Positions 1-64,000 of a stretch of DNA of 64,000 bases are shown piece by piece. The notes under the pieces are model-generated. The model ran no database searches and was not told the DNA's origin. It worked only from the letters and a program-made list of their open reading frames with translations. Made by a program: the position numbers and the translations under genes. The DNA is from Desmodesmus armatus. Its lineage: Eukaryota; Chlorophyta; Chlorophyceae; Sphaeropleales; Scenedesmaceae. How positions within the stretch are numbered: position 1 is the stretch's first letter; every line of letters begins with the position of its first letter. The DNA lies in assembly GCA_007449985.2 (NCBI GenBank), contig VIIQ02000830.1, forward strand, positions 186,001 to 250,000. Direction: 5' to 3'.

Positions 1-745
1 ACGTATGATGAGGGGGACTTCTATTCACAGCTGCTGAAGGAGCTGCTCGAGTCAGGTGAGGCGTCTCTCATCGGTGAAAGGCTAGACCTCGGGCTCCCGG
101 CAGCTTCGGCTGTTGTGTTTGTGGCCAGCCGAGGGGGTCCGCCCCCCTCAGTTATCCCTACCCAAAAAAAGCATCCCTGGTGCTGACCCTGCACATTTTC
201 AGGCTCGGCATAGTTTATTAATTGCACATGCTGTGTTATACTGCATTGTGCTTTTCTGTTGGGGTTTGTGCGTGTCAGGCGTGGCTTTCTAGAAATGTGC
301 TGTTGAGGTTCAGCATGTTGGACAACTGGACGCATGCTGTGTCATGCTGTGGGTGCGCATCCGGAGGGTGTGCCAGCAGGATGTGTGTCTTGCTATAGCC
401 AGGGGTGCACCGCACAGCTCTTACAGGCGTCTGACATCTTGGCTGGGATCTCAACCCAGCCGGATGGGTGTGTCTCTTTCATGCACACTGTGTTCACCAT
501 CCCCCCCCCCCCTTCCCCTGCTGTGCCCTGTCCCCTCCCCAGCCCCTGCCGGCAGTGTGCCCTCCCAGCTGGCAGCTGCACGTCCTGCCAAGCGGCGTAA
601 GATGGTTGACAGGCGGGCCAGCAAAGGCCGCAAGCTGCGCTTCCACACTATGGACAAGCTGGTGGGCTTCATGGCGCCCAAGGAGCTGGTGCTGCCGCCT
701 TTTGCGGAACAGCTGTTCGGGAACCTTTTCAGCCACGAGGGCTAA
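1..745 (+). CDS. AATF: AATF/Bfr2 family protein, C-terminal part (gene enters from the left)
   Basis: This is the 3' end of a gene for the AATF/Che-1/Bfr2 family, nucleolar proteins of small-subunit (SSU processome) ribosome biogenesis. Two exons are visible: 1-55 and 543-745, joined in phase 1 across a GT-AG intron. The first encodes YDEGDFYSQLLKELLES, matching the conserved DFYxQLLxELI segment of the TRAUB domain. The second carries the family signature DRRASKGRKLRFHTMDKL followed by VGFMAP and ends LFGNLFSHEG before TAA at 743-745. The family pattern is (D)RKASKGRKLRFxVxxKLxxFMAP. The protein ends a few residues after this block, as expected for AATF. The upstream part, including the acidic N-terminal region, lies outside the window. 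A TGTAA polyadenylation-like motif sits at 770-774, only 25 bases past the stop. The intron carries a short C-run before its acceptor. The assignment rests on motif recognition and is fairly secure. Confidence 0.85.
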
Positions 746-1200
746 GCCTTTGGCTCGTTCTGGTGCTTGTGTAACGCCGAGAAAGATCCGAAAGAAGTCA
801 AACATGTTTGACCCCAGCTCAGACGGTCGATTGAGGGCTTGAGTTGGGTTGAAAGATGCTGCAATAGGTAATGCGATTTCATGTGGTCTACGTTGGCCAG
901 GTATGGGGACGCTTCCGCCGCAACCACAAATGCAACTGGCCCATGGCCTGTCGAGAGCCACCGTGGGGCTGCCATGGGGACGTCTTGTATATAAGTAGAC
1001 TTGTTGTGAGCAGTCTGGCCGGGATGCGGCTGCACGTCTTCATCAAGGGTTCATTACGAGGTCTTTCGTTGAACGAGCGAATGTCATGGCATAGGCAGCC
1101 GTCTGGTCCTAGCCTAAGCACCCTCTCAGCCTCCAACACCTTCAACTAGTCTTCTCCAGGCTATTCACTCTCCTCTTCACAAGGTCGTTGAAAGACAGCA
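746..1200. other. Intergenic region between AATF and the secreted-protein gene
   Basis: About 455 bases without a convincing coding frame. It must hold the AATF polyadenylation site (TGTAA at 770-774) and the promoter and 5' UTR of the gene starting at 1201. A TATATAA-like stretch lies at about 987-994. No RNA gene was seen. Confidence 0.5.
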
Positions 1201-3084
1201 ATGGCTCGCTTCCTGTCTGTCGCCGTCCTGGCCCTGTTGGTGGCAGGTATGCACTGATGATGACCGCAATGTTTTGGATAGTGTATAAACAGCCCAATGA
1301 GTGTGGGGCAGCTTGCTGCGGGCCTGCTTGCAAGCAGGACATCGCAACTCACAACGAGCAGCAGCCCGCTCGGCCAACGTTACAGGGCCTCAACAGAACA
1401 TGATTGTTTGGCGTATCAGCAAAGCGTAGTAGCATAGCCAGCATCACAGCCGAGCGGCGGGAGCTGTACTGGAAGCTGCTGACCCAATTTGCTGCTGTCT
1501 GTCAACTCCACCGCAGGCGCCTTCGCACAGCGCGTGTCCCCCAGCCCGAAGCCCGCCTCTCCGTCACCATCTCCAGAGGTTTCACCATCGCCATCGCCAA
1601 AGGTCTCGCCATCTCCTGCTGTCAAGCCAGCCCCAACAACAGCACCCAAGGCTTCCCCAGCTCCTGTTGCTGAGGCAGTTGCTGGCTCCGACAAGCTGAC
1701 ACCTGCAGCAAACGAAGCCATCACTGACGCTATCGCCAGGGCTAAGCCTACACTGCGTGGCCGTGATGCACAGAGGGTGCTTGACAACATGCAGGCCCCT
1801 CTTGAGAAGGTAGGGCACTACAGCAGCACGGCACAGCACAACAGCTGCGATGCCCACAGCTCACCAGCCCTGGCGTAACAGGGAACCAACATCAGTACTG
1901 CTTTCACGTCACTGCTTGCTTTATGCATCCACAGTGAAGCCTCTCTGCATACTCCCATAAGCCTGCATGCTGCATTGTGTGCATGAAGTTGCTTGACAGT
2001 CCAGCACCACATTCTGACCAACATCATGCTGTTTGCTGTGTACCACTATCCCCCACACTGCAGGTTGCTGAGGCCAAGGCTACAGGAGTCCCTGTCCAGA
2101 TTGCTGTTGCCCGCGCAGTCACAGATGTGCAGCAGAAGGTGCCACTCAACCCCCAGGTACGACCTATCTTGAAACCCTTGCTATGACCTCCGATCCCCAT
2201 GTAGGCTGCTAGTGTGCTGTAAATGCTCAGCTTGGGGGCGGGGAGGATGATAAACACAGAGAGGCATGTGTGCAGGAGTGAATTTGTGTCTACAGCCGCA
2301 GGCACCTGCGCAAACACAGTGCATTCTTCCATGTGTTCTCGTTCAGCTGTGCACTGCGCCACACTAGACAGAGGGTGCCGTTGCAACACCCCCCGCGCAC
2401 ACCAGTCACTCCCCCTCAGATAAAGCTTTTGACCCCTACGCACAAGGGGCACCTTGCTACGCACTATAAAAGCCATCCGCATCCGCAGCATCGCTGGGCC
2501 CAGTTTCTTTGACTCAAAGTTGGCATAACCAACCATTCACATCATCGCATCACTGCGCTGTGTCTCCCTTCTGACTTACTCAACGCCCTGCCGCCTTGTC
2601 CCCAATCCCCCCCCCCCCCGCCCCCACCTCCCCCACTCCCCGCCTACAGTCCCGTCAAGCCGTCCTGGATGCCGCATACCGCGTGTACACATCCAGCCCC
2701 GCCACCCTGGTTGCACCCAGCCCATCCCCCAAGCCCATGGTCAACGCCACAGACGCACTCAATGCCACAGACGCACTCAATGCCACAGACGCCCTCAACG
2801 CAACCCTGCCCGGTGACATGGACGCCATGAACGCCACGGAGCCCATGGACGCCATGAACACCACCATGACTGAGGAGCCCATGGCTGACGAGGGCATGAA
2901 CGCAACCATGCCCGGCATGGACGCCACTCGTGGTGACATGAACGCCACAGAGCCAGCTGCTGCTGACAACACCACGGCTGCTGCTGCTGCCGCTGCCAGG
3001 CCCACCAGGAGCAGCAGCAGCCTCAGCTTCGTGAGCAGCAGTGCACTTGCGCTGATTGCAGCTGCTGTGGTTGCTCTGTTGTAA
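1201..3084 (+). CDS. Secreted, Pro/Ser-rich and sequon-rich protein, probably GPI-anchored; function unknown
   Basis: Four exons join cleanly: 1201-1246, 1517-1809, 2064-2156 and 2650-3084, giving 288 residues. The N-terminus MARFLSVAVLALLVAGAFAQ is a typical signal peptide, which fixes the start. Residues about 21-50 form an SPSPKP-type hydroxyproline-rich stretch like those of chlorophyte cell-wall glycoproteins. A mixed helical region follows (ITDAIARAKPTLRGRDAQRV). The last exon encodes repeated NATDAL units and further N-A-T/N-T-T motifs (about nine N-glycosylation sequons), then polyalanine, a serine patch and a hydrophobic tail (LALIAAAVVALL) at the extreme C-terminus, the layout of a GPI-anchor signal. 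The NATDAL units come from an 18-base tandem repeat inside the exon. I recognise no catalytic domain. A surface or extracellular-matrix role is inferred from composition only. The gene is intact, with all four junctions in phase. Confidence 0.75.
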
Positions 3085-4224
3085 GCGCCTGCTGGATTCA
3101 CTGGCAGGTGTGCTGCACAAGGGGTGTGTGCTGCTGGGGCTTTGTCCTGTTGTGACTGACACCGGGGCACCCGCAGCACCTGCTGCCCCTGTGTGCAGCT
3201 TGGTTGGGATAGGCATAATGCCTTAGGGGTTGAGGTTGGGTGTAGCTTGACTGTCTAGGATGCTGCATAGTGCGGTGGTTTGGCGTGGCTGGTAGTGTGC
3301 AGTGTGTGCAAACCCTACGACGCGCCGAAACGGCGCAAGTGATAGATATAAAGCGACCAGGCCAGTAGATGACTAGTGTGTTGGTGTGGAGGTGATTGAG
3401 GTTGCTGGAGGTTTTGTGTGCTCATACCTTGACAGACTGAACTTGAGCATGCTGCAAAGCATGGGGCGCATCTCAGGATTGCCCTGACTGGTCGTTCATC
3501 GTGGCTGTCAATTTGGAGGCAGTACTGGGTGACACCTGTGTGGAAGGCAAAGGCTGACAGTTGACAGTGACTTTGACAGCTCAGCAGACGTGCATGTGTG
3601 CAGGAAGTTGTCATAGCAAGTGCGCCTTGTGGAGGAGCTAGGCACATGTCAGGCTGGGTGTTTCCACGTGACCAAATGGTAACATGACCTAGCTGTGGCT
3701 TGCTTTCCTGACACCCCACCTTGCCCCCCCACCCCCACCCCACCCCTGTGTGCCTCTCCCCAAGGGGGCCAGGCACTCCTGACGTGTTGAGCATGTATAT
3801 GGCTCAGACCAACACCTTTGCAGTTGCTGCTGGTTGATATCTGAGGACACTTGCATTGACAAGTAGGCATTTGTTCAACCCTCTGTACAAGGTCCCAACC
3901 CTTGTGGCCTGACAGTATACTGGCTTGCCTTGACACACATTGCATAACGTCGAGGAAACAAAGTGATTGCATGGTTGGAGCGGCCTTTCTGGCGACAAAG
4001 CTGCGTGCTTCGTTTGCAAGCAAGTATACTGGCTGGAGCGCTGTTGGTTTCGGTGTTGCCACATAAAGCAAAAACGGTATTATTACGTCGTTTGCAAGCA
4101 ATCACCTCCCCCTTCCTGTTCATCACAATACTTGGTCATTTCAGCTTCAACGGCACCAGGGACCTTTTAGGCACCTTTCCGGCAGCCTAAGTGTTAGATG
4201 ATCTGACATTGGTGTCAACTATCC
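3085..4224. other. Intergenic region upstream of the Ca2+-ATPase gene
   Basis: About 1.1 kb with no supported gene. It should contain the 3' UTR of the secreted-protein gene and the promoter of the ATPase gene. A short segment containing GTATACTGGCT is repeated near 3914 and 4024, and TCGTTTGCAAGCAA is repeated near 4011 and 4088. A C-rich run lies at 3725-3745. Confidence 0.45.
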
Positions 4225-7200
4225 ATGCCTGGCTTGATGGGGCTGCAGCAGCACCCAGCTTTCAGAGCAGCAGCACCAGCAGTGTCCTGCAGGGCCAGCA
4301 CACGGTGTTTGGGTGGTTTCAGACCGTGCCTGGCAGCTTTTCGCTCGGAATCACGCATAAGGCAACGTTTGGGCTGCAGCAGAGGGAGCAGAAGCGTTCC
4401 TTACCACTCTGCAAGCTGTGTGTCAGTCGGCGCCAGCAGGGACCCAGATCGTGTGTCAACCCTATCAGCAGATGAAGCCGCGCTCGCTACTGCTGACAGC
4501 AGCAGCGCTCAAAGCTTGCAGCAGCAGCTAGAGGGCGATGCTGTGCAGGGGGACAGGTTCTCCAACAGGGAGGGCCAACCAGCTGTATCATCACCCCCCA
4601 GGGCAGCAGCAGTGCTTCTAGCGCCCTGGTTAATGCCGACAGCAGCAGCGCCAGCACACACGCGCCAGGCAACGCCCAGCTAGACAGCAGTAGCAGCAGC
4701 AGTGCGCAGCGGCAGCACAGCAAGAGCTTCGGGGTCACTGTCAGCCAGCTGCGGCAGCTGGTGCAGGCAGGGGTTGATGAATCCCAGGCAGGCGCTGCTG
4801 CAGGACTTATCAGGGCCCTCTCACAGCAGCTGTTGGTCAAGCAGCAGCAACGCAAGCAGCATAAGGCAGCACACAAAGCCGGTGCCGTAAGTGCTGACTC
4901 CCTATCTGTCGGTAGCAGCTCTAGCCTCAGCAGCATAGCCTTTTCCGACAGCGCCAGCAGCAACGGACGCAGCACCAGCAACGGAGCAGCAGCAGTAGCT
5001 GACAGCACGGCAAGCAGCAGCCTCGCCATGCTGCCGCGCGCGCTGGCCTCCGCCCTAGGCAGCAGTTTGTCCAAGGGGCTATCCGGCTCCGAGTCCGACA
5101 CAGCAGCACGTGTAGCTGCATTTGGATCTAACAGCCTCGCTGCTGCCGCCACTTCCAGCTTCTGGCAGCTGCTGCTAGAAGCCGCCTCAGACAGCACTCT
5201 ACTGCTCTTGATGGCAGCGGGGGCTGTTTCCCTCGGCCTTGCTGCCAGCACGGGGAAGGAGGCCATTGACTATATCGATGGGGCGGCTATCCTGGCAAGT
5301 GTGGCGATCTGTGTGACGGTTACGGCAGTTACTAACTACCAGAAGGAGGCTAAGTTCAGGCAGCTCAACAGCCTCAAGGAGAACATACCGGTGAGGGCAG
5401 GGTGCTGTGGTGGGTCATGTGGTGTTTTTTTACATAGGGTTTGAGGGAGGGGTGTGGCTAGCAGGGGGGGGGCTTAGGTGGTGTGTTGTGGGTGAGGTTG
5501 AAGTTGGGGCCTGGGTTGGTGTACTGTGAGAAAGTGGTGTCTGTGCTTACATGGCAAGGCTGTGAGGAGTCAATGACACTTTGGTCACACTGCTGCTGGC
5601 TTCCGCATCCTTTTATGGCTGAGCGATGGAGATGTTGAAGGATTCTGTGCTCACATTGCTGGGGTCTGCTCCTGCTGCTGCTGCTGCTGCTCTGCTTGCT
5701 AACGCTCCGTGCAGGTTCGGGTGATCCGTGGTGGTGTTGAGCTGACTATCAGCTGCTTTGACCTCCTGGTGGGAGATGTGCTGCTGGTGGAGTCAGGAGA
5801 CATACTGCCAGCAGACGGCCTGCTGTATGCGGGGGGACCCATCAAGTAAGCCACATGCCCTTGGTCTGCTGTGTTGACTTTGTGTGCTTACTACACAGCC
5901 AACATTGAGCTTACCGTCCTTTCTTCCATTCTGCGTTCCCTCTTTCCATTGCTCTGTCTCATGTACGTGTGGGCAACAGCATGTCTCATGTACGTGTGAG
6001 CAAACACAAAACTGAGCGTTTGTGTGCTGTGAATCTGAACTGCTGTTGCTGTAGGGTTGATGAGTCACAGCTGACAGGAGAGTCAGATGACGTTGTCAAG
6101 GAGCCGCCGGCAGCGGCTGCAGCCGCCGCTGCTGCCAATGGCAGCAATGGCAGCAGCAGCGGCAGCAATGGCGTGTCCAGCAGCCTTTGCATGAGTGGGA
6201 GCAAGGTGTTGGAGGGGTTTGGACGTATGCTGGTGCTGGCGGTTGGCCCAAACAGCCAACAGGTAGGAGCTTCTTGTACTTGATGACTGCTATTTCGTCA
6301 ATGCCATCCACAATCGATGCTTGCGTGGCGCAGGCCGAGCTGCAATGCTGTGTGTATGCGTTGCCGTCGCAACATCCCAGCCCAATCGCGCAATAGCAGA
6401 GCGCAGGGAAAGTGTGCATCCATAATCGTATGGTGCCTGGGAGTCGCTGTTGTATTCAGTGCTTCGGTGCCCTTTCCTCAACACACAAGGACACCTACAG
6501 TGGAAACAGCAACAAGACATCCCCTGCTGGGCTCATATCTTCTGTGTGTATCTCTCCTTCACTCTTGCTGCAGGGCATGATTCAGCAGATGGTCATGAAC
6601 GGCACGCAGCAGCAGCTGCCGCCAGGCGCAGCCGCCGGCAGCAGTGGCAGCAGCAGTATGCTGCGCGAGGCCACACCCCTCATGAGCCGACTGGAAGACG
6701 TTGCTGGCAAGATTGGGGGCGTGGGCCTTGCAGCTGCTGGGGCAGTGTTGGCAGTCAACAGTGGGCTCTATACCGCTGAGGTTTTGGGCGCTGGGCTGAG
6801 CCCTTTCACCAGTAGTGGCTTGGAGGTAAGCAGGGGAGGGGGAGAGTTTGGGGGAAAGGAGTTGTCTGTTTGTCTGGGCGATGGCTGTGCAATGGTTGTG
6901 TTCGCGCGTATTCAAAGCCACCTGACAGCGTACCGGTCAAGCTTGCTGCCTCTTGAGTTTATCAGCCGCTGTTCAACCAACCCAGCTGTTGAACCATTGA
7001 TTCAAACTGTGCAAGTGTGACGTCATTTGTGTGACGTCATTTTTTCGCAGGAGTACCTGTCATACTTCATCACGAGCATGACGCTGCTGGTGGTGGCGGT
7101 GCCCGAGGGTCTACCACTGGCTGTCACGCTGGCTTTAGCCTTCAGTGTGCAGCGCATGTTGGCTGACAACAACCTCGTGAGGAACCTCTCCAGCTGCGAG

Positions 7201-10200
7201 ACAATGGCGGCAGCAACGGCCATCTGCAGGTGGGCGCATGCTCTGTTTCTTCAGACTGTTTTGTTCTGTTTTTATTGTTGAGATTGTTGTTGTTGTCTTG
7301 GGTGATTTTGGGCGCATGTACTGGTTAGAAGAGACATATGTAGGTGGTGCAGTGTCAATGGAACCTGCGCAGGTGCGACTGGCAGCCATCTGCAGGTGGG
7401 CGCATGTGCTGTTGGTTTTTGGGTTTCCTAGTAGAGTTTCTGTGGGTGCGTTGGGTGTTGTCGGGCAGTGGAGTCACTTGTAGGTGTAGCAGGTTTTTTT
7501 GTCAGCGGCGCAGGTGTGGCTGGCAGCTGCAGGCATGTTGGGGAGGGTGGTGGTGGCAGGCTGTGTTTGGTGGGATTTATCGGTGACCTTGTGTGCACTT
7601 GCATATTTTGTCGGCACTATTATCGTCACAGCAGCACAGCGAAGAAGACGCCGTTGGAAAGCTTCGTCAACATAGGGTTGTGTTGGGGTTGAGTTCTGTG
7701 GCGTGTCTGTTGCTGCATTTGCTGTGCTGTGCAGTGACAAGACTGGCACGCTGACGGAGAACAACATGGCTGTGGTCAAGCTGATGGTGGGAGGCGCAAC
7801 ATTCAACGTCAGGCCCTCAGCACGCCCTGCGGCAGCAGCCAGCAGCAGCAACGCCAGCAGCAGCAGCCGCCAGGGCGGCAGCAGTCCATTCGGACTGCTG
7901 CCAAGAGGTACTACCGTCAGCAGCAGCAGCAGCGGTATCATCAGCCCCCGCAGCCCCACTCTGCGCAGCACCAGCAGCATTGCAGTGTCAACTGCCGGGA
8001 CCGACACTGAATCAGACGAGGAGCAGTTCCCTGCCGGCAGCGGCAGCGCTGCAGCGGCGGCAGTACCTGCCAGCACCACTGCCAACCAGAATGGCAGCAG
8101 TGGCAGCAATGGCAGCAGTGGCGGCAGCTACACTAGTGCCAGCAGCGCAGGCCCGAGTGTATCCAGTGTCGATGCTGCTGCTGGTGCGTCCCAGCTCGGC
8201 AATGCAGGGCCAGGAACACGGCGCAGGCAGCAGCAGCAGGCAGCATATGCATCAGGGTTTAGGCCAGATGTGCTGACTATGGTCAGCCTTAGCTTAGATG
8301 GGGAGGCTTTGGGTCAGGAGGATAGTGTTGCTGCTTTACAGCAGCGTGTGCAGGCCGATGTGGCAGATGTGTACTGCTCGCCGGACGGCGCCACGAGTGA
8401 CAACAGCGACAGCGACTTACTGCAGGCTACTGCTAGTTACATGGGCAGCAGTACTGCTGCTGGGGTGACTCTGACTACTGAGGGGCTTGAGGTTGGTGGG
8501 GAGGGCGGCAGGTGCTCACCGCGCCTCTCAAAGACCTTGAAGCAGCTCCTGGCAGACAGCATAAGCCTCAACAGTACCGCCAGCATCAGGCTGGTTGATG
8601 CTGCTGCCGATGGCAGCAGTGGCAGCGATGGCGGCGGCCAGCCCTGGCAGCAGCAGCAGCAGCAGCAGCAGGGTGCGATGGAGCCTTTGGCGTGTGCGGT
8701 GAATGGCAGTGGCAGCAGGCAGTTGGATCGCAGTGGCAACAGGACTGAGTGTGCGTTGCTGGAGTTTGGTGGGCGGCTGGAGGGGCGGCTGCTGCCTGGC
8801 TGTGGCTCTGTGGAACAGCAGCGGCGCGTCCTGCAGGTACGAAATTGACGATGTGACTTGGAGAGCATGTGAATTGACTTGGAGAGCATGTGAATTGACG
8901 ATGTTTGACTTGGAGAACATGATGTGTGGGCACCTGCAATGCGCAGCCAAGCACATTGCTCCAGTCTTTTGTTTTCGGCAGCGCATGCAGTGCCTGCCTT
9001 GAACACCTCGCTTGCCTTTCCAGATGGTTGCGTTCAGCAGCACTCAGCAGCGCTTCAGCAGCCTTGTAGCCATTCGACCTTCGGTTGGACAGGACGCTTC
9101 ACTGACAGCTGATGTCGCGCCTTCTCCCCCCCCCCCCCTTGCCGCCTGCCGCCATGTGTCCTCTAGGTGTTTCCCTTCAGCAGCACTCGCAATCACTTGA
9201 GCAGCCTGGTAGCTATTTCTCCGTTGGTTGAACGGGACTCTTCACTGACAGCTGATGTCGTACCCCCCCCCCCCCGCGCGTGCTGTCCTCTAGGTGTTTC
9301 CCTTCAGCAGCACCCGGAAGCGCATGAGCAGCCTCGTTGCTACGGGTCTACCGCTGGCTACTCCTGGCACTGGGGGTGTGGGCCAGCCAGCGCGGCTGTA
9401 TGTCAAGGGAGCCGCGGAGCTGCTGCTGGACAGCTGCCGCCTGCAGGTGGGCCTTCTGTCTGCTTTTTGTGCATTGTTTATTCATGTACTTATGATGAGT
9501 GCAGATGAGCCCTTTGTCTGGCTCATGTGAGTAATTGTATTGAGTTTGTCTTGCTGGGCTGCCCTGCTTCATCTTTGTCTCTGGTATAAATAAAGCATGG
9601 GGTGGCACGGACCAAGGAAAACTTGGGGCCACAGATGTGCATTAGAAGATGCCTCTGGTATGGGAGCCGGGGGCGGGTGGGGTAGGGGTGGGGGCGGCTG
9701 CGCTTGACAAGGGCTGAGGCGCTGTTGGACAACCACCTGCAGTGTACAGCAGTACGCTGGGCAAGTAGTTCCAATGTGATTGTCAAGAATCGAAAGGCTG
9801 TACTGCGCATGTTCATGATCTCTAATGGCTGTTGAGCATGTTACAATCTATTGCACGAGGACATACGCCTGAGGCTGGCCTAAACACTCATCAGTCACCC
9901 CCCCCCATGCTGTTCAGGTTGCGCTGGACGGCTCCCTAGTGCCACTGCCCCAGGATCAGGTTCAGCAGCTGAAGGCGCGCTGTGGGCGTGGCGGCCTTCG
10001 GGTGCTGGCCCTAGCCTATAAGGACATGCTGCTGCAGCCGGCCGGCAACAGCACCCTCACAGCAGCAGCGGCGGGAGCAGGGCAGCAGCAGCAGCAGCAG
10101 GAGGGGACTGAGTGGCAGCTGCTTGAAGATGATGATGACCAACAGGACTTGGTTCTGATTGGGCTGCTGGCGCTGGAGGACCCAGGTGTGTGGGGTATGG

Positions 10201-12906
10201 GCTTTAAGAGCGGCAGCTGCTTAGTCTTGAGGGCCTTGTTGTGTGCGCATGTTGGTGGCGACTGGGCTGCTGGCGCTGGAGGACCCAGGTGTGTTGTGCA
10301 ACATCATATACAGTTGCCGCTGATAAAATTGGAGCCTTGATGTCTGAATTGTGTTGTATGGGCTGTGCGCTTGAGGACCCAGGTGTGTCGTACGGGCTGT
10401 AAAAGCGGCAGCTGCTGGGTCTTGGAGGGCCTTGTTATGTGCGCATTTGGTGCTGAAGACATGTGCTGGATGCATGTGCTGAATACCTGCGCCTATTGAC
10501 AGTGGTTGGCGGCTCTTTGAACCGATTGGCGAGCTGATGAGGGAGTCAGCAGCAGCAGGACCCGGCACTGATTGCGCCGCTGTCTTCCAGCCTGTGGGAG
10601 GGGAGTATGTTCTGCTGGAAAAGAACACCTTCAGGCTGATCAAAGCAGTTTTGCTCACAGGGACCGCACTCCTCATTCTGCTGTTAACAACGTTGCCGTC
10701 TTGTGCTGTGCCTGCAGTGCGTGCTGAGGTGCCTGGAGCCATCAAGGACTGCCAGCGTGCTGGCATTGCCGTACGCATGATAACAGGCGACAATGCCGCC
10801 ACTGCAGCAGCCATAGCTGCATCCTGTGGCATGCTGTCCCCCGATCTTGTGCAGCAGATAGATGAGGTTCGCCAGCAGGCAGCAGCAGCCGCCGCCAGCA
10901 ACGGCAACGGCAGCAGCCACAGCAACCAGCAGCAGCAGATCGAGCAGCTCAAGGAGCTGCTGGCAGCAATGGCGGCTGAGCGGAAGGCGGCTGGCAGCAG
11001 TGGCGGCAGCAGTGCTGCCGACAGCGGCAGCAGCAGCAGCGGCAGTTGGTTGGATGGTGTGCTGCAGAACCTTGGGGCAGCAGGCAGCAGCTCGCCGGAC
11101 CCCGATGCTGGAGCCGCACTCATGAGTCGCACGGTGAGTGATTCTGGTTGTCATGAGGAAAGACACAGCATGAGGCTTTGGTATATGAGAGAGTGCTGCA
11201 GGTTTGCCTCCTGTGCTTTATAGGTACTGGCGATGTTGTTACAGCAGCACAGAATCAGCAGGCCGTTCCCTTGACTTGACAAACAATAAAGAGGGGGCAG
11301 CATGCCGGGAAGGTCATGGGCATGGTGGCGCGCTTAGCTGTCGCATTTGCTAGTACACTGACGTCGCATTTGCTAGTGCCTTCACAGAAATGACACACAA
11401 ACACAGTTGCTTGGCTTAGAAACGCTGATCAACCTACAACAGAATTGAAGGTGGCAGGCGCCAAGTCTCACGCCCCTGCTGTCTCCCCTGCTGCCCCCCT
11501 GCATCAGGCCCCCGACCCTCATCTGGCGGTGCTTGAGGGCCCAGTGTTCCGTGCGCTGGTGCTGCGGCCAGACGGCTCAACAGACCTGGAGGCATTCTCG
11601 GCCCTGTGGCCCCACATGCGCGTGATGGCACGCTGCACGCCAGCAGACAAGTTCACGCTGGTGCAGGTGAGGAGGGAGTGATTACGTAACTGTGTGATGA
11701 GTGCTCTGTGTGCAGGTGTGAGGCCCCCGCCATACCCCGTGTGTGGTGACAACTCTTCCTTGATGTTGATCAATCAGTAATTGGATGTTACACAGAACAT
11801 CGCCCGTTTGGGGAGCCAACAAAAGGCTCATTGGGCAAAAGCAACTCTGAACCGAAACAAAGTGACTAACCACACCAACCGTCCTTTCCATTTTGGATCC
11901 ATCAATGTCACCCCTGTAGCTCTGAAGCTCAAGAGCTCATGCCAGCCATTGAAGATAGGGCATACCCAATGCCCCATGCTTGCCAACAGCATCATCCTGT
12001 GTTGTCACCCGCCACCATGTTGTCACTGACCACGATGTGACCCGTTGATCTGCGTCGCCGGCCAATTGCACCAGGCTGTAAAGGCGCTGCGGCCGTCGCG
12101 GGCGCTGGCATTTGGTGTCAGCGTCACTGTTGGACTGCCCTGGTATTTTGTTCTGTAGACTTGCATGTGTCCTGTCAGCTGACGCTCACACACACAATGC
12201 CTTCCTTACCTCCCAACTTTCAAACCTGATTACCACAGGGGAACACCCTGGCTTCCCGTACTAGCGTCATTGTTTGACGATCTTTGCAGGGCGGATCTTA
12301 GTAAGCATGCATCAGTGCGCATGCACTCCCTCTTCTGACACATGCCGGCGCTGTCTCGACAACCCCATCACAGGCTGTGAAGGCGCTGCGGGCGCGTGGG
12401 GAGCTGATGGAGACGATTGCGGTCACTGGTGATGGTACCAACGATGCGCCAGCCCTGAATGCAGCTGATGTTGGCTTTGCTATGGCCGCTGGTACCTCCA
12501 TAGCCAAGGATGCATCCGACATCCTGCTGCTGGACAACAACTTCAGGTGGGGCAGGGGGGGTGGGAGTTGAGGGCCCCAGCACCCAGTTGATGAAGTAAG
12601 CCAGTTGATTATTTAGCAGACAACTTGGCTTGAAGCCTGGCAAGTCTCTCTTACAAGGGGGCAAAGGTGGGGTTCAACCCCCACCCTCAAGTCATCAACC
12701 CGACGTTCAAAGCAGGTTGTGTGAAGCCCTTCCCAGCACCGCTCCCAGTCCTGCTCATGCTAAAGCTTTGCCGCATGGTCTGTTGACAGGTCCATCGTAT
12801 GTCTCGTCCCATTCACTGCCTCACTGGCTTGCTCACACGTCGTCCACACCACATTGTTTTGCTTCCTGCTTCCCATTACTGTAACTGCTGCTGCTGCTGC
12901 TGCTGC

Positions 12907-12941
<35 letters not shown>

Positions 12942-15250
12942 CAGGTCCATCGTGTCTGCCGTCAAGTGGGGCCGCAACGTATACAGCAGCGTCACAAAGT
13001 TCCTGCAGTTCCAGCTGACCGCCAACGTGGTGGCGCTGGTGACGGCAGCAGGTGGTGCCCTGGCGCTGCGCTCCTCACCCCTGTCGGCGGTGCAGATGCT
13101 GTGGGTGAACCTGATCATGGACAGCCTGGCCAGCCTGGCTCTGGCAACTGAAGCACCCACAGGTAGGGTAGACCCTGACCATTATGACGATTACGTAGAC
13201 GAGCCTGCAACAACGTGTGGTCTCCTTTGAAAACGTTTGCAGGGCAGCATGGGCGCAGAGCTGAGGACTTTAGGGGGCAGGTGGTGACGAATTCGACTGG
13301 AAAGTTGCCGACCAGATGGTAGCCAAGCCTTATTGTGTGCATTTACTGCCGCAGCCGCCTCTTGAAATGATGCCATCAGCACCCACATCTGCATATAAAT
13401 CCAAACATTGACTGTCCTGCTGCCGCAGAAAACATGCTGGACGAGCCCCCTCGTGTGCATTCAGTGCTGCCGCCGCCAATTGTAACGATGCATCAACACC
13501 TCAACTTGCACTTAACCAAACATCGACTGTACCGCTGCCGCAGAAAACATGCTGGACGAGCCCCCTCGTCAGCGTGACGGCCCCATCATCACCCCCACAG
13601 TAGCCAAGTCCATCGTAGGCCAGGCAGGCCTGCAGCTGACAGTCATGGCAGCCCTTCTGGGCCCCATGGGTGATGCCCTCACGCACCACACACCCACCGT
13701 CGCAGATGCAGCGGCAGCAGTGGCGGGGGCAGGGGCAGCAGTGGCGGATGCGGCTGTGGCTGTGGGTGTGGATGGTGCTGCTGCTGCTGCTGTTGTTGGC
13801 GGTGTTGATCGCGTGGAGCAGTACACGTTGGTGTTCAACAGTTTTGTGATGATGCAGCTGTTCAACCAGGTGAGGGAGGCTGCTGCTGCTGCTATGCATC
13901 ATATGTATCATGCATATCGTGCTGTCGTTGGCATCGTTGGGGATGTCATGATGGTGTGTTTGCTCTGCTGCCTCCTGCTGTGCCGCCTGGCTTGTTTTGT
14001 TCACAACACATGGGTTTTGCTACATCGGGGAGTGTGATTGGATTTGCTGCAGCTACTGCTATAAGCTGACTCTTCCTGCCTTTTGGCCTGCCTGCCCGCC
14101 CGCCCCCCTGTGTCTTGTGTTGTTGTACCTGTGCAGTTGAACAGCCGTAAGATCCATGACGAGCCCAACGTGCTGGAGGGTCTCAGCCAGCAGAAGCTGT
14201 TCCTTATCATACTGGGCCTGGAGCTGGGGCTGCAGGTGGGTTTGCCTGTGTCGAGTTGTACTATACTGTACTGAACTGCATGGTACTGTACTGTACTGTG
14301 CTGTACTGTACTGTACTGTACTGTACCTTACTGTAATGTTTGTTGTACTGTTCAGTGTCAGTGAGCGGGGTGGGTTCAGCAGCAGCCGACTGTTGTGGTG
14401 CTGATGTAATGTGTGGACAAACACATTGGTTAAGCATTGGAGCCTGACCTTGAACAGCAAGGTTGAATGGGTTGACTGGGTTGAATGGGTTGTGTGCGCA
14501 TGTGTGGCTCTGTATGGTGTGGATGGTGGGGCTACGGCCAGCTTCCTGCACAGGCTTGACTACATCATCGAGCCATTGTTGGAAGCTGGCAGGTGCCACC
14601 ATCTTCACTCTACAAAGACACACACGTACACCAGACATTCAAGCTTGCCGATCATGAACACGAACATCGTATAAAAAAATGTGCCAAAACCTGCACATCC
14701 GGCAGGATCTAGTCAGTTTGGGCTTTGGTGATGCTTGGATCGCTGGGTAACAGCTGGGGTGGGCATCAGTCCCAGGCGCGCCCTGCATAGGCTCAGTCTG
14801 CCGCTGACGCAATGCCCCTGACTGTAGCTGATGTGCTGCTGCTGTTGCTGGCTGCAGGTCGCTATTGTTGAGGCAGGCGGCCGTGCGTTCAGCACAGTGC
14901 CGCTCAGCGCCACTCAGTGGGCCGTGTGTGTTGGTTTCGGAGGCCTCACACTCCTGCTGCGGCAGGCGCTGCGGCTAGTGCCTACAGAGCCGCCACCACC
15001 CAGCAGCCCTGGCGGCAGCACTGGCAGCAGTGGCAGCAATGGCAGCAGCCGCCGGCAGCAATGGCAGCAGGGCGCTGTGGCAGCAGCGGGCGCGGCGGCG
15101 CAGGCGGCGGCTGCACTGCCGATGCGTGGGTTGAGGCTTGTGAAGGGGGCTGCCGCTGCTGTGGGGGGTCGGCTGAGTGGCGGGAAGGCAACAGCAGCAG
15201 TAGGGCAGCAGGACGCGAGCAGCTTGCAGCGAGAGCCTGCTCGCCGATGA
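4225..15250 (+). CDS. P-type Ca2+-transporting ATPase, P2B (ACA/PMCA) type
   Basis: Fifteen exons: about 4225-5390, 5715-5845, 6055-6262, 6574-6825, 7051-7229, 7735-8836, 9294-9446, 9918-10185, 10718-11133, 11451-11666, 12374-12546, 12945-13162, 13544-13869, 14137-14235 and 14858-15250. All junctions after the first exon are in phase. Motifs in order: actuator [12 protein letters not shown]4 [20 protein letters not shown]; phosphorylation site [10 protein letters not shown] (Asp near residue 647); [11 protein letters not shown] and [11 protein letters not shown], then [10 protein letters not shown] in the nucleotide-binding domain; [34 protein letters not shown]5-M6 [18 protein letters not shown]. 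This matches plant ACA and animal PMCA pumps. The protein would export Ca2+ from the cytosol. Large Ser/Ala/Gln-rich inserts follow the phosphorylation site and the TGDN motif. The first exon keeps frame only if one C is added to the C6 run at 4595-4600. With it the product is about 1766 residues and begins with an Arg/Ser/Ala-rich, acid-poor leader that could be a transit peptide. Start and targeting are uncertain; the enzyme identity is not. Confidence 0.9.
7381..7407 (+). repeat. Echo of ATPase exon 5 donor edge
   Basis: The segment gcagccatctgcag followed by gtgggcgcatg repeats the last bases of the exon ending at 7229 and its 5' splice site, about 160 bases into the intron. A more decayed version lies near 7518-7535. 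Confidence 0.65.
8846..8922 (+). repeat. Short tandem repeat in an ATPase intron
   Basis: Three imperfect copies of a 22-26-base unit built on gacttggagagcatgtgaatt follow the donor of the exon ending at 8836. They are intronic and have no coding meaning. Confidence 0.7.
9024..9260 (+). repeat. Two acceptor-edge echoes of ATPase exon 7
   Basis: Copies of the start of the real exon (9294) begin at 9024 and 9167, each right after an AG. They translate as [15 protein letters not shown] and [16 protein letters not shown], against [16 protein letters not shown] in the real exon. Both then share an unrelated tail (SLTADV) and a C-run and lack the downstream YVKGA segment, so neither can replace the real exon. 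Confidence 0.8.
10262..10455 (+). repeat. Donor-edge echoes of ATPase exon 8
   Basis: The exon ending LLALEDP with its donor at 10186 is echoed at 10262-10296 and again, more diverged, at 10364-10392. The second copy carries along about 65 bases of following intron (gcggcagctgctgggtcttg and on), matching 10209-10258. Confidence 0.75.
12072..12135 (+). repeat. Decayed acceptor-edge echo of ATPase exon 11
   Basis: The segment aggctgtaaaggcgctgcgg resembles the start of the real exon at 12374, 300 bases upstream of it. The reading frame has decayed, but the exon start and its preceding AG are recognisable. Confidence 0.65.
13417..13475 (+). repeat. Acceptor-edge echo of ATPase exon 13
   Basis: Polypyrimidine, AG and the first 25-27 bases of the exon that really starts at 13544 (encoding ENMLDEPPR) occur here almost unchanged, about 110 bases upstream. 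The copy then diverges. Confidence 0.8.
14258..14335 (+). repeat. TACTG pentanucleotide microsatellite
   Basis: Imperfect tandem tactg/tactgtac units fill the start of the last ATPase intron just after the donor at 14236. Confidence 0.85.
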
Positions 15251-18200
15251 TGCCGTAACAATAAGGTCATGAGGGTGAGGCATATGGCGCATGTGCCAAT
15301 TTGTGGTTGGCTACACCCCCTGCGACAACTCAGGGTGTGAGTGATGCTTGTACTGCCGACTTGTTTGTGTGAGGTGTGCAACGAAACTTCATATGTGTCA
15401 CTGCGATGGCACGTGTTCAGGGCATTTTGCAAGGGCGCCTGCTTGCCCATCAGTTTTGCATCCCCAGTTGCAAGGTTCCGCATGCGTGGTGATTGTTGGG
15501 CTGACAGTGGCATTGATTTGCACGGGCCGTGTGGGGTTTTGGGCGGCTGGTGTGTGCCTTTTTGACTGGCGTTGTGTGTGTGTGGGGGGGGGGCACCAGC
15601 ACCGCATGCTGGCATGTAGGGACCTTGTGCTGGGGTTGAATGCAGGAGGTGTTGGTGTTATCAAGGATCAACAGAAGTTATGCAGCAGCAGCAGCAGCAA
15701 GGGTGTCACCGACTTGGGGTGTTTCATGCCTGTACATGCATGCAGTACTAGTGATGTGCCGTGTGGTGTACTGCTTGCCTTTTTGGGTGGCAGTCAGCAC
15801 GCAAACCTCCGCTTCTCCCTCTCAACTTTTCAGGCCCACCCCAGGCAGCAGGTAGTGAAATCACAGCTGGGTGGTACTTGGTGCAACAAATGTGTGATGG
15901 GCGTGTGTGCGAAAGGTAGCCTACTCCAGCATTTGTGTGTGGCAGGGTGCCCAGTCAGGCCCGCAAAGAGATTTGCTTGGCCCCTGTGTACTTTGGGTCA
16001 TGTTTTGGGGTCATGTTTGCATGTTGCGTCACCTGCAAGGCTGCGTGCAGATGCATATGCCTGGCTACTGTTTGTGTCTGACGCACCTGCCCTGCCATGT
16101 AGTCATGTCCATCCTTACTACTACTTCCATCCTGCATCACCACAAACATGTTCAGGTTTTGCAAGGCGCCGTGTTGCGGCAGGGCAACAGCACCCGTACC
16201 GATACTTCGCTTGGGCGAAGTGGTTGGCGCAACGGTGTTGTGTGTTATGCGTCCCATGCTAGGCTTGCAAAGCCTACTAGTCTAGGGCCTACCAATAGTA
16301 GGGCCTATGGTTCTTTTTGGATTGTTTGCAAACAGTCCAACGCATTTGCGTGCTTTTTGCTTTGGTGTTGCAGGTCAGGGCCGGTGACAGCTGTCTCCCT
16401 GGTCGTTTGAACGCAGGGTTGCGTGCAGGGTTCTTCTGTGCTTGGCATGTGCTGGGCTTTACTTCTTATGTTTCAGCGTGCTTTTTCTCGCGCTTTGGGA
16501 CTGCTTCCCAGCCACACATGGCTGGGCAGTAGCTTTTTGAGTCTCTTTTGGGAACAGCTCGGGTCAGTTGCCGCACTGCTTTGGCTGGCACCGGGCCTGT
16601 GCCAGGGCCCTAGGGCTCTCTCATAACAGCCCTGGTCAGGGTTCAGGGTTTTGCGAGCTGTGTCTGAGTGGCCTTATTCATGCCATGCTGCACTGTGGGC
16701 TGTGGCCTCCCTGTAAATATCCATGTGCAAGCCGTGGCACTCCATGTTGCCAGCAGGGTCTAATATGTGGCTGGTCAGCATGCGCCCAGCTTTGTTGCTC
16801 AGGAGATGGGTTGGCAGTGTTTAGGGCGCGGTTTTTCTTTCACCAGGGGGGGCGTAACCCACCGGCGGGGCGCTGTTGCCACGTTCAGTAGGGATGCCCG
16901 ATGAACAGGCCCGGGGTTGGTAAGTCCTTTTCAGGTGGCTGTTGGTGTCTGCTCAGGGTGGCACCTTGACTTGATCTGTTATTGTAACAACAAGCAACTT
17001 CAAGAGTTTGTTGGGGTGTCTGCTCACCCGTACTCCCCCTCGTGAGATGCAGAGGGTGACTGTGTTGAAAGTGGTTATTGCGAGGAAGTATGCGACCTAC
17101 AGTAAGGCAGAAAGCAGTAGGTATTTGATCAAGGGCAACACTGGAGTCTCCACAGCGCAGCAACCTTTGGCAGCCCCACTCCACAAGCGACTGAGCTGAC
17201 AGGAACTCGCCACCAAAGCTCAACTGCCCTGGTTGAAGTCAAGACCACACCCCGCTGCTGTTGTTGCCGCTGCAGCCTGATCGCCTGATCGCCCTTGCAG
17301 GAGCCAAACAAGGCTCAAAGGGCATAGCACTCCTCAAGAGACACATGCACCGGGCAAAAACAAAGCCACCTGAATATTAACCTGCCGCAGATTGAATCTG
17401 CAAAGCAACATGCTGCACTTGCAAGCCGATGCATCTCGTGACAGGCCTCCCAGCTGCAGCCCGGCAGAAGGCCATGTGACGCAAACAGAATGAAACATGG
17501 TGCGGCACCTGCAAGCCAAAGCAGCTGCATGGCACTCCTCTCACCAGGACCAACCATTAGTCCTGTTGAACAGGGTGTCACACCAGTGCGGCCTCACTTA
17601 CAATGCACCGTGCGGCATGGCATGCTCGAACAGACATGGCGTGGGGCGTCTGCAAACCCGGTGGTACCCGCATACCCACACACTGTACATCAGGGTGCTT
17701 CTCTGGCCCTGCTGGTGCAGCAGACGGCGCCTGGGTTGCACGCGGCGTGCTGCGCTGATTGCATGGCACCCACCAGCATGCCATACTATGTGTGCATCAC
17801 ATGCAGCCGCTGGGTAGGCCCCAGCCACCTCGGCAGCAGCACCGCGGTGGCAGTAGCACCGGCCCTGCACCCCCCCCCCCGCAAATGCCACTGTTTGGTG
17901 GTGCTTGGGAATTCTGCGCTTGCAGCTGCTGAGCTGCAGATGTTTTGGGTGTTTATATCCAATTTTGGGTGTTTATAATGTCTGATAACACTGCTTGGCA
18001 TGTTCACTCTCAGTCAAGCTGTAACACTGACGCACGTCAAGCATTTCAGAAGGAGGACGGGGGGAGAGAAAGGGGGGGGGGTGACAGGGGGCAGGGATAA
18101 GTTACTGCGAGCCTTGAAACCACTGAGTGGCCGCCTTTTTTCATATGGTGCCTGTCCCAGGCGAACCTGGGTCACAGGCAGGCGGTCAGCCCCTGTTACA

Positions 18201-19510
18201 GGACATCACTCCGCCAAGTTGTTTTTCCCCGAGTGCTCCGAAAGAGGGAATGGATAGATGAGTGGGCTTGCTTCCACTGTCACTGCCGCTGCTGGCTGGC
18301 AAGCCATGATACAAAACACATCACACCTGCAGCTGCTGCCCTGGGCAAGGCACACCCAGAGTCAAGCAGTGCGTAGCTTTTGCTGCCCCTTATGTGTGGC
18401 AAAGGGACAGCAGCAGTGATGTGGCAGGGGCAACCCCTGGACGGGTACACCGCAGTGTCCCTACCGCTCCGGAGGAGGCAGCCCAGGAGCATCCTACAAA
18501 CGAGCCCTGTTCAACTGCTTCTAGATTCCCCCTATGGGCGGGCCTTGCGCTTGCTCTTGCCTTGCACTCGTGCTTGTGACGACAGTAGAGCAGTAGAACA
18601 GGGCGGCTCTGCTTCTCGGCATGTAGCGCGAACTCTTCGGGAAGAGATAATGTGCCTGCAACAACAAAGGGTGAGCCAACCCGCACCTGAGGGAAGACCT
18701 CTGGTTTGCCGCGCTTGCTCTTGCGCTCGTTCTCTTGCTTGCGCTTGCTCTTGGAGGTTGCTTCAGGGTACAACTAAGCACTCGGAGCTCAGCACAATTG
18801 TGGGTGGGAGCGGCCAGCTGTGAGGGGATGTGGGGGGGGGGGGGCGAGCGGCAGTTCCTTGTAACAATGGTCAGTTGATGACAAAGGCGCACGGATGGCA
18901 GCTTTGTCCTTCAATTTTCGATTCACAGTACTTCCAGTATGGTTGAGGTCATCGCATGCTTCTGCTGACAGTCACGATTTGGCCGCCAAAGTTTCTGATG
19001 CAACCGTCGTCCAGGATAAGCTATACATCTGGCGATACCATGCAGATACAATCACAGTTAAGGCCTTTCTGAACATATCTCAAACCTGATCTTCCACCCA
19101 GGAATGTCCTGCTGCGCCGTGTAGCACTTTCAACCCAAGAAACCCAGTCACACTGCACAAGCCAAGCAGTGGGCTCAGGGTGCTACAGGTGCCGTCTGCA
19201 TGCTCCACCATGTCACACCCATTCACCCAATCACCCAAATTTGGGTTGTGACAACAGTGTTCAAACACTGGCAACAGCCAAGCCATCTGCTGCAGCTGCT
19301 GCCAGGCAGCACTGCTGCTGTCATCTCCCCCCCCCCTGCCTTGGGGCCCCGGATGACTAACGGCCGCCGATTCGCTGGCAGTCCATAAATATACTGAGCA
19401 CAATACAGACACTCTGTCCCAAGCACAGCCACACAACAATCTTACCAGTATCACCATAGATCTCCACACAAGCACACTGCTGCTCATAACAGCACACCCC
19501 CACAAGCCCA
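15251..19510. other. Long tail-to-tail intergenic region
   Basis: About 4.3 kb between the stops of the convergent ATPase and homoserine dehydrogenase genes. The longest open frame here (15348-16262, plus) is Cys/His-rich with no recognisable domain and no exon-like edges, so I do not call it a gene. A TGTAA motif at 16712-16716 could end a long ATPase 3' UTR. The segment near 17296-17330 recurs inverted near 45650-45690. A C/G-run lies at 18832-18845. A partial copy of the last exon of homoserine dehydrogenase lies at 19290-19385. Confidence 0.45.
19290..19385 (-). repeat. Decayed copy of the terminal exon of homoserine dehydrogenase
   Basis: On the minus strand this stretch reads PLVIRGPKAGGGEMTAAV, matching PLVIRGPGAGADVTAAGV of the real last exon at 19511-19813, with a C-run inserted. 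It lies downstream of the stop codon. Confidence 0.7.
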
Positions 19511-22500
19511 TCACGTGCGCGCACCCGCAGAGTACCTCAGCACTGCCAGTAGATCCCCAAACACACCAGCTGCTGTGACATCCGCCCCCGCCCCAGGCCC
19601 GCGGATGACTAACGGCGTCTGCGCAGAGTACCGCTCCGTAGTGAACACTATCATGTTCTCCGAGCCGGAGAGCTGCGCAAACGGATGGCTTGATGGGTAA
19701 TTCTGCACGCTGACACTGGCTGTGCCTGCGACCATGTCGACCTTGCCGACGTAGCGCATCACACAGCCAGCGTTGGCGGCGTCGGCAGCTTTTGCAGCCA
19801 TGTCAGCATCGTACTGCGGCACACAACAGCGGTGCAGGGACAAGTGTGCAGGCAAACAGCTTATAACTAATTTGCATTGCATTGCAAGGAAGGTGGTGTG
19901 GATGCGCAACATAACGATGGATAGACGCTACTTGTGCTGCTTGCAGTCGTCATCGACCAGCTGTCATCACACAGATACCTACAGTTATCAGCAACGTGAG
20001 ACAAAAGCTGCCACCGGCAGAACACAAAGGTGCTGGCAGCATTTCACTACCAGCCTTATCGGAAAAATGCTGGGCTGCAGGAAGAGCACATGTGGTGCAC
20101 AGCACACCAGCACACCCCCTCAGGTGCAGGCAACCCTCATCTGCAGCAGTCACTGTCACAGTACTGACTATCACTGGCAGTGCCTTGCTAAGACTGCAGG
20201 AAGAGCACAGCACGCCCCAACTGTATTGTTTCACCCCAGCAGCTGCAGGTACCCCTTTTACCTGTGGCAGCTGCTGCATGAAGTCCGTGACTGACAGTCC
20301 CTGCAGCGGTTGTGGCACCAAGCTGGACACCTGCAGGTCTGACAGGCCCAGCTGCAAGCCACACTCACGCGCCAGGATCACTACCTTGCGGGCGACGTCA
20401 GCACCTGCAGCAGCAGCAGCAGTAGCAGCAGCCGCCAGTGCATGATGAGGGGCAGCAGGACCAGCAGCAGCAGCAGCAGCAATGAGCGAGCAGCAGAATG
20501 AAAAGACGTAGTGTGTGGGCAGAAAGAAGTTCAGCAGATCAGAAGACAGCAGCAACAACGCGATGGCAAGGATGTGCTCTGTACAACCTGCCTCGCGGTC
20601 ACCACCACACACCCCACCCTGCGCACCTGAGAGGTCATCCCGTGGGTCCGGCTCTGTGTAGCCCAGCTGCTTGGCCTGTGACACTACATCACTGAAGGCG
20701 TCTCCTGGCCTGTATGCATAGGCGAACAGCGGTTGAAAAGCAATGGTGGACAGCCATGTGGCGACATGCTGTTATAACCAGTGCAAGTACTGCTGGCTAG
20801 GGTCGTCGATGGCCCAACCATGTTGAGCTGTATTGAAGTGAACTGATCTGAACTGAACTGAACTGTACTGGGCTGTGCTGACTGTACCCCAACGTAACTG
20901 TCCCTGATGAATTTCCCAGTGCTGAAGTTCATTACCTGTATGTGTTGAAGAGGTAGCTGAGAGTGCCGCTGAGAATGCCCTCTATGCTGACCACCCTGTC
21001 ACCACTGTCTAGAAGGTTTTTCAGGGTAGATATGACTGGCAGGCCGGCACCCACTGTGGCCTCATACATCCAGTGCTTGCCTGCATAGGTTATTGGGGGG
21101 GGGGGGGAGGGGGGGCCAGGGAGGGGGGAGGATGAAGTTGTCATGACAGACTATTGTGGTTGCAAGCACGGGGCCAAACATGGCCTGATACACCCAGTCT
21201 TTGCCTCCAACACAAGATAAGGATACCCTCTATGCTGACCACCCTGTCACCACTGTCCAACAGGTTCTTCAGGGTACTGATGACTGGCAGGCCTGCACCT
21301 ACTGTAGCCCCATACATCCAGTGCTTGCCTGCATTAGTGAGAGGAGGGGAGGGGGGAGGGGGGGAAGAGGGGGGGGGGGGGTGTGAGGTCGGCATTGCAG
21401 ACTACTGGGGGTGCAAGGGCGGGGCCAGGTGTGGAGTAAAACATCCAGTGTCTGCCTTTCACACAATACACAACAAGGTGAGTATACAGGCTATGCTGAC
21501 CACCTGTCACCACTGTCCAGCAGGTTCTTCAGGGTGGGTGCCCACTGTGGCCTCATGCATCCAGTGCTTGCCTGCAGGAGTTGAGAGAAGGGGGGGGGAG
21601 GGGGAGGAGGGGGGGGATGGGCAAGGGAGGGGGGAGGATGAGGTTGGCATGGTGACTGTTTGATTGCAAGGGTGGGGCCAGATGTGGCCCAACACATCCA
21701 GTGCTTGCCTGCGAGACAAGACAGGGATGCCCTCTATGCTGGCCACCCTGTCACCACTGATCAGAAGAGTTTTGGGGAGATGACTGGCAGGCTGGATGGA
21801 GGGGGGGGGGGGTTGGCATGGCGGACTGGGGTGGAGGACGGGGCAAGAGACGGCCTGGCGAACTTGTGTGGACGCAAGGCGCCACAAGGTGTGGCTTCAT
21901 GCATCCAGTGCTTGCCTGTAAACGGTATGTAGCCAATGCACGTGGTGAGAATGGTTGGGGTTAGAGCAAGGTGCACCCCGTGAGGGGGCAAAAGTGCAGA
22001 GGCCATCAGTAATTGCTGTGGTTGTATTTGGAATGTCAGAGGCAACAATCCAAATCCAACCACAGCAGTCACTGATGGCCTCTGCACTCTTTTCCCCTCA
22101 CCTTGTCCCACCGGCCACGGTTGTGCTTTTTCGCAGCTGGTATATGTCATGGGGGTCATTGCCCCCCCCCCCCCCCCCCGACACGGCCCAGCCTGACCTG
22201 ACGTGACATGTGCTGTGCTGCAGGTGCCGCAGCTGTGTGTAGCGCTTGCCCCCCCCCCCCCCCACACACACACACCCACTGCCCCAACCTGACCTGTGCT
22301 GTGCTGCAGCTGCCGCAGCTGTGTGTAGCGCTGCAGGGGCCCACTGCCCAGCTGCTTGTTGGGTGTGATGATATGAAGGCCCAGGTCCCCCAGCCAGTGG
22401 GTGTAGTGCTGTGGGAGGCTGTCTGAGGCAGTACAGTCCAGCAGTACACCAGCTGCTGTACCGCTGTACGCTGCGACGTGCTGTGCCAGGGCCTCAGGGT

Positions 22501-23745
22501 CTGCTGGGACACCCTGCATGATAGAGGGAAGCGGCACAAGACATCACAAATGATGGATATGATCAACCAACCAGCCTTTGCTGCAGAACCAGCCAGTTGA
22601 GGATGTTTGAGGATTTTTTGAGGATTTTTTTGAGGATTTTTTTGCTGAGAGGGTGTGATGCTGCTGCAGGTTGATGTGTGGTGCTGAGAGAGTAAGAATG
22701 AAGGGAAGGGTGCTGCCAAAGCCCCGGGGCCTGTCGAAACACCCTGCATGATGGGGTGGGCCATCCCCGGTGGAATACTAATGAGAGGGGAGGGCAGTAT
22801 GGGAGGAAGCCCTGACACGTCCGCTAAAAAAATTTGAATTTCAAATTTGCTGGGAACCTTACATACCATTTGGATGACCTGTTTGCATTACGAGGGCGTG
22901 CGGTACAGCAGACTTGGCCCACAGCCAGCCAGCTGCTTGGCTTGCCGCTGAACACGCCGGCAGCCGCTCTGGCATTCTGCTGCAATTGCTGGTGCTAGTG
23001 TTGGTGATGCTCTGTTGCTGAGGGGCGGTTATCAAAGCAACCCCTTTGTTCAATAGCTGCTGCGACTTCATGTAAAATACTGAGATGTGATAAAAGAAAA
23101 ATGAAAGAGGATGTAAAGTACCCTGGCGAGACAGCAGGCACTTACTTCAGCCAGTGCTGTGCGGTACAACAGACTTGGGCCTACCGTCAGTCAGCTGCTT
23201 GGCTTGCCGCTAGACAAGCTGCTAGCTATTGTCAGATTGCTGCGTATGCGTGTTCATGCTCTGCCGCTGAGAGGCGGTTATCAAAGCAACCCCTTTGTTC
23301 AATAGCTGCTGCAACTGGATGTATGATACTGAGATGTGCGAAAGGAAAAGAAAAAATAACGAGGATGTCAAGTACCTTAGCAAGCCAGCTGCCACTTACT
23401 TCAGCCAGTGCTGCTTGCCAGTCTGTTCCCTGCAGCGGTGTGTCACTGAGCAGCATCTTGCGGGAGTTGCTGACTGCAACCACGTGTGTAGCTACGTTCA
23501 ACCGCTCCCGAAGATAGGCCGTCTGTAGTCAAAAATGGGGTTTTGAGCATACAGGACATATCAGGACACAGGTACAGGTCAACTACTGCTGCTGGGCCAG
23601 CACAACAGCAGAGCCATGTCACTGCAGATTGGTTGCAAACCAGGAGCAGATTGCCAACCTGAGCGTTGATCTGACTCATCAACGCTTTCCCTATGAGTCC
23701 GACGCCGAATAGACCCACTGCAACGGACGTTGTTGCCGGCTGCAT
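19511..23745 (-). CDS. HSD: Homoserine dehydrogenase, monofunctional
   Basis: Converts aspartate semialdehyde to homoserine with NAD(P)H, the branch point to threonine, methionine and isoleucine. In plants this occurs in the plastid. Seven minus-strand exons join in phase: 23745-23659, 23522-23400, 22513-22294, 21080-20936, 20709-20627, 20404-20262 and 19813-19511, giving 367 residues. Motifs: Rossmann loop GLFGVGLIGKAL near the N-terminus; DCTASD; ITPNKQLGSG; EATVGAGLPVI; SIEGILSGTLSYLFNTY; LGYTEPDPRDDLSGADVARK with the catalytic Asp/Lys pair at its end; C-terminal TPLVIRGPGAGADVTAAGVF. Length and order fit the stand-alone enzyme of fungi and many bacteria. There is no aspartokinase domain, unlike the bifunctional land-plant enzyme, and no ACT domain. 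The start leaves no room for a clear transit peptide, so either another 5' exon exists or targeting is not obvious. Introns 2 and 3 are full of partial exon copies. Confidence 0.93.
21090..21920 (-). repeat. Acceptor-edge echo array of homoserine dehydrogenase exon 4
   Basis: Four or five partial copies of exon 4 (real copy 21080-20936) lie upstream of it in intron 3, at about 21225-21335, 21491-21575, 21690-21790 and 21890-21920, with a weaker one near 21170. The second still reads GKHWMYGATVGAGLPVISTL and on to SIEGI but lacks the SGTLSYLFNTY end and a matching donor. G-runs, which are C-runs on the coding strand, precede each copy. Confidence 0.85.
21966..22105. repeat. Foldback (inverted repeat) in homoserine dehydrogenase intron 3
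   Basis: Left arm about 21966-22031 and right arm about 22050-22105 are near-perfect reverse complements around a loop of about 20 bases. The inner 40 bases (from aaaagtgcagaggccatcag) match almost exactly. Confidence 0.85.
22200..22252 (-). repeat. Donor-edge echo of homoserine dehydrogenase exon 3
   Basis: The sequence around the exon 3 donor (22294) is repeated here with its C-run spacer. An echo of the exon's acceptor edge (accctgcatgat) also appears near 22740-22752. Confidence 0.7.
22890..23390 (-). repeat. Tandem duplication of about 240-260 bases in homoserine dehydrogenase intron 2
   Basis: Two copies, about 22893-23120 and 23158-23388, share long identical blocks such as gcggttatcaaagcaacccc. 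The second is flanked by the exon 2 donor context (cacttacttcagccagtgct), which occurs both at 23145 and at 23393. The unit therefore duplicated together with the splice-donor edge. Confidence 0.85.
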
Positions 23746-25762
23746 GGTAACTGTGGATCACCTCAGATCACTGACACTTCTGTGGATAGTATGAGCCTTC
23801 CGCACTGCAGGACTCTCAGACAAACCTGATGCAATCGATCTCAGACAAAAATTGCGTAATGCACTGCTTGGCAAGGCTTGAAAGCAGGGATGCCCAACCA
23901 GGTTTTGACTGTGCGACAGGTCACGGCTCCACAGTGGTCAACAGCTGTGTTGTAGTAAGATCGCAGAGGCTGAAGCTGCCGTGTCTGTCAACGAAAAGAA
24001 GTGTTTAGTGATGCATATGCATGTGCAGCTGAAGCTAGACAAGCTTTGGGGCCCCCCAACCCATGGCTCACTCAGTGACTGTGACATGAAGGTGAACAGC
24101 TGTGGTCTACCGGACTTTCTGCAGAGCCAAGCAATCTGTGAATCTTTGTAATGCAGCCAGTTGCATGGAGTCTGTGCATTACATAAGAATTTGCTGCCCT
24201 GTGACAAGGCCTGCGAGGCAAGTGCTGCATTAGGTGAGCCGGTGCTGAACAACCAGTGCTGAACATCGCCTGAGGCACAGCAACAACAGCAACCTGAGGC
24301 ATGCCGTGACTGCTGACCCTCCTATCTCCTGTCTTGTTACAACACCCACACAGGCCACTTTGCAAGCTTAAGCTCGCCACCCCTATTTTCAGTCAGTGTA
24401 GCCAGAGCAGCAACACCGCGGTGAATAGCTCCATTGCTGATGGTGTTGATTGATACAACATCCAGGCATTACCAGCTGTCCAGGTGCTTGCCACATGCAC
24501 ACCCCACCAGACAGCTGCAAAAGGCTTTGCAAACAGAGCTTAGTCATGGTACAGACCCAGTACTAGTCACACAGTTTGTTTGCACAACCAGTGGGCCTGT
24601 CCCTCAGGCCCTGCCAATGTGGGGTGGAAATCGGTCCAGCAACCTGCCATATGCACTTGCAAGTAAGCAGGTGCGCCTCAGGCTGGACGCCCTGATTGCA
24701 TGCGCCGACCAGGGTAAAAGATGGTCTGATACAACCTTTAAAACACTTTGCAACAAGCTCAAAACGGCTGTGAACCAGCCAACCAGGGAACGATAACCCA
24801 TAAGGGTTGAAGGTGGCCGCACAGCACCAATCCTCGGATGCCGAGGCCCATGCGAGCATGTATGTGAGCATACAGGTACAGTTGCAAACGACCACGGAGT
24901 AACGAATGCCTCAATCTACTTGGCATGTGCTGCGCAGCCCTGGCATGCATGCATATGTGTTGTGGTGCAGGCTGACAGGCAGCGCCATGCACACCCACTG
25001 CAGTTATGTACACGTACTGCAGCCACCTCACAAACAGCCTTGTAGGGCTGGCAACTGCACTGACACCTGCAGTCCCCCGCCCCTACAAGAAGCACCACAC
25101 ACTCCCAAGGCAGCAAACGCCCAAGATTCGTTGCTCTTGATGCAAGCCACGCTCACGCACAGCTCACAATGAAGCCGTAGTACTCAATTGAAGTGCCGTA
25201 GCTGATGAAGGGTCACCCTGATGAAGGGTCACTCCTGAGGAGCCCCCCGCCAAACAAGGGGCCAAAGGCTCCATGTAACCCAACCTTGTGACTCATCAGC
25301 CTGGGGCCTGGTCACACACACTGTCTAGCAATATCCACAAACACACCACAACCGTCACTTTTGATAAGCTTGAAACAAGCTGCATGGTTGTCACGCTCCG
25401 TAACAGTCAGGGCCCAACACAGGTTCATCAGAACAAGCTACTGTCTCACAGGCAGCAGCACTGGCTGCTGCGCAACAGCCCCTCACTCAACTCACACCAC
25501 AACTATAACAATAATAATATAATATAATATAATATAATATAATATAATATAATATAACATATTATACACATATATATATATATAATATAACAATATAACT
25601 ATAACACCACAAACCTGCCAGTCCTTACCAGCGTACACCAACTCGGGTGTCAGCAGCGGCAGAGTTGGCGCTGCTGCTGATGGCGGTGGTGCGCCTCATT
25701 TGCTACAAGCCTCATGCGTTCAAAAATTGGTACCAAGTGCCAGTGCTGCCCAGGTTACCTTA
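23746..25762. other. Intergenic region with an AT-rich island
   Basis: About 2 kb between the 5' end of homoserine dehydrogenase and the 3' end of the GNAT gene. It must contain the homoserine dehydrogenase promoter. No convincing gene was found. An AT-rich island of tandem aatat and tatata units lies at 25509-25601 in otherwise GC-balanced DNA. Confidence 0.45.
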
Positions 25763-26371
25763 CTACTCCTCCAGGCTGGCTGGCAGCTGCTTGACCGCAC
25801 GGATGACATAATCCGTGCAACTGATCGCCCTGAAGCAGTCATAGTCCTGGTATCGTACCTGGCTGTGCGGCAGGTAGCCAAAGACGGGCAGCAGGTGCTG
25901 GGACACCACGTTGGTAGCATCTGCCACGATGCTGCTGCAGCCTGCCTGCTTGGCGGCATCCATGGTTGCCTGCACCACCTTCCTCAAGTATCCCTTGTTC
26001 ATGTGGCTGCTGTGGGTGCCCCACACCAGATTGAGGGCGACTGCCTGATTATCACAGGGAAGATCTGGCAGCGAGTCCAGTAGCTGCATCAGTGGATCAA
26101 ACATGGCGCTCTCCTCTAGCTGCACTGACACGTACTGAGTGTATGGGAGCGCGAGAGACACGGACATGATGGGGTTTGAATCGTCTGCTGTAGCTTCCAT
26201 CATGAAAGACATCCCGCTGGAACAGCAAGCATGTATGAGAGGGTCAAACTGTTGCACCCAGCTGGGAACTGTTGCACCCAGTGCCTTGCACATTGGCTCA
26301 TGACTGCAGAACACCTGAGCTGTGAAAAGACACACGGCGTCCTTGTCTTGTGATGTGATTGCTCGCAGCAT
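25763..26371 (-). CDS. GNAT-family N-acetyltransferase-like protein, copy 1
   Basis: A single-exon minus-strand gene of 202 residues. The start at 26371 is chosen because the paralogue at 61115-61732 begins at the same residue (MLR...DKD) and an upstream in-frame extension is not conserved. Conserved blocks: HEPM-KAL near residue 25, resembling the (D/N)EPLxxAL motif of arylalkylamine/dopamine N-acetyltransferase-like proteins; CCSSGMSFM; SLALPYTQY; a motif-A-like stretch HMNKGYLRKVVQATMDAAKQ in the place of the acetyl-CoA pyrophosphate loop; then ADATNVVSQHLLPVFGY, like the usual N-x-x-S-x-x-L-(Y/F)-x-x-x-GF helix. The loop lacks the classical Q/R-x-x-G-x-G/A, so cofactor binding is inferred from overall pattern. 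Substrate is unknown. It could also be a catalytically altered GNAT fold. Confidence 0.65.
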   Translation of the reverse strand: MLRAITSQDKDAVCLFTAQVFCSHEPMCKALGATVPSWVQQFDPLIHACCSSGMSFMMEATADDSNPIMSVSLALPYTQYVSVQLEESAMFDPLMQLLDSLPDLPCDNQAVALNLVWGTHSSHMNKGYLRKVVQATMDAAKQAGCSSIVADATNVVSQHLLPVFGYLPHSQVRYQDYDCFRAISCTDYVIRAVKQLPASLEE

Positions 26372-28148
26372 CTGGACTGGGTTGCAATTGCTGTGCTGCT
26401 TCAAGGGAGCGAGAGAAAGGGAGAGTGCTGAGAGTGACAGCAACGTAGTTACAACGGATTGCTGCAGCCAGTTAGCAGGTTTTGATGACTCGGATTGAGC
26501 GATTTCAAGCACAAAGCGTTGCAGGTATCTGTATCGCGGTTGGGACCGAGATGTACTACTTCTCAGTAGAAGGAGACGTTGGGGTGGGATTCATGGCGAT
26601 GTTCCCGCGCGCGGTACCACCCGGGTCACCGCCCTCAAAGGTACCATGTTTTCGCGACTGACTTGAGAATTCATGATAAGAAAGATGCACTAAGTTACAT
26701 TTGACGATGCATCGACTGGTCAAGGTGCCAAACTGCAACAGCACTAGCAGTGAGTGGCAATCAAGTGCTGTCAGCTGACAGGAGTGCACTCAGTTGGGTG
26801 CACAGGATGCAATTCGACTGTAGCACATAACGCAGGATATCGGGATCATAAGGACACACAGGGATTGGGGACCCTGCAGCAGCTGCTTCTGTTTAAGGGC
26901 ATGGAGATGTCATCTGTGACTCATGACTTGGGATCAAGTACCCAGACCAACCCAAGGCCTGGTCTGATGCATCGAGGCGAATGTGGAGTAGTTGAGCCGA
27001 AGCCACCCCTGATCACCTTGTCTCTGAAAGCACTCTCACACCATTTCGGTTCCTTTGGTACTGCTGTTTCATACATGTTGCTGTTGCACAACGCAGCCAA
27101 GCTGCACACATGGAAACTGCATGTAACCCTTGCAGTGAGAACCCACATTTGGAAGCAACCCCAAGACACCATGCGGGCTTGTTCAAGTGTGTTCCTGTCA
27201 CATCCTGATACAAACTTACACCGCTGAGTTGTTGCTCACCGAGCTGTTACTGCCATGACTGAACATGTGGCCCTGGTACATAACAGCAGTCAGTGCAGAT
27301 CGGCTCGGCAAGATCGGGCCAGTCATGGCAGGGTCCTTCCAGATCACGTGCCACAATGCACAGACATCTGTCACCGCCAACAAGCACACCCACAACACAG
27401 CAGTGGTGAGCAGGGCTGGCCCCTACCCCTCCTCCGCCCACACAATGCTGCTCACACACACGCAGTGGCCAGCTCTAAATGCCCCAGGGTGTGCTGCCGC
27501 CGTCACAGAGCACAAGCCTGAAACGTGCCATGCAGCCCTGTGTCTACACACGGCGCACAACCACTTCTGCCGTGACATGAAACAGCCGTCAACACAACCA
27601 AGCAGAGACCAGTACTGCTTTGTAACACAGGACGGCCAAAAATATGATACAGGGGCGCTGCTGCATCTGTGGACACACACAGATAGACGCAAGTACCCAG
27701 ATGCACCCAGAAAGGAACAAGGTCGAGTGCCCTCACAGCCCCAGGCTGCTAGGAGCAAACACAGCACCCCTCAAACACTGAGACGGCCTCTTCTGGGCAC
27801 CACACCATGCAACAGTGTGCATTTGGTGCAACAGCTGCAAGCTGCGAGACCCACAGGCCACCAAACTGCAACTGCTGCTGCTACACAGCCAGCTGCATGT
27901 CAAATAAGTCTGTTGGGCCAACAGCAGGCACTCTCTGTATGGAGACTCCAGGGTCGCATCCACTCCTGTGCTGCTGTTGTCGTGCTTGCAGGACAGCAGT
28001 CCTGTAACCACCTGGCTGTTTGCAGTGCTGCTCTTTCGCTGCTGCTGCATCGCTCCTCGAGGCAACTTCTGTTGTTGCTGCTGCTGCTGCTGCTGCAGCA
28101 CATACAGCCATGGCTGCTGGGCCCACATTCAGCAGCAGTGATGGCACC

Positions 28149-28183
<35 letters not shown>

Positions 28184-28205
28184 AGAGAGTGAGTTGAGTG
28201 CTGGC
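26372..28205. other. Intergenic region between GNAT copy 1 and NOP10
   Basis: About 1.8 kb that includes the GNAT promoter (right of 26371) and the NOP10 3' region. A plus-strand open frame at 27265-28197 is caused largely by CTG runs (28075-28190) and has no recognisable domain. CTG/CAG trinucleotide tracts lie at 28075-28100 and 28150-28185. Confidence 0.45.
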
Positions 28206-28658
28206 TCACAGCTCTGGCGCAGGCATCTGTGTTGGCAGGATGCCGAAGCGCTTCTTGCAGGTGATACGCTCCCTGCTGAACTTGTCATCTGGGGAGAAGC
28301 GGGCTGGGTGCGCCGACTTGGTGGGGGTGCCGTCAGGCCCGATTTTCTGCACACATGGCAAGAATATGATGATCACAGGTGGTTGTTGTGACCTCCATAC
28401 CCCTAGAAAGGTGCTGAGCATGGCCCCAGCACCAGTGGCACGGCAACTTGGGCCTGACCAGGGCCTGACAACTGCAGCTTGCTGGAGCGGCAGCATCACT
28501 GTGCTTGAGCTTCGAACGGGGTTGCGATCAAGTGCTGATCCATGGGCCTCAAACATGTGTCAACACCAGCAGTAGCCACTAGCTGCACTGGTCACGCAGC
28601 TCACCTTCAGTGTGTAGGTCCTGTTGCCCTCATCGTCCTCGTAGTACATGAGATACAT
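28206..28658 (-). CDS. NOP10: H/ACA ribonucleoprotein subunit NOP10
   Basis: Two minus-strand exons, 28658-28605 and 28346-28206, give exactly 64 residues, the canonical eukaryotic NOP10 length. The protein starts [18 protein letters not shown] and continues [20 protein letters not shown] and then [23 protein letters not shown], almost the textbook NOP10 sequence. NOP10 is a core component, with dyskerin/CBF5, GAR1 and NHP2, of the box H/ACA particle that pseudouridylates rRNA and snRNA in the nucleolus and Cajal bodies. The intron is phase 0, GT-AG, and 258 bases long. It holds no obvious partial exon copy, which makes this one of the few introns here without one. The gene is divergent from the thioredoxin-like gene, with start codons about 400 bases apart. 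Confidence 0.97.
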
Positions 28659-29061
28659 GTTGAAAGAGTGTTTGTGAGTCGAAGGGGCTTGCAGCCAATT
28701 ACAGGGTGTCGGGGGCTGCTGTTGCTGCTGCTGCTGTTGCTGCTGCTGCCGGGGAGGTAGTGACAGCGCTTGGCTACAGAACGCGCGTTAACGGAGTTCA
28801 AAGATGCTTAGAACAAGACGGTTCGCGCCTTGCATACACAGCACGGAGTACACTAACATATGAGTAACTTACCGTTGGAATTGAAGGGTCCAGAAGGGGC
28901 AAACGAGCGAGTGAGCAATTGTGAACGATCCTCGCGGTGCGCACGACCCACGATCTGGACCCCCTGCAGCAACTCTTTCAAAACATCAGATCCATCCTAC
29001 AACCCAAAGCATCCGCAGCAGCAACCATCCATCCTACAACCCCAGCACCCGCAGCAGCACC
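28659..29061. promoter_or_regulatory. Shared upstream region of NOP10 (-) and the thioredoxin-like gene (+)
   Basis: Only 403 bases separate the two start codons, so both promoters and 5' UTRs lie here. A CTG-type run (28718-28748) sits close to NOP10. The segment before 29062 contains a direct repeat (ccatcctacaaccc at about 28991 and 29028) within the likely 5' UTR. No specific factor site is claimed. Confidence 0.6.
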
Positions 29062-32000
29062 ATGATTAGTCAACAAGTGTTTTGCTTGACCTTGTTAGCC
29101 AGCTTGTTGGCAAATGCAGCAGTAGCTCAGCCACTGGAGGTAGTCTCCCTCACACCCAAGAATTTTGAGCACGAAACACAAGCTTCCACGGGCCAGACCA
29201 CAGGGTACGTGTCCCCAACAAGCTGTGTATCTATCTTTGGTGGCTGCTACTGTCACGTTTCCTCCCAGCACGCCGGGGGGGATCATCATAATTGGTGACC
29301 TCCTTCCCTGTTGCTGTGTCACCATGTGTGCAGGCAATGGTGTGTGCTGTTCACAAACTCCAGCGCTAGCAGCAGCTTGCAGGTTGCAGCAGAGGATGCG
29401 TGGGAGCATCTAGCAGAAGATGAGGATAAGGCAACAATCATGGCCAAGGTGTGTTCATCTGCTTGGTGGTGCAGCAGTTGAACTTTTCGCCAAAGTACTA
29501 CCACACTTGAGTGTTGGAGGCTCCAAGATAATCACACGCTGGAGCACCTCCAAGCTGTCTCCTGACAGCACCTCGGACATCAATGCATATGTGATTTAGC
29601 TGTGCTTATTAGCGAACTGCTAATCAGTCAGCTATGCTTAGCTGATGGTGTTGCTTGCTCTCCCCCTGGACTTCTCAGGTGTACCCCACATGTATACGCA
29701 ACAACCATCATTTGCCTTGCACCTTTCTCACGCAAACCATAAGTTGCTTCCATTTACCACTCCTCCATTTTCCCCGACTCCCCCCCCCCCCCCCCCACCC
29801 CCACCACCACCCAATATCTGCCTCTTCTTTTGCATTTCCTGCCACGCCTAACACTGCCCCCTCCTCCCCCCCCTCCCCAGGTTGACCTGTCCTCTGGCGG
29901 TTCCAGCCTGTCCAAGCGGTTCAACTTGAGCAGCACCCCTGCAGCCATCCTGTTCAGAGGCCCCTTCCCCCGTGTTTCCCCGTGTTTCCCCCCCCCCCCC
30001 CCCCCCCCCCCTCTGCTCTGCACCGTGGCCCACCCCCAGGTCGACCTGTCATTCCTGTCATACCTCTACCTACAGAACCCCCCTCCCCCCATGTCTGCTC
30101 CCCCCCCCCCCCCAGGTTGACCTGTCCTCTGGTGGTGCCGCCTTGTCCAAGCGGTTCAACCTGAGCAGCACCCCTTCGTGATCTTCTGCCCTCCCTGCTG
30201 ACCCTACCCTGCTCTGTACTGCCCCCCGCCCCCCCCCCCCCCCCCCCCTCTGCTCTGCACAGTGCCTCGCCACAAGGTCCACCTGTCATTATACCTCTAT
30301 TTATCTATACTACCATACCTCTATTTACAGACACCCCCCCCCCCACCCCCCCCCCCCCCCCCCCCAAAAAAAAACTACCCAGGTTGACCTGTCCTCTGGT
30401 GGTGCCAGCCTGTCCAAGCGGTTCAACCTGAGCAGCAGCACCCCCCCCCCTTAACTGGCAGGCTGACCAATCACTTCAACCATACCTATATTTACATCAC
30501 CCTCACGCCTTGCCTTGCCCCCGCTCTGCTCTGCCGCCCCCCCCCCCCCCAGGTTGACCTGGCATCTGGCGGTGCCAGCCTGTCTAAGCGGTTCAACTTG
30601 AGCGGCACCCCTGCAGCCATATTGTTCAGGGACCGCAGCATGTACCCACTGGACCTGGCAGCCAGCACAGCAGACGCAGACAAGATCGCAGCAGCAGTGC
30701 ACGCGTTCATGGATGGGGATACGAGCATCAGGTGGGGGTTGACTTGCAGCAGCTTGGGAGCGAGGGTGCACGGAGTGGCAGCTGCCCTACAGCTTGGCAA
30801 CAGCAGCAGCTGTGCATGCAATCATGAACCAAGGGCATGGAAACCCCGCATCAAGTGGGACCAGCAGCGGCGGCAGGGCGGCAGTGCAGTGTGGGAAGGT
30901 AGTGGGCTGTAGTTGCAGTGACAGCTGTGTCTCAAGCACAAGGGGGCAAACCAGTGCTGTTGACGATACTGCAACACAGCCACCAACACACCAAACCAGC
31001 ACACACAAGAAAGCAGGGCAGGTGTCATCATAGACATGTGGCTTTGAGCACTAGGTCAAAGCAGCAGCAGCGCTGAAGAGTGCTTGCCACCCAGTATGAA
31101 CGTATAGTGATGTGTTCAGCGCCAACATACACTATTGACAAGTGTTCACCTCCCCTCCATCATACACTGCAGCTGCCACATCACTGTTTACTAATGGGCT
31201 TGTACCGCTTTCATGTACATCACTCTTATCTCACACCAGGTTCCCCATGCCCTATGCTGTGCATTTTATTTTCTTGTTTTTCCACAGGTGCCCCATGCTG
31301 TCCCCAAGGAGAGTGGGTGGGTGGACATAATACTTCATCATTGACGGGCTTGTACCGCTATTTACTCTCACTTTTGACCTCACTCTTTACATTTCCCCCA
31401 CCCAGGTGCCCCATGCTGTCCCCAAGGAGAGTGGGTGGGTGGACATGGTGCTGGATGCAGCCCAAATGCTGCGGGTCAGCCCCACCCCTATGATGTGGGC
31501 AGGCCTTGCGTGTATGGGCGTGGGTGCACTGCTGTTCCTGGTGAGCTGATGTGCTGCTGTAGCTGTAGTGGGCTGTGGCTGTAGCTGTAGCTGTGGCTGT
31601 AGCTGTAGCTGTGGCCGCAACTGTAGCAGGGGCTGTAGCTGGGGCTGGGGCTGTAGCTGGGGCTGTAGCTGTGATGGGCAGATGGCTGTGTAGACTACTA
31701 GGGCACATGGGCAATGCAGTTATCTTTGTACCAGTGGGCAACATTGGAGTCTATTGGCTGCTGTGCTGCTGTGGCTGTAGCTGTGGCCGTGGCTGTAGCT
31801 GTAGCTGTAGCTGTAGCTGTGGCCGTGGCTGTGCCTTGTGTTGTGGGGGGAGGCATTGGCTGGTCACGGGGGGGGGGGGGGGTATGCTGCAACATGATTT
31901 TTGTTTGTACACAGCTAACGCGTGTTTGCACTCAGCTCAAGACATGGTGGTCATGCGCGATGCAGTGTCAAACACTGGCCATTCCACTGTTGCTTCACCT

Positions 32001-32267
32001 ACAGTTATGACAAATTGCGCATGTGTGTGTTCATGTGCTGCAGGCGTTTGTCATTGCCGGTGTGTGGTACATGTATTCGCCAGACAACCAGCGCCAAAGA
32101 AGCCAGCAGCAGGCAAGGCGGCGGCAGCCTCAGCAGCAGCAGCTAAGAAGGACGAAGGTGCAGCAGCAGCAGCAGCTGCTGTTGGTGAGGGCGAGGAAGA
32201 GACGGAGGTTGCTGAGAGCAGCGGCAGCAAGCCGGCCGCCACACGCGCCACACGGCGGCGAGCGTGA
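29062..32267 (+). CDS. Type I membrane protein with a thioredoxin fold lacking CxxC
   Basis: Five exons: 29062-29204, 29334-29448, 30553-30731, 31406-31540 and 32044-32267; about 265 residues. Residues 1-22 are a signal peptide (MISQQVFCLTLLASLLANAAVA). LTPKNFEH and QWCVLFTNSSASSSLQVAAE resemble the start and first strands of PDI/TMX-type thioredoxin domains, and KRFNLSGTPAAILFRD carries the cis-proline motif. Where CxxC should stand the sequence is TNSSASS, so a redox function is unlikely. A hydrophobic span (MMWAGLACMGVGALLFL plus AFVIAGVWYMY) follows, then a Lys/Ala/Glu tail. This suggests an ER or secretory-pathway membrane protein, perhaps a chaperone-like member. The exon 3 to 4 junction is one base short of frame, and exon 5 changes frame between the membrane span and the KKPAAGK tail. 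Both are repaired by one extra base, so either the sequence has two errors or a small exon is missed. The real exon 3 is the last of several copies. Confidence 0.7.
29875..30450 (+). repeat. Acceptor-edge echo array of exon 3 of the thioredoxin-like gene
   Basis: Copies of the real exon start (30553) begin after AG at 29881, 30115 and 30383, with short ones at 30041 and 30273. The first reads VDLSSGGSSLSKRFNLSSTP, nearly the real VDLASGGASLSKRFNLSGTP. Each copy is preceded by a C-run of 10-25 bases directly against the AG. None keeps the rest of the exon. Confidence 0.88.
31281..31330 (+). repeat. Acceptor-edge echo of exon 4 of the thioredoxin-like gene
   Basis: The AG and the first 40 or so bases of exon 4 (real start 31406, encoding VPHAVPKESGWVD) are repeated about 120 bases upstream and then diverge. 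Confidence 0.85.
31555..31840 (+). repeat. GCTGTA/GCTGTG hexanucleotide microsatellite, two blocks
   Basis: Blocks at about 31555-31675 and 31760-31838 consist of tandem gctgta and gctgtg units within the last intron of the thioredoxin-like gene. Open frames through them are artefacts of the repeat. Confidence 0.9.
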
Positions 32268-33066
32268 AAAGCTTTTGCTAGCTGTTTGTAGTTGTTGAGT
32301 TGAACCAGGGGCGCTGGGGATGCTTGGTTTCCGGGGTGCGCTGCATTTATGGCTGCAGTTGTCGCACTGTTTCTTGAGACAGCTTTTTCCCAGCTGCACA
32401 GTGCAGTTTTGATGCGGCTGGTCTTCACATTGCACGCGATGTGGTTGGTTGCTGGCATGTCACACGTCGGCAACAAACCCATTCAATAATTGTTGGTTGG
32501 AGTTGCTGCACTGACCCAGTTGCAGTTCCATTGTCCTCCTGCTGGGTTGCAGCTGTTGATGTGACACACAGTCAATTTGGTCATGAGTTTTCCGCTCACA
32601 TTTGACAGCAGAGGATCCATGCATGGTACGATTGGCATAATCTGGTGGTCTGTAACTGCACATGTGGGGGTTTGAACAGGACTGTGACAGTCTTCGACAA
32701 CTGCCTGTGCTGTCAGTGTCCAAGCTGTGACTGTTTTGGCACATCCACGTTTGTCAGAACAGCAACGAATCCTTCAGGATGAGAGGACCGTGCCCCCGTT
32801 GATTGCCAAAGGGAGCCCGCACAGCACAAGCAGCAGTCAATCATTGTTAAACATGTAGCTGTGAAGCTCCAGTGCTCTTGCCAGCTGAGCCATTCACACT
32901 GACATCACAGAGATGGGAGAGCAAACCCACAGAGGGAATCACAACAGAGTAGGGATCACACCAGAGAGATGCTGACGCTTGCAAGGATGAAAACCTGCCC
33001 CAGCATCATATGACAACAAACACACTCAAACACAGGGCCGCCTCAGGTGGCCAAGGTCACACTGTT
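32268..33066. other. Convergent intergenic region
   Basis: About 800 bases downstream of the thioredoxin-like gene. A TGTAA motif at 32651-32655 is a candidate polyadenylation signal. No gene was seen. Confidence 0.5.
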
Positions 33067-36061
33067 TCATGCCTTGCCACCCTGCCCTGCTGATGGTGCA
33101 CCTGCAGCACCACCTGTTACCTGCTGCACATCAGCACCGGCACCACCGCCACCACTACTACCATGAGCATTACCACTAGCAGACCCCTCCTCCATCACCA
33201 CAACCACCTCCACCACTACCAACACACCCTCCAACACCGCCGCCGCCACTATTATCACCACCACCACCATCACCAGCAGCTTATCCAACCCCACCACCAC
33301 CGACAACAACAAAATCTCCACCACCAGCAGCACTCTCAACACCACCACCAGCAGCTGCACCCTCTGCCTCAAGTCCTGCCATAACCAGCACCTGCCTAAA
33401 CAGCACCACCACTAGCAGCCCCCTCCTCCATCACCACCACCACCACCTCCACCACTGCCACCACACCCTCCAACCCCGCCGCCACCACTGTAATCACCAC
33501 CACCACCATCACCAGCAGCTTTTCATTTTTCTTTCTTTCCTTTTTCTACCCCACCACCACTGACAACAACAACATCGCCACCACCATCAACCCCACCACC
33601 ACCACCACCATCAACAGCCCCACCACCACCACCACCATCAACCCCACCACCACCACCGTCAACACCACCACCACCACCACCACCACCACCAGCAGCAGCA
33701 CCCTCTGCCTCAAGCCCTGCCATAACCATCACCTGCCTAAACAGCTCCCCCGCCTCCCCACAGCTGTAGCGAGTGCCACCCAGTGTGAGGTGCTTGGCCT
33801 GTGGCTGCCGGTCCAGGTAGAAGGCCCCTCATTCACCACCACCACCGCCGCCACCGCCACCACCACCACATCCCCCACCACCGCCACCACTACTACCATC
33901 AGCAACAACACCACCAGCATCACTAACAGCAGCAGCCTTCTCAACCCCGGCACCACCACCACCACCACCAGCAGCTGCACCCTCTGCCTCAAGCCCTGCC
34001 ATAACCATCACCTGCCTAAACAGCTCCCCGCCTCCCCACAGCTGTAGCGAGTGCCACCCAGTGTGAGGTGCTTGGCCTGTGGCTGCCGGTCCAGGTAGAA
34101 GGCACCTCATTCACCACCACCACCGCCGCCACCGCCACCACCACCACATCCCCCACCACCGCCACCACTACTACCATCAGCAACACCACCACCAGCATCA
34201 CTAACAGCAGCAGCCTTCTCAACCCGGCACCACCACCACCACCACCACCAGCAGCAGCACCCTCTGCCTCAAGCCCTGCCATAACCATCACCTGCCTAAA
34301 CAGCTCCCCCGCCTCCCCACAGCTGTAGCGAGTGCCACCCAGTGTGAGGTGCTTGGCCTGTGGCTGCCGGTCCAGGTAGAAGGCCCCTCATTCACCACCA
34401 CCACCGCCGCCACCGCCACCACCACCACATCCCCCACCACCGCCACCACTACTACCATCAGCAACAACACCACCAGCATCACTAACAGCAGCAGCCTTCT
34501 CAACCCCGGCACCACCACCACCACCACCACCAGCAGCACCCTCTGCCTCAAGCCCTGCCATAACCATCACCTGCCTAAACAGCTCCCCCGCCTCCCCACA
34601 GCTGTAGCGAGTGCCACCCAGTGTGAGGTGCTTGGCCTGTGGCTGCCGGTCCAGGTAGAAGGCACCTCATTCACCACCACCACCGCCGCCACCGCCACCA
34701 CCACCACATCCCCCACCACCGCCACCACTACTACCATCAGCAACAACACCACCAGCATCACTAACAGCAGCAGCCTTCTCAACCCCGGCACCACCACCAC
34801 CACCACCAGCAGCAGCACCCTCTGCCTCAAGCCCTGCCATAACCATCACCTGCCTAAACAGCTCCCCCGCCTCCCCACAGCTGTAGCGAGTGCCACCCAG
34901 TGTGAGGTGCTTGGCCTGTGGCTGCCGGTCCAGGTAGAAGGCCCCTCATTCACCACCACCACCGCCGCCACCGCCACCACCACCACATCCCCCACCACCG
35001 CCACCACTACTACCATCAGCAACAACACCACCAGCATCACTAACAGCAGCAGCCTTCTCAACCCCGGCACCACCACCACCACCACCACCAGCAGCACCCT
35101 CTGCCTCAAGCCCTGCCATAACCATCACCTGCCTAAACAGCTCCCCCGCCTCCCCACAGCTGTAGCGAGTGCCACCCAGTGTGAGGTGCTTGGCCTGTGG
35201 CTGCCGGTCCAGGTAGAAGGCCCCTCATTCACCACCACCACCGCCGCCACCGCCACCACCACCACATCCCCCACCACCGCCACCACTACTACCATCAGCA
35301 ACAACACCACCAGCATCACTAACAGCAGCAGCCTTCTCAACCCCGGCACCACCACCACCACCACCAGCAGCAGCACCCTCTGCCTCAAGCCCTGCCATAA
35401 CCATCACCTGCCTAAACAGCTCCCCCGCCTCCCCACAGCTGTAGCGAGTGCCACCCAGTGTGAGGTGCTTGGCCTGTGGCTGCCGGTCCAGGTAGAAGGC
35501 CCCTCATTCACCACCACCACCGCCGCCACCGCCACCACCACCACATCCCCCACCACCGCCACCACTACTACCATCAGCAACAACACCACCAGCATCACTA
35601 ACAGCAGCAGCCTTCTCAACCCCGGCACCACCACCACCACCACCACCAGCAGCACCCTCTGCCTCAAGCCCTGCCATAACCATCACCTGCCTAAACAGCT
35701 CCCCCGCCTCCCCACAGCTGTAGCGAGTGCCACCCAGTGTGAGGTGCTTGGCCTGTGGCTGCCGGTCCAGGTAGAAGGCCCCTCATTCACCACCACCACC
35801 GCCGCCACCGCCACCACCACCACATCCCCCACCACCGCCACCACTACTACCATCAGCAACAACACCACCAGCATCACTAACAGCAGCAGCCTTCTCAACC
35901 CCGGCACCACCACCACCACCACCAGCAGCAGCACCCTCTGCCTCAAGCCCTGCCATAACCATCACCTGCCTCAACAGCTCCCCCACCTCCCCACTGCTGT
36001 ACCGAGTACCATCCAGTGAAAGGTGCTTGAATTGTGGCTGCCGGTCCAGGTAGAAGGCACC
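33067..36061 (-). repeat. 279-bp tandem satellite derived from the last exon of the DHRS12-like gene
   Basis: Seven to eight well-conserved 279-bp units run from about 33740 to 35985, with a diverged unit next to the gene (35986-36061 continuing into the exon) and degenerate ACC/CAC-rich remnants at 33067-33735. On the minus strand each unit repeats the gene's terminal exon, from about GAFYLDRQPQAKHLTLGGT through MAGLEAEGAA to the polyglycine end, including its stop codon. Since 279 is a multiple of three, long open frames result on both strands (for instance plus 34349-36019). These are repeat artefacts. Two variants, differing in the length of an ACC run and in a GCA, alternate, suggesting a 558-bp higher-order unit. 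Confidence 0.92.
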
Positions 36062-39000
36062 TCATTCACCACCACCGCCGCCACCGCCACCACCACCACC
36101 ACATACCCCAACACCGCCACCACTACTACCATCCCCACCACCACCACCGCCAGCATCACCAATCGCAGTTGACTTCTCAACCACACCGGCAGCAGCAACA
36201 GCAGCAGCACCCTCGGCCTCAAGCCCTGCCATCACCAACACCTTCCCATATAGCTCCCCCGCCTCGCCACCGCTGTAGCGCGTGCCACCCAGCGTGAGGT
36301 GCTTCGCCTGTGGCTGTCGGTCCAGATAGAAGGCGCCAGGCTGTAGCACTGCAGCATCTGCCAGGCCCAGCCACAGGATGGTGTCAGCGCCTTGGGCTGT
36401 GTCCCTCAGCTTTGCCTGGAAGGCGCTGTGGAAGCCGGGTATGCTGGTGCGCACACCCTCCGTGTCGGCCCAACCAGGGTGCATGCTGAACACGCTGACA
36501 CCTGGGGAGTGGGGGTGGATTGGATTGGGGGAGGGGGGTATGGGAGGGGAGGGGAGGCAGGCACAGTGTTGGCAAGTGAAGGGGAAGGGCTTGGAGCGTG
36601 GCATTGCAAACATGCTTAACCGGGGTGCATGCTGAACACGCTGACACCTGGGGAGGGGGGTGGATGGGATTGGGGGATGGGAGGCAGGCATAGTGTTGGC
36701 AAGTGAAAGGGGAGGGCTTGGAGTGTGGCATTGCAAACAAGCCCAACCTGGGTGCATGATGTCCACGCTGACACTTGGGGAGGGGGGGTGTGGGAGGGGA
36801 CGCCCATCCCGGGTGCATGCTGTCCACGCTGACGCTGATGCTGACGCCTGGGGAGTCCCCTCCCCCCAAACACACTTCTGCAGACCCACCTTTGTCCGCC
36901 CAGGCTGTCGCCAGGTGTTCCGCCAGCACCACCTGGCATCGCTTCTCCTTGGCGTACGCGGCCGATCCGTCCCAAGGCTGCAGCTTCTCATGCTGCATAT
37001 CCTTCAAACACAGCGGCTGCGTGTACATGCCGCCAGACGACACAAACACCACGCGAGAGGGCGCGCCGGCGACCAATGCGGGCAGCAGGCGCTGCGTGAG
37101 TGCTGTGGTGCCCAGTACGTTGGTTGCAAAGCTGCTGTTGAAACCCTCAGGGGTGGTGGACCGCTCAGACAGCTGCACACACACACAGTAAGACAGTCTT
37201 AGTGAGCTTGCATGTACCCAAGTACTCCATCTGTCGACACACGGCGACGCAGACATAACAGCACATGTCTTACAAAGTGAGAAAATGAAAGTGCACAACG
37301 TTATGCCAAAGGTTTTACGTGTGTCTGTGTGTACTTGACTGCAGCTGTGGTGCCCAGTACGTTGGTTGCAAAGCTGCTGTTGAAGCCTTCTGGGGTGGTG
37401 GACCGCTCAGACAGCTACACACACACACGGCGACGCAGACAGCACAGCACAGCACAGCACAGCACATGTCTTACAAAGTGAAAAATGAAAGTGCACAGCT
37501 GTATGTCAAAGGGTTTACGTGTGTCTGGTTGTAAATTCTGGACTGCAATTTCACTGCAGTCAGCGCTCATACACACCATCCCTATTCCTGTCAACAAGCT
37601 GCCAAGGATCCTGGTTGCTAGCTAGCATATGTGGTCAGCCGCCAGGAGTCCACGCATTCTACTAACAGTACTACTAAACTGGGTGACCAGGACCCTGCCT
37701 GACCCCTCCTTTTGAAGCCAAACCAGGCTGATAGGGCGTTGAAACTGAACAAAGGGGGAGTACATTCAAATTGCTTTCAAATCAAATGCAAAATTCTACC
37801 ACACAACACTGCCAAGGCCACAGCACCCCTTACTGCTTACCAGCACTCCTGCGTTGTTGACCAGGAGGTGAAGCGGGCGGGATGCAGCCAGCCACTCAGC
37901 GGCAAAGGCGGCCACAGAGGCCAAGCTGCTCACATCGCACACCTGCGCAACGGCAGCAGCAGCATGTGTGTTTTGGTTTTGTTGATAACAGAGGGGGCGG
38001 AAGCTCGTGGCTGGCCACACGTCCAGATGAAAGGTGCTCCGCAAGCTGTACTACTGACAGGCCTAAGGCGCCTTGATCTCAAGGAAGGCAGCGGCACCAT
38101 GGCAGCACCAGCAAGGACCGGGTGACGGTGACTCTGCTTTGTGCAATCAGCTGGCAACCAGCCACACTCTGCTACAGTCCCTGGGCAGTTGGGTGCGCCT
38201 GATTGTTTGTGTGTGTGGCCAGCCAGTGGGGTTCTCCCCCCCCTGGTGACCCCCGCCCCCCCCCCCCCACACACACAAAGTTTGCCCCACTCACTGCGAG
38301 GTGTACGTCGCTGTTGCCGCTTGCCTCCCTGACCTTTGCTGCTGCCTCCTGGCCCCGCTGCTCGTTGCGGCACACCATCCACAGGGAGGCACCACGGGAG
38401 GCCAGGGCCTGCAGAGGGTTTGAAAGTTGTAGAGTAACAGAAGTAGAGTCAAGGGGGGGGGCGTGCAGGAAAGTGCCGGACACATGACAGAAAAGTGGAA
38501 ACAGGGCCAGACACCCCCCCACCCCCCCCCCATCCCCCGTGAACCTGCGTTCCGAGGCCACGGGATGGTTCGTATAGTTTATATATGTATTTATGGAAGC
38601 TTACGCACTCTTGAAAGGGTGCTGCAAGCTTTTCTGAGGTCTGAACTTTGAAATTTGATCACACATCGATCAATGATTGTTCGTTCTGGAAGGGGCCCGA
38701 GAATGCTGAACAGCACTGGAATGAGCTGTCTATATTACTTTAGGACATACCCACACCACGCTGATGTTTCACAATAAGCAGCACCAACACACTGGGCCAC
38801 TGCCCTCAACCAGCAGTCAACCGCCGCTGTGCTGCTGCCTTTCTGGGCCCTCATGGTAGCCTGATAGGTATTGTGAAGGCACAAAAAGGGCAGCAATCGA
38901 TAGCATATGATGTAAGCTTTGACATGAGCCGCATACAGCCTTATCAGACTGCTGACAGAAAAGTTACTGAACCCTGTGCAGAAAAGTGAAACAGGCCCAG

Positions 39001-39851
39001 ACCACCCCCCTACCCCCCCTGCATAAACCCCCTCAGATTTCCTGCAAAAAAGGTCAAATCAAAGCTGTTATTGTATATATTATATCCTGAAATTTTCAGG
39101 GCAAGGTCCGTGGTGGTGCTGTCCAGCACCCAGACTGCCCCCCCCTGGTAGAGTTACAGAAAGTAGGTGGGCTCGTTGATACAAAATGGCATTTTCTACT
39201 GCACTGTGTGCCGTCAGAAGTGTATGTTTGGTCCACTGCTCTGTGCGTCATAAGCTATGTATGGACTTCCACTGTGGTGGCATTTGCATGTGCGATGAGT
39301 GCCCCTGTCCATTGGAAGACTGCTGCAGACTGTAGGTGGTCTGATTGACAAGGTACAGGCCCAAGTGTAGCTAGCAATCATCCCCTGTCCCTGCAGTTGC
39401 ATGCAGAGCTGCTTTGCCTACCTTGGATTCCATCATGAGCATGTGTGCTGTGTGCCCCTATGCGTGTTTGAAGACTGCTGCACACTGCAGGTGGTCCTTG
39501 ACCCACCTTGGAGGCCCAAGTGCCACATGCAATCACTCCCTGTCCCTGCAGTTGCATGCAGAACCCTTAACTTACCTTGGATGCTTCGAAGCCCAAGCCA
39601 GAATTGGCGCCAGTCACGATCACCACGCGTCCAGCCAGGGAGTTCTGCATGCAACTGCAGGGACAGGGGGGGATGATTCAGGATTGCATGCTACACTTGG
39701 ACCAGCGCCTTGTCATACTTCGAGCTTGCTGACGTGTTATGAGGGTGGTGTACCTGTTGTCGAAGCTTTTGGAAGCTCGCTCATAGCCTGCCTTTGTGAA
39801 GTGCTTGTTGCCCATCAGTAGGAACGACACGTTGCGCCACAGGGAGCCCAT
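36062..39851 (-). CDS. DHRS12: Short-chain dehydrogenase/reductase, DHRS12 (SDR40C)-like
   Basis: Six minus-strand exons: 39851-39754, 39654-39576, 38408-38295, 37942-37841, 37172-36890 and 36501-36062, all in phase, 371 residues. The N-terminus MGSLWRNVSFLLMGNKHFTK and AGYERASKSFDN is similar to DHRS12 (SLYR..WF.KG..EYTKSGYESASKDF). Classical SDR motifs follow: cofactor loop VTGANSGLG; CDVSS; LLVNNAGVL; VVFVSSGGMY with the catalytic Ser; YAKEK with catalytic Tyr and Lys. FSMHPGWADTEGVR and IPGFHSAF then match DHRS12 closely. Substrate is unknown for the family. The C-terminus turns into a Gly-rich tail (about 35 residues) with no counterpart in DHRS12. That tail is the seed of the downstream satellite. 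Start chosen at the first ATG, which gives the family's N-terminus. Confidence 0.9.
36610..36860 (-). repeat. Acceptor-edge echoes of DHRS12-like exon 6
   Basis: Three copies of the exon 6 start (real edge 36501, encoding GVSVFSMHPGWAD) lie upstream in intron 5 at about 36618-36655, 36745-36782 and 36805-36860. Each keeps the AG, the VSV-SMHPGW coding and a C-rich tract. The third has an internal triplication of a six-base unit. Confidence 0.88.
37337..37420 (-). repeat. Acceptor-edge echo of DHRS12-like exon 5
   Basis: About 80 bases repeat the beginning of exon 5 (real edge 37172, encoding LSERSTTPEGFNSSFATNVL). The flanking cacacacacgg and the following acaaagtgaaaaatgaaagtgcac segment occur in both copies (37263-37295 and 37470-37497), so the duplicated unit is about 210-250 bases. 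Confidence 0.85.
38409..39284. other. Remainder of DHRS12-like intron 2
   Basis: Intronic. The phrases cagaaaagtg and aacaggg/aacaggcccagac followed by C-runs occur both at 38489-38530 and at 38955-39020, another internal duplication. No gene was seen. Confidence 0.5.
39285..39570 (-). repeat. Tandem duplication bordering DHRS12-like exon 2
   Basis: Two copies of about 135-150 bases (39285-39415 and 39440-39570) share gaagactgctgca, ggcccaagtg and ctgtccctgcagttgcatgc. They adjoin the real exon 2 donor (39575) on its intron side. Confidence 0.75.
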
Positions 39852-40304
39852 GATTGCTGGGCCAGCTGTTCAGCTTGTTGCTGCTTTCTGATTCAGGTAT
39901 TGCCTCAAGGAAACGGCACTGAGCAGCACACAGGTTCTTTGTTTGCTGTGGTGTTGGCCTGTGGGGGGGCTCAGGTGTGGTGTGACGATGCTGCTGTGCT
40001 GTCTATTCGCTGGCAGTAGCAGGTGAGCAAAACAAGAGCACTGATAGTCGGATACCAAACATCATGCAAATCACACGGTCTTTTAGGTGTAATTAACGCG
40101 CCTGACAACTGTTTGACTGTGCTGACCTGGCAGGATGATCTCGAGGTTATGCAGCAGCTGCAACCTTGCTTTGCGAAGCCAAAAGACCCTGCAAACACCG
40201 TACTATAGTTCTCGTTTGACCAACAACGCGATCTGTACAGCAGCGCACTTACACAGAGCTCCGTTTCACACTGCTCTGACAGCTGACAGCAGCACAGCAG
40301 CAGA
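39852..40304. promoter_or_regulatory. Shared upstream region of the DHRS12-like gene (-) and PEX11 (+)
   Basis: A 453-base divergent spacer that must hold both promoters and 5' UTRs. No defined operator or TATA element is claimed. Confidence 0.6.
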
Positions 40305-43300
40305 ATGGCAGAGAAGGACGTGCTGGACAAGACTGTTCAATTCCTGCAGAAGCGGGAAGGCATAGACAAGGTACACCGTTATTGCAGAGACACCCAACGA
40401 GCCAACATGGCCCCTGCACCCCCTGCATCATGTCAGTTGCAGCTGCTGTTCAGGCCAGACTGAGCAGGGCAGTGCCTTTTCTGCTTGTCTGCAGGCTCTC
40501 AAGATCATTCGCTACACCTCCAGGCTGATTGCAGCTGTGAGTCCGCCAGGCAGTGAGCAGCGCAAGCGATTTGAGGCGCTGCAAGCCAGCGTGGGCACCA
40601 GCAGGTAAGCAATTGCTTTAGTGGTGGTGCCTTCTACAGCAGTTGGGATCTATGCATGTGGACTCACCAAAACCAACTCATGTATACTCAAAGAAGATCT
40701 GTTTTTCAAATACTTTGGATACCGTAAGTCAGCTGCGATTGTGATACAGGCCATACAGTCGGGGTCAGCAGCAGCAGGCATGAGCAGGGGTGGGCAGACG
40801 CGGTGCAAGCCCTTGCAGGCTTCATGCAATATGACAATAACAACCCCCCCCCCCCGTGCTGCCATGCTCTGTTCCCCATGGTGTCTCACACAGAAAGGCG
40901 TACCGCCTAGGCAAGTTCCTCCAGGACGTGAATGGGTTACGTAAGGTGCGGCTGGCTGGCGGTCACCTGGCAGTGCTGGAGCTGGTGGTGTACCTGGGGG
41001 AGGGAACATACTACTTCCTGGACCAATTCACATGGTGAGCACATTGGATGAGTAGCCCACAATGCAGCAAGAACCTGTTGTGACCCCCCCCCCCAAAAAA
41101 ACAAGTGGTGCACTTGGCTTGTAACTAGCACCTACTACTTCCTGGACCAATTCACATGGTGAGCACCTTGCTGAACAGCCCACACTGCAGCAACAACTGT
41201 CTAGGTGTGACACACACGCCGTCCTCCCCCCCCCCCCCAAAAAAACAAGTGGTGCACTTGACTTGTAACCAGCACCTACTACTGCCTGGACCGATTCACA
41301 TCGTGGGTCGCCCTGCAATTTGCTGTCACACTATGGGGCACCTCAGTTGAACAGCCCATATAGCAGCAATGTAGTGACTGGCTGGTGGGAGCTGGTGGTG
41401 TACCTGGGGGAGGGAACCTACTACTTCTTTGACCAATTCACATGGTGAGCACCTTGGCTGAACAGCCCACACTGCAGCAACATTGTCTAGTTGTGACACA
41501 CGCGCCGCCCCCCCCCCCCCCCCCCCAGAAAAACAAGTGGTGCACTTTACTTGTAACTAGCACCTACTACTTCCTGGACCAATTCAAGTGGTGAGCACCT
41601 TGCTGAACAGCCCACACTGCAGCAACAACTGTCTAGGTGTGACACACACGCCGTCCTTACCCCCCCCCCCAAAAAAAACAAGTGGTGCACTTGACTTGTA
41701 ACCAGCACCTACTACTGCCTGGACCGATTCACATCGTGGGTCGCCCTGCAATTTGCTGTCACACTATGCGGCACCTCAGTTGAACAGCCCATATAGCAGC
41801 AATGTAGTGACTGGCTGGTGGGAGCTGGTGGTGTACCTGGGGGAGGGAACCTACTACTTCTTTGACCAATTCACATGGTGAGCACCTTGGCTGAACAGCC
41901 CACACTGCAGCAACATTGTCTAGTTGTGACACACGCGCCGCCCCCCCCCCCCAGAAAAACAAGTGGTGCACTTTACTTGTAACTAGCACCTACTACTTCC
42001 TGGACCAGTTCACATGGTGAGCCGCGGACTGCACATTGCATTGCAAACCTGCTGGCACACTGTTGTAACGATTGCGACAGCTTAGAGGTTGGACAGCTCA
42101 CAATGCAGCAAGGTTGTATTTGACCTTTAGGAGTCGTCACAGCAGTACTTCCTGGACCAATGCACATGGTGAGGCGCGCATCATGCTGCTGACATTGCAA
42201 GACGGAACAGTTTCTGCACCTCGGCTGTATTGCCCACAATGCAGCAAAATATGTCTAGTTGTGACACCCCTTCCCCCAAATAGTGGTACACACGACTTGC
42301 AACCAGCCATTGTATCTCAGCATGACAGCGGCGGTGTACCATATGAGTGAGAGATGGCATGTACCTTGATGCGGACAAGGCTGTAAGACATAAACTGTTG
42401 TGCGCATGTTGGTATAGACAGCCCCTACCCCTCCCCACTAGAGTGTGTTCATGGGCCACAACCATGTACGAAGGTGCAAACAGTGACCATCATATGCTGA
42501 CCCTCCTCCCCCCCACCCCCACCCCGCCCCCCTCCCCTGCCACCCCCCCCCCCCCCGGGCGCGTTCGATGTATGTGCAGGTTGGTGAAGGCTGGCTTCCT
42601 GCATGTGAACAAGCAGCAGGAGTCAGCAGTGAGCAAGGCGTCCGCATGGGCTGAGGCTGTTGGCTACGTGGCCAACATCGTCCTCAGCACACACAAGCTG
42701 CAGCAGCTCAACCTGCAGGAGCAGCAGCTGCTGAAGAAGGTGCAGCAGCACTGCAGGGTGAGGAGGGCGGATGCGCGTAGATCTAGTAAACCCTGAACTC
42801 TAAGTCCCAACTCTAGACCCTATTAGACGGCGTCAGTCCGACGCCCTGGGTGGCGTGGACATCCCAGCTGCAGGCCACGTATGTACACCCAATTCCTTTC
42901 CCCTGTTCCTACAGTTTTGCAGGAGAGCTGGCAGCTTTGCAGCAGATCACAATCATGCACATGCTCGGGGGCTGTGGCTGTGTGTGCATGCTGAACTGGG
43001 TGCTCAGCATGCCTTTGGTGCTGCCTGTGCAGGTGGATGGTGTGCGCAAAGACTTGCACCTTTGATTTTTCGTCCATGAACCACTGAGGGGCTTCATGCC
43101 AGAGGCTGTGCTTGCAAACTTGAGTGTCGAGAATGCTGTTGTATTTGCCTGACCCTGGTGCTGCCTGTGCAGTAGGATGGGTGTGACGTCAAAAACACTC
43201 AGACGCTGCAGGCTGTGAGACTGTGCTGCATGCTTGGGTGCTTGACCTGACTTTGGTGCTGCCTGTGCAAGAGGATGGTGTGATCGTCAAGTCATTGGCA

Positions 43301-45024
43301 TTGACTTGACCTTCACACCATCATCCTGCACAGGCAGCACCGATGTCAGGTCAAGCACCCAAGCATGCATAACCACTGCGATGCTTCAGGCCTGAGGCTA
43401 TGCTTGCAAGCTTGTGTGCCGAGCATTCCTTCAAAGCTGTCTGTGCTGCCTGTACTACATCTGCAGGAGGATGGTTCGTGTGAGGAACCGGGTCTGCTGC
43501 GTCAGTTGGAGCTGCTGCGCACCGCCAAGCTGATGCGGCTTGCCTTCATATGCCAGGACCTGGCAGACGGGCTCATGGCAGTCAATGACATCACAGGTGA
43601 ATGTTGAATTTGGGTAGCTTAGGGGCCAGTTTAGGGCTGAGGTTGGAGGTACTTCCGCATGTGCCATAAGCTGGCGTAGCTGTAGGCTACGAATTCATGG
43701 CAGTCAATGACATCACAGGTAGGGTCACGGGCTTGAGTTGAGGTGTTGTTTCATCTACTAGAAACGGTTTCAGGGGGGTAATTAGGGATGACGCGGAGGC
43801 AAATTTCCAAAAGGAGGAACCTGGCAGACGGGCTCATGGCAGTCAATGACATCACAGGTAGGGTCAAGGGCTTGAGTTGAGGTGTTGTTTCATCTACTAG
43901 AAACGGTTTCAGGGGGGTAATTAGGGATGACGCGGAGGCAAATTTCCAAAAGGAGGAACCTGGCAGACGGGCTCATGGCAGTCAATGACATCACAGGTAG
44001 GGTCAAGGGCTTGAGTTGAGGTGTTGTTTCATCTACTAGAAACGGTTTCAGGGGGGTGATTAGGGATGACGTGGAGGCAAATCTTCAAAAGGAGGAACCT
44101 GGCAGACGGGCTCATGGCAGTCAATGACATCACAGGTGAATGTTGATGGTTTGGCTTCAAGCTAGTGTAGCGTTTTGATCATTGGGCCTGTTTAGGTTGG
44201 AGGTTGCAGGTATTTCCTCATGCCAGGACCTGGCAGACGGGCTGATGGCAGTCAACGACATCACAGGTGGGGTCAAGGGCTTGAATTGAGGCGAGTGCAG
44301 TTTCATCTAGTTTCAGGGGGGTAATTGGGGATGACGTGGAGGCCAATGTCCGAAAGGAGGGACCTGGCAGATGGGCTCATGGCAGTCAATGCTATCACAG
44401 GTGAATGCTGAATGGTTTGATTCAAAAAGCTAATGTAGCGTTTTGGTCATGGGGCCAGTTGAGGGTTGAGGTTGGAGGTATTTCCTCATGCCAGGACCTG
44501 GCAGACGGGCTCACGGCAGTCAATGACATCAGAGGTGAATTCAAATGGATTAGCTTGAGGCTAGTTTGTCGTTTTGATGTACGGGGCCGGCTCAGGGCTG
44601 AGGTTGGATGTGCTGTTGCACTATATTAATTTTTTAGTTGTTTTTTCAATTATTAAATAATTAGTATTTAGTAATTATATTCTAATTTTTTGTATTTACT
44701 TGCCAGGACCTGCCAGATGGGCTCATGGCAGGCATCATCACCATGGGTGGGGCTGTTGGTGGGTGGGCGGGCGAATGGGCGCTGGGGAGCAGCTGTGGAA
44801 ATCAGAGATGATCTTCTGAGCAGTGGGCGCAGCGGAGGCTAGCAATCTTGACAGTGCGGGTGTCAACGACACTTTGTGTCAGTGACAGCTGGGGTCGACC
44901 TTGGGGTTTTGTTTCTGCCTGCTGTGCAGACGGGCGCTACAAGGGCTTCAACCATCCTGTGGTGCTCAGCTGTGCTGGCCTCTTATCAGCAGCAGTCAGC
45001 ACGTACAAGTACTGGGGCACGTGA
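40305..45024 (+). CDS. PEX11: Peroxisomal membrane protein PEX11
   Basis: Six exons: 40305-40370, 40495-40604, 40894-41034, 42580-42757, 43467-43596 and 44930-45024, all in phase, 239 residues. PEX11 proteins remodel and elongate the peroxisomal membrane before fission. The N-terminus reads [20 protein letters not shown] and [11 protein letters not shown], the conserved PEX11 amphipathic region. Then come [20 protein letters not shown] and LQDVNGLRK, the family signature. The hydrophobic stretch [20 protein letters not shown] matches the first membrane-associated segment, and the C-terminus [20 protein letters not shown] matches the final one. The length is normal for plant and algal PEX11. 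Introns 3, 4 and 5 are each expanded by tandem copies of the neighbouring exon edge, yet all real junctions are clean. The gene is divergent from the DHRS12-like SDR. Confidence 0.95.
41123..42175 (+). repeat. Donor-edge echo array of PEX11 exon 3, in a higher-order repeat
   Basis: Eight copies of the exon 3 end ([10 protein letters not shown] with its gtgagc donor, real at 41035) occur at about 41131, 41277, 41390, 41563, 41710, 41823, 41988 and 42145. They are separated by C/A-runs and a gcccacactgcagcaac motif. Copies 1-3 and 4-6 form two rounds of a unit of about 430 bp. Donors vary (gtgagc, cgtggg, gtgagg). Confidence 0.92.
43017..43200 (+). repeat. Acceptor-edge echoes of PEX11 exon 5
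   Basis: The run ggtgctgcctgtgcag followed by a gaggatggt-like exon start recurs at about 43017 and 43152, and again inside the foldback at 43228-43368, before the real acceptor at 43466. Confidence 0.8.
43228..43368. repeat. Foldback of about 67-bp arms in PEX11 intron 4
   Basis: Left arm 43228-43294 and right arm 43302-43368 are near-perfect inverted copies with a 7-base loop. Each arm contains the exon 5 acceptor echo, so the right arm carries it in antisense. Confidence 0.9.
43690..44745 (+). repeat. Donor-edge echo array of PEX11 exon 5
   Basis: Eight copies of the exon 5 end ([16 protein letters not shown] plus donor, real at 43597) occur, ending near 43719, 43858, 43999, 44136, 44267, 44400, 44535 and 44746. 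The middle ones keep a period of about 141 bp with a shared spacer (gggcttgagttgaggtgttg). Later copies are progressively diverged. Confidence 0.92.
44621..44690 (+). repeat. AT-rich island, core shared with 59755-59811
   Basis: A 62-base AT-rich insert beginning ctatattaatttttt within the last PEX11 intron. Its 32-base second half is identical to the island at 59755-59811 in the last aldolase intron. Confidence 0.85.
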
Positions 45025-46685
45025 GGCCGCATGCAGCCTGGCCACAGGACCGCAGCGCAGTGTATTCACAGGCTTATGCCAGTGTACCACCAAGCTGTAG
45101 CCATGTGCTGCAACTTCAGCAGCTGCAGCCCACACCATCACCACCCAAATCAACTGGTACAGCCAGCAGCGCACCAGCAGGGAGCAGCAGGCTGGCGCCT
45201 TACCAGGCGTCTGCAACTGCATGCAGCCTGCTGGCACTGAGCAGCACGCCAGCTTTGGCAGACTGCAATAGGACGCTGCAGGAAGCATGATGCTGTTGCC
45301 TCAGGCACATTGAAGACATAGCTTCTCAAAGACCGTCGCATGCTGCCTATGTGGCAGACATCAGGGTGGTGCATGCTGCACGCCTTTTTGGGCCCCTTTT
45401 TGGTTGCAGGAGGCATGTCAGTTTGCACGTCATCTTGTAGTACCACAGCCTTGCAGGTCGGCATGGCATCTGTTGCTCCTTTACTTCTGCATGTGACTGT
45501 ATGCAGAGTGTCAAGACTGCCAAGGTCTTGTATCCAGAGTTTTTAGGCAGTGTCACTTGACACTCCTTTGGATGGTTCAGTGGTGCCGCACCACAAGTGG
45601 CACGGCGCTATGAGTGATTGTTTTGGTTTCCTTTCTTCCTCTGGTGTTACGTGCCCTATGAGCCTTATTTGGCTCCTGAAAGGGCAGTCAGGGGGGGGCC
45701 CTGACCTAGTAGTTGTGGTAGGGGAGGTTGGATTTGAAAGGACTGGATACTAGCTCTGCAAGAGCTGCTTTTAGATGGGCAGCGTTTATGAGTTGTTAGG
45801 CTGGGCTCCCCTTGGCTAGCTGGGGTGCCCATGGCAACAACGTTGCAGTGTTGACACAGTGTGCAGACAGAGAACGTGTGTATGCTGCAACACTGCAGCT
45901 CAGGTGTGTCGCATTACAGCTGGGCATGCATGGAAGATTGTGTGTTGTCGAGCCAACCCTGCATGCAGTGCGGCCCGCAAGTGCCCAGAGCAGGTTCAAT
46001 TTCTGCTGAGCCCGTCTTCGGCATGAACATGAACATGAGCGCATCTGTATGATCACACAAGCAGGCTTGCTGAACACACCATGCTCAGCAACATACCGGC
46101 TTGAGTTGCGCAAGGACCGTCACCATTCTGAATGAGCGAGACACACCACTGTTTCAAACAGTGGCCGCTCAGCTGGCGGCACACCATGATGAATGCCTGA
46201 CTCTGTCAGCATCCTTTGCTACCATCATACAAGGCGCCACAACGCCAAGTCCTTTTTGCAATATGGCATCAATGCAGCAAGCTGTGCTGCTGTTGCAAAA
46301 GCATGTCCGTGATGGAACCAGCCTGAATCAGCCCTGCAGTAGAGTGAGACATGCCGAACAAAGCCACGCTGGCCCCACAATGCACATGCAATGCGTTGGG
46401 ATACAAAGGGGTGCATCCGTGTCCTTCCTTCAGTGCAATACGCACAAATCAACCATGCAGTACAGTGCAAACAACAAGAGCGGTGCAGCAATAACACGCA
46501 CACAATCTGAATGACGCAGATGCAACAAAAGTTTGTTGCAGGTAATTCACAGCACGGCTGCCTACTAGGTGTAGTACTGTACACAACAGCAGGGCTCTCT
46601 GGCGCCTGACACAGGAACATATTCAAACTCAGCATCACACTTCCGCCACTGTGATGAACACACTTCAGCTACCACCCCTCACACG
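45025..46685. other. Convergent intergenic region
   Basis: About 1.7 kb between the PEX11 stop and the stop of the OPR-like gene. No supported gene. The segment at 45650-45690 is a diverged inverted copy of 17296-17330. Confidence 0.45.
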
Positions 46686-46849
46686 TCAGCGTGCTAGTGT
46701 TGCCAGTGCCTGCTGAGCAGACTGCTTGTCAGGCCACACATTGTACACAGCTGTCTCCAGCCAAGGCCACACAGCCAGCGCATCGCCGCCGCCGCTGCTG
46801 CCGCTGCTGCTGCCGCCGCCGCCGCTGCTGCCGCTGCTGCTGCCGCCGC

Positions 46850-46886
<37 letters not shown>

Positions 46887-46912
46887 GCTGCTGGGGAAAT
46901 TGTAAGCACCTC

Positions 46913-46948
<36 letters not shown>

Positions 46949-47242
46949 AGTCCCAGGACACCCCTCGATCCCCTCCTGCTGCCGCCGCTGCTGCTGCTGC
47001 GTGCTGGGCCCTATACCACAGCTTGCGCTGTACAGCAGGAGTGAGCATCTGCTGTGCCCTCAGGCCGTACAGCACCCGCTGCAGACACACGTGCATCCAA
47101 CTCCGCTCCACGCGAGCAGACAGCGCCATACTGCGCCGCATGCTTGCACCACCGCGGCTGCTGCCGCTGGCAGCCTGCACTCTCCTGATGAAACGCCTCC
47201 TGATGCCAGACAGGGTGCCGTCACCATTGCCGCTGCCGCTGC

Positions 47243-47305
<63 letters not shown>

Positions 47306-47823
47306 GTTCAGCAAGAGAATGTGCCAGAGGGTGGTTGAGATCACCAAGAGGTACGAAGCCAGCCTGACCCAGCAGCTGCTGCATGCGAGCCATAGCAACA
47401 GCGAGCCACACAGGCGACAGCGGCAACCCCAGCTGCCCCGCCGCCTGCAGTACATTGGCAATACTGATGAGGTTCGCCCCCGGCAGCAGCTGCAGTGAGA
47501 CGGCCTGCATGTGCTGAACCCAGTCCTGGGGGAGGTCTAAACCCTGAGGCAGTTGGGACCCTACTGCTGCCAGGCCTGTGAGGGTTTTGTCCAGGGTCAG
47601 GGGGTCTAGGGCGGCGAGGACTGCAGGGTGGCGGCTTGCTGTGAAGTAAGCTGAGAGCCATGCGTTGCTGGGAATGCGACCTGCACAAAAGGGGCGTGAG
47701 CAGCGTGGGCAGCACATAAAGGAAGTCAGCAATGATGAAGCGCCGCACATGCCATATGTGTCACATGCGTGCGGTGTACACAACACACTGATGTAAGCAG
47801 GACCAGGCATCACTGGGGATATA

Positions 47824-47861
<38 letters not shown>

Positions 47862-49529
47862 CTATTATTATTATTAATTATTTTTAATTATTTTTTATTT
47901 TATATATAATATAAATAATATATATATTATGTGACCTGCAGGATGCCAAGAGGGATGCCTCGCCTCTCTCAAGCGGAGAGCAGGGGCAGCAGATACACCA
48001 GAGTCAAGGTGGGACACACGTGCCTGACCACACTTGCAACATGTGATGCATGCGGTGTACACACAACACATTGACGAAAGCTGGACCATATGCTGCAAAA
48101 GGAGTGTAGGCTTCAAACAGACGGCCAAGCAGCCTGTGACTGTAATTATATCTACCATACTTCAATGCACTGAGTGTATGTGCCACCTTCCCTCAAAATG
48201 CACGAATTCAGCACAACTAAATGCCTCCCATCCCATACCTGTAGGTGCCGTCTGAGCCAGCGCGTCCCAAATGAGCCCGTAGCCCCGGGCCGTGACCTCA
48301 CCCCGTGACATGGCCCCCTGTGACGCCACCCACCACTCCCTCATCCAGTGAGAGGGCGCCCCTGGCCCAGCTGCACAGCACACCACAGCATGAGCGCCAG
48401 CTGCTGACCCCCCGCTGCCTGCAGCAACCCCTGCCTGCTCTCACCCCACCACACTTCTAGCCACTCAGCAGGGGGGATATGCCGCAACCACACCAGCCCC
48501 ACCCACAAAGCACTCGCCTCAACAGGCCGGAACAGCGGAAGGTACCCTGCTGCTGCTGCCAACACCCCATCCACCCAGCGGCCGGGCAGCTGCACCCCCA
48601 AAACCCCACACGACCACAGCAGCAGGGCTAAACCCTGGGGCTAAGTGACCCCCGAGCTGCCAGCCGACCCCCCTGCTGTAGCAGCGCATGTGTAGAGGCC
48701 GCACATGGCCGGAATCGAAGCCGCGCCAGCGCCCACAGCAGCGGCGGCAACTCTTTGGCGGATAGATACGACGCTACAGCCCCTGCCCGAGCTGTGAATG
48801 CTGCTAGCCACTCAGCAGGGGGAGGGACACACATATGGGCGAGACCCCAGGCTGCCATGGCTACGTCCTGTGGCCCTGCTGCTGGTAGGGACTCCTGCAT
48901 GGCGGCAAACCAGGCGCCGAGCCAGGATGCGTCCGGCGGGATTTGAAGGCGGGCGCAGGACCACATCAGCACAGCCAAGCCCCGGGGGGTGAGGGCCTGG
49001 GACTCCATTGCTGCTGCTGTAGCTGACAGCAGGCCGGCGGCTGAGCCTGGCGGCACCACCATACGGCTACTGCTGCTGCTGCTGCTGGTGGTGGGGGTGG
49101 TGGTGCGAGTGCTCTTTTTGTCCCAGGTTGCAGCAGCCCAGAGCAGCAGCAGCAGGCCCTGTGAGCTGAGGTCTGGGAGGTGGGGTGTGAGGCAGCACAG
49201 CACATGCTGCAGCAGTGCACCACTGCTGCTGCTGCTGCTGCTGCTGTCACCACCACCCTGCGGGCTGCTGCTGCTGCTGCTGCTGCTGGTGGTGAAGAAG
49301 TGCTGGTCCTCTGCATGCTGCATGTACTGCTGCTGCTGCTGAGGCAGCACTTGGGACTGTTGTACTGCTGCTACAACATCGCTGATGTCAGTGGCCCCCT
49401 TGGCCAGTGACCACAGCATGATGATCACCTGGCGGGGGTTGGCCGCTAGCCGCTCCCGCTGCTGCTGATTCTGCTGCTGCTGATCCTGCTGCTGCTGCTG
49501 CTGCTCCAGCCTGGCAGCGTCACCACTAC

Positions 49530-49596
<67 letters not shown>

Positions 49597-51077
49597 AGCG
49601 GCATACTGCTGCTGCTGCTGCTGCTGAGGCACCAAGCTGGCGGCCATGTCCTGTAGTGCTGCCCCTGCCCGCTGCAGCAGTACTGTTGGAGGGTCAGCTT
49701 CCTCCAAATGTGCGATTGACCAACAGATGCTGGTGACACTAGCAGCAGACAGGGTGTCCCACAGCTCAACTGCTGCCAGCAGCAACTGATCCAGCAGGTG
49801 CTGCTGCTGTTGCTGCTGCTGCTCCTGCTGCTCTTCAGGATCAGCTTCTGTCACTACAGTGATACCGTCTGGATCGTACCAGCCTCCAGAAGCGCTTGCA
49901 GACTGCTGCTGCTGCTGCTGCTGCAGTGTGTGCCACCTGCTGCTGCCCCCACGGTAGCTGGCAGCAGCAGCAGCAGCGCTGATGAGCCGCATTTGTTTCC
50001 GCTGCTGCTTCAGCAGCGGCACTACTGCTGTCACTGAAAAGTCACTGGCATCCATACCTGCTGCTCCACCCCAATCATGCAGCCAGCCATCCTCACCACC
50101 ATCATCACCATCACCATTATGATCATCAGTAGGGTCGATATTGCTGTCAGGGTCCTGCGTAAACCCCACTGCTGCTGACACTGCTGCTGCGGTGTCTGCA
50201 GCCCGCTGCGCAGCCCCCAGCCGCACCAGCCGTGCGAGTGCAGCAGCTATGTGAATGCCATTGAGACAGCGGCACTCCTGAGCCACCAGCAGAACGTCAG
50301 CAATGTCGAACGCACTGCTGGTGCTGTCGCGCAGGATTGCGGTCAGCTTTCGCGCCAAGAGGGCAGTGTCTGTGGGGTCCGGCTGCTGCTGCTGCTGCTG
50401 CTGCGGGTACGCGCCGTGCTGCTGCTGCTGCTGCTGCTGCGAGTATGCGCCGTACTGCTGCTGCTGCTGCTGCTGCTGCTGCAGGTAAGCGCTGTACTGC
50501 AGGTGCATGTGCAGCAGCTGCTTGAGGTAGCGCTTCAACCGTGGCTGCTGCTGCTGCTGCTGCTGGTATGGGTGCTGCTGCTGCTGGTAAGTGTACTGTT
50601 GCTGCTGCTGCTGCTGGTGTGGGTGCTGTTGGTTGTGGGTGTCTGGTTGCTGCTGAGGTGGGGTGCTGTCGTGCCGGGTGTGCTGCTGTGAAGGGCTGGG
50701 GGCCCGCAGACCTGCAGCACTGGTACCCCGGGTATGTGTCTGCATCGCCCTCGGTGTTGGCAGCCGCTGCTGCTGCTGCTGCTGCTGCTGGCAGCTGGGT
50801 GTGTGGCCCAAGTGCAGGCAGCATCAAAGACATGCTGGGTTGCTGCCGATGGCGCTGCTGCTGCTGCAGCACAAGCAGCCTGACACCGAGTTGGACGCTT
50901 GGGGTGATAGTACGGCGCGTAAGGAGCCGGATGCTGCTGCTGCTGCAGTTTGCTGCTGCTTATGCTGTGGAGCACAGCGGACTCCAGCTGTCTCAGGTTG
51001 TGGACAGGTGTGCTGCTGGTACCATGCCAGAAGGGGGCTTGCTGACATGCGCCAGCTGAACCTAGGCTGGAACGCAT
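46686..51077 (-). CDS. OPR/FASTK-like helical-repeat protein, probable organelle RNA-binding factor
   Basis: A large minus-strand gene with one clear intron (48238-47681). Exons are about 51077-48239 and 47680-46686. Degenerate helical repeats recur with cores such as RGLAVLMWSCARLQIPP, VAMAAWGLAHMCVPP, LPPLLWALARL and LALLLWSCGVL, the LLWALAKL pattern of octotricopeptide and FASTK-type proteins that control chloroplast or mitochondrial transcripts in green algae. No C-terminal RAP domain is visible. The N-terminal third is polyglutamine; polyalanine, polyserine and polyglutamine runs interrupt the repeats. Three frame changes occur: near 50810 in a low-complexity region, at the C4 run opposite 48637-48640 (SLSP then QGLALLLW), and at the G4 run opposite 48359-48362 (QLGQG then APSHWMREWW). 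Each is resolved by one additional G or C, giving about 1278 residues. The 5' end (ATG at 51077, MRSSLGSAGACQQAPFW) is plausible but not proven. The gene is divergent from the aldolase gene. Confidence 0.72.
47700..48110. repeat. Duplication flanking an AT-rich island in the OPR-like gene intron
   Basis: About 60 bases around gcggtgtacac and tgatgtaagc/tgacgaaagc occur at 47755-47812 and 48035-48095. Between them lies an AT island (47819-47935) of tatata dinucleotides followed by att/taa-rich sequence. Confidence 0.8.
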
Positions 51078-51741
51078 ACTGACAGGACGCTACTTGTACA
51101 GCTGCAGGCCCCGTGACGTAACCGGATCAAGGCCCTGCTCCTGCGCTACTGTGCTGCACTTCTGCTGCTGCTACTGCTGCTGCTGCTGCTGCTGCCAACT
51201 ATTACAGCCACTAGCTGACAGTCGAGTGCCCAGCGCAGGCTTGAAAGACATACAGATTGCTTGACATCATGAAAGCTTCATCACAACGAATGTTGACAGC
51301 CTGTGGCCCTGCACCTGCTTGATGGGTGTGGTGCTGCTTTGTGTGGCACCAGGAGTTGCAGGCAGCCTGGTGCAGACCATTCTTAGTGAGCTGAACGTGA
51401 TTTGAAACAAGTTCTGTGCGATCATTCGTGAAAATCATGAGGAGGTACTCATCAACATTAGTCATCTTTTCTGGTGCAACACCCAGTCAAGAGGTCAACG
51501 CGGCTCGGCCAGATACCTTTTCACAGCTGTCAGTAGAAGTGCGTTATCCCACTTCGAAGGTGAGGAAGTGCGAAGTAGTCCCACTTTGGCGCTGCTGGTC
51601 CCAATTCTGCTGATCGAGCAGCTGCAAGCGCTCTTTGAGGTGTTCAAGTAATACTTTGTACATAAACACTCAAAATGCGACTACCAGCTGGGCCTGGCTC
51701 GACTGAGAACGAGCTTCTGCTGGTGTGTTCTGCTGTTGCAG
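51078..51741. promoter_or_regulatory. Shared upstream region of the OPR-like gene (-) and the aldolase gene (+)
   Basis: A 664-base divergent spacer. A CTG run lies at 51160-51195. A CAG directly before the aldolase ATG at 51742 may be the end of a 5' UTR intron. Confidence 0.55.
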
Positions 51742-54700
51742 ATGGCAGCACTCCAGCAGTCCTCAATTCGCATCCATGGCGCAGCCAGCAGGCCCACTCG
51801 CAGCAGCAGGCGTGCGGCATTCAAGCCCGTCGCTTCGTCTGCCTTTGAGAAGGGCAACCCCTACCTGGAGGAGATGAAGCAGACAGCAAAGTACATTGCA
51901 AAGCGCGGCAAGGGTATCCTGGCCAGGTGGGTGTGTTGATCTGAACATAATTGAGTATTGACAGTATGTTGTGACAGCGTTTGTTGCTGTCGGCACGGAC
52001 AATTGGCAAGGTACCAGATGCCAGTGGTTTCTATCGGCCCCACTAGCCCATTCTGGTACCCGACATTGCTTTGCTGTGTGCACCACACTACAGTGGCCTA
52101 GCTGGGAAGGGGAGCTTCCCGTCCCCTACAGCTTCTGCTTCTGATATATAATATGTAATAAATATAATAATTAGTATATTATTATTATACATATATATTT
52201 TATTTTTCAAAAAAAGCGCACCAGCAGATGTGTGCAGCAGGGTTCCGAGAGCTGCCGTGTGTGTGATCCATGCCTCGACAGCAGTGTGGGGTGGCAGCAA
52301 ATGACCTGCCGGAATCCCCAGTGGTTGCTCTGGGGGGTTTTGCGGGGGGGGGGGGGGGGGGGGGGGGGGGGTAGGGGGGGGGAAGGGGGAGGGGGGGGGG
52401 AGGGGTAGGGGGGAACTCCCACCGGCTGGCCACACACACAATCCAACTGCCATGGGCACCAATGAGGTACGCCCAACACCCCTCCCCCAGGAGGTGCCTA
52501 GTGCTGGGACCAAACAAGCATGATAGTTCCAAGTGGTGCCTCTGTGTTCTTGAGGCTTGTGCATTTAGGGTGGGGGTGTTGCAATTGTATGCTTGCACCG
52601 CTGGGCGAGCCTTTCCATGTTGAATTGGGCAGACCAAGGGTCTAGTAGCCTCCCATGTGTGGGGTGGCATATACCTTTTGGCATCCCGAGGATAGCGGGA
52701 CGCTGAGTCCTATGCCACCCTACACACAGGAGGCTACTGGACCCTTGGTCTGCCCAATTCATCAATATGTTTCAACGGTGCTGCCACACTGGGTCCCTTG
52801 AGGTTGGCTCATCCTTTGAGGTGATGGCTTCAGAGGGTTGAATATATTAATATAATAAATAATAAATAATAAAATATATTATATTAATGTGCCAGCCACA
52901 TTGGGGACTAATGTTCCCATCACCCGCCATGACGGTTATCACACACATTATGATGTGTGGTCTGATGTGTAGACACAGGGATGCATCCAGCCACTGCAAC
53001 AACTATCCAAGGATGGTCTTGAACACATCGAGTTGCATCAAGCAGGTGCATGGTGTAAATGTCATGATGACAGGGTAACCATGTGTGTGCATTGTGTGTT
53101 GCTGTGTGTTTTGTTGCTGTGTGCACAGTGATGAGTCCAACGCCACCACCGGCAAGCGCCTTGAGTCTGTCGGTGTCGAGAACACCGAGGACAACAGGCG
53201 CGCATGGAGGGAGCTGCTCTACACAGCACCAGGTAGGGTGTTAGGCGCGTGAGGTTGGTGGGGGGGGGGGGGGGGGGGGCGTCCACCAATCCAGGGGTGG
53301 GGGTGAAAAAGCCGCCAAGGGGGGGGGGGCAGCAGGGATGGCTTGAGTGCTGAGGCGCTCGGAGGGAGCTGCCGTACACAGCATCAAGTGGGCATTGGGT
53401 GTGGTGTGGGAGGGGGGGGGAGCTGGGTTGTCAAGCTGATGGGGCTTACCTTGTGCTTGTGCTTGTGCTGATGGTTGTGGCTGTTGGTGAGGCCTAATTT
53501 GGGCCTTGATGTCTTGAAGGCTTCAGTGCAGTAAAACATAAGCGGGTGCCGCAGCGGCAGCAACTTGCTGTTGAACAGCAGCGGTGTGTGTTCCGGTCAC
53601 TGCAAGTGTATGGTCCATGGCCCCTGCAGAAGTCACCACCAGCAGCCCACTGTGATGTCATGCTCACGAGGCACACAACTGCCCTTCACCCACTTACCCT
53701 CACACCAAAGCAATCGCTACGCCGGTCAGAAGCCCAAGCAGGGACTATTGCACACTAGCATCTTACTGGACTGTTAAAATAAAATATAATAAAATAATAA
53801 CAATAATAAAAATAATATAAAAATATATTTTTGACTACTTTTATTTTTTTTATGGCTGTATTGCAGTGTTGATCAACACCCCCCCTCCTATTGCTTACAG
53901 CTGCCCCCACCCTTCCTGTTGCCCCCCCCCTCCCCATGTCCCTCTCTTGACAGGCCTTGGTGAGTCCATCAGTGGCTGCATCATGTTTGAGGAGACGCGC
54001 AGCCTTCTGGCGCCCGACTTCATTCACTCTGGCCGCTCACTCTGCCACTCACCCCACTCACCCCCTCCCCTCGGCCACCCAATCGTTTCCTTCCCTTGAT
54101 GTTGGTGACCCCCCTCTCAACACCCCCCCCCCCCCCACCCCCGCCCCCCCCCCCCCCTACCACAGGCCTTGGTGAGTCCATCAGTGGCTGCATCATGTTT
54201 GAGGAGACACTCTACCAGAAGGCTGCTGACGGCCGCCAGTTTGTTGATATCCTCAAGGGCCAGGGCATTCTGCCAGGCATCAAGGTCGACACGGGACTGC
54301 AGGTAATCAAACTCAGCGCAGGGCACTGCACAGTATTAATTATTAGTATATAATAATAATTATATATTATTTATTAATATTATTGTAAAAGCAGGGCAGT
54401 GCACTGCTATGCACTGCATGACATAACTGCAGCAGCGGCAGCAGCTGTCAAAGAGAATTTGCTCTCAAGTGTTGTTGTGTTTTGTGGCTGAAAACAGCAG
54501 TTTGAGCAACTCTCTGTTGTGTTGTCCCATGCTGCTGCTGCAGTTCCTGCCTGGCAGTGATGGTGAGACCACCACCCAGGGCCTGGACAACCTGGGTGCC
54601 CGCTGCAGGGACTACTACAAGCAGGGGCACGCTTCGCCAAGTGGCGCGCAGTGATGCGCATCGCAGGTGGGGACATGTTTTTGATGTATTCTTGTGGGGG

Positions 54701-57700
54701 GGGGGGCTGACAGATGGCTTGCAGCCAGCCATTGCAACTCACCAAAACACAGTGTTTTGGCAGTGAGAGGTGTTTGGGTGTTTGGGGGGGGGGGTAGTTG
54801 AAGGTGTGTGACCCAGGGACTACTACAAGCAGGGGGCTCGCTTTGCCAAGTGGCGTGCGGTGATGCGCATCGCAGGTACAGGGGGACAGGGGGGAGAGGG
54901 GCAGGGGGGAGGGTCATGCTGAGCTCGGTGGATGGGTGGGTGGTAGCAGCGGCACTGATTAGTGTGTGAGTTAAGGTCCAGGCCAAGGCTGCTGCTGAAC
55001 ACAAAACACCGCCCTTGCAATGCTGCGCTTGCCCTGCAAATCGGACGCATCCAGAGAGCGAGGTTACGGGTGGATGGCAACAAATCCGCACGGCTGTGTG
55101 GCCCACTGCCGATGCCCCACTGCTACTGGCATGCAGTCTCTCATGTTGTGCTCGCCTTCTGCACTGCCCTGCTCCACCCCTGCACTACCGCCCCCCCCCC
55201 CCCCCAAAAACTATCTTGTAGGTCCTGGCCAGGGTCCCTCCACCACCGCCATCCTTGAGAATGCTCATGGTCTGGCCCGCTACGCACAGATTGCTCAGGA
55301 GAATGGACTGGTGCCCATCGTGGAGCCTGAGGTCACACTGGGTGAGTGTGCTATGTATGTCTGGGGGTGGTAACGACATGGGGGAGGGGGTGGGGGTGGG
55401 GGTGGGGGGGGGGGAGGATGTCACTGGGTGAAGAACAGGAAGAGGAACTGACTGGTGCCCATTGTGGAGCCAGAGGTCACACGGGGTGAGTGGGTGTGTA
55501 TGTTTGGGGGGTTAACGACATGGGGGAGGGGGGGGGTGTCATTGGGTGAAGGACAGGAAAATGGACTGGTGCCCATCGTGGAGCCTGAGGTCACACTGGG
55601 TGAGTGTGTGCATGTATGTGCATGTGTGTGCATGTATGTGCATGTATGTGCATGTATCTTGGCCACTACCACACATGCCCTGCATGCTCTTACACACCCT
55701 TGCATCACACCGCCTCTCCATCTCCCTGCCTGCCTACTTGCCTCACTTCTTTGCTTGTCCTGCCCCCTCCTCCCCCCCCCCCTCCTCCCCCCCCCCCCCC
55801 CCCTCCTCCCCCCCCCCCCCCCCTCCTCCCCCCCCCCCCCCCCTTCCCTCCATCAGGTCCTGGTGACTACAGCATTGAGGAGACAGCCTTCTGGAGTGAG
55901 CGTGTGTACACACACGTCTTCAGACTGCTCAACGAGTACAGCGTGGTGGGTGGGGAGGGGGCCAGAGTGTTTGTGGGTGGCGGGTGGCGGAGTGGCTTGG
56001 GCTGCTCAAATAAGTACAGCGTGATGGGTTGGGGGAGGGGGCCAGAGGATCTGGGGGGAGGGGGGGGGCAATGGGGGGGAGCGTAGTGGCATGGGCCGCT
56101 CAACGAGTACAGCATGGTGGGGTGGTGGGGGGGATGGCGGATGCGGTGTTGCTTGGGATGCAATGCATGTTGTGGTGCGTCACCCCACGTTGTGTGCTAC
56201 CATTTTGTCAACCCAGTAATCTAGCCAATATGCCTGATATACCACACTCACCCTCATGTTGTGTGTGACCAGAAGATGAGCACAATCTTGAATACTGATT
56301 CTGCTGCTTTTGTGCTTGTATGTCCACAGGTGCCTGAGGCTATCCTGCTGAAGCCCAACATGTGTCTGCCTGGTGAGATTGAAACTGGGGTTTTGGAGAT
56401 TGAAACTGGGGTTTTGAGATTGAAACTGGGGTTTTGGAGGCGTGTACACTCACACTTTGCTCCATTTGCTCCACCTGCCGTCGATGCACTCTCCGGTTTG
56501 CTGTCCTAGTTGGACTGTGTTGGTGTGCCGCTTAGACTGCTTGCATGTGGCTTGCATGTTTATACACATGTATTGTCCGTGCCTAACACTTCACACTTAC
56601 ACTTTTGTACTCACTCATCTTTCTAATGGTGTGATCATATTGTTGATGGGTGTGGTTGAAGGGTCATCGGCACTTTGAGCTGATGTCAGCATGGGCTGGT
56701 TGTGTGGGAACCATCATGGTCGTGCACCAGACCGGTCATCATCACTCGACGGTCATGCAGTCGGGTGATGGTGACCCGCCTGGTGCACGACCAGCGTGTG
56801 CTGACAACATCTCAGCCTGTGCTGACATCAGCTCCAACTGCCAATCACCGTCACCCGGTGATGAAGGACGGTGTGGTAGCTCACTTTTTGTCCAGCAGCT
56901 CTCTGTTTGTCAAGTCTGTTGGCTGAATATTGCAAGGACAGCTGAAAATTGCAAGGACCTTGATTTGCCAAGTGTCTGACACGCAATCCTGCTGAAACTG
57001 CATCATCCCCCCCCCCCCCCCCCGGGGCTGCACGCAGGTCTGGACGCCCCTACCGCCACCCCCAAGGAAGTGGCATACTACACCACACGCACCATGATGC
57101 GCACGTGAGTGGTCTATGTCGAAATGTGTGATGTGGTTGAGCGCTAGGGGTGTGGCAGCGCAAGCAGTACTCAGTTGTACCTACGTATCGGAATCATTCT
57201 GGGCTGGGCTGGTGATGCAGTCAGCATGCAATTGTACATTCAAATGCACAGCGGACGTCCCTTGGTAGACAATGGTTGCAGGCAGTGCATTGCCTTGTTG
57301 CAGCAACCTTCGCACTCTGCATGAGCTTTCAAGTATCATACTGGGTGCAAGTGCCGGTATTAGTTGCTGTCATGCAATGCAGCCTGGGGTGGACTCATAA
57401 TGTGCTTGCCGGTGTAGTACTCTGTACCAAGCCCTATGCAGAGAGCAGAGCAGGGCAACTTGCTTTTGCTTTGACCTCGCTTTGGCTTTGACCTCGGCAA
57501 GCATGCTGCCTGGCCCAGGACAAAGAACATACTTGTAGACTTGCGTCACAGCCTGACATGTGTCCTGCTTGTGTGTACATCTGCCGCGCAGTGTGCCTGC
57601 TGCTGTGCCCGGCATTCACTTCCTATCTGGCGGCATGGCGGGTGAGCATAGAAATGGACATGCGCAATGAACCTGCCGCAGAGCAGTGCTTGCCAGCACA

Positions 57701-57989
57701 ACTTATGCACTGGTATCCCTATCCCTGCATGTGCCTTGTCAACCTCAATGCGTCCCAGTGTGAAGTGATGCTGATGTTATTATTATATATTAATATAATT
57801 ATTTATATTATTTATATTATTTATATTTATTATTTATATATAAGTATATTATTGGCAATGCCGATGTCGTCCTCAAGGTCAGCGAGCTCAAGCATGCTTT
57901 GCGGGCAGCAGCTGTGATTTTGGTGCGCACCACTGACCACTCCGCCTGAAGCCTTTGCTGCTGCTTCTGACCCTTCTGGCACCCGCCGC

Positions 57990-58040
<51 letters not shown>

Positions 58041-60100
58041 CATCAGAGGAGGAGAGCACCCTGAACCTTCAGGCTCTGCAGGAGGCCTGCCCTAACGCAC
58101 CATGGAGCCTCACAGTGAGTAGTCATGCACTAGCAGTGCACAGTCGCTCTCTCACACACGATACCACAAGTGTCTGTCCAACCACGATTGCATGTGGTGT
58201 ATGACGCTCTTTGGCCGCCCCAATCAGTCTATGTGTTTAACAAACACCCATGCAGTGCCTGATTCTCTCACACACACAGCCACTGGCGCCGCGTCAGACT
58301 GCCACGCATGTATCATATCGTACATTACAAACACACAAAATGCAGCTGCCACACACACTATCAAGACCTTTGTGCTGAGTGGCAGCAGCTGCACATGGCT
58401 GTGCTGGCTGTGCTTGATGATGCAGCAGCAGTAAGTCAAGCTCACTGCAAAATGTCAGGATGGCGCAGTGGTAGATTGCCCAGCCACTTGCAAAATGCAC
58501 AAGCCTCAGCCAAGCTCTGCTGGCCCTTTCCTGGATTGTTGTGACAAATGATGTGTACGCTCCATGCCTGTGTGTGCCCCTGCAGTTCAGCTATGGCCGT
58601 GCCCTGCAGGCCACAACACTCAAGGTAGGCCTCAATACCAGTTCATCCCGTGTGGAGAGTACCGCTCAGCGGTGAAAGTATCCACTTGTAACAACCTCCC
58701 CCCCCCCCCCCCCCCCAAAAAAATACCATGCCAGTTTGGCTGCTGCAGAGCCTATCTCAGGGATCACAACACACTTGCTGTCCAGTTTCTGTGTGTTTTG
58801 CTTTTCTGATAGCTTGTTTCGTGTCACATGGGTTCAGCTGCAGTGCGGTGTACCCTGGAGCCTCCCGAATATAAATGGCATCCCAGAAACAGCATGTTTC
58901 TGCATGCTGCCTTCCTGTTCGTCCTGCTGTGCTGATTCGTGCTGTGCTGTGCCGTGCTCCCCTCTTCCCCCCCTGCAGACCTGGTCTGGCAAGCAGGAGA
59001 ACTGGGATGCCGCCCAGCAGATCCTGGTGGCGCTGGCCAAGGCCAACAGCCAGGCACAGCTGGGACAGTTCAAGGGACCACACCCAGTGCCAGGTACGAC
59101 CGTGCAGGGCATGTGGTGTGTGTGGGTGGGTGTTTTGGGGGTGGGGGGTGGAATGTAGTAATGTGCTCTCTACATGACTTCCAGGAAGCTGCAGCTGGGA
59201 CAGTTCAAGGGACCACACCCAGTGCCAGGTACGACAGCGGATGGTAGCCGCCCTAAGGGGGGGGGAAGAAGGGGCGGGGTTCAGGGGTTGATGTGAAGGG
59301 CTCACTACATGACTGATGGGCACAGTAGCTGCGGCTGGGACAGTTCAAGGGACCACACCAGTGCCAGGTACGACAGCGGAGGGTGGCAGGCTTTGGGGGG
59401 GGGAAGAGAGGGATGGGCAGGGGCAGGGCTCAGGGGAAAGTGGATGTAGTAAATGGCTCACTACATGACTGAGGGGCACAGTAGCTGCAGCTGGGACAGT
59501 TCAAGGGACCACACCCAGTGCCAGGTGAGCCTTGTTTGGTCGACAGGCTGGGGATGGGGCAGGGGTCAGGGGATTTTTTATCAAGGGCTCAGTATCATAT
59601 GATCTGCCATATCATATGACAGGCACAGTAGCTGCAGTAGGGGAGTTCAAGGGACCATATCCACTGGGCACTGGGCCAGTGCCAGGTAGGGGAGGTGCAG
59701 GGGGAAGGACGTGGAAGGCATGAACCGGGGAAGGCTCTCGCTGCACACGGGCAACTATATTAATTTTTTGGGTTTTTTTTATTAAATAATTAGTATTTAG
59801 TAATTATATTCTGCTTTTCACTGGGCTGCAGCAAGGGATTGCATGGCGTGGTGCACCTGGTGAACATCATCACAAGGTGTGTGCATGTGGTTCCTTTTCC
59901 TTACTGGTCTGCTCCTGCCGTTTCTCCGTCGCACGGTGTCAGTTTTTGTGACATATGACCTCGCCTGAGGGTGCTCTCTCTGCTGCAACCTGCCGCCAAC
60001 GCTTGTGCTGTGTGCTGTGTGCTGTGTGCTGTGCTGTGCTGTGCTTTCAGGTGGTGGCCGCATCATCCAGGCTCTGCGCACTGGTGGTGCCGGCAAGTAA
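51742..60100 (+). CDS. FBA: Fructose-bisphosphate aldolase class I, plastid type
   Basis: Thirteen exons: 51742-51926, 53129-53232, 54166-54302, 54544-54666, 55222-55341, 55857-55945, 56330-56372, 57038-57104, 57592-57641, 58047-58114, 58586-58624, 58979-59093 and 60051-60100; about 396 residues. It cleaves and forms fructose-1,6- and sedoheptulose-1,7-bisphosphate in the Calvin cycle. The Arg/Ser/Ala-rich leader ending near [14 protein letters not shown] is a chloroplast transit peptide. Motifs: [44 protein letters not shown] with the Schiff-base Lys near residue 261; [24 protein letters not shown]. The last exon gives [15 protein letters not shown] before TAA. Exon 4 is one base short of frame at the G4 run 54624-54627. 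A downstream copy of the same exon end has G5 and reads [16 protein letters not shown] as the family requires. At least six introns contain partial exon copies, AT islands or foldbacks. Confidence 0.96.
52335..52420 (+). repeat. Very long G-run in aldolase intron 1
   Basis: An almost pure G tract of about 30 bases followed by further G-runs broken by ta, aa and a. It is strongly quadruplex-prone on the coding strand. Its right flank (ccaccggctggccacacacac) is the reverse complement of a segment near 38204-38240. Confidence 0.85.
52588..52790. repeat. Foldback/MITE-like element in aldolase intron 1
   Basis: Arms of about 80 bases (52588-52672 and 52704-52790) are imperfect inverted repeats, the best block being aattgggcagaccaagggtc, with a 30-base loop. 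No coding capacity. The size and symmetry suggest a MITE or other hairpin insertion. An AT island (52838-52890) follows. Confidence 0.8.
53775..54060 (+). repeat. AT island and acceptor-edge echo of aldolase exon 3
   Basis: An AT-rich island (53775-53852) is followed at 53955 by AG plus the first 43 bases of exon 3 ([15 protein letters not shown]), real start 54166. The copy diverges after GAGGAGAC and keeps a C-run before its AG. Confidence 0.88.
54331..54386 (+). repeat. AT-rich island in aldolase intron 3
   Basis: About 56 bases of tta/taat-rich sequence just after the exon 3 donor, similar in composition to the islands at 52143-52208 and 57777-57850 in the same gene. Confidence 0.75.
54813..54880 (+). 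repeat. Donor-edge echo of aldolase exon 4
   Basis: The last 60 or so bases of exon 4 plus a donor are repeated here. This copy has five Gs after CA where the exon itself has four, and so reads in frame as [20 protein letters not shown]. Confidence 0.92.
55440..55610 (+). repeat. Two donor-edge echoes of aldolase exon 5
   Basis: The exon 5 end ([13 protein letters not shown] and its gtgag donor, real at 55342) recurs ending near 55486 and 55601, each preceded by a gaagaacagga/gaaggacagga spacer and a G-run. A catgtatgtg microsatellite (55608-55655) follows. Confidence 0.9.
55985..56125 (+). repeat. Two donor-edge echoes of aldolase exon 6
   Basis: Versions of gctgctcaacgagtacagcg with its gtggg donor context occur near 56000 and 56097, after the real exon end at 55945. 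Confidence 0.85.
56676..56836. repeat. Foldback in aldolase intron 7
   Basis: Arms about 56676-56752 and 56762-56836 pair around gtcgtgcaccag and gagctgatgtcagc, with mismatches. A tandem repeat of gagattgaaactggggtttt (56377-56440) precedes it in the same intron. Confidence 0.8.
57777..57850 (+). repeat. AT-rich island in aldolase intron 9
   Basis: About 75 bases of tandem ttatat/atta-type sequence. A CTG run (57988-58040) then serves as the upstream part of the next acceptor. Confidence 0.75.
59185..59690 (+). repeat. Donor-edge echo array of aldolase exon 12
   Basis: Four copies of [12 protein letters not shown] plus donor (real end 59093) lie at about 59192-59230, 59333-59369, 59489-59526 and 59640-59687, spaced about 145-155 bases. 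Each is preceded by a cacagtagctgc-type sequence that could act as an acceptor. Confidence 0.9.
59755..59811 (+). repeat. AT-rich island, core shared with 44621-44690
   Basis: Starts ctatattaatttttt and ends with a 32-base block identical to the island in the last PEX11 intron. It sits directly after the exon 12 echo array. Confidence 0.88.
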
Positions 60101-61114
60101 GCAACTGCTGGAAGCAGGCGCTGCCGCAGCTGTGTAGTATGGATGCCGGCTGAGCAGCAGCAGCTTTGCTGTCTGCACGGATTGTGGTCGGCACTGTGTT
60201 GGTTGGTCAACAGCTGCTTTTACAGCTGCTGTTGCAGTGCAGGCTGGGAGTGGGGGTGTGTGTTCAGTGAGCGGAGAGAGTGTACAGATATCCAGGCTTC
60301 CTAATGTGCAGGTTATGGAGGGTCCTGCTGGGTTGATGTTCTGTTGTAACATAATGTTTGATGATCTGGGCGACTTAGGACACAACACTCAGGCGCCCAA
60401 TCCCAGTCGCCGGCACCATGTGGAGCTCTCGGGCAATGCTTCATAGACTGGATGCTGCCCCCCATGTTACTGTCACCAGCCAGCTTCCACCACCCCACTG
60501 CTTGCACCTCAATCCTGGTGCGGCTGGAAAGCTGTCTGCGAACGCGAAGCACTCGGTTCACTACTTTTGAAGCCAAATTACACCAGTGACTTTGTGGATG
60601 GTGTCTCCTTCTTGAGCCTGCCTGGACCGCTTGCTGCCAGGCTGGCTGCTGTTGATCAAAGCTGTTGCAAACCGCAGTTAGCTGATGGGCGCTGGGCAAG
60701 TGTTTCAGAGGACTGCAAAATTTTTTTGTCACAGATGACAGCGTATAGCGCTTGCACACGTTGCTGTGCGTTTTTCATCCCACGAGGGCTCTGCTTTTGG
60801 GCGCGTGTCCGACCTAAGAAAGGTCCTGATGGTCATCTTGTCTTCACAAAAAAGGTTTCAGTGGTGCATTTTATATCCCACGCAATTGTTGCGTCACTAA
60901 CCCCGCATCGTCTTGAGTAAGGGAGGTCAAATGTTATGTTATTTCCGCAATGCCCTGTACAAGTCCGCTGCAAGCAGTTAGCCGGCCGATACCACGCTTA
61001 ATGACCCAATCCAACGGCTTTCTGTGGTTGTCGTGCCTGCATTGCACCAGGTGGCAACTTGTTCAGCCCAGAACGTGCTCAAGGCACAGCAGTAGCAACC
61101 ACAGGCTCTGAATC
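60101..61114. other. Aldolase 3' UTR and spacer to GNAT copy 2
   Basis: About 1 kb. An open frame at 60567-60920 (plus) has no recognisable domain and is left uncalled. The promoter of the GNAT gene at 61115 must lie in the right half. Confidence 0.45.
60345..60349 (+). terminator. Putative polyadenylation signal of the aldolase gene
   Basis: TGTAA, the usual green-algal polyadenylation motif, lies 245 bases past the stop codon. Confidence 0.5.
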
Positions 61115-61732
61115 ATGCTACGTTTGGTCAAGCCAGCAGACAAGGACAGCGTCAGGCTGTTTGCAGCCACACTGTTCTCAACGCATGAGCCCATGACAAG
61201 TGCTCTCAACATGCCAGTGGACGACCTGGCGCATTTGTTCAGCCCAGTCATAGATGCTTGCTGCTCCAGCGGCTTGTCTTTCATGCTGGAACAGGACGGC
61301 AGCATCCTCTGTCTGTCCCTGGCGCTTCCATACACGCAGTACAGCGCCGTGCAGTGGCCAGAGGTGGCATCCGCCCGCCCTGCAGCTGAGATCATCAACA
61401 GCCTTCCTCCCCTACCAGCAGAGCAGGAAAATGCAGTCTACATGTTCTTTTGGGGCACTGACAGCAACCACATGGGCAAGGGCTACATTAGGAAAGCTGT
61501 CAATGCCTCCATGCAGGCTGCCAGGCAAGCAGGGTACAGCTGTCTGGTTGCTGATGTCACCAATGTTGTGTCTCAGCACCTGGCCATGTCACACTTTGGG
61601 TTCAAGCCGCTGGAGCCCCGGGTGCGCTACCACGACCATGAGAGCTTCAAGGGTGTGCAGGGCACTGAGTATGTCATCAGGGCTGTGAAGCACCTGGTGG
61701 CTGAGCCGGCAGCAGCAACAGCACTGGCATGA
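61115..61732 (+). CDS. GNAT-family N-acetyltransferase-like protein, copy 2
   Basis: A single-exon gene of 205 residues, paralogous along its whole length to the minus-strand gene at 25763-26371. Shared blocks: DKD, HEPM near residue 25, DACCSSGLSFML, SLALPYTQY, WGTDSNHMGKGYIRKAVNA, ADVTNVVSQHL and TEYVIRAVKHL. This copy has the loop HMGKGYI, a little closer to a GNAT acetyl-CoA loop than copy 1. The pattern suggests an arylalkylamine-NAT-like acyltransferase of unknown substrate. The start at 61115 is the first ATG and is matched by the other copy. The lack of introns in both copies, in a region where other genes are cut by many introns, suggests an intronless ancestor or a retro-derived or transferred gene. 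The 3' end is followed by two decayed copies of itself. Confidence 0.7.
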   Translation: MLRLVKPADKDSVRLFAATLFSTHEPMTSALNMPVDDLAHLFSPVIDACCSSGLSFMLEQDGSILCLSLALPYTQYSAVQWPEVASARPAAEIINSLPPLPAEQENAVYMFFWGTDSNHMGKGYIRKAVNASMQAARQAGYSCLVADVTNVVSQHLAMSHFGFKPLEPRVRYHDHESFKGVQGTEYVIRAVKHLVAEPAAATALA

Positions 61733-62400
61733 AGGACACTCTGAGGAGGGCGGGGGTAGTGCTGGCACAGGAGCAGGCACACCCAAGATGCAGGGTGCAG
61801 GGAGTGCGCTGCTTGCGATACGGTGCTACACTTCCACTGCCAACTTGGCATGATGTAGTGCATCGGGGTGGATTGGCTGCAGGGCACTGAGTACCGTACT
61901 CAGTGCCCTGCAGCCAATGACGTCATCAGGGCTGTGAAGTACCTGGCGGCTGAGCCGGCGGCAGCAACAGCACAGGCATAAGGCAGGAGGTTGGGGAGGT
62001 GCTGACGCAGCATGCTGACTAAGCATCAGGCACACTGAACATGCAGGCGTGCGGGCGGTGCGCTGCTTTTGACACGGTGCTGGTACTGCCACCTCCGATG
62101 CACGGCATTGGGATTGATTGGCTGCTGCTCAGCCAGTTTGCATGCACTGCAGTGTGTTGGCATGCATCGCAAGTTGGTTGTACAACATGTCATTAGGGTT
62201 GCGAAGCACCTGGAGGCCGAGTCAGCGGCAGCAACAGCACAGGCATGAGGGAGGGGGGCCCGTGGGGGGGGGGGGCAGAGTGCTGACAAAGTAGCAGGCA
62301 CATTTCACATGCAGATGTGCCGGCGGTGCGCTGCCGGCGGTATGGTGCTAGCACTGACACTGCCGATGCAGTGCATTGGGGTTGGTACCAGCTGTTTGTA
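61733..62400 (+). repeat. Tandem decayed copies of the 3' end of GNAT copy 2
   Basis: The last codons (VIRAVKHLVAEPAAATAL) with the stop recur at 61920-61981 and 62190-62247. Each is followed by the same kind of tail (tgcgctgc, acggtgctg, tgcattggg). The period is about 265-270 bp and three tails are recognisable, at 61805-61880, 62055-62125 and 62325-62385. Confidence 0.88.
61872..61918. repeat. Perfect 23-bp inverted repeat with 1-base centre
   Basis: Left arm 61872-61894 and right arm 61896-61918 are exact reverse complements around a single C. The right arm overlaps the start of the first 3'-end echo of the GNAT gene; the left arm repeats gcagggcactgagta from the coding sequence at 61657-61671. 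Confidence 0.95.
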
Positions 62401-63738
62401 TGCATTGTCTTTGCGTGCATTGCATTGCATGTCATTTGATCTATGTCTTCTGGAGTGCTCAACTTTGCAAGTGTGAAACAGCAGCTGAAGTCAGGCCAGG
62501 GCTGGCAGACAGCAGGCTCCGCTGCTGCAAATTGAAGAGTCATGACTGGTCATTTGGCCAAACTCAACTCAGGCAGTGTGCTGTTCAGGCTGGCAGTGAT
62601 GTTACCGCCAGGAACTGCATCCCTTGAACAAGTGGCTGTCTGTGTGCCTTCAGTCTGCTGCTGTCAGCAGTTTATGAAACAAGTGCTCCTTTTGCATCTG
62701 ATGGTGTATGTTATGGGAGTCTTGTTATTCAGGCAGTATCATGACTTTTTGCAGCCTGCTGAGGCTGTGACTCTGGCTGCCTAGTACAGTTGGATTGTCG
62801 TGCTGCAGGCTTGGCTTTGTCTATCAGTGGACACGTCATGTTTGGCTGCGCCTGCCACAGGCACAGAGGCCTCTGCTGCCCCCATCTCAGTAATCCGAAT
62901 ACAGGCTGTATTGCAGCAAGCAAATTGTGTGATGTACTGTGGCACTCAGTGTCTTCCTCACCACCGGCAGCGCTAGCGCCAGGTGTGTTTCACCATGTGC
63001 AAGACTGCCAGTGAAACTTTGGTGTGAGCAGTGGTGGAAAAACCTTGTGCATGTGCCTGTTACATTTGGCCTTGCAACCAAGCACAGTGTCATGATGACC
63101 TCTGGATACCCCAAGGTCCCTTACACAGCAGGACTTGGCACACATCGGGTGCAAGCTGCAGGCCCTGCATTGAACGCTCCTTGAACCACTTGAACCATCC
63201 TCACCAGCATTGTCAATGCAGCAGCACCCAACGCTAATAGCTTATCTAGTGACTTGCCTGTTTTTGAACGTGTTCTCTTGCTGCATGGGCAATGCAACAT
63301 CCCTGACCAACTTGCTGCCAGCTCGGCAGGCAACAACGTGCGCACCATGCATCTGACTACCTACAAAGTATATAAACATACTATGTGCACTGAAAATGGC
63401 TAAGGGGTGTGCTGGTCATTCGGTCTCGTCGTCATGTGAGGGTTCCCGCCTGAGGGCTCGGCAACTCTAACAACGCGCTCTCGCAACCTCCGCAGCGATT
63501 TCTTGTGTTGTATCTTGTACCTTTGTAAGCCTCACATCAAACGTTGTGAGGCAATCGTCAGTCCAGCCCCAACTGCAAAAAGACTTGATGGCTTGGTGAT
63601 TGCAGCTATCCACTATCCTTCACTATTTCAATCGAGCCAGATTTTGAACAAACAAGCTAGCTAGTGTGCCTGCTTCCTGATATTCTCCTTGGCTGATAGG
63701 CGTTCTGTTGGGCAACGGCGACAGCAACAGCAAGCGAT
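62401..63738. other. Intergenic region
   Basis: About 1.3 kb with no supported gene. The right end must include the promoter of the gene starting at 63739. Confidence 0.5.
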
Positions 63739-64000
63739 ATGGCAAGGCAGCTCAGCGTATGCGTGATTGCAACGTTGTTAGGTACGTATATACTGAATAT
63801 TGTGAGAGTTTACGGCAGTGCTGGTCAGTGTGGTTGCTGACATCATATTCCTTGCTGTTGCAACAGCTGCAACCCTTGTGCTGGGAGCACACGCAACAGC
63901 AGATGGTCGCATCGACACAACCAAGCCAGCTTTGACTGGCAAAGAGGTCACTAGTCAGTGTGCCAAGGACTGCATTGCCAAGGCCACGCAGCTAGGCTAT
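63739..64000 (+). CDS. Secreted protein, N-terminal part (gene runs off the right end)
   Basis: Two exons, 63739-63781 and 63867-64000, join in phase 1 to give MARQLSVCVIATLLAATLVL followed by GAHATADGRIDTTKPALTGK and then EVTSQCAKDCIAKATQLGY, open to the window edge. The first 26 residues form a signal peptide, which supports both the start and the splice. Two cysteines spaced CAKDC follow. I do not recognise the family. A short secreted or cell-wall protein is possible. Confidence 0.6.

Follow-up and report, generated by a model that had tools for sequence, protein, structure and literature searches.

Some of the introns of this green alga carry local, direct copies of the edges of the exons that they adjoin, and in these copies, to which we refer as echoes, the exon-intron junction itself lies within the copied piece. 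The echoes are found on three contigs, form head-to-tail units in 30/47 clusters, obey a side rule with respect to donors and acceptors, diverge from the real exon edge and are associated with intronic runs of G or C. We consider it fairly probable that they represent short tandem duplications across one exon-intron junction, which would be favoured by the intronic G/C runs and would be retained as non-functional leftovers. Judged by their sequence, the echoes appear to have the same anatomy as exon stuttering on the dot chromosomes of the chicken, and a recently named kind of repeat would now be seen in a distant lineage.

Gene models and screening

The window, i.e. the whole stretch of 64 kb that was analyzed, comprises positions 186001-250000 of contig C785 in an assembly of 115.8 Mb and 831 contigs, and was sampled together with 200 kb of contig C7 and with contig C613. 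Genes were predicted with a small, self-trained gene finder, for which the exons delimited by eye in the genes for aldolase, PEX11, a TMX-like protein and a Ca-ATPase served as seed, followed by the window and the 200 kb of C7. The recovery of its own seed exons thus constitutes no independent check, and its errors include several echoes that were called exons and adjacent genes that were fused. Pfam supports the homoserine dehydrogenase, short-chain dehydrogenase, PEX11 and class I aldolase genes of the window, where DHRS12-like is a predicted name within the short-chain dehydrogenase family that Pfam supports at the family level. The names Ca-ATPase and TMX/thioredoxin-like stand for what we take these two genes to encode on the basis of motifs, because Pfam gave only a match to a HAD-type hydrolase model for the 57-residue piece of the former that was submitted, and no match for the latter. 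Four of eight echo genes beyond the window were submitted to Pfam and returned Sec1, Syf1, 2-oxoacid dehydrogenase acyltransferase and peptidase C13. A search of the window against Rfam gave 0 hits at the gathering score.

Echoes were collected by adapting the screen that was used for exon stuttering in the chicken (blastn-short, matches of at least 20 bases and at least 42.1 bits) to 30 genes and 283 introns. The adapted screen differs from the published one in that a single strand was searched, that hits with several source ranges were kept and that the gene models went without a manual check; in the chicken, the models were checked by hand by the authors, according to the account given in PMC12954441. 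Seventeen predicted exons that were judged to be born from echoes or arrays were listed for removal by hand, the last long exon of the DHRS12-like gene was trimmed to 350 bases, and exons that scored below 6 or were shorter than 25 bases were excluded. Introns were counted between strong exons only, and their total is 283 in the screen and 286 or 287 in other analyses. The locus survey and a stricter screen with junction probes made use of an older low-complexity filter, with which copies may be missed.

Occurrence of exon-edge copies

A self-comparison with BLAST grouped the direct local repeats of the window into 20 clusters versus 2 inverted ones, with 30 direct versus 1 inverted in the 200 kb of C7; two shuffles of C7 that were searched for direct repeats yielded none. 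The self-alignment that the earlier note on this DNA had proposed as a check thus speaks in its favour. When clusters were classified as exon-edge or intron-only cases (see below), the TMX-like array at 29866-30629 and a few other clusters were labelled exon-only or intergenic, because the gene model starts or stops inside them. In the adapted screen, 43 matches were found in adjacent introns, and these involve 26/283 introns and 15/30 genes. More specifically, echoes occur in 12/50 introns and 6/8 multi-exon genes of the window, in 13/217 introns and 8/20 genes of C7, and in 1/16 introns and 1/2 genes of C613. The claim that exon-edge copies occur in six of the eight multi-exon genes of this stretch is therefore upheld, and the 14/233 introns with echoes on the two other contigs indicate that the copies are not a property of the window only, where the echo density is higher than in the remaining sample.

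The copies are tied to the exons that they adjoin. Adjacent exon-intron pairs gave 43 matches per 566, as opposed to 10 per 4546 for distal pairs in the same gene, the latter 10 being raw output of the screen. One shuffle per intron produced 2 hits of at least 20 bases, the best of which scored 16.4 bits versus the threshold of 42.1, so that none exceeded it, and junction probes compared with the regions around the donors of other genes gave 0/533 matches. The stricter probe screen, run with the older filter, recovered junction-crossing echoes in 12/55 introns of the window and in 6/215 introns of C7; probes taken from mid-intron positions were copied in 4/182 cases. The pattern is real on all three contigs sampled.

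Table 1. Echo loci of the window, in window coordinates.
Region	Strand	Gene	Source and echoes	Remarks
7230..7406	+	Ca-ATPase	donor 7230 and one short donor echo, donor at 7396	22 identical bases at 7385-7406; exact 22-mer also at 7219
9019..9342	+	Ca-ATPase	acceptor 9294, echo 9167	C-run of 13 in unit
10149..10452	+	Ca-ATPase	donor 10186, echo 10289 and another partial copy	
13335..13569	+	Ca-ATPase	acceptor 13544, echo 13429	
20972..21795	-	homoserine dehydrogenase	acceptor 21080, upstream echoes 21328, 21571 (21708 partial)	
22159..22332	-	homoserine dehydrogenase	donor 22294, one donor echo	C-runs in both copies
29866..30629	+	TMX/thioredoxin-like	acceptor 30553, echoes 29881, 30116, 30383	C-rich tract before each
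31285..31446	+	TMX/thioredoxin-like	acceptor 31406, echo 31288	exon part identical 41/41
33166..36337	-	DHRS12-like	3' end, array of about nine 279-base units	units include part of the terminal coding exon
36468..36800	-	DHRS12-like	acceptor 36501, echoes 36647, 36774	36774 without AG
37102..37547	-	DHRS12-like	acceptor 37172, echo 37414	
40978..42267	+	PEX11	donor 41035, then eight echoes 41159, 41303, 41445, 41591, 41736, 41878, 42017, 42169	
43550..44752	+	PEX11	donor 43597, then seven echoes 43719, 43858, 43997, 44136, 44267, 44401, 44535	decayed piece near 44701
53233..53400	+	aldolase	donor 53233, one weak echo 53388	G-run of 20 in unit
53950..54208	+	aldolase	acceptor 54166, echo 53954	exon part identical 43/43; C-rich tracts before both copies
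54606..54888	+	aldolase	exon edge and donor, repeated 208 bases on	upstream copy out of frame, downstream copy in frame
55296..55619	+	aldolase	donor 55342, echoes 55486, 55600	G-rich tracts between
59057..59690	+	aldolase	donor 59094, echoes 59229, 59368, 59525	decayed one near 59683

At the Ca-ATPase donor 7230 the gene finder set a false exon end, and this locus is absent from the locus survey; at the acceptor of the homoserine dehydrogenase gene (20972..21795) it mistook two echoes for exons. The aldolase protein that is predicted without the echoes can be aligned free of insertions, beyond the N-terminus, to 7 of 120 listed relatives. Four of those 7 are 92-96% identical and are located on contigs of only 1.2-1.8 kb, because of which we regard them as probable transcripts. 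The aldolase of Tetradesmus obliquus (81% identical) is found among the named listed matches, and the rest of the upper list is made up mostly of green algae. As to the integrity of the exons, most of the predicted proteins match Pfam, one of the aldolase exon copies lies out of frame and the terminal exon of the DHRS12-like gene is itself repeated.

Structure of the copies

The exon part of the echoes measures 22-93 bases (median 39, quartiles 30.5 and 46.5, 43 hits), and its source is situated at most 1 base from the exon border in 34/43 and at most 5 bases in 38/43 hits. The number of echoes per source varies from 1 to 8, as had been stated in the earlier note, with a single echo at 21/27 sources. 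That exon pieces are copied is thus correct, whereas the length of 30-100 bases that had been given for them is not, as most pieces are of 30-47 bases.

Considering the 215 exons of at least 100 bases with both introns, donor echoes were found on the expected side, after the exon, in 13 cases and on the wrong side in 1, whereas acceptor echoes were found before the exon in 18 cases and on the wrong side in 2 (the older filter gave wrong-side counts of 1 and 1). The described order, with donor echoes after and acceptor echoes before the exon, is thus confirmed for these exons. It follows from the arrangement, because only copies that spare the first donor and the last acceptor leave the mRNA intact, and a splice-linked mechanism is therefore not needed to account for it. 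In the explanation that we favour, splicing is predicted to stay on the first donor and the last acceptor, the copy would thereby be tolerated, and the survivorship of mRNA-sparing copies would produce the side rule.

The smallest distance between copies is 70-278 bases in 51/52 clusters. Of the 47 clusters with an intron part, 30 show similarity over 0.7 or more of the copy distance, which is the prediction for head-to-tail duplication, 4 over 0.4-0.7 of it and 13 over less than 0.4. For the last group, which includes 31406 and 54166 where the exon part is identical, a plain head-to-tail duplication is therefore not shown. Gapped alignments of part of the loci were inspected by eye (at least three were uninformative, as the stretches overlapped), and the intron part often looks scrambled where it is C- or G-rich. 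We infer that such scrambling may be the cause of the low coverage, and that the clusters outside the group of 30 would represent the same duplications as those within it, i.e. tandem duplications that would each span a single exon-intron junction and leave copies mostly 70-280 bases apart. The notion that echoes are inserts of the exon edge only was largely dropped on the basis of the gapped alignments and the unit coverage, although it may still apply to 13/47 clusters. The growth of introns, which had also been proposed, is shown by the repeats themselves.

Association with G and C runs

A run of at least 7 C or G is present in 23/30 introns with echoes versus 52/256 of the others (odds ratio 12.9). 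The same relation was observed in C7 alone (12/15 versus 37/200) and in the window (10/14 versus 15/41), and permutation within length tertiles yielded p values of 0.0002 for all introns, 0.0002 for C7 and 0.02 for the window. The tandem duplication of exon-edge segments at a high rate, as proposed in the earlier note, is supported, and it concerns introns that are rich in C/G runs. The more specific statement that such runs border the copies is not supported: there is no enrichment of runs at the resolved copy ends (12/47 versus 9.5 expected), whereas a run is located inside one unit interval at 17/32 loci versus 4.7 expected. The runs have a polarity, as 31/91 sense G-runs are found within 60 bases of a donor and 2 near an acceptor, whereas 35/86 sense C-runs are found within 60 bases of an acceptor and 2 near a donor. 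In the explanation that we favour, such runs would provoke the duplications, for instance via stalled replication and template switching. On the other hand, the window has the highest values for runs as well as for echoes, and a third, regional factor could therefore drive both.

Excess of duplications at splice junctions

Outside the window we observed 20 exon-edge versus 4 intron-only duplications, of which four of the 20 are doubtful (C7 68814, 117960, 164419 and 166416; without them 16 versus 4), and inside the window 15 versus 2. A neutral model of random tandem duplication and survivorship gives 39% exon-edge cases. When mutation and detection are included, the exon-edge share becomes 44-49% for C7 and C613 and 34-41% for the window, and the neutral model outside the window arrives at 61% when introns longer than 700 bases are left out; random duplications anchored on runs predict only 33%. 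Moreover, the density of local copies has its maximum at the junctions, with 6.8% at 0, 6.1% at -25 and 2.3% at +25 for the donor, and 10.0% at 0, 8.9% at +25 and 4.0% at -25 for the acceptor. The excess over neutral survivorship and the peak at the junction together suggest a bias of duplication towards splice junctions, although the comparison depends on predicted gene models and assumed mutation rates.

In this respect a simpler scenario has to be considered, in which plain tandem duplications fall anywhere, those that cross a junction are kept through survivorship and the G/C runs have no causal role. Indeed, the neutral models by themselves already yield 34-61% exon-edge cases, and the divergence ratio between real edge and echo (0.57, see below) is also in line with it. 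We consider this scenario unlikely, though it retains some weight, as the enrichment of runs in echo introns survives stratification by length and holds in C7 alone, and as runs inside the unit are found at 17/32 loci where 4.7 would be expected.

Divergence and splice signals of the copies

Divergence was determined on the best-kept echo per locus for 32 loci, a choice that leans towards similarity, and intron columns inside homopolymers were skipped. The set drops the junctions 44707 and 55552 (window) and 95678 (C7), and keeps the false homoserine dehydrogenase donor 21226 and the echo-born 21328, both of which compare copy with copy of one exon edge; the set used for splice signals drops 44707, 55552, 95678 and 21226. 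Over the 32 loci the exon part differs at 134/1544 sites, with a distribution of 36:26:72 over the codon positions, where the third-position excess arises because change in the real exon adds it, and 7/32 loci have no exon-part difference at all. For the 12/32 loci where both parts align, the divergence is 7.7% in the exon part versus 13.5% in the intron part. The resulting ratio of 0.57 falls within the range of about 0.5-0.7 that is expected if selection holds the real exon only, and the echoes therefore look mostly unconstrained. In addition, 9/11 gaps in the exon part are not multiples of three. These data fit with copies that are mostly free of constraint and that are predicted to be non-functional.

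The splice signals are nevertheless well kept. GT is present in 28/28 donor echoes, 25/28 of which exceed the 10th percentile of the scores of real donors versus 17% of other intronic GT, and AG is present in 18/24 acceptor echoes, with 17/24 above the 10th percentile of real acceptors versus 14% of other intronic AG. In principle, the echo sites could thus be potent decoys. Furthermore, a comparison of the echoes among themselves gave a higher similarity for the exon-like part than for the intron-like part in 5/5 arrays compared, which could reflect constraint or a fast change of the G/C tracts.

The last observations could be taken to imply that the echoes are kept as working decoy, recursive or alternative splice sites, or that exon edges are copied by a process linked to splicing or transcription. 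The intact dinucleotides and near-real scores, the excess of exon-edge over intron-only duplications, the peak of local copies at junctions, the 13/47 clusters in which little aligns beyond the edge and the echo-to-echo similarity of the exon-like part in 5/5 arrays are all compatible with such a role. However, intact sites are to be expected anyway, because the echoes of one array depend on each other and the divergence is low; in fact AG is missing in 6/24 acceptor echoes, and in 30/47 clusters the whole unit is repeated. As the spread over codon positions, the gaps and the divergence ratio also fit mostly unconstrained copies, we regard this possibility as rather improbable, and the role as decoy, recursive or regulated sites that the earlier note had suggested for the copies is likewise not supported, in view of the divergence. 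An artefact of assembly or polishing at homopolymer runs, as might be suspected from the many copies in introns with C/G runs that are difficult to sequence and from the aldolase exon copy that is out of frame, is very improbable, given that most best-kept copies diverge from the real edge (134/1544 sites over 32 loci, with 7/32 loci identical), that identical exon parts accompany differing intron parts and that the copies are found on three contigs. We attach equally little credence to intron gain under way, according to the AGGT duplication model, or to introner-type elements: the repeated units do carry AG or GT, but the copies are positioned inside predicted existing introns and the matches are mainly local (43 adjacent versus 10 elsewhere in the same gene).

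Relation to known systems

Exon stuttering was described for 236 introns in 115 chicken genes, where the 190 introns on dot chromosomes represent 3.4% of the 5572 introns located there (Hron et al. 2026, PMC12954441). The exons of the chicken genes stay intact, with the repeats confined to the introns, and the length of the introns differs among individuals (PMC12954441). In that description the exon part has a median of 36 bases, the number of copies is 1-44 with a median of 4, the source is at most 1 base from the border in over 90% of the cases, and quadruplexes are put forward as a possible cause (PMC12954441). The parallels with the echoes are clear, as both consist of imperfect direct copies of an exon edge together with its donor or acceptor, placed locally in the adjacent intron (PMC12954441). 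Both stem from the border (over 90% there, 34/43 here), have an exon part of similar length (median 36 there, 39 here) and occur in a GC-rich setting. There are also differences, in that a source in the alga has 1-8 echoes and a single one in 21/27 cases, versus 1-44 with a median of 4 in the chicken, and that the frequency is 14/233 introns outside the window, on predicted gene models, versus 190/5572 dot introns. Moreover, the link with G/C runs was measured here, in three contigs of a small algal genome of 115.8 Mb. The likeness to the avian loci concerns the mutational pattern, and no common descent is claimed. A search on terms for exon and sequence stuttering gave PMC12954441 as the sole match in the literature searched, and in the related literature that was surveyed, which was not specific to algal echoes, no report of echoes in algae was found.

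What is added here to exon stuttering is a quantified sequence correlate, in the form of the G/C runs, and a distant lineage, next to the excess at splice junctions over neutral survivorship. Tentatively, we raise the possibility that exon stuttering represents a mode of mutation that is general among eukaryotes and is set by sequence. Sense G-runs just 3' of donors and C-runs just 5' of acceptors would then render both ends of the intron fragile, introns would grow from their ends by the copying of exon edges, the phenomenon would have separate origins in the dot chromosomes of birds and in this alga, and a bias towards splice junctions would be reflected in the preponderance of exon-edge over intron-only duplications.

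Related processes have been described in other contexts. The model in which introns are gained by tandem genomic duplication (Rogers 1989, cited after PMC4974935) likewise involves the tandem copying of a segment that contains splice signals. From potato, tandem duplication across an intron-exon boundary is known as a route of intron gain, so that such a boundary is spanned there as well (PMC4974935), and from Drosophila the tandem duplication of coding sequence is known (Lehmann et al. 2010, PMC2891723). In the alga, by contrast, existing introns lengthen and no new intron is shown. The dual-specific splice sites and the UBC array described by Duan et al. (2024, PMC10809524) are similar in that they involve tandem arrays of AGGT-type sites, but there splicing at the sites was shown, whereas the echo sites are known from sequence and the predicted proteins do not require them. 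For C. elegans, small tandem duplications from about 100 bp were reported upon loss of HELQ-1, as were breaks induced by G4 structures, with G-rich motifs as a source of the breaks, which resembles the situation in the alga; in the HELQ-1 mutants, however, the median duplication is about 1 kb (Kamp et al. 2021, PMC8654963).

An instability that is known from birds is thus frequent in the small and GC-rich genome of a green alga, where it is open to genome-wide study, and the link with G/C runs makes the mechanism of stuttering directly testable. In addition, the echoes provide natural arrays of near-identical donors and acceptors, on which RNA sequencing could probe how the spliceosome chooses among equal sites.

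Finally, exons of A-family DNA polymerases were encountered in the assembly as 24 matches on 5 contigs, and these may represent Pol theta or organellar polymerases.

Homopolymer runs and exon-edge copies in introns

The frequency of echoes (imperfect direct copies of an exon edge and its splice site within the adjoining intron) declines in step with the density of G- and C-runs across the three contigs compared. The introns of the window carry 2.14 runs per kb and show echoes in 12 of 50 cases, followed by those of contig C7 (1.03 runs per kb; 13 of 217) and contig C613 (0.12 runs per kb; 1 of 16). Within these introns the runs have a polarity: as read on the strand of the gene, 31 of 91 G-runs are located at most 60 bases past the donor, and 35 of 86 C-runs at most 60 bases ahead of the acceptor.

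Among 286 introns, 22 have both a G-run in the 5' half and a C-run in the 3' half (runs of at least 6; odds ratio 3.8, p 0.0001), and on the basis of this co-occurrence the two intron ends could pair as RNA. However, the odds ratio is much the same for the reverse arrangement (4 of the 286 introns; 3.3, p 0.07), an argument against any special pairing of the ends.

Repeats in the window

Repeat features of the window
Feature	Position	Description
Aldolase exon-edge repeat	54606-54888	second copy 208 bases downstream
DHRS12-like 3'-end array	33166-36337	about nine units of 279 bases
Inverted pair	25784-26238 and 61248-61696	66% similarity across 470 bases
Long CGC/GCT triplet arrays	46784-50790	mostly within predicted minus-strand gene

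Of the two copies of the aldolase exon edge, the downstream one is in frame and the upstream one is not, and the repeat therefore represents either a consensus error within a G-run or an echo that matters. The units of the DHRS12-like array each contain a copy of part of the terminal coding exon of that gene, and those that were read have a GGT-rich tail and a stop codon. The 61 kb copy of the inverted pair presumably resembles a GNAT-type acetyltransferase.
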